A stretch of DNA of 30,129 bases from Sistotremastrum niveocremeum HHB9708 (Eukaryota > Basidiomycota > Agaricomycetes > Sistotremastrales > Sistotremastraceae). The stretch lies in the NCBI GenBank assembly GCA_001630475.1, contig KV419459.1:60207-90335 (forward strand). Direction: 5' to 3'. Positions within the stretch are counted from its first letter, which is position 1, and every line of letters begins with the position of its first letter. This document shows positions 1 through 30,129 of the stretch, in pieces. The position numbers and the translations under genes were made by a program. Under the pieces are notes generated by a model. It saw only the letters and a list, made by a program, of their open reading frames with translations, was not told the origin of the DNA and searched no databases.

Positions 1-7
1 TGTTGAG

Positions 8-96
8 CTGGATGTCCGGTCAATAGGCAGAATAACCTCTGCATAATAATTATGTACTAACCTGGATGTCCGGTCAATAGGCAGAATAACCTCTGC
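8..96. repeat. Two direct repeats of 35 bp, period 54 bp, with internal dyad symmetry
   Basis: The same 35-bp unit (beginning CTGGATGTCCGG, ending CCTCTGC) occurs at 8-42 and 62-96. The second copy is followed by CTATCTCCGACATCCGG, so GGATGTC/GACATCC and AGGCAG/CTGCCT can pair as a stem. The stretch 1-248 directly abuts the point where the retroelement pol frame breaks off, so it probably belongs to another insertion or a rearranged end. I cannot assign it to a family. Confidence 0.7.
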
Positions 97-248
97 CTAT
101 CTCCGACATCCGGTATGCGCTTATATACTACATCGGATGATACTAAATACGGTAACCGCTATACAGCGATGCCACTAACTCGGTCCGATCTCCCAAAACT
201 CGCCGTATCTCCGTTATCTCCGTAACTCCGACTACAGCTCGTATTGGC

Positions 249-1380
249 TCATCTGTCCAACATTTCTACTACTTCGTCTATGATTGGAGGAATTCCTGAG
301 TCCCGAATGCTGACGCTGTTTAGAGGTTCCAGGTTCCACACGATGCGAGGTTTTCCATCTTTCTTAGGTACCACAAACCATCTGCAGCGATACGAAGAAC
401 TAGATGGTTCGATGACGCCCATATCCAATTTTCGTTGTAATTCTTTCACAAGCTGCTCATGCATTCCGGGAGGTATCCTATAATTCTTTTCTACCCACGG
501 AACATGAGGGATGGTTGGGAATTTTACGGGTTCGAAGTAAGTCTGTTTGAATTGTCCTTTCTCACTATCGTCCCATGCTATCCCTAGTTCGTTGTTTTTG
601 AGGATATGTTGGAAGAGTCTTCTTTCTTCAGGCCATAGAAATCCGATCTTCGTTAAGTCATCTTCAATCTTCTTCCATCGTTCCTCTGTTAATCTCTTTC
701 CTGGTACGAATTCCGGTATCGGGTGTTGTATTTCGGGTAGGGTGAGCAGGGGATCTTCAGGAATCTTGCGTACGATTTTGAACTCGTCCGGAATTATCCC
801 TAGGACTGGGTTGACTTTCTGGTCCACTGGTTTATATTTTGTGGCAACATAAACGCCTGGACGGATTTCTTGATATTTTTCTTGAGGTTTATAGCTCGGT
901 TTAAGAGGGAAGTATGGTCGCAGTTCATCCATCGATAGTATTGCCATTTCCTTCAAGGTTTCCGGAGGTTCTACGACATCGTACATAAGAGTACTCTGCT
1001 GCAGTACGTCGGCTATCCTATATCGTCCTTTAGGGACCGTTGGAACGGCTATAGTCTCGTGTGGGTGATTCGGATTTGTGAGGGTGATGGTCATGTCGCC
1101 TCCGAATTCTATATCTTTGTTGCATCTTGACAAGGCGAAGAAAGGCATGCCTAGTAGCAGCGGTACCGGTGAGGTTGGTACGACTTGAGCTTGAATGTAG
1201 AAGGTGATGGAACCGATTTGTAGCGGTAAGTTCTTGAGTTTCCCTTTCGTATGAGAAACGGTAGTATCAGCTCCTTCCATCGACATTCGACTTTTAACGT
1301 GTAACGACGGAGTCTCCATTTCACGCCACAAGTCTTCTCTAATGGTTATTATTGAACATCCGTCGTCAATGGTAGCTCGC
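249..1380 (-). pseudogene. Ty3/gypsy pol fragment: aspartic protease and N-terminal reverse transcriptase
   Basis: Read on the minus strand from 1380, the frame starts at the protease active site (RATIDDGCSII, a D-D-G form of the retropepsin D-S/T-G motif). It continues through the protease flap region (PLLLGMPFF) and a linker, and enters the fingers of a reverse transcriptase (NYRIPPGMHEQLVKEL, GVIEPSSSSYRCRWFVVPKKDG, LNSVSIRDSGIPPI). It stops abruptly at EMLDR with TGA at 249-251. A normal gypsy RT would continue into the palm domain with its YxDD motif, so palm, RNase H and integrase are absent here. The 5' side was separated from its gag half, now at 22720-24589, by the 21-kb insertion: the two halves share a frame and the 8-bp duplication GCGAGCTA (minus strand). 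Sequence 1-248 does not resemble the rest of pol. Class assignment is solid; why the left side is truncated is unknown. Confidence 0.88.
1373..1380. repeat. Left target-site duplication (TAGCTCGC) of the giant hAT element
   Basis: These eight bases are repeated exactly at 22720-22727, directly outside the other terminal inverted repeat. Both copies lie in gypsy coding sequence at what was one site. Confidence 0.9.
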
Positions 1381-1570
1381 TAGTGTTTAAAAGTCCAGTT
1401 GCTATGACCGAAAAAGACTGGCAACTGGACCGATTTTCTGCAAAATACAACTGGACCAACAGTTGCAGTTCACTCCTTTTTTTCCAGTTGCAGTCGTAAG
1501 TTATATGATCTCTTGCATGCGTCAGGGACCGGTCAGACCGGTTGCGACCGGTTGCGACCGGGAATATTCG
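1381..1570. repeat. Left terminal inverted repeat and subterminal motif array
   Basis: The terminal repeat begins at 1381. Downstream lie clustered short motifs in both orientations: CCAGTTGC, GGCAACTGGACC, CAACTGGACC, ACAGTTGCAG, CCAGTTGCAG, then GACCGGTCAGACCGG and two tandem GTTGCGACCG units near 1530-1560. The right end and the 0.5-kb elements at 7.7-9.8 kb carry the same vocabulary. In hAT elements such arrays are typically transposase-binding sites. Confidence 0.75.
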
Positions 1571-2640
1571 GACTTACCGGAGCGCATCCCGACAGCACGA
1601 AAAGATTCTATTTATCACCTTGGGGGGGCTCGAACTACGAAGCTTTAAGTTAATACAAGTGAGCGATCCACTAGGTTATCGAGTAATGATTATTGTACAA
1701 GCAAATGGTCTTATAATCGCAGCATGACGAAACGTGGAAGAGACTCGTGCGTGAGGTGATTTGTCATCGCTACAACCTCGTCGCTATCATCGCCATCTTC
1801 TCGTATCCTCTCTAGCCAACCAACATCCCTCCACGTCGTCGAACTTTATGGGCAACATCGTACATTGGAGTGTCGTAGCTCTGATCAGCGCAGGGATATC
1901 AACGGCGAACGGTTTCGTGTACGTACCTTGGTCTATCGAAGTCGTCCACTTCCTGATCTATCGTCTCTAGCTAGGAATGCTGGCACTCGCCGTGGAATCA
2001 TTATGAAGAGGGAGTTGTGGCTGGGACATTACGACGAGACGGAGTCAGGCATGAAGAGAGGAAGAGGAGTGCATCACCGGTGACGACTGACGAGTGAGTA
2101 GCGCGTTCGCTCTATAGTATCCCTGTCTTTTCCCTATCCGTTCAAACCCGTTGAGCCATCCATTCGACATCCCAACGCTCCTGACGAACATCTATCCGAT
2201 ACGAAAGACCGCCATTTCTGTCAAGCACCTCGACGTCGACTGCTTGTATCCCCAACATTTTCGCTTCACTGCCCACGCGTCCGACTTATCGTACGATTTG
2301 CTTGCGACGCGTCACCTTCTGCTTTCAAGAATCCAGTCACTTTAGCATGCAATCTTCTTGTCTATCATGAGTCTTGTAGTCCTTCCGCTGCTGCTGCATA
2401 CTGATCATTTTTCAAAGGAAAAGTTTGATTCATTAAAGAGAGGTTGCTACGGAAGAGGGCAGTTGAACTAGCAGGGTCCGAGAAAACTAAGAAAAGAAAG
2501 CTAAAGATAGTCCGAGGATGAAATGAATAGAAAGAATTAGGCGAGAGAGTGTAATTATAGAATGAAAGAAGGGACGAGAGTCTGGTTATTGATAGATCAC
2601 GGGCACAAGGGGGCTGTGTTTAACAAACTACGAGATTAGG
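1571..2640. other. No recognisable gene
   Basis: Open frames of 60-70 codons occur on both strands, but none has a recognisable domain, coherent introns or a clear start context. I see no transfer RNA or further element terminus here. Confidence 0.5.
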
Positions 2641-2652
2641 CAACTCCGAAAT

Positions 2653-3242
2653 CTAAAGATTCAAGGCACGGAACGCGTTGTTAAGGGCTTCGGCCGATGC
2701 CCGAATTTCTGCACGAGTGCGAGCCCTGGCTAAGACCCTGCGAGGAGTGCCTGAACTAAGATCTATGACCTCGATATACGTGGCATGGGGATCCAGGAAC
2801 CTCAGGTACCTTTCGGCTGAGGCACGGCGGTGAGCGCGAAAGACCAAAGTGACGCGCTTAAACAACAGAAGTCAGCGGGATTTGAAGCCGAGAACGGAAC
2901 CGACATACCTGAAACTCGCAGAAGAACTCCCGACACATGGTCACGTAGCTGTGCCAACGCTCGGCAGAATCCAAAGTCATACGACGACCACGATTGAGCC
3001 TCCTATTCCTCCCTCTCACATAAACGCGAATCTAATGGCTGTCAACAAGAGCACATAGACGAGTAGATAGAAATACTTACGAGTCTAAGAACCCTCGTGA
3101 CCGAATAGCCACGGCGAAGATCAGGCATAACCTGTCGACGGTTCCTGTGCAACCATTCGTTGAGGGCCTCGGAATAATCCCGCTCGTATTGAGGGAGGGA
3201 TTGACGAAGAACTTGAGGGAAGTGGTGGAAGTTGAACGACAT
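2653..3242 (-). CDS. Unrecognised 162-aa protein, three exons, divergent from the hAT transposase
   Basis: Three exons join in frame: 3242-3081 (54 codons), 3031-2909 (41 codons), 2856-2653 (67 codons plus TAG). The introns are 49 nt (GTAAGT..TTAG) and 52 nt (GTATGT..TTAAG), typical of basidiomycetes. The protein begins MSFNFHHFPQVLRQ and is strongly basic, with Arg-rich stretches (RGRNRRLNRGRRM; RVLARARTRAEIR), one Trp-His-Ser-Tyr segment and a Cys-containing CREFFCEF segment. No membrane segment, signal peptide or known motif is visible. A TATAAATA sequence lies 68 bp upstream of the start on the coding strand. It is transcribed away from the transposase gene across a shared intergenic region, both inside the giant element, and it shows no frame damage although the metabolic genes nearby are decayed. 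It could be a second element-encoded protein, for example a DNA-binding accessory factor; that function is a guess from basicity and position. Confidence 0.65.
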
Positions 3243-3309
3243 GAGAGAGTGAGGAATGAAAGGAAAGACAGAGAGCGCGATGAGGGAGGAAAGGAGGAAG
3301 GTGGTTCAG

Positions 3310-3317
3310 TATTTATA
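3310..3317 (-). promoter_or_regulatory. TATA box for the 162-aa gene
   Basis: The minus strand reads TATAAATA, 68 bp upstream of the ATG at 3242. The spacing suits a short 5' leader. Confidence 0.5.
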
Positions 3318-3679
3318 TGTCTGGAATCCGGAGGCGAGCCACGAAAAAAAAGCCAAGGACGGCGAGAACAAAGTCGAACGATGCTTGAGGACCGGCGGCG
3401 CCGAAAATGCGATTCTTCTTGAAGTCTTCTTCGAGAGTTTGAAGGTCGAAAATTGAGATCGTCTTGAACGTCTGCTTCATCGATTTTCTTGATTTTGGGT
3501 TCATTCGAAAGCTCTCTTCAACGAGCTCATGGTATTGACATGAGGAATGCGGGAGATGCGATGTGGGATACTGTAGGAGGGAGAGAATTTCGCTGGTGAA
3601 CGGGCGAAGCAGGCTTTGCCGAGAGCTGTTTCATCGACAGCGTGTCTGGCTGCGTTTGCTAAGTAACGAAAAGAACCGA

Positions 3680-3687
3680 TATATAAA
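3680..3687 (+). promoter_or_regulatory. TATA box for the hAT transposase gene
   Basis: TATATAAA stands 190 bp upstream of the ATG at 3877 and is followed by a pyrimidine-rich leader (TTTTCCCTTTCCTCTTTCTT and similar), which is common at fungal transcription starts. With the box at 3310-3317 it makes 3243-3876 a divergent promoter region. Confidence 0.55.
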
Positions 3688-3876
3688 GCTCACCGTTTCA
3701 GCGACCTGTGGCCGGTCTCTTGCTTTTCCCTTTCCTCTTTCTTGTCTCTCGTTTATCCACTTTCCTTCACATTCGCTCCAACTTCCAATCTTTTCACCCC
3801 TTTTCCATTCCTTCAATTTCATCCCTTCATTCGTATAAGCTCCTCATCGTTCCTATCCTTTGGTTCATCTTTCACC

Positions 3877-6800
3877 ATGACTCGACAAAAGAAAGACCCA
3901 CCTGTGGCGACCGTTACTACTCGCGTTCGAACGCTCACCGAAAAGGCGAAAGCAGCTGCCGATGCTGGAAATGCGAAGAAGAAATCAGTTAAGAAAACGC
4001 AGGCAGTAGCAACAAAGAAGAAAGCTACCTCATCAAAAGTGGCTGCTCCCATCGCCAACGCTCCCTCCTCCCCTTCCTCCTCCCCTTCCTCCCCCCCTTC
4101 CTCCTCCCCTTCCTCCCCCCCTTCCTCCTCTCCTCCCGTCGGCGCCTCCCCCGCCTCTGGCTCTTCTGCTTCTTCCTCGTCCCTCAACTCGAACGATTCG
4201 CGGAGCGCTTGGGCGTCGAGTGACGATTCGGCCGATCACGAGGTCATTGATGTCGATGACGCAGATGACGACGATGTCGATGAGGATGATGTGGAAGACG
4301 GACAGGGGGATGATATCGTGAGTTCTATTGCAATGGATAAGACATGATGACTAATAATTATAATATTCAGCTCACCATGGATGCACTAGCTCATCTTCCG
4401 CCGAATAAACCGTCGAAGAAGGAATCTGTGCGAGACCTTCTGACGATGTTCTCGGATACCGTGAAGGTTCGCTTCACTGTCAAAGACGACGACGACGATA
4501 TAGTGGCCGTGCAAGTGTTGAAGGGTCGCTGGTGCTTGGTCTGTCGGTAAGTCAAGTTTATTTCTTCGATCAAAATTCTGTAACTCACTGTGCTTCACAG
4601 CGAAGATCCCAAATATGCTGGGAGCGCCTGTCGTGGTGCTTTCAAGCTCGGTGGGAACTCCTCCTGCAGACAACATATTCGCAGCCATTACACCGAGTAT
4701 CTGAGGAGATGTGCTGCCGAAGGTTGTAAGCCCCAGGAACATTGCATGCCAAGAGACATGCTACGAAGGAAGAGGATGCAGGAGGCGATAGCTGCTGGCA
4801 AGAAGAAGAAAATTACTGTTCAGGGTACCCTAGATACGGTCGTTAGCAGACGTGACTTACCAGGTCCGTTCAAGCCTAAGCACACCATCCACACCATCGC
4901 CCAGTACTTCGCCTGTAAAGACATCGTAAGCCCGTTCATCCTCCATGAGTTCACTTACTGATACATCACAGCCTCTTTCTCATGCAGAAGATGTCGCCTT
5001 CCGAAACATCTTGGTCTCCATGAGGCCGCAGACCGTCAGCTCCGAGCTCCCCTCCTCATACGACGTCAGCCAGTACCTCAATAATGCCTTCGTCAAACTC
5101 ATGGAATCTTTCAAAGAGGAATTCACTGTACGTCATGCTTTGATCGTTGTGCTTGTAGTGCCTGACTTATGCTTAGAGCGCACCCGGTTCCGTATCTTCG
5201 ACATCCGACCTATGGTCCGTGTCGACTACGAAGGAGTCAATCATGGGCATCACGGCACACTGGATCGATGTGTCAGAAGATGGGTGGATGTTGAAAGGCT
5301 CCGCCATCGCATTTAAAGGTGTAGCTGGGAACCACTCTGGCAGAAATCTGGCAAGATATTTTTGGGCCTGCGGGAAGCGAGTCGGGATCTTCGACGCCGA
5401 ACAGTGCAAGGTAACGTCTTCCTTTTGAATTTGACCTTCAACAATCGTTGAACAAAATCTTAGCTCTACGGTCTGACACTGGATAACACGTCAAACAATG
5501 ATACGCTCGCGAAGAATCTCTCCGAATTCATCTCTCGTCGCACGAACAAGACTTGGGACTATACCCAAAATCGTCTTCCGTAAGTGTCTCGTTCTCACTA
5601 TGGTCCAAACTCTTATCCCTTCAATGCAGGTGTCTCGCTCATGTTGTCAACCTAGCCACGGTCGATATCATGGGCTTTGTGACGCAGATAGGATTAGCAG
5701 AGAGTTCGACTTTAATATGGGAGTACAACCCTGCTGATCCTGAGAATCGCGTGCTCGGCGGACAGTTGGACGTGATCGCGTCGATTCGGACTCTGACGGT
5801 CAAGGTATGTCATCGACTTTCGTGTGCGTATCGTATCTAATACTCGTTGAAGATTCAATCATCCTGTCAACGAATTCAACATTTCCATGTCCTTCAAAAT
5901 GAGTCTGGGATTAAACCGGCTCTAAAAATTCCTCTTCATAGCAATATTCGCTGGGGCTCAGCTATACTAATGCTGATTCGTGCATGGAAGCTGCGAAAGG
6001 TACGTTTTTTGTTTTCAAAAGTAATGGACGCGATCTCATATCGTAACTCGAGGCTATCAATCATTTCTGTGCCACTGCTGATGCCCGATTCGGACCAATC
6101 ACTACCCTTCGACGCGACGGCAAAGTCAAGCATATCCCCTGGAAAGCGTTTAAGCTCACGGATGCGGATTGGGAACGGGTCGGGCAACTAGTCGAGATTC
6201 TAAAGGTGAGTTTTCTATTGTCTGTATTCTTTGTCTACGACTTATCTACGCTATCAGGACGCTCAACGCATCCAGCAAGTCTTCTCGTCCGACCAACTAC
6301 CGACTCTTTGGAGGGCGATTCCGGCCATCGAGCGTCTTCAGACTGCTTGGGAGAAGAAAGTCGAAGACCCAAAGTTCTCTCTCTACGCACCCGGTATCGT
6401 CAAGGCTCTCAACAAGATTGCAAAGTATTACTGCGACTTTGATAAACATCCTGTGTTTGTTCTCGCGATATGTAAGTTTTCATTTCCTGTTGTATTGCTA
6501 ATCTAACCAAATGCTTCTTTCAGTCCTTCACCCGTACTACAAGTTGAAGTACATTGCACAACAATGGGGTGGCGCAGAAGAACAGGCCGAAGAAATGGCG
6601 AGAGGGAACCCCGACGCGAAGAACTGGGTAGCGGAAGCCGAACGTATCATCAAAGAGGCCGTAAGTTTTCTGCTTTATCGTCTCAAACTACGTGACTAAC
6701 GTTCTTCAAAAGATGGAACGTTATTGGCAAGCCGCTCGCGCATCAAAGACGACTGCCGCTGGCGACTCCTCCCTCCCACCTTCATCACCGCCATCGACCT

Positions 6801-7368
6801 CCTCAACATCTGACGCGATGGATGTCGACTTGGACGCTTTGGACGACGACGACTACTACGACCATCAACGTCGACAGGAGATGTTAGATGCAGAGGATGG
6901 TGAAGACTGGGAGCTGGAATACGCGACGTATGGGAAAGACTTGGCCCGAGATGTTGAGAGGGATACGGATCTGGTGAAGTGGTGGTCGGTGCGTATTTAC
7001 TTTCTCTCTTTTATTCTCTTCCTCTGACAACCAACTCTATTCTACAGGAGAACACTACGCGATACCCAATCCTCTCTCGTATCGCTCTCGACGTGCTCCC
7101 TGTTCAGGCCTCGTCCGTTCCTTGCGAGCGTCTGTTCTCTGCGGCGAAACATATAGCGACCGACCAGCGTTCTCGTCTCGCCACAGATAAATTCGAACAT
7201 CTTCAGCTCTTGAAGTTCGCGTGGAAGGGGGATCTTGTTGACGTCGCCGAAGAGAATGCGTTGTATGACGAGGAAAGTCGTGCATCAGAGGAGTTATTTG
7301 AGGGATTAAATGCAATGGATGAGGAAGATAATCAGTGGGACGAAGAGGAGGATCAGATTGCTTCTTAA
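3877..7368 (+). CDS. hAT family transposase with BED-type zinc finger, intact, 13 exons
   Basis: Exons 3877-4317, 4371-4546, 4601-4925, 4972-5127, 5177-5410, 5464-5579, 5630-5804, 5853-5999, 6053-6205, 6258-6471, 6524-6660, 6713-6988 and 7048-7368 join without a stop into 956 aa. Order: Lys-rich N-terminus (possible nuclear signal), a Ser/Pro run, an acidic tract, then a BED-like finger (C202, C205, H231, H235). The RNase-H-like catalytic core follows, with candidate acids D377 (TSDLWS), D451 (LTLDNTSNND, followed by CLAHVVNL) and E877 (SSVPCERLFS). The C-terminal hAT dimerisation region runs from YPILSRIAL to LLKFAWK, and the tail is acidic. The start ATG has a TCACC context and a TATA box upstream; earlier in-frame ATGs lie in the pyrimidine-rich leader. 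A complete catalytic triad and 12 clean introns suggest function or recent selection. It probably mobilises the surrounding element and the related 0.5-kb elements. Domestication cannot be excluded. Confidence 0.92.
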
Positions 7369-7679
7369 TATACCCCAACTAGTCATACTAGAGGTGCCAC
7401 CCTGACGGGCAATACGAGTTGTAGGAGCTCATGATAATGATTCACAACTCACAAAGCAGCTACATCAATGAACATAATTATTTGGTTATCCATGTATCCA
7501 GGGACCAATATCCACAGAGCTTTAACATACTGGTATTTACTACACAAAATTCCAGTACCAAGCCAGCCTTTCAAGTTGCTGCCTGAGCTTGAGCTTGAAC
7601 TCAAACTTTATCCTTGCTTTGCATCCATCTGATCTTAAGTTCTGACTCTAATTCCTTTGTACAGTCAAGTTCAGTCAGA
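7369..7679. other. Transposase 3' flank, no gene
   Basis: No coding signal is seen. A CTTGAGCTTGAACTC-type repetitive patch lies near 7585. Polyadenylation signals were not identified with confidence. Confidence 0.5.
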
Positions 7680-7687
7680 TCTAATAT

Positions 7688-8203
7688 TAGAGTTCGAAGG
7701 TCCAGTCCACGTGACTGCAGGCAACCGAAGGTCGTGGTGGGGTCGTGACTGGACTGCAGTTGCTGGTCATCTGGATTTCTGAAAATCAGGCAACTGGCAA
7801 CTGCAGTCATGACCAGTCGCAACCATGGTCGTGACTGAGGACCCTTAAGGGTCCTAGGAAAGGGCATACCCAGGGTATTTTGGGTGTCAAGTGGGTATTT
7901 ATGGCCATATATTCATCAAATATGGTACAATATAGTGTTCCTATGTGTTACTAGACACTATATGACCACTAATAAGGCCTAAAAGTAATATATAATTGAT
8001 TAAAATAATGATTTAGACCAGTTGTGACCTCAGGTCGTGGCCATGACTGGTCAGGCAACTGGTCTTTTTGGCAACTGGTTGCTGGACCGCAACTGCAGTC
8101 CTGTTGCCAGTTGCCCAAAATTTTGGCAGGCAACCGGACCGGCAGTTGCCAGTCATGGGCAAAAACGGAAAAAGTCCAGTTGTGACCGGACTTTAAAACC
8201 CTA
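7688..8203 (+). mobile_element. Non-autonomous hAT element A (516 bp) of the giant element's family
   Basis: The ends are TAGAGTTCGAAGGTCC and (reverse complement) TAGGGTTTTAAAGTCC. A perfect 8-bp duplication TCTAATAT lies at 7680-7687 and 8204-8211. The left end is nearly the same as the right end of the giant element. The interior has dense subterminal motifs (GCAACTGG, CAACCGGACCGGCAGTTGCC), an AT-rich middle and the palindrome GGACCCTTAAGGGTCC near 7842-7857. It has no coding capacity. Confidence 0.88.
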
Positions 8204-8464
8204 TCTAATATTCTATCAGAGCTTGATGGGATCATTGCACTTGATGTCATTACTGGAATTGATGTACTCCTTTCACCGTCAATTCATTCCACTCCGGCAG
8301 AGCAAGAGGTTGATAACAGTCATACATCTCCTTGCGCTGCCCCATCCTCTTTGTGTGATCTTCAGGAATGATAGACAGAATCTCTGCGATGGGCTTTCCA
8401 GCTTCAGTGACGAGGTCGTGGATTTCAGAGTGCTCAAGCCATTTGTTGAGTAAGGTGAACTGTT

Positions 8465-8973
8465 TAGTGTTCTGAGGTCCAGTCACGACTGGACTTTTGA
8501 CCCCCGGAGGGTGCAACTGGCAACTGCCGGTCCGGTTGCCATCCAAAATTTTGCGTGACTGGCAACTGCGACTGCGGTTGCGGTCCGGCGACCGGTCACG
8601 GATGCGACCAGTTGCGCAACCAGTCACGGCCACTTTTTCCAGTCACAACTGGTCTTTTATCAATATTTTAATCATTATTATATTATATATGCTGTATATA
8701 CACCTCATATGATGTGGTACATGCATATAGAGACCAATATATACCAGATATGTCACTATAAACACCCATTTGGGACCCAAAATACCCTCTGGGTACCCTG
8801 GTTGGGGACCCTTAAGGGTCCTCGGTTGCGACCACGGTCACGACCGGTCATGACTGCAGTTGCCGGTTGCCTGATTTTCCAAGAACCCAGGCAACCGGCA
8901 ACTGCGGTCCGGTCATGGTCCGGTCGCGACTGCCGGTTGCCACCGGTCACGGCAACTGGACCTTGGAACACTA
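8465..8973 (-). mobile_element. Non-autonomous hAT element B (509 bp)
   Basis: Termini are TAGTGTTCTGAGGTCC and (reverse complement) TAGTGTTCCAAGGTCC, with perfect 8-bp duplications GAACTGTT at 8457-8464 and 8974-8981. It is in the opposite orientation to elements A and C and carries GGACCCTTAAGGGTCC at about 8806. It is inserted in a phosphoketolase exon: removing it rejoins KNDEQ to FTLLNKWLE in frame. Its termini and length match element C. Confidence 0.9.
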
Positions 8974-9290
8974 GAACTGTTCATCGTTCTTTTTTGAGGC
9001 AGTCAAAGGGACTTGATGAGATGCGAAGGACCCCTTGATGAACTTTCCATCAAGTTCTTTAGGCCCTTTCCAGGCCTGTATACGCACAAATGTCAGAATC
9101 AATCAAATGAAAGTACGGAGATGACTGCCCTTTGGTGTCCGTAGAATAAACACAGGCCATCAAGGCTTCACGTTTGGAATTCCCTCCCTCACAGCTTTCT
9201 GGGTCTTCCTAATCTTGCTAACCGCCCACTCAATACTCGCGACCACATCAAGATCAATATTTTCCACATCCTTGATGAATGGAACTTGAT

Positions 9291-9799
9291 TAGTGTTCCA
9301 AGGTCCAGTTGCCGTGACCGGTGGCAACCGGCAGTCGCGACCGGACCATGACCGGACCGCAGTTGCCGGTTGCCCAGGTTCTTGGAAAATCAGGCAACCG
9401 GCAACTGCAGTCATGACTGGTCATGACCGTGGTCGCGACCAAGGACCCTTAAGGGTCCCCAACCAGGGTACCTGGAGGGTATTTTGGGTCTCAAATGGGT
9501 GTTTGGAGTGACATGTACAGTATATATTGGTGTCTATAGGCATCTACCACATCATATGAGGTGTATATACAGCATATATAATATAATAATGATTAAAATA
9601 TTGACATAAGACCAGTTGTGACTGGAAAAAGTGCCCGTGACTGGTTGCGCAACTGGTCGCAGCCGTGACCGGTCGCCGGACCGCAACCGCAGTCGCAGTT
9701 GCCAGTCACACCAAATTTTGGACGGCAACCGGACCGCCAGTTGCCAGTCGCACCCTCCGGGGGTCAAAAGTCCAGTCGTGACTGGACCTCAGAACACTA
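9291..9799 (+). mobile_element. Non-autonomous hAT element C (509 bp)
   Basis: Termini are TAGTGTTCCAAGGTCC and (reverse complement) TAGTGTTCTGAGGTCC, with perfect 8-bp duplications AACTTGAT at 9283-9290 and 9800-9807. It has the same length and end sequences as element B, inverted, so B and C derive from one recent source. It splits the phosphoketolase exon between GYGYQV and PFIKDVENI; excision restores the frame. The palindrome GGACCCTTAAGGGTCC is present near 9444. Confidence 0.9.
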
Positions 9800-9862
9800 A
9801 ACTTGATATCCATATCCCCTAGGAGTTTGTGAGTAAATGAACAAGGTAGACACCGCCTCCTA

Positions 9863-9960
9863 CTTCAGAAAAAATTAGACCTACTAATTGTACTTTTGAG
9901 TACTTTTTAGTACTCCAGAGCGCTCAAAAGTACAATTAGTAGGTCTAATTTTTTCTGAAG
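9863..9960. mobile_element. 98-bp foldback element G within a phosphoketolase intron
   Basis: It is an almost perfect palindrome: arms of about 38 nt (CTTCAGAAAAAATTAGACC.. and its complement) around a short loop containing GAGCGCTC. TA flanks both sides. It lies in an intron of copy 1, between a GTGAGA donor and a CTCCTAG acceptor. A second copy of equal length is at 10122-10219. Confidence 0.8.
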
Positions 9961-10121
9961 TATCTCACGAGAATGATGCAACAAGCTCTTTGTCATCCAT
10001 ACGTAGTATATCGTCCTTTTGGAGATCTTGAATCCGTTGACGTGGACAATTGGGAGCACTGTGCCGGATTCTGCAGGACCGAGGTACTTGTATCCATGCC
10101 ACGCGCTTCAAAAAGGTCCGA

Positions 10122-10219
10122 CTTCAGAAAAAATTAGACCTCCTATTTCAACTCTTGAGCGCTCCAGAGTACTCAAAAGTACTCCAGAGTCAAAATAGGA
10201 GGTCTAATTTTTTCTGAAG
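10122..10219. mobile_element. 98-bp foldback element H within another phosphoketolase intron
   Basis: It shares the terminal arm CTTCAGAAAAAATTAGACCT and the exact length of element G; the inner arm and loop diverge (CCAGAGTACTC). It lies in the intron between GPTAA and AWHGY of copy 1. No convincing target duplication is seen (GA left, AC right). Confidence 0.8.
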
Positions 10220-10760
10220 ACTCAGAGTTGATCTCAATACCAAAGAGAAGATACACACGCAGCAGTGGGACCGGATTCAGCTTCTTCATCTCCAACGACA
10301 CATGCCACGATCAAATCAGGATTATCAAAAGCCGCACCAAAGCTGACGATAAGTGCATATCCCAACTCTCCACCTTCAGGAATCACTCCTGGAGTCTCTG
10401 CGTTGATGTGACTGTTGCAAACGGTAAGGACTCAAAACAGACGAGATGGAAAGTTGGAAAGCCACCTGGAACGGAGAATCCCAAGATGAGATTTTTCCAA
10501 TCCTTTCTTGTCGAGGGAATATTTGGGAAGGAAGTGTGCGAGGGAGCTTTCAAGCCAGAGACAGGGGAGAATAGCGGGAGCACCATGGCCTGGATTTTGG
10601 AATCAGATAAAATGCCTGACCCTTGGCTTGAGAGCGACGTAGACGAAATTCCGAACCTGGACCAGTGACAAAAATCATATTCAAATCATGCCTCCTAATC
10701 GCCAAGTTCAAATGTGCATATACGAGTATCAGTCCCGGACAAGTTCCCCAATGTCCTATA

Positions 10761-11042
10761 TAAGGCCTCCAACGAATATATACTTGCCTTACCTGGGTAC
10801 CTGCATGCAGGTACCTGCCTGTTTTTTTCAGCCAAAATCCCATACTTGTACTTGGCAAGTACAGGTACTTACTTGCCTATACTTGCCTAAATAACCCCTA
10901 TCTACTAGTAAAAATAGCAGGCAGGTACCTGCCTAAATGTCCAGCCAATAATCTCATACCTGCCTACGGTGTATTAGGCAGGTACCCTTGGCAAGTATAC
11001 TTGCGGATATCCTTAAACGGGCTATATTCGTTGGAAGCCTTA
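10761..11042. mobile_element. hAT-like element E (282 bp, TAAGGCYTCC family)
   Basis: Terminal inverted repeats are TAAGGCCTCCAACGAATAT and (reverse complement) TAAGGCTTCCAACGAATAT. The interior is packed with GCAGGTACCTGCC-type palindromic units and CTTGGCAAGTA motifs. It has no matching 8-bp duplication (GTCCTATA left, GTGAGCGT right), and phosphoketolase homology ends exactly here, so a deletion or recombination probably removed one flank. The related element F keeps its duplication. Confidence 0.75.
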
Positions 11043-11222
11043 GTGAGCGTCGAGGACAAGCCTTTGGAGTCTTACTCTTCATTAGACATTAGGAAGGAGG
11101 AAAGTAGTACATCAGGCGTGACATCACTATGATTTCAAGTCTGTATTTACAGCAGCTACAATTACAAAGTGTACAAAAGTGTACACTTGCGTTCATTACA
11201 CTTTTCTGATGAATTTTCCGGC

Positions 11223-12679
11223 CTACCAGTGTTGAAGACTTACAGCGCATTGATGGGCCATTTCGAGCTGAGCTATCATTAAAAAATACCAGTGTAGCTA
11301 AGAAGATGACATACCTGTTCATCCGTTTGACAAACGATGACATTCTTCCCAATCCATTCAACGACCCCCAAACCAGCGCTTTCATTCCTCTCATCAACCT
11401 CAAATCCAATACATTCAACTTTCTTCACAACCTCCGCTCTCAAATCCGCACTCTTCTCCCCAATCACATCCGCAAAAACCAAAGCATCCGGTCGTCCCCC
11501 TAATTTCACATAATAATTCCCAATATATCCAATGACGCGGTCAACAAAGATGTTCCATGCTAGCGCATGTGGAGGAGATGAATGACGTTTGGAAGTGATG
11601 GTGCCGAAATTTGTCGTTCCAGTGATTGATTTCCACCCTGAGTTGGAGTTGAGGATATGTTCCGCTTATTCTCTCAATTAGCAATCATCCAGTCTTGGTA
11701 AAAGGACGAACGTGCCTCGGGAACGTGCAAATCTTTGGTGGCCGTCTGGTCCAATCTCCCCGCGGAGCTCGTGTAGTGAAAGATCAAGCTGGGGTCGACG
11801 CCTCCCGACCTCGTCGCACCAGGTAATCCGTCCAGAGGCGTCAATCCCATCGTCGTATCATAAGATTTCCTGATGGGCCAGGATGAAATTGCAGCTAGAG
11901 GTATCCTAAACTCCATCGTCAACATATTTAGATCATCGCGCTGGAGGAAAGACCATACCTTGCCGCTGAACTCAGCGACTTTCCGATTGATGAACGAATA
12001 ACTCGATCCGTGGAATCCATATCTCTTCAGTCCTTTCTCATAAGCGGTCTTCTGATCTATCGCGTAACTGCTGATATGTTGAGGGATGGAGATGTGGAAG
12101 ACGCTGTCGAAATATGTGATCGACTGCGATTCAGGCAACAGCGCAAAACACGCTTCACTGAGTGAGAGCGCAGGACCGTTGTGTCTATAATCACGCCAAT
12201 TCAGAATAGCTCAATAAGAACACGAGAAAGACTCACAGAGGAGCAAGACTAGACAAGGCTTCAATCCGATGCATCGCGTCCTCCGATATCTCAGTAGGCT
12301 TCTGATACCGCCCTCCATGTACGATCCTATGACAAACATGGCTAATCCGGCCAACATCCAACCCATTCTTCTTCAACCTATCCAAGAAATGCTCAAAAGC
12401 AGATTTATGGTCATTGATATCTGGCACTTCTTCCTTCTCATCTTTTGGCGTGGCCTTCTCGTCCTTGTCTTTGGAGGCGTCTGAAGCGTCTGAAGTGTCT
12501 GAAGCGGGAGGAGCGAAGAATTTAAGTGAGAATGTGGGCTTTGAAGATGAGAGGTTCGATGTTGAGGATACGGCGATGGCTTTGACGCCATCGGTGTTAC
12601 TGGTATCTGACTCGATCTCAAAGACTGTGATCTTGAGCGACGACGAGCCCGAATTGGCAGACAGAATAAGCTGGGGCAT
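11223..12679 (-). CDS. Acetate kinase, open frame but with degenerate active-site motifs
   Basis: Exons 12679-12237, 12184-11712, 11664-11315 and 11267-11223 join in frame into 436 aa, close to the family length. Acetate kinase interconverts acetyl phosphate plus ADP with acetate plus ATP in the cytosol and would act directly after phosphoketolase. Family signatures: N-terminal LILSANSGSSSLK, HRIVHGG, HNGPALSL, YFDSVFHISIP, RYGFHGSSYSFI, DTTMGLTPLDGLPGATRSG, VDPSLIFHY, GWKSITGTTNFG and IGEKSADLRAEVV. A low-complexity Asp/Ser/Lys insert lies at about residues 60-85. The conserved phosphate-binding HLGxG stretch is unrecognisable (replaced around NMLTMEFRIPLAAI), and the usual GGIGE reads DVIGE. 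The last exon is short and its end uncertain. It sits between two phosphoketolase pseudogenes on the same strand. I judge it probably non-functional despite the open frame; a very divergent active enzyme is the alternative. Confidence 0.8.
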
Positions 12680-12808
12680 TGTCGATTGTCTTAATTGCCA
12701 GTATAATTTGAAACGCGGGATAGAGCAGTCACGGACGGACTGTAGAGGGTGTAGTTAGAATGAGGTGCGATGATGACTGTGGGCTTAAGTAGCCTCTGGC
12801 TGCAGAAG

Positions 12809-12814
12809 TATATA
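12809..12814 (-). promoter_or_regulatory. TATA box of the acetate kinase gene
   Basis: TATATA lies about 130 bp upstream of the acetate kinase ATG in the gap between that gene and the 3' end of phosphoketolase copy 2. It is the only TATA-like element in the gap. Confidence 0.4.
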
Positions 12815-13129
12815 GAGAGAGATTTCAAGATGGGAGTCGAGAGCGAGCCCTTGCACCGGGGTTTGATAGCTCCAAGTGTCGTATATGCAGACCCGAGTCC
12901 ATATTGTAAATAGTTCTCGAAGTGGTCGAGAGCAAGAACGGTGCCGAGCGGAGAAGCGAGATCGGTTCGATTTCGGTTACTTCAGGCACGCCGATGGCGC
13001 CAAAGATGAATTTTGAGATTACAAGAATTATACACGAGTGTCCAGATTTATCTAAACCTCTATGGAGATGTAGGAGATGTTCTAGATATACAAATTCGAA
13101 TCGTCCGAAGAAAATTTTGATGAAGAAAT

Positions 13130-16100
13130 TTAATGGAAGACGGGAGTGACGAAAGTCTCCGGCGGATCTGCAAGACAAGTAAGTATTCGTTCGGGTTCAA
13201 ATCAAGAAATATACATACCAATTCTGTTGGCGCGAGCGTATTCGGCGGCTTTCTGGTGCTCGTGCTTGAGGCCAGCAATGAGCTGATCTGCCACGACTTG
13301 CACTTTAGGATTTTTAGTCGCACCGCCACGAACGGCAGCGATAGCAATGTCATATCTTGACACGTTGTTACAAAGCAACATCTGCGCATATCATCAGCGA
13401 TCCATCGACAAAATCGCCACAGAAGAAAACACATTGAAAGGAGTAGTCGTAGTACCCTCCTCCTTATATCCTTCAATCATGATGTGCTCGCTCTGCTTTC
13501 TGCCGAAGAGCAGACCGCGGAGCTCGATAGGATAGCCGTGATAGTTGAAGTGAATGGGCGCGTCTTTAATAAAGACCGCGTCGAAGGCGTCTTCGTCGAG
13601 TGTGTGAGGATGTGACCCGCTTCCGCTGAGGATCATGGGATCGGTGACATTCACGACACGAACGCGTAGTTCAGGGACAAGTTTGCGGAGGAGAGCGGCG
13701 GCGGCGATAAGGCTTCCAACGAGTATCGCCCAAATGGGTATACCCGCAGGTATACCTGCGCAGGTACCTGCCAAAATTTTTGCAGGTAGGTATGACATTG
13801 GCCTTTGAACTTTTTGGCAGGTACCTGCCCCCAACAAAGTGATTCAATTTCACCATTTAACCACAAAACAAGACACTTTACATGGGTATACCTGCATGGG
13901 TACCTGTACCTGGCAAGTACGAGTATGGGATTTTGCCTAAAAAAAACAGGCAGGTACCTGCCCGCAGGTACCTGAGTACCACAGGTACATATTCGTTGGA
14001 GGCCTTAGGCGGCGATGACTGCGAAAGTGACTTCGACACCAATGCCAACCAAGACACTGCACATGTCGCTATGAGCGATGATCATCAAAATCGACTAAAA
14101 TAGGCTTACACGTCGGGCTTCACACCACCGTCAGTGCTGGCGAACTTCCAGACTGAAGCACCGGCGATACAGTGTTTATCGGCTTCTTCGGCGGACAACC
14201 ATACAGGTGTAGGCTGCTTTGAGCCGACCATCAGATTGACATAGTGCTTCGCACGAAGACAGTGGACAACGGTGCTGAGGAAGCAGTTGACGTCGGGAGG
14301 AAGATAGACCCGGGCGATGGAGGCTTTGAGTGCGAGGATTGAACCGATGATGGAGGGGTTCTGATGACTGAAGCCGTTGTCTGGAATACGATCATGAAGA
14401 GTTCGTTCCTGAACATGCAGAGAATGCACATACGTTCTTGTCTGGTCCAGGTGGAAGTTTCGACATAGTTGATAGAGGAGATATCTCGTCTCCAGTCCGT
14501 CTCACGTGCCTGATACAAAATTAAGTCGAAGTCCAAGAGATAAATGGAGGAACTCACCATCTTAACAAACTTGGCGTACTGAGCGCACATAGTGCCGACG
14601 ATGCCTAAGAAAGCCTCATATGAAGGCAGCAGGCCCGTTCGTCCAGTGAGCGTATATCCTTGAAGCATGCCTTGGCAGGTATGTTCGCTCAGGATTTCGA
14701 CGACACGACCACCTTTATTCCTTGAAGCGACGTCCCATTGGAAGTTACGGCCGGAATTGGGAGCTTCGAGGACAGCGAAGAGTTTGTCGGAAACGAGTTC
14801 GTTGGGAGAGAATATTCTGAAGGTTTTGGGGTTGCTGCAGATACTGTCAGTGAACTGGTATTCACCAACGCTCAAACGAGTAGACATATCTCGCGAAGAC
14901 CTTAAGCAGATATCCACCAACAACTTCCATACAACTCTCCTGACTGCCCTTCTTGACCTCGGAATCAGACCAAAGGGGCAATTCAAGAGGAGCATGAGCG
15001 TCGTAAGTCTCCTTTCTCATTCCCATCCGCTTGTTCTCGTCCCAAGGAATGACATGCTGAATCTCATCGATGTGCTCGCCGTGCTTCTGCAAGAGACTGT
15101 GAATCTCGTATGACTCAAGCCACTCTTTGAGCATCGAGAATTCGTGTTTGTCGGTCTTGACGTTGGTCAAGGGAACTTGATGGGAGGCGAAGGATCCTTC
15201 GATGAGCTTTCCGTTGAGTTCTTTGGATCCGCACCATCCCTACGCATTTTGGATCAGAATCTGATTGGGGACGAAGACGGAATGAAGAACGTACCCTTGG
15301 GAGTGCGGAGGATGATCACTGGCCATCGAGGCTTGACGATAGGCTTGTGAGTGCGGGCGGCCTTCTGAATGCGCTTAATCTTGTGGATGGCTCATTCAAT
15401 GGAAGCAGCGAGATCTTGATCGATGTTCTCGAGATCTTCAACGATACGGACTTGGTATCCGTAAGCACTGAGAAGAAAGATAAGCGTGTGCGGGTGAGCT
15501 TCCAAGGATGGAGACCTACGAGAAAAGTGAAATGATTTCTTTGTCGTCCATACAACCGAAGATGGTTCCTTCGGAAATCTTGAAACCGTTGACGTGCAAG
15601 ATAGGGAGGACAGCGCCAGATTCTGCAGGATCGAGATATTTGTGTTCGTGCCACGCACTAAATATCCATTAGATCGGTTTCGAAGCGATAAGGAAGAAGG
15701 CATACGTCGCAGTAGGACCAATCTCGACTTCATCATCACCTATGAGACAAGTGACGATGAGGTCGGGCTTGTCCATGACAGTGCCAAAACTGACAGACAG
15801 AATATATCCAAGTTCTCTACCTTCGTAGATCGATCCTGGAGTCTCGAGGTTCATGTGGTTTGGGAACCCTCCACGAGAGGAGAAGCCGGGGATCAGATGT
15901 CACGGCTGTATTTGGGGATAAAATCTGTGAAGCAGTTTTCGAGCCAGATATCCGTGATCAAGAAGACATGCGAGTCCGGTGGAGTCGAGACAATAACTAG
16001 AATGATAATATAGTGAGATGCCGGATTCTTGGTGAGATGTAAAAGCCTCAAGGGTCATGTCAGAGATCGCCGATCGATTGAGGGAGGCTGAATTAACACA

Positions 16101-16170
16101 CCTGGGATGTTGTCGTGTCCCAAAACCATCAGAGAAGAACAAAGGCATTCTCTCATCGTTAACCCTCTTC
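13130..16170 (-). pseudogene. Phosphoketolase pseudogene, copy 2 (nearly full span)
   Basis: On the minus strand, exons separated by 50-nt introns cover most of the enzyme: [199 protein letters not shown] and NNVSRYDIAIAAVRGGA, ending ETFVTPVFH then TAA at 13130-13132. Damage: TGA replaces Trp at 15392-15394; a stop and frameshift lie near 15893 before GGFPNH; the GDG cofactor motif reads GDD; the GHWGTCPG segment is nearly unreadable (GHDNIPG near 16120); and a 300-bp transposon interrupts an exon at 13708. Its lesions differ from those of copy 1, so decay was at least partly independent. Confidence 0.88.
13708..14007. mobile_element. hAT-like element F (300 bp, TAAGGCYTCC family) in a phosphoketolase exon
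   Basis: Termini are TAAGGCTTCCAACGAGTAT and (reverse complement) TAAGGCCTCCAACGAATAT. A perfect 8-bp duplication GGCGGCGA lies at 13700-13707 and 14008-14015. The ends fit YARNG, so this is a second hAT-like family. Repeated GCAGGTACCTGCC units fill the interior. Without the element the reading VTFAVIAA joins AALLRKLV in frame. Confidence 0.87.
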
Positions 16171-18121
16171 ACCTCACTCCCTCTTCGTCCATCATCTTGG
16201 AGTCTTCAAAAATCATTTTACAAACTGGGTGATCTGAGACAGCAGTTGCGAGAATGTGATAGACGACGCGATGAACAAGGACCCACTGGATGCAACGTTC
16301 TATAATCAACATGATTGGAACACAACCGGCACCTCGACCCTTTCACGGTTCGTCAAGAACGATGTCGGAAGAAACGAGCTAGGAACTCGGATGCCGCAGT
16401 CAAAACCGGTTGATCGAAACAAGGTTAGTTGTTTACCTCTATCCACGACTACAGTAAGCTTTATTTGACTAAGACCAGGACAACGGGGTTGGCAAGCCAT
16501 GGTGTGTAGCAGGTCTTGTGCGAGACGATGAAGAAGCGAGTGGACGTGACGATGGCAGCAAGTACGGAATTAGGAGCCTCGGAAGACTTTGCTATCGGTC
16601 ATTTGGGAGGCGGACTACGATGTTGCCACCCCGGCCTCGGACTGGTACTGAAAAGAGAGAAGGGAAGGATTCATGGACCAAAGACAACGGCGTGATATCT
16701 AAGAATGGCCGGCATCATGGCGAGAATGATGTCATCAGTAGAATTTTCATCGGGACATAAGCAGAAGTCGAAATTTGATTACAAGAGATCATAATTGTGA
16801 ACGTGTGACGATTGTACAAGATACCCTCCTGCTACTCAACCTCATACAGTAAAATACACGAAAGAGTATCTCTCAAAAAAGAGATGTACGAGGGTATCAC
16901 ATCTGACGTTCAAGATATTTGTTGTTGGCCGGCATGATTAAGAAAGAAGAGATGTGCTCCATCCAGCGCTCGATGCGGATGCTTGATACGAGGACACGAC
17001 TGGGGAATAAGTCGGAGGAGTGGGCTGAGGAAGGGACTCGAATGGGCTGCTAGCAGATGTCGATGAAAGAGTAGCGTGATGGGCGAGACTTCAAGGAACA
17101 GAAAGTCAAGCGTAGGAAGTCAGTCAACGGTCAATGAGAGAGTATAGACAACGCACCTTTTGACTGCTTGGCGAATCTCAACTTCGACGCACTCTATCAC
17201 CCTGCTCAATCTCGACCTCCTTATCAGTACGTTTCTGGGCAATCTCTCCTTGATCTCGTGTAGAAAATCCCAAAGAACTGAACGACATGACAGGGACGGG
17301 GGAAGCAACCGTGACGCTCGAATAGGCACATTTTATCCCCTTACCACCACTGTCTTTCTTCGGCTCTTTGCATTAATCACAAATACTTTGGGGCGTCATA
17401 CGGCAATCCAGATATGCCTGATCTCCTTCGTAGTCGGCCGTACGCCAAGCAGAGGAACGGTCAGCATATGAACTTTGCGCGGCGGTGAGTTACCAACATT
17501 ATCTTGATAGCACTGACCGCGAAGCGACATGATCTTGGCAAACAATACGGACTTTGAGTCGATTGTGTGTTCTGAAGCCCAAGAACAAGACGTCCGGAAT
17601 TAAGAATGAAGGCAGTGACGCTTCGAGAATGACATTGATGTAGCTGAAGAAGGGCAAGATTGCACGCACGAAATGGACTGCGGCACGATGTTGAGGACAT
17701 CAATGAACAGTAGATGATGAAAGAAGGTAGATGACGCACGTCTCTTCTCCCTTGCACCCTGATATCCTGCTCACGTTGATTCTTGACTTCCCCATCCACT
17801 CCTTTCTGCGCATCGTCACTGTTGAGATCGTGTGGAAAGAGCTGAGAAGAGTCTGTATGGCACGGAATGATTAGCAAAAAGCATTGACTTGCTGCCATAG
17901 CAAGTACTGACCGGTATTGACTTGCTGGCACTGACTGCAATGTGTCTTACTCTGTGATGGTGACCGATTAGATACAAAGGCCATTGCAATGATAGCCAGC
18001 CTTAAACTCTTGCTTAAACTTGAGTTTGTCACCAGCAGATATCATTGACAAAGCAGAAACTGAGAGCGCTCTTCGCTCGATAAGAAGTGGGAGACCATGA
18101 ACGTTGGACGATAAGCCAAGT

Positions 18122-18165
18122 GAGTTGACGAAGGGCCGTACAGCTCGCCATTTCGGATTCAGTCG
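18122..18165 (+). repeat. Short dispersed repeat, unit 1 of about 45 bp
   Basis: It starts GAGTTGACGAAGGG and contains GCCATTTCGGA; it aligns along its length to 20801-20846. On the minus strand both could encode a similar peptide (PKWRAVRPF here, PKWLPVQPF there), so it may be a relic of a repeated gene segment or simply non-coding. Confidence 0.5.
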
Positions 18166-20800
18166 AAAATCCACGCTAGTTTTGCAGACCGACTCGACGT
18201 GATGGCAATGGAAGACAGCGAGACTGAAACAGAGACTTTGATGCAGTACAGCAGAATGAACGTGATCACGTTGAATATAGGCGCGCGTGCCGTGACATAC
18301 AACGTGCCGGTGGGACTTGGTTCAACTCAGTGTCTTTGACTTCGCGGACCGTCACTCAATCACAATTTTGAAGATTGCAGCAAGATATATGACATTTCAA
18401 AAGACTCGGACGGACATCAGGGTCCATGCTTAACACTACACGGGCCAAACAAGAATGTGCAATATCGAGGCGAAACAAGACAACACAACGTTTACAACTT
18501 AGCTAGAGGTAGTGAAATCTTTGATCGTCTCGAGTCTTGAATGCATCGAAATAATGGTCGAGATTCGACTTGGGCATGAATGAACCGAATGAAAGCAGAA
18601 TATTGCAAGGGACGTCGGACGTGGAGATGGAAATGACGGGGGACTGAGGAGTATCGAGGGTGAAAATAGATATTAGGCCAATACGATAACACATCAAAAA
18701 GTAGTTATGCTCTCGTAGAAGGGACACACGCACCTGATTCCAAATTCATCGATCAGAACGCAAAGACCCGAATATTCTCAATTCAAACCCTGCTGCATGC
18801 TCTAACACGTACTTATCGACAAACGTGTAGCCCGAGACGCTCGCCACATTTCTCTGCCATCCCATCGAACGCTCGATTTGGTGCATCAAATTTGCAATAG
18901 GCGTAATCGGTGGATGCAACACAAAAGCGATGATGGGAGCGATGAGGACGAACATCGAGGTGGCAGTCTTAGGAGTACTTAATGGACGATGATCTGAGTC
19001 GTTTCACAGTGACGACACACTGAGGCCTTCATTGCTTTCCATACTGTCACTTCGGTTCGCCAAGCGTTCTGCTATGCATCCCATCCGACAGCTGTATCAG
19101 ACTTGCCAAAGGCGATCAAGGTAGGAGTTCGTCAGTAAATGAAATGAATGGCCTATATTGACGAGTACTCACTAACGCGATCTTGAGCACAGAATTTGGG
19201 CATCGACTGGGCGTGATGAATTTGATACAGGAGAAAAAAGTGTAAAAAGAGAGATCTGACAAGAAGGGGCGATCCATGATTATTAGCACGAGCTCAAAGA
19301 CTGTAAGTTATGTACTCACTGAGAATCCCATCATTACTTGCCACCCTCGATACGGCCATGAACCCAGTGAATCGCACTCTTCGCAAAGGGTTTTGAACCC
19401 TGTTCGAGTCGTTTACAAGAGAATCAAAAGACAGATTGTGAGAGACAATCCTGAAGATGCTCGTGCCAGCAATGACGGCGGGGAAGATGGGAGACTATGG
19501 CGGGGAGCACATTGACTGCATGGAAGGAATAGGAAATTGTGGAAAGAGACGGGAATTGACAGATTTCCTGCGAACTGAAGCAATGAAGAGGTATTGTGGA
19601 TGTTGACAAGTACGGGAGCAATGAAGAGGACGTTGGCAAGGAAAGGTAGGCAATGTTGTGGACGACAGTGAGTCAGTCACGTGTCAGCATTGGTTACAGA
19701 GCACTTGTGGCACGCGGCAAGACTTCAGGATGACGATGAGTCAAGCAGATGACTTGCAGAAGATTTGACTGACCAATTTCTATCGTGAACGCGAGTCGAT
19801 TGTGCCGATTCGTGCATCGTCAGCGTCTTTTGATTTTTGAGGATGTGTACATGGCCGGGGTGAAAGGGCATGCAGACAATGGGAATAGCCCTTACGGTGC
19901 GGAGGTCAATAAGCCCGCGTTTGCGATGAATTGGATCCGGATTTTGGTGTTTTGCATTGAGAGAAGTCCATTCGGCATCATCTTTGTCTGATGATGGGTC
20001 TACTGCGCCAAGTGGAAGTGTTACTTGTTCTTCATCCGAATTATCCCCATTCCATTTTCCTTCCTTTGCGTCATCTTCGACTTTAGGATATTTGACTGAC
20101 GATGTCAGGATTTGTGTCGATCTCGTGAGCAGGGGCGAGGATCCAAGTCAGGAATGGCTTGGATACATCACGATGTCGTCAAGAGGATGTCTAGGTGCGA
20201 GTTATATTAGGGCGTCATTCATCATAAATCGTATAGATGCAACGCACCTTGTATCCAACTCATGCTGGCTCTCGACTTTGGCATCACATCCGACCCCATC
20301 CAAGTGTTCCCTTTTGATCTTGGGTCAAGGATTCACGAGAAACTGGATAACGTGAAGGCATTAGTGAGTCATTACCAACGTGTTTTGCATTGCGAGGACT
20401 CACAGATCTGTTCTTGGAAGCGCTAGTTTTGGCCGACATTTTATGTGAGGGGCCGAGCGGGGGTCTGCTATGGTGATATTGCAGTCTTGATGGCGATTGC
20501 TGGGACAAGAGATGATCGCCAGTGAATATAAAGAAGAAGACAAGAAGAGCAGAAGCGGATATGCACGGATCGACTGGTGTTCATGAGAATGTGGGAGGCG
20601 ATGAGAGGTTCTTGATGGCAGACTCTGAGATCAATGAGAGGGAGATGGCGATGACGCTCAGTATGGTGGCTTGATCTTGGCTTGGAATCAAGGCCTGGAG
20701 GTTATCAAAATTCATAAGAAGTCAAGAAAAGCGTATGGAAAAAGAAATGATTGCGCTCACTGAGATGTGGAAGCGACGATGCACGCTGAGGTGAAGCAGG

Positions 20801-20846
20801 GAGTTGCCGAAATGGCTGTACGGGCAGCCATTTCGGAATTCGCCGA
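20801..20846 (+). repeat. Short dispersed repeat, unit 2, containing a perfect 12-bp hairpin
   Basis: It aligns to 18122-18165. CCGAAATGGCTG at 20807-20818 and its exact complement at 20825-20836 form a 12-bp stem with loop TACGGG. Unit 1 keeps the right arm but not a perfect stem. Confidence 0.55.
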
Positions 20847-21028
20847 CAGACGACCAACAGGCAGAAAATCAGACTTCTAGGGAATTTGTCACGGCGAAAG
20901 TGGAATGAGCGGCAACGGGATAATGATAGGACCCTGTAGATTAAATTTGATGAATTTAACTTGATGTTTGAGCCCGCAATCACTGTCACATACGGGCGGG
21001 CGGGGTTTCAATCTAACCCTACCTAACC

Positions 21029-21453
21029 CAACCTTGGGCCTCAAAATCAGCGATCACACAGTTAAACGGTTTCTGGGGCAAAGAAAATGTGCGGGACGGG
21101 CCTGACCTCATGTTATACCTTACATCAGCTCGTATAATTAGTTATAAGAATTTACATCAAGTTTTGAGTCCGCTATCGCTGTCAAACATGAATTTTGGAG
21201 GCTCGAAACAGCTGGCGCGGAGTTTTAAATCGGATTTCGGGTAAGGCCAAAAATGCAGTATATGCAGGCTCAAACAACGAGGACGCATGTAAAATCAATC
21301 GGAAAGGTGCCATTGTGGAGATATTCAAAATACGCATGTACGGTACAAATTTTAATTTAAAATATAATAAATTGAGCTCGCAATCGGTGTCAAGGATGCA
21401 GGTCGCTCTCGCACGAGAAGGACGATTTTCGTATTTCATACTACAACTCGTAA
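21029..21453 (+). repeat. Dispersed repeat R1, inverted relative of 29700-30129
   Basis: About 425 bp align with the reverse complement of 29700-30129, from CAACCTT..CTCAAAATCA through GACGCATGTAAAATC to CATACTACAACTCGTAAA. Inside, the motif TTGAGYCCGCWATCRCTGTCA recurs near 21160 and, diverged, near 21375, with another copy just upstream near 20965. No coding frame is shared. It lies inside the giant element; R2 lies outside. Confidence 0.85.
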
Positions 21454-22440
21454 ATACTCTATAGTCGACTAATTCTTCTCTAAACTATACTAATTCCTCG
21501 TAATCGATTTCTTTGCGATACCAATGTAGCGTGCGGCGTTAACGGACTTCAATCTCTAGTAGACAGTCCCAATCGGTACATGCCGTATAACACAGCTTGC
21601 CACGTCTCCTTCCCTCAAGGACGAAGTCATGGAGATGTCAAACGATGTTTCTTTGTCCTTTCTCAAGCCGCCCCGCCGTCATTACCATTATACATGGCTG
21701 CATAACTATCAGGTGTGTGTCTCACTGACTGAATCTTAGCACGGTGCTCAGATATAGCATGGCAGCATCTTGATTCCGAAATCGACTTCACATCGTCCCT
21801 CGCCATTCCACCTCTCAGCTCGCGTCGTGAGCATCGTTAGCATCCCTATTTCTCATCCTCATGGCTCGATCTCTAACCGCGGCATCCAGGTATGAAATCG
21901 ATGTACAATCTTGGGTCGTTACGCGGCGTTGTGCCTGTAATGCTGTGGGTGTGAATCTATCGGTAAGCCCTCATCATACCTATTGGACTTCACCAGGACA
22001 CTCAATCGTTATATTAGCACTCCATTCAACGCCTGTACTCACGTACAGTTGGGTTTCGTTCAGTACGGTATCGGCACGAATGAGAGTTTGGCGATTCACA
22101 GAATAGAGAAGCACGAGAGAAGAATACTTGACGGTCAATGAAAGGTGCGGATATTGAAGTTTCATGCTATATCGTAACCCTTACTCAATATTTGTACCAG
22201 GTCTTCCACGGTGATCCTCTCCCTTTCCTTATTCCACGTTCCGATTCTCTTCACAGTCGTTCACCTTCCGATTCATCGATACCTCGCTCGTCACGATTAT
22301 GGCGGTGTATTCTTGGGAGGGCTATCAGGCAAGATTCTATCATATATTCCCTTTCAAGTCTATTGCTGACTTCGTAGCATCACAGAGCAGATGTAGGACC
22401 AAGGTGCAATGTCCAAATGCTGTCATATAAAACTTATAGA
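21454..22440. other. No recognisable gene
   Basis: Frames of up to about 80 codons (21861-22106, 22138-22377) lack domains and clear introns. No transposon termini are seen. Confidence 0.5.
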
Positions 22441-22464
22441 GAAGTTTATTAATAAATATTAATG

Positions 22465-22719
22465 ATGGACCGGTCATGACTGGTTGCAGGACTGGTTGCA
22501 GGACCGGTCATGACTGGTCACAACTGGTTGTAAGTCTTGCGACTGGTCGCCTAGTGAACCAGTTGCTTCAGTCAGACTGGACCGAGGACTGCAGTTACAA
22601 CTGAAGACCACAGTTGCAGTTGCAAATTGCCTAAATTTAGGCAACTGGCAACTGCAAAAAATCGCCGGTTGCGCCTGCGGCGCGCCAAAGTCCAGTCCTA
22701 ACCGGACTTTCGAACTCTA
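22465..22719. repeat. Right subterminal motif array and terminal inverted repeat
   Basis: Repeated GACCGGTCATGACTGGT and ACTGGTTGCAGGAC units are followed by CAGTTGCAGTTGC and GGCAACTGGCAACTGC. A perfect 18-bp palindrome TTGCCTAAATTTAGGCAA centres near 22634, and the terminal repeat ends CGAACTCTA at 22719. The motifs match the left end and elements A-C. Confidence 0.8.
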
Positions 22720-22727
22720 TAGCTCGC
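22720..22727. repeat. Right target-site duplication (TAGCTCGC) of the giant hAT element
   Basis: It is identical to 1373-1380 and lies inside gypsy coding sequence directly after the right terminus. Confidence 0.9.
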
Positions 22728-24589
22728 GTCTTCACTGTATGGTTCAGGATGGCATCTACTTCTCTCAGCGGCATCGAATCCTTGGCGACTATATACTCTT
22801 TGCCGTTGATCGTATCGATTCCATCTTCAGACGAAGCTTCCACATGCAAGACTTGCTCTATTCTTTGCGGTTTCACCAGCGATTGGAGGTACTGTCGTAC
22901 TGCTGGACTGACGGCGAGAAGGTGAGCCGGCGTTATTTCTTGAATCCTTCCTTCCAAAAACATCTTAACTACTTCTTCTACTAGTTCTTTATTCTCTGCC
23001 GGGCTTTTGAATTGACTCCTGGGTTGGAACTCTTGGAGCTTCTGAGGTTGTGCCGTCGGAGTTTCTACCGGTTTCCGATTTGGAACTTGGATTGCCGCTT
23101 TCGGCTTCGGAATGGGAGTGGGTCTCGTTTTCGTTGGTTCCGGAATTGATGCCGTCGCCACGAGTTCCTGAGGTTCGGCTTCTTCTTCTTCGTCCTCCTC
23201 TACTTGTGCTATATACGGTAACACTTCAAGGATGTAGGCTCCGTTCGTATCTTGATTTCGGCTAGCTCCCGTCGGTTTACTAGGCGTAACTATGGACGAA
23301 TATAAAGTTGCCTGTTTCGAGAGGTGAGTGTCCAATCGTTCTTTGATGCACTGGCCTGGTGTTCCTCTAGGTATCATTTCACCTGATGGACCTAGGAAGT
23401 GCCCGTCTGACTGTCTCCTCTTCATGCGGTTGGAGTTTATGTACTCGTCAACCGTCATGCAGTCCTTTATACCGTGTCCTTGTATTCCGCAGAAGAGACA
23501 TTTAAAAGGTGCGTCAGTGTTCCTGTTATTGAAAGCTGACTGCGGGTTTCGATTATAGGAATGAGGATTTATGGTCGGTACGTTCTGCGCCGTTCCTATT
23601 TTTGAAGTGAACGATGCGAGAGTTTGGGCTAGTTCTCTCCGGTCTTCCTTCATCGCTCTGTTCTGTTGCTCCTGGTTTTGCTGCATTTGAACGACTAGGT
23701 CCCTGAATAACCTGGCGCTTTCGTCCTCTCTTTTGATGACTATCTCTTCTTTGTGTACTTTCGGCTTCTTCTTCTTTTCTTCTTCTTCACTCGAACTTGA
23801 GCTATCGGAATCGTCACTCGAGTCGTCCGAGTCAGAACTATCGTCTTCGTCGGCTGACTCTTTAGACTTTTTAGGGGATTTGACTTTCTTGCTCCTGAAG
23901 TACCACACAGCGCAATGGCGGATTTGTGCGTATGTGTAGTCGTCTACCGGATTATGAGGACGAATTTCAATTCTGGCGACTTCAGTAATATTCTTGTATA
24001 CTTTGGTCGGAAATCCTTCCGCATATAAGGTGTCGATTTGGTCGTTCGATATGAGGTTGGCGGATTGGAGCCATAAGGCTATCGTATTGAACTTGTTGTC
24101 GTATTTGGTAAAGTGATCGATGTTCTTCATTTTCTTCTTATGAATTTTCCTGACTAGTTTTACCAAGTCCTTCCGAGAGTAAAGGCGGTTTTGGTCGATC
24201 TGTGGATAGCATAACAAAATGCGGGCTTTATAAGCGTCCCAATCATTTCCTCCGTAGCCAGGTAGGCGTTCCCACAACTTTCTACTCTTCTTCTCTGCAT
24301 ATTGTGAGACGGTTTCCGTCATGATTTCTTGAGTGAGTTGCGCTCTATGGGCACAGGTTTCGAATTCTCTCAAAAAGTCAGGCAGATCCGAAGGTGTTCC
24401 ATCGAACTTAGGCGCTCCTCGGGTACCTGGAAAGGGCATTGCTACCGCAACTAAAGGTACAACCGGTGGCTGTTGTGGGTTCTGTGGCTGGTTCGGCGGC
24501 TGCTGTTGTCCCGCATTGTTGTTTTGATTCTGAGGTGGTGGTGCATTCGGTGGGTTTCCTTGCGGGTTCGGTGGCTGATTTTGGTCCAT
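22720..24589 (-). pseudogene. Ty3/gypsy Gag (5' half of the Gag-Pol frame), cut by the giant insertion
   Basis: From ATG at 24589 about 623 codons are native before the frame runs into the inserted element at 22719 (it stays open for about 27 foreign codons, to 22637). It is a retrotransposon capsid precursor. Order: Gln/Pro/Asn-rich N-terminus; capsid region (KFDGTPSDLPDFLREFE, KLWERLPGYGGNDW, RILLCYPQIDQNRLY); a Ser/Asp/Glu-rich acidic stretch followed by Lys-rich sequence; a CCHC zinc knuckle at C364-C367-H372-C377 (CLFCGIQGHGIKDC); then a Pro/Thr-rich linker towards protease. The frame continues into the protease at 1380 and below, so Gag and Pol were one polyprotein without a frameshift signal. 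The frame is also open upstream of the ATG, with no other Met, to a stop at about 24979. The coding part shows no internal stop, which suggests the retroelement was young when hit. Confidence 0.88.
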
Positions 24590-25084
24590 TAGAGCTAATG
24601 CGATTGCTGTAAGACGAGCTCGAAGAGCGTCTCTGTCGAAGAAATGTGGTGGTAGGTTGGGATCCGGTAATAAATGTTCACGAGGGGGTGACGGTGCTAC
24701 GGGTGTGCTATCGTCTGATCGAGAACGGCTGGATATTGAAGGAGTAAGCTCTGGTAGCTCTCCGAATATTTCTGATGGTCCTGGCTCGCTTCGATCCTCG
24801 GACGGTGTCGGTGAGTTTTCGTTTTCTCTCTGTCTCTGCTGATTGTCTTGCTGCTGTGTAGGAGGGTTAGCTCTCCGCTTTCCTCTTCCTAGAGTCTGGT
24901 TTTCGGGGTCGAATTCGGGGAGCTGCGGCCAGCTAGGTCTTCTTGTCGGTACGAGGTTTCTTGGAGGAATGGTTGGTTATTGGTTCTGACTGCGAATCAG
25001 GGAGACTGGGGTTCGGCCCAGCTAAGAAGTGGAGTGGAGGAGAATTGAAGATTATTCAGATTTACTCCCCCTGCGTCGGTCACC
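24590..25084 (-). other. Gypsy 5' leader with in-frame extension and candidate primer-binding site
   Basis: The Gag frame remains open from 24589 back to about 24976 (Pro/Ser/Arg-rich, no Met). Further upstream the minus strand at 25084-25066 reads TGGTGACCGACGCAGGGG, a TGG-initial sequence where a tRNA primer-binding site is expected, preceded by CTCTTCATC. Which tRNA would match is not determined. Confidence 0.4.
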
Positions 25085-25800
25085 AGATGAAGAGTCGACT
25101 AACAGACTTGGGGGTCTGTCGACGATAAAGGAAGGGTTTTAGGATTTATAGGGCTTTGTGGTACGTAGATCGAGGTAGAATATGTTGTATTTACTCGATT
25201 GAAGTACTTAGTATTATATAACACTGTTCCTACTGCTCGAGACGATATGAACGAATGTGAAGAGTATTTTTGAGGGATTTATGTTGATTTTCGATTCAGA
25301 GGGGTGTTGGGGGACTTCAGAGTGCCGAGATTTGATGCTACTAACTCTCAGTCGTGCCTACGAGTCGCGTCTTACGATTCTCGAGATCACACCGGATGTT
25401 TCTTGCTCAGTCTAGGTCTCTGTTTGTCTACTAGAGGGAATATGGTACATTGGAGCGTATTCGCAGGAGTTTTATACTAATAAATATGGGTCTGACGAAT
25501 CAAATGAATAAGGCGATGAATAAGAATGATCCGCAGGCGATCGGAAAGACGATGCGATGAGAAATCGAGAGGTAAGTCGAGCAGGTTATAGCATATGAGA
25601 GACTGACGAAATAAGGTAATTATTAATAAAAAGGGCCGTGCCGTCTCGGTTTTGGTAAGCGCAGATGATGCGTATGACGATGTTGTCGTTTTAGAGGGGA
25701 GAGCGGCAGGCGGGAGAATGAGTAAGGTGTTTTCGGTGAATGTGGACTTTACGACAGAATGGCGGAGTTTGAATTATTAAGACTAAAAAGGAAAGTCAAA
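25085..25800 (-). repeat. Probable 5' LTR region of the gypsy element
   Basis: This non-coding stretch lies upstream of the leader on the minus strand. It contains a TATAAAA box (25470-25476, minus), as expected for an LTR promoter. No second LTR is inside the window, because the pol side is truncated at 249, so the boundaries and the TG..CA ends cannot be fixed. Confidence 0.4.
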
Positions 25801-25846
25801 CGAAAAAGGAAAAGAAATTTATTATCGGCTACCGAGAGACTCTACA

Positions 25847-26104
25847 TCAACCAGCGCGAAAATAGTCCAGGTCCTTCAAGCTTATCTCGACGGGTGTCTC
25901 TTTGAAGCTGGTTCTGGATTTCGATCGGTGCTTGATCTGCATTTTCATCCCGGACTCAGGCCTGAATCCCACGTCAACTGCGATTGCACTCTGAAATTCT
26001 CGCTTGATTGATGATGCCGCAAGTTCTGTATCCTCTCCTGATGCTCTTTGACGTGCTATATACGAAGCCTCGAGTTTCTCGAACATATGTCCCTTTGAGC
26101 ACAA
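25847..26104 (-). CDS. Hypothetical short frame (85 codons), doubtful
   Basis: This minus-strand frame from ATG at 26104 to TAA or TAG near 25847 begins MCSKGHMFEKLEASYIARQR. It is charged, with no signal peptide, membrane segment or recognised motif. It may be the last exon of a longer gene cut by the retroelement just to its left, or chance. The 200 bp upstream offer no clear earlier exon. Confidence 0.25.
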   Translation of the reverse strand: MCSKGHMFEKLEASYIARQRASGEDTELAASSIKREFQSAIAVDVGFRPESGMKMQIKHRSKSRTSFKETPVEISLKDLDYFRAG

Positions 26105-26498
26105 TGCTGGCTACGACTGAGATCAATCCCCAGTCGTACTACTGTCGCCTTCGAAGCATAAGTCACGTATTGTCCCAGTCCAAGTTCATAGCCTGCCTCC
26201 ATTTATCCGGATAATATCGGGTGCTATATCATAATCTGTAAAACATGCAATGTGACAAAGTACCAATAAAATCCAATCCAGGACCCGTTTCGACCCTCTG
26301 GCCCCAGTATGTATGTGATTCTAGGAAAGGCTGCAACCGCTGTGGCAGTGGCGAAATCTGATTGCTATTTGAAAAATAATGTCAAAGACAAAGATGACTG
26401 TGAACAACTGATCAGAGACTGGGTCTGTGGATGCATGTGTGAAGATGAAGAGGATGAGAGCAAAGGACCGAAGACGTACGACACGATTTGATTAGATA

Positions 26499-29286
26499 TT
26501 AAAGGTCAGTATCCGTCATGTTGATGACATGATGATTATCAGCCAGCCATGTAGAGGACGGAGGAGGAAGTCCGGGAGGGTCGAGGTCAGCTGAGGTGAT
26601 TACAGAAGTAGTATGATCGTTAAGGGTGCTAATGGGAAGAGAAGGGATTTCATCGGGATCGTAAGATTCCGATAGAGGGGGAAAATCCAAGTTTGAATTT
26701 TGAGCGTCTGGTGAGATGGCGTCGTCTTGTGCTGCAAAAATAGGAGAAGGAGGGAGAGGAATAGCAAAGGGAGCAAAAAGAGCCTCGTGTCCTGAGGCAC
26801 GTTAGATGGCTTGGAGAAAGGAAGGGAAAAGCTTACTATGCAGGAGTATGAGAGCAGCGTTGCGAGTATCTGGGCTGGTGCGCCGGAGTTCAACATCAGC
26901 CCACGGGTGAGCCAGTTCCAGATGCACGCATTGCTGGAGAAAATGATGAACGCCGGCAGGATCTGACACTGTCGAGATGTCGCACTGCCCGAGATGTGCG
27001 ATCGAAGTGTCACTAGCTTTAAGCCAAGTCCACCATGAAGGATGTTGACCGATGTGTGCGATGATTGGGGAAAGATCGAGGTCGGAGGGGAATTGAAAGG
27101 GAGATCCAGCAGCGTTCACAAAGACAGAAGATGGGCCATCGGGATCGATATTGGACCAATCACGAGAAGTCAAGAGGAATTCGGAGAGAAAGCGAAGAAC
27201 CTCATTCTTGCGATCGCCGATGATCAACTTGAGAATGTCATCGTACCAGGTAGAGTAGGAATTGGCGAGGATGAAGGATCTGAGAGCGGAAAAGTGATCA
27301 ACATGGGAAAGGATCCGCGTGACGTCGTCGGATTTGTCAGCTCGAAGGAGATCGGAGCAATGGTCCACAGATGAAAGGAAGATCCGTTGGTGATTTCCCA
27401 AGTCGATGTTGTGGTCGTGAATGCAGAGACACTTGGCAACGAATTTGTCGAATGGGAGAGAAAGGAGATCCAAGATGTGCGTGTAGTTTTCCCATGTTGA
27501 AGTGAGTTCGCCAGAGATTTTGTCTGTCCGTTGGCTGAGGAGGAATTCTGACAATTGAATTGCTCGGCGTTCTTCCTCGTCTTCTTTCTTTGCTTCTTCT
27601 TCTCTTTTCTTCGATCTTGCCATAAAAAATTCATTTCCCTCTCTCGCCCATCCGTCTTGGAGTGCTCTGTCTTCCCTGTTCCGCTCTATCTGCTTCCGTC
27701 TCCCAGGAAACCATGCGCTGAGCCGAACAATCTGCGCAGTGACCGTTTCCTTCACGCGGAACGAGGTATCAGTTGCCATCAATCGCGTATACACCTTCTG
27801 CCACTGATCCACCGATCCTCCTCCAGACTGCACCCAAACTCTATACGACAGAGAAGCCGCCGCACGATCTAAGAGAGTAGGATCACTGGCTTCTGCGATG
27901 TGGTCCAGGTATGTTGCGAGCAGTGTTTCTTTGGATTCAGACTGAACTTCGACCCTGTTCCTTTGAATCCAGTCTTGCGCTTTCTTCATCAAGTTCAGCG
28001 TCTTCATCCACTTCTTCCACCGGATCTTCGTCATCGTGGTTCTGAAAGACTTCCACGACTTCTTCGCGACCAACGTACGCATCCGTCTCCCTCCACTTTT
28101 GAGGGCATCTGACAGTCGCACAGTCTTGAACCGCATCCATCCAGCGTTCAACGGTTCTTGAATTTTGACCTCGGACCACCATTTTCCTCCCTTCACAACT
28201 CTCTCCTTGGACCACGTCCAAATACTTTTGACAGCTGTCGCAAAACCAGTGTCCGCCTCACCGACGATGACTCGACTGATCAACCCTTCGAACACCGAAG
28301 CTTGGTATCGGACAGCATGGTAAGTCGTTGCGATCATCGTAGCGACGATGCCACCGACAAGAATGACGCCGAGAGCCCAGGTCGCGAGGAGAATCGTGGC
28401 TTGCTCCTCAAACGAATGTGAGACGTTCCATAGCTGATAGAGGAGACCAGACATAAATAAGCCGATGGATCCAAGCAGCATCCAGTACAACACTTCCATA
28501 AGTGCCTGGAGCCATTTCTCAGCCCGTCGCATGCGCTCGATATGCCAAAACATCCGCTCACGCCAGGTCTTCTTGTTAGGTCGGATGGTTAATCGTCTGA
28601 CCCATTGACGGCCGAGAGCGCACAATACGGCGATGATGATCTAGTTTGCAGTTCAGTGCTCATTCTTTCTATCTTTACTAATATGACGGACCGCAGTGAT
28701 TAATGATAGATAATAGAAGGCGCAGACAGCTTCATCAGAGCGAGGAGGAAGCGGAGGGGCTTGCGAAGATGTGGAGTTGCCAGAGTTATCTGAAGTCGGG
28801 AGCAAGGTTTGAGTAGCAGGCACCAGAAAGGCAGTAAGGACTGCTGAAAACAGCGCGATCTATTTGCAATTACTAATCCCTGTATTTCCCACCAGTGAGT
28901 CACTCACGAATATAAGCGTAACATCCATCGTCCCATTCCATTCATCTGCTTTTTCCTTCGTCTTCGCCATCACCATGTCGTATAGCGCAAGACATGTAGA
29001 TTCGTCTTCGAGCTCCTTTTGATCATACGGCTGATCGTCTACAATATCTTATCAGTGTTCTCCAAATGCTGTTCGTTTCAAACTTACTCTTCAAGGCATC
29101 CCTCGTCAACACGTCGAATTTCTTCCCATGATCCAAAAGAGTGCTCTCCACTTTCTCCATCGTCGTACCTAGCTTCTCAACGACGGCGATCAACTTGCTG
29201 AAGTTCGCTGCCAGAAGAGTATTTGTCGGCCCATCGACTTCGGCTTCTATTGCTGCAGGTTCGTCTGGATGAGATGTAGATGACAT
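26499..29286 (-). CDS. DUF6535-type multi-pass membrane protein, five exons, 864 aa
   Basis: Exons 29286-29088, 29038-28908, 28859-28692, 28640-26837 and 26791-26499 join exactly in frame (2595 nt). The N-terminal ~65 residues look helical and may form a coiled coil (NFSKLIAVVEKLGTTMEKVE). A four-helix membrane domain typical of the agaricomycete DUF6535 family follows: WNGTMDVTLIFIALFSAVLTAFLV, interrupted by an intron; YYLSLITAIIIAVLCALGRQW; a basic loop; MLLGSIGLFMSGLLY; and a long ATWALGVILVGGIVATMIAT-type helix. About 600 residues of soluble, Trp- and Lys-rich then Asp/Leu-rich sequence complete the protein, and the tail is Pro/Asp/Ser-rich. The family's biochemical role is unknown. The start is the first ATG, with a DEPAAIEAE N-terminus. 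This gene is outside both transposons and shows no damage, so it represents the resident chromosome. The C-terminal exon is the least certain. Confidence 0.82.
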
Positions 29287-29699
29287 GGCGGTGAGGGGAG
29301 AGAGGGAGCCCTAGGGAGCGAGGGACGGACGAAGAGCTGGTCGTGATCAAATATTTAAGCAGTGTTTGTTTGGTTCCTCACAGCCCTCAGCCCTGATCAA
29401 TCTGATCCTCATCGCCGTCCAGGAACGATCTCACGCTGTCAAGATCAGCGCGCTTCTCTTTTCCTTGAAACTGTTCCTTTGAATGACTCAGTGACGTCAT
29501 GATCAGGGTTGTACTTCAAATATTTGTGACTCTTTCTTTGGACTTGATCGTCTCATTGGCCTTTACTAGGATTCGCATTTCTCTATGTTCAAGAAGTAAC
29601 TGAAATGCGTGCTTGTTCTGAGTATGAGATCGTGTCGCTGTTCGCTTCGCGTTCACGCGGTGCGGGCGCCTAATCTGCTTCCGTCGCGGCGGGTTCAAA

Positions 29700-30129
29700 T
29701 TTTTTACGAGTTGTAGTATGAAATACGAAAATTTGTCCTTCTCTTGCGAGAGCGACCTGCATTCTTGACAGTGATTGCGAGCTCAATTGATTATATTTTA
29801 AATTAAAATTTTTACCGTACATGTGTATCATTAATATCTCCATGATGGCACCTTTCCGATAGATTTTACATGCGTCCTCGTTGTTTGAGCCCGCATATAC
29901 TGCATTTTGGCCCCATCCGAAATCCGGTTTTAAACTCCGCGCCAGCTGTTTTCGAGCCTCAAAATTTCATGTTTGACAGCGATAGCACACTCAAAGCTTA
30001 ATGTAAATTCAAAAATCAAATTACACGAGCTATAATAGTGTATGCCTTGAGGTCAGGCCCAAGACATGCATTTTCCCTCCCCGGGAAAGCGTTCAATTGA
30101 GCAATCGATGATTTTGAGCGCTAAGGTTG
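29700..30129 (-). repeat. Dispersed repeat R2, inverted relative of 21029-21453
   Basis: Its reverse complement aligns to R1 with scattered substitutions and short indels over about 430 bp. It reaches the window edge, so it may continue. It lies about 0.4 kb upstream of the DUF6535-type gene, and no coding frame is conserved between the two copies. Confidence 0.85.

Follow-up and report, generated by a model that had tools for sequence, protein, structure and literature searches.

A 21.3-kb hAT-bounded unit with an open transposase and relics of metabolic genes in a gypsy element

Two hAT-type ends lie about 21 kb apart inside a gypsy retroelement of Sistotremastrum niveocremeum, with a transposase gene and pieces of metabolic genes between them. 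Do these ends bound a single transposon, and how would it have come by its size and contents? We analysed the window, that is, the whole stretch of 30,129 nucleotides, which contains no N, starts directly after an 8,298-base run of N and ends at the scaffold end.

Ends, target site duplication and gypsy target

The following features define the insertion and its target (strand is given where assigned):

253..1380, minus strand: gypsy pol sequence on the left flank, with a further interruption of pol at ~252
1373..1380 and 22720..22727: left and right copies of the target site duplication (TSD) TAGCTCGC, from exact matching and end pairing
1381..1402, plus strand: left terminus TAGTGTTTAAAAGTCCAGTTGC, with a second copy at C39:35294
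22381..22719, plus strand: right terminus (reverse complement of TAGAGTTCGAAAGTCCGGT) with its cluster of subterminal motifs
22720..24589, minus strand: gypsy gag part right of the insertion
25086..25848, minus strand: gypsy LTR, 763/763 bases identical to C66:47829-48591

hAT termini begin with the motif YARNG. The outer ends, which enclose 21,339 bp (window 1381-22719), match such termini: the terminal inverted repeats (TIRs) are short, they start TAGTG and TAGAG, and 16 of their first 20 bases are alike (hand count). Both ends are flanked by the perfect 8-bp duplication TAGCTCGC, which occurs exactly twice on the plus strand of the window, each copy directly abutting an end (TAGTGTTTAAAAGTCCAGT and the reverse complement of TAGAGTTCGAAAGTCCGGT). 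A cluster of AACTGG-type subterminal motifs lies in the first ~250 bp of the left end. With up to three mismatches the window holds eight end motifs, and 8-bp duplications sort these into three nested MITEs of ~510 bp and the outer pair; the chance of any 8/8 match among the window's 4 x 4 end pairs is ~2e-4. Thus the perfect duplications and the inverted hAT termini that a first-pass annotation of this DNA had described are both present.

The same annotation had claimed that the gag-pol frame rejoins once the insert is removed, and this was borne out. When the gypsy flanks (~400 nt each) are joined at one TAGCTCGC, one frame stays open for 268 codons, and the joined flanks align unbroken, with 575 of 745 positions identical, to a gypsy relative on C62 that has a single target copy. 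The two ends entered the gypsy element as a pair, duplicating TAGCTCGC. Our analysis supports a single 21.3-kb unit that is bounded by hAT ends, lies inserted in gypsy and contains an open transposase and gene relics.

The target itself appears to be young, as suggested by the identity of the LTRs at 763 of 763 bases and by the gypsy coding sequence, which has no stop and no disabling event in 996 codons. Those codons end at the second insertion, near window position 252, which leaves the gypsy copy itself not undamaged. The two LTRs are separated by the N run and lack matching 5-bp flanks, their membership of one element is unproven, and their identity could also come from short-read collapse. 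Because the pair spans the N run and shows no 5-bp duplication, we rejected LTR identity as the sole means of dating and kept it only as a bound.

Transposase, captured genes and nested repeats

Between the ends we distinguish the following:

3877..7368, plus strand: open hAT transposase gene encoding 956 aa in 13 exons (splice model, domain and Hermes matches)
7688..8203: nested hAT MITE, TSD TCTAATAT at 7680-7687 and 8204-8211
8272..15948, minus strand: captured block A (xfp2 fragment, acetate kinase, xfp1 fragment), collinear with C34:22844-29013 and ~84-88% identical
8272..10760, minus strand: phosphoketolase-2 (xfp2) fragment, 3' part absent at 8271/8272; MITE-broken, with one stop and one frameshift
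8465..8973, plus strand: nested hAT MITE, TSD GAACTGTT
9291..9799, minus strand: nested hAT MITE of the same family as 8465..8973, inverted, TSD AACTTGAT
9861..9962: palindromic small repeat
10122..10219: palindromic small repeat of the same family as 9861..9962
10761..11042: MITE of a second family with TAAGGC.. ends and no TSD, replacing ~298 bp of C34 sequence (xfp2 5' end)
11315..12679, minus strand: acetate kinase copy with one 35-bp frameshifting deletion; 0 stops in 390 codons compared
13215..15948, minus strand: phosphoketolase-1 (xfp1) fragment, 5' end absent at 15948/15949; left border approximate
13708..14007: MITE of another family, TSD GGCGGCGA; its identity to copies elsewhere in the genome reaches 100%
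15949..21457: block B, partly repeats shared with C46, C109 and C12
20193..21457, plus strand: repeat R, 3' end fixed and 5' ends ragged; present in many copies, of which several lie at contig ends

Modelled with GT-AG splice sites and introns below 75 nt, the gene encodes exactly 956 aa; this model has 12 introns and no stops, and it replaced a model with introns of up to 129 nt, which swallowed exons and gave 807 aa. The protein carries the C-terminal hAT dimerisation domain PF05699 (E 3.6e-17, 62.4 bits against a cut-off of 21.4), and the Hermes transposase matches it in the dimerisation region (E 9.6e-11). Its motifs SDLW, LDNTSNND, CLAHVVNL and CERLFSA, at residues 376, 450, 484 and 876, are ones that we take to be hAT-like. 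PF14372, which bears on the question of the DDE / RNase H fold, scores 15.5 bits, below its cut-off of 27. The intact hAT transposase of 956 aa noted in the first pass is confirmed by the open splice model and the dimerisation domain. We found no close copy of it elsewhere in its own genome, and a comparison with viral contigs gave six pattern matches, none of which was confirmed.

The metabolic gene relics noted earlier were likewise recovered, as acetate kinase and phosphoketolase sequence on the minus strand. Block A is cut off inside both phosphoketolase genes, and no duplication was seen at the cargo borders. The gene fragments retain introns, the block being composed of three genes with their introns and intergenic DNA; the only other acetate kinase/phosphoketolase genes that we found in this genome are those on C34. 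We counted damage to the cargo on exon pieces chosen by their conserved peptides: the 1,334 codons contain two stops and four frameshifting indels, of which one is a 4-base remainder at a MITE edge. The xfp1 share of this is one stop and a 16-bp frameshifting deletion, and the fragment also contains one MITE. Six stops that an automatic splice model placed in the two phosphoketolases were dropped, as the model introns were wrong. Because the cargo genes are broken, they are probably passengers without function at present.

Over the 1,334 codons the cargo differs from C34 with dS 0.41, dN 0.041 and omega 0.10; for a cargo drifting since it was copied from C34 we would expect, by our own reasoning, an omega of ~0.5 or more. 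These values argue against a long-dead copy of C34 and for a diverged, long-functional locus, perhaps a foreign one, as the source of the cargo.

The three TSD-flanked nested hAT MITEs have end motifs of the same type as the outer ends. In block B we recognised no protein domain. Repeat R was considered as a retroelement and rejected, with no reverse transcriptase domain found on the minus strand of the C46 stretch.

Relatives, formation and movement of the element

The best-delimited, TSD-flanked relatives in the same genome measure 7,366 and 5,020 bp, and the element is three to four times their size, with the extra ~13 kb placed between the transposase and the right end. Subtracting from 21,339 bp the 13,186 bp of 8272-21457 and 524 bp for a MITE and its extra TSD copy leaves ~7.6 kb (by hand), near the 7,366-bp relative; this sum assigns the 3' flanks to the hAT backbone, as seems probable. 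Besides the three nested MITEs, 8-bp TSDs occur at C9 and C13; the pair of ends on C39, 9,492 bp apart, has none. The outer ends of the element best match these two C39 ends (left, 53 bp at 89%; right, 80 bp at 84%), and because of this resemblance both look like one subfamily. End-type motifs are frequent genome-wide, at 335 + 343 against 52 + 54 for the reversed control. We looked for other giant elements in five long (+,-) end pairs, which span 2 to 22 kb on C5, C6, C10, C12 and C14. They come from the first 100 listed of 678 matches to the end motifs and so do not amount to a census: none of the five shares 8-mers, and at least one of their ends is a MITE end (C5:14396-14904). In its own genome we found no second copy of the element, so there is no second insertion that shows the 21-kb unit moving, and no DNA match elsewhere for the 2.4 kb between the left end and the transposase.

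We favour, with moderate confidence, a hAT of a small family that has its own open transposase, was enlarged by captured passenger DNA and then mobilised itself into gypsy. It would have started within a small local family, in which elements of 5.0 and 7.4 kb are flanked by TSDs, and gained its passenger by copying another DNA template during break repair inside the element (the Pack-TIR or transduplication route), the template probably being a cluster that was long functional and had diverged from the resident C34 cluster. Its own transposase, recognising the TAGNGTT..AA.GTCC ends together with the subterminal motifs, would then have moved the 21.3-kb element into the gypsy copy by cut and paste.

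The cargo was likely, though not provably, on board before the jump. We lean to this order because of the cargo's two stops, against an expectation of 0.35 at the upper age limit set by the LTRs (P 0.05), and because of the MITE at 7688-8203, in the element left of the cargo, which has five private changes in 516 against ~1 expected at the LTR-bound age (hand calculation). The MITE at 8465-8973, within the cargo, has just two. Disabling events number 6 in 1,334 codons of the cargo against 0 in 996 of gypsy (P 0.035, or ~0.06 by hand when the MITE-edge event is left out). This age argument is weak. Nor does the evidence strictly demonstrate movement of all 21 kb as a unit: single-copy captures in TIR elements can also arise in place by gap filling (PMC8277862).

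Such gap filling, in which a normal 7-8 kb hAT already in gypsy later broke and repair copied the cluster and neighbouring repeats, so that a 21-kb unit never moved, we hold to be possible but rather unlikely. The element is single copy, its cargo genes are truncated at borders without visible duplication, and animal single-copy Pack-TIRs mostly arise in this way, with hAT as the commonest host superfamily (208 of 370; PMC8277862). Set against this are the stops and MITE changes, which slightly exceed the age bound of the gypsy target, and the lack of a near source: the only other cluster found, on C34, is at dS 0.41, so gap filling would need a second, now missing template locus. Two neighbouring hATs, one contributing its left end and the other its right end, could also have mobilised the host DNA between these ends, as in the maize Ac macrotransposons, of which a 28-kb example excised (PMC9910405). 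The genome is full of such ends, yet the other six end motifs in the window all belong to TSD-bearing MITEs, leaving no spare inner ends at up to three mismatches (more decayed ends could escape), both outer ends resemble the C39 ends and the backbone length fits one element; we regard this origin as improbable.

The cargo might instead have arrived with another mobile element that landed in the hAT and went unrecognised, such as a gene-capturing non-autonomous Helitron. Truncated, intron-bearing gene fragments and the repeats in block B would fit such an event. It is nonetheless very improbable: the scanned frames hold no Rep/helicase or other transposase domain, the dispersed matches and the cargo have no outer border in common, and repeat R terminates in ACTCGTAA, which we take not to be a Helitron-type end.

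It is doubtful, yet conceivable, that the element brought a working acetate kinase/phosphoketolase cluster from another species. The idea arises because the cargo is at dS 0.41 from the only other cluster found, shows strong constraint in its evolution (omega 0.10) and appears to have been broken only recently, and because the 2.4-kb left part has no genomic DNA match and the transposase no close copy.

Comparison with known cargo carriers

The first-pass annotation called the element a giant cargo-carrying hAT. The single 21.3-kb unit with its relics stands, but the emphasis on size and cargo was overstated: gene-carrying hATs are already known (ToxhAT, the histone-H3 hAT, Ac macrotransposons), and this is a larger example, not a new class. 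ToxhAT (~14 kb), from fungal wheat pathogens, is the nearest fungal case; it too has a hAT transposase and owes its enlargement to cargo genes and nested elements (PMC6737239). As in ToxhAT, host-type genes lie between the hAT ends of one element. The TIRs of ToxhAT are 74 bp long, a TSD was found in none of the isolates studied (PMC6737239), and movement of the element was reportedly helped by the Starship Sanctuary (PMC6737239, PMC12506042). The present element, in contrast, is 21.3 kb long, has a related continuous site and carries a broken metabolic cluster; its interest lies in the fact that one hAT backbone, its transposase open and its 8-bp TSD clean, spans ~21 kb and encloses a multi-gene metabolic block.

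The histone-H3-carrying hAT of Pseudocercospora fijiensis is also fungal, with an 8-bp TSD, short TIRs and a host gene acquired by transduplication; it carries one small gene, is 9.5-9.9 kb at full length and has hundreds of copies (PMC6710886), whereas our element is 21.3 kb long and single copy, with a three-gene block. Ac macrotransposons show that hAT ends can mobilise tens of kb of host DNA (28 kb) with an 8-bp TSD, using the Ac termini of a composite insertion (PMC9910405); here we see one backbone, an open transposase and, at up to three mismatches, no spare ends. Host gene fragments inside hAT ends are the mark of Pack-TIR and Pack-TYPE elements (PMC8277862, PMC8903248), and such fragments are found here between the TIRs, with both phosphoketolases cut at the cargo borders. 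Pack-TYPE elements are described as non-autonomous (PMC8903248), unlike this one with its open 956-aa transposase, and the load far exceeds a 291-bp hAT example (PMC8277862). Among the best open-access literature matches we found no hAT with phosphoketolase or acetate kinase cargo and no giant hAT from a basidiomycete.

The likeness to Starships drawn in the first pass holds in concept, both being fungal elements that carry genes along with their own transposition enzyme. It fails otherwise: Starships are classified by a tyrosine recombinase and reach ~700 kb (PMC12134995), whereas this element has a hAT transposase, short ends and an 8-bp TSD, is 21 kb long and single copy, and its cargo is broken. 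Pfam scans of the minus strand (1381-3876 and 9803-22622) and the plus strand (1381-7400 and 15900-22620) gave no tyrosine recombinase. Should comparison with further fungi reveal this cargo elsewhere, at different sites or in different species, the carriers of gene clusters between fungi would come to include a common cut-and-paste superfamily. If the cargo did come from another species, the element would represent a hAT-driven counterpart, of DDE type, to gene transfer by Starships. The omega of cargo against resident genes offers a simple test to separate old captures from recent, possibly foreign ones.

Boundaries of the element and its gypsy target

The window forms the last 30,129 bases of its scaffold (KV419459.1, here C66; the genome comprises 34.7 Mb in 111 contigs), and the segment 1381-22719 is bordered exactly on both sides by TAGCTCGC. 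We scanned the window for the end motif TAGNGTTNNAARGTCCRGT, allowing up to 3 mismatches. Eight ends were found, all eight of which pair through perfect 8-bp duplications, and nesting accounts for every one of them.

Paired ends in the window and their target site duplications (TSDs)
1381-22719, outermost pair, TSD TAGCTCGC
7688-8203, nested MITE (short hAT-type element), TSD TCTAATAT
8465-8973, nested MITE, TSD GAACTGTT
9291-9799, nested MITE, TSD AACTTGAT

When the flanks of about 400 nt are joined with a single target copy, they line up continuously with a gypsy relative on contig C62 (575 of 745 bases), and the joined frame is open through the insertion site for 268 codons. Taken separately, the left flank matches the C62 copy at 76.9% over 253-1379 and the right flank at 74.6% over its first 350 bp. 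The first-pass annotation had described 1381-22719 as a hAT-bounded segment within a gypsy element, and the TSD, the read-through in C62 and the open transposase bear that observation out.

The same gypsy carries a second insertion on the window 1-252 side. Its frame runs without a stop for 620 gag and 376 pol codons, counted up to this insertion, and pol breaks off at about window 252, the point at which the match to C62 is lost and the frame closes. The C62 relative reads on past the matching point, while here unrelated sequence takes over as far as the window start, with 8,298 N (C66:51909-60206) directly beyond it. Within the interrupting sequence are two copies of a 38-bp repeat (8-45 and 62-99), 54 bp apart and 97% alike, and the left end of a MITE at C66:51778 touches the far side of the N run.

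Over 763 bases, the gypsy LTR at 25086-25848 does not differ from C66:47829-48591. Because this second LTR lies beyond the N run, which ends exactly at the window start, and because a 5-bp duplication is absent from the outer flanks of the two LTRs, we take their identity only as a sign of a young gypsy family. A gene for a DUF6535 protein (26802-28625) adjoins the LTR, and 26633-27785 has a 74% similar copy across the gypsy (C66:43696-44836). This protein, of a kind typical of mushroom-type fungi, and the abundance of introns in the genes fit a fungal genome.

The transposase, its relatives and the MITEs

The transposase gene (3877-7368, forward strand) has 956 codons and 12 introns of 46-59 nt; the protein contains a hAT dimerisation domain, in which region it matches Hermes. 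Subterminal hAT motifs recur in a dense cluster at 22381-22719. If 7369-8271 and 21458-22719 belong to the hAT, as we infer, subtracting cargo and MITE would leave a backbone of about 7.6 kb.

Related elements in the same genome
C9:16437-23802, 7,366 bp, TSD AACGGCGC
C13:655644-660663, 5,020 bp, TSD ACTACGCT
C39:35294-44785, 9,492 bp, flanks CAACCGAC and GCTCTTGC, no TSD

The C39 element is counted as lacking a TSD because its flanks are unequal; it may be a chimera, or its duplication may have decayed. Its ends are the closest in likeness to those of the window element, with a related transposase between them. Over matched stretches, the window transposase is 50-76% identical in protein to that of C39 and 38-69% to that of C9; weaker or partial matches occur on C46, C92, C18, C17, C20, C90, C25 and C22. 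The sequence ahead of the gene (1500-3880) matches no other DNA in the genome.

The ends of the 21-kb element are of the same type as those of a large, genome-wide hAT MITE family of about 509-518 bp. With up to 2 mismatches, the end motif occurs 678 times (335 + 343), against 106 in a reversed control. Many scored copies are 95-97% alike to the three nested MITEs. Relative to 12 copies, 7688-8203 has 5 private changes in 516; 8465-8973 has 2 in 509 relative to 18 copies chosen as its matches; and 9291-9799 has 9 in 509, a count inflated by use of the 18 copies matching 8465-8973.

Origin and decay of the cargo

The block 8272-15948 is collinear with C34:22844-29013, in the same order and orientation and at 84-88% identity. 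The C34 cluster holds acetate kinase between two phosphoketolase genes, and no other copies of these genes were found in the genome beyond C34 and the cargo. The resident cluster spans C34:21412-29488 with all genes on one strand, and its phosphoketolase paralogues share about 70% DNA identity. The collinear order is interrupted by three MITEs and a pair of small palindromes, as well as by a fourth MITE (10761-11042) that replaces about 298 bp of C34 sequence without a duplication, as if its insertion had been accompanied by a deletion. The cargo is truncated at both borders, starting inside the second phosphoketolase and stopping inside the first, and no duplication was seen there.

Between cargo and C34, over 1,334 codons, dS is 0.41, dN 0.041 and omega 0.10 (acetate kinase 0.104, phosphoketolase-1 0.079, phosphoketolase-2 0.159). 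A copy drifting since it was taken from C34 would be expected to show an omega of about 0.5 or more; the observed value thus indicates that the cargo descends from a cluster that stayed functional during most of the period after its separation from that of C34. Damage is light: two stops, four indels that shift the frame, one of them at the edge of a MITE, plus the MITE insertions and the cut ends. Comparison of disabling events in the cargo with those in the gypsy frame gives a P of 0.035 with six events, or about 0.06 (calculated by hand) with five, and there is weak evidence that cargo decay began before the jump into the gypsy.

The following 5.5 kb (15949-21457) yielded no Pfam domains in six frames and holds repeats also present on C46, C109 and C12; it terminates in repeat R. 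Copies of repeat R at 20193-21457 and 29703-30129 share a fixed 3' end (..CATACTACAACTCGTAA) and have ragged 5' ends. The ends of contigs C17, C57, C100, C12 and C66 carry copies; the repeat may be subtelomeric, or simply assembly-breaking.

Proposed assembly of the element and precedents among hAT transposons

The segment is a paired-end insertion with an 8-bp TSD, an open transposase frame, truncated cargo and internal MITE insertions. We propose, as the most probable course, that the cargo would have been taken up by template switching during break repair, and that the element would then have moved by cut-and-paste through its own transposase. Alternatively, a short hAT may have landed in the gypsy and been filled in place. 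We consider this rather unlikely, and retain it because the 21-kb element is single copy and because filling after landing is, in the available part of PMC8277862, a common route in animals.

The first-pass annotation had also interpreted the segment as a giant cargo-carrying hAT, Starship-like in concept. The anatomy holds; the novelty was overstated, since cargo and size are both precedented in hAT elements. As far as the available parts of the sources go, ToxhAT is about 14 kb, with 74-bp TIRs and a TSD found in no isolate (PMC6737239); a histone-H3 hAT is 9.5-9.9 kb, with a 20-bp TIR and an 8-bp TSD (PMC6710886); and a 28-kb Ac macrotransposon excised, leaving behind a modified 8-bp TSD (PMC9910405). 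The word hAT is absent from the main text of a 2019 review of giant transposons (PMC6431247). Among the best-ranked literature matches, none described an element that unites a length of 21 kb, one backbone in which the transposase is open, a clean TSD at a site that a relative carries uninterrupted, and a metabolic block of several genes. What most merits following up is how the cargo diverged under constraint.
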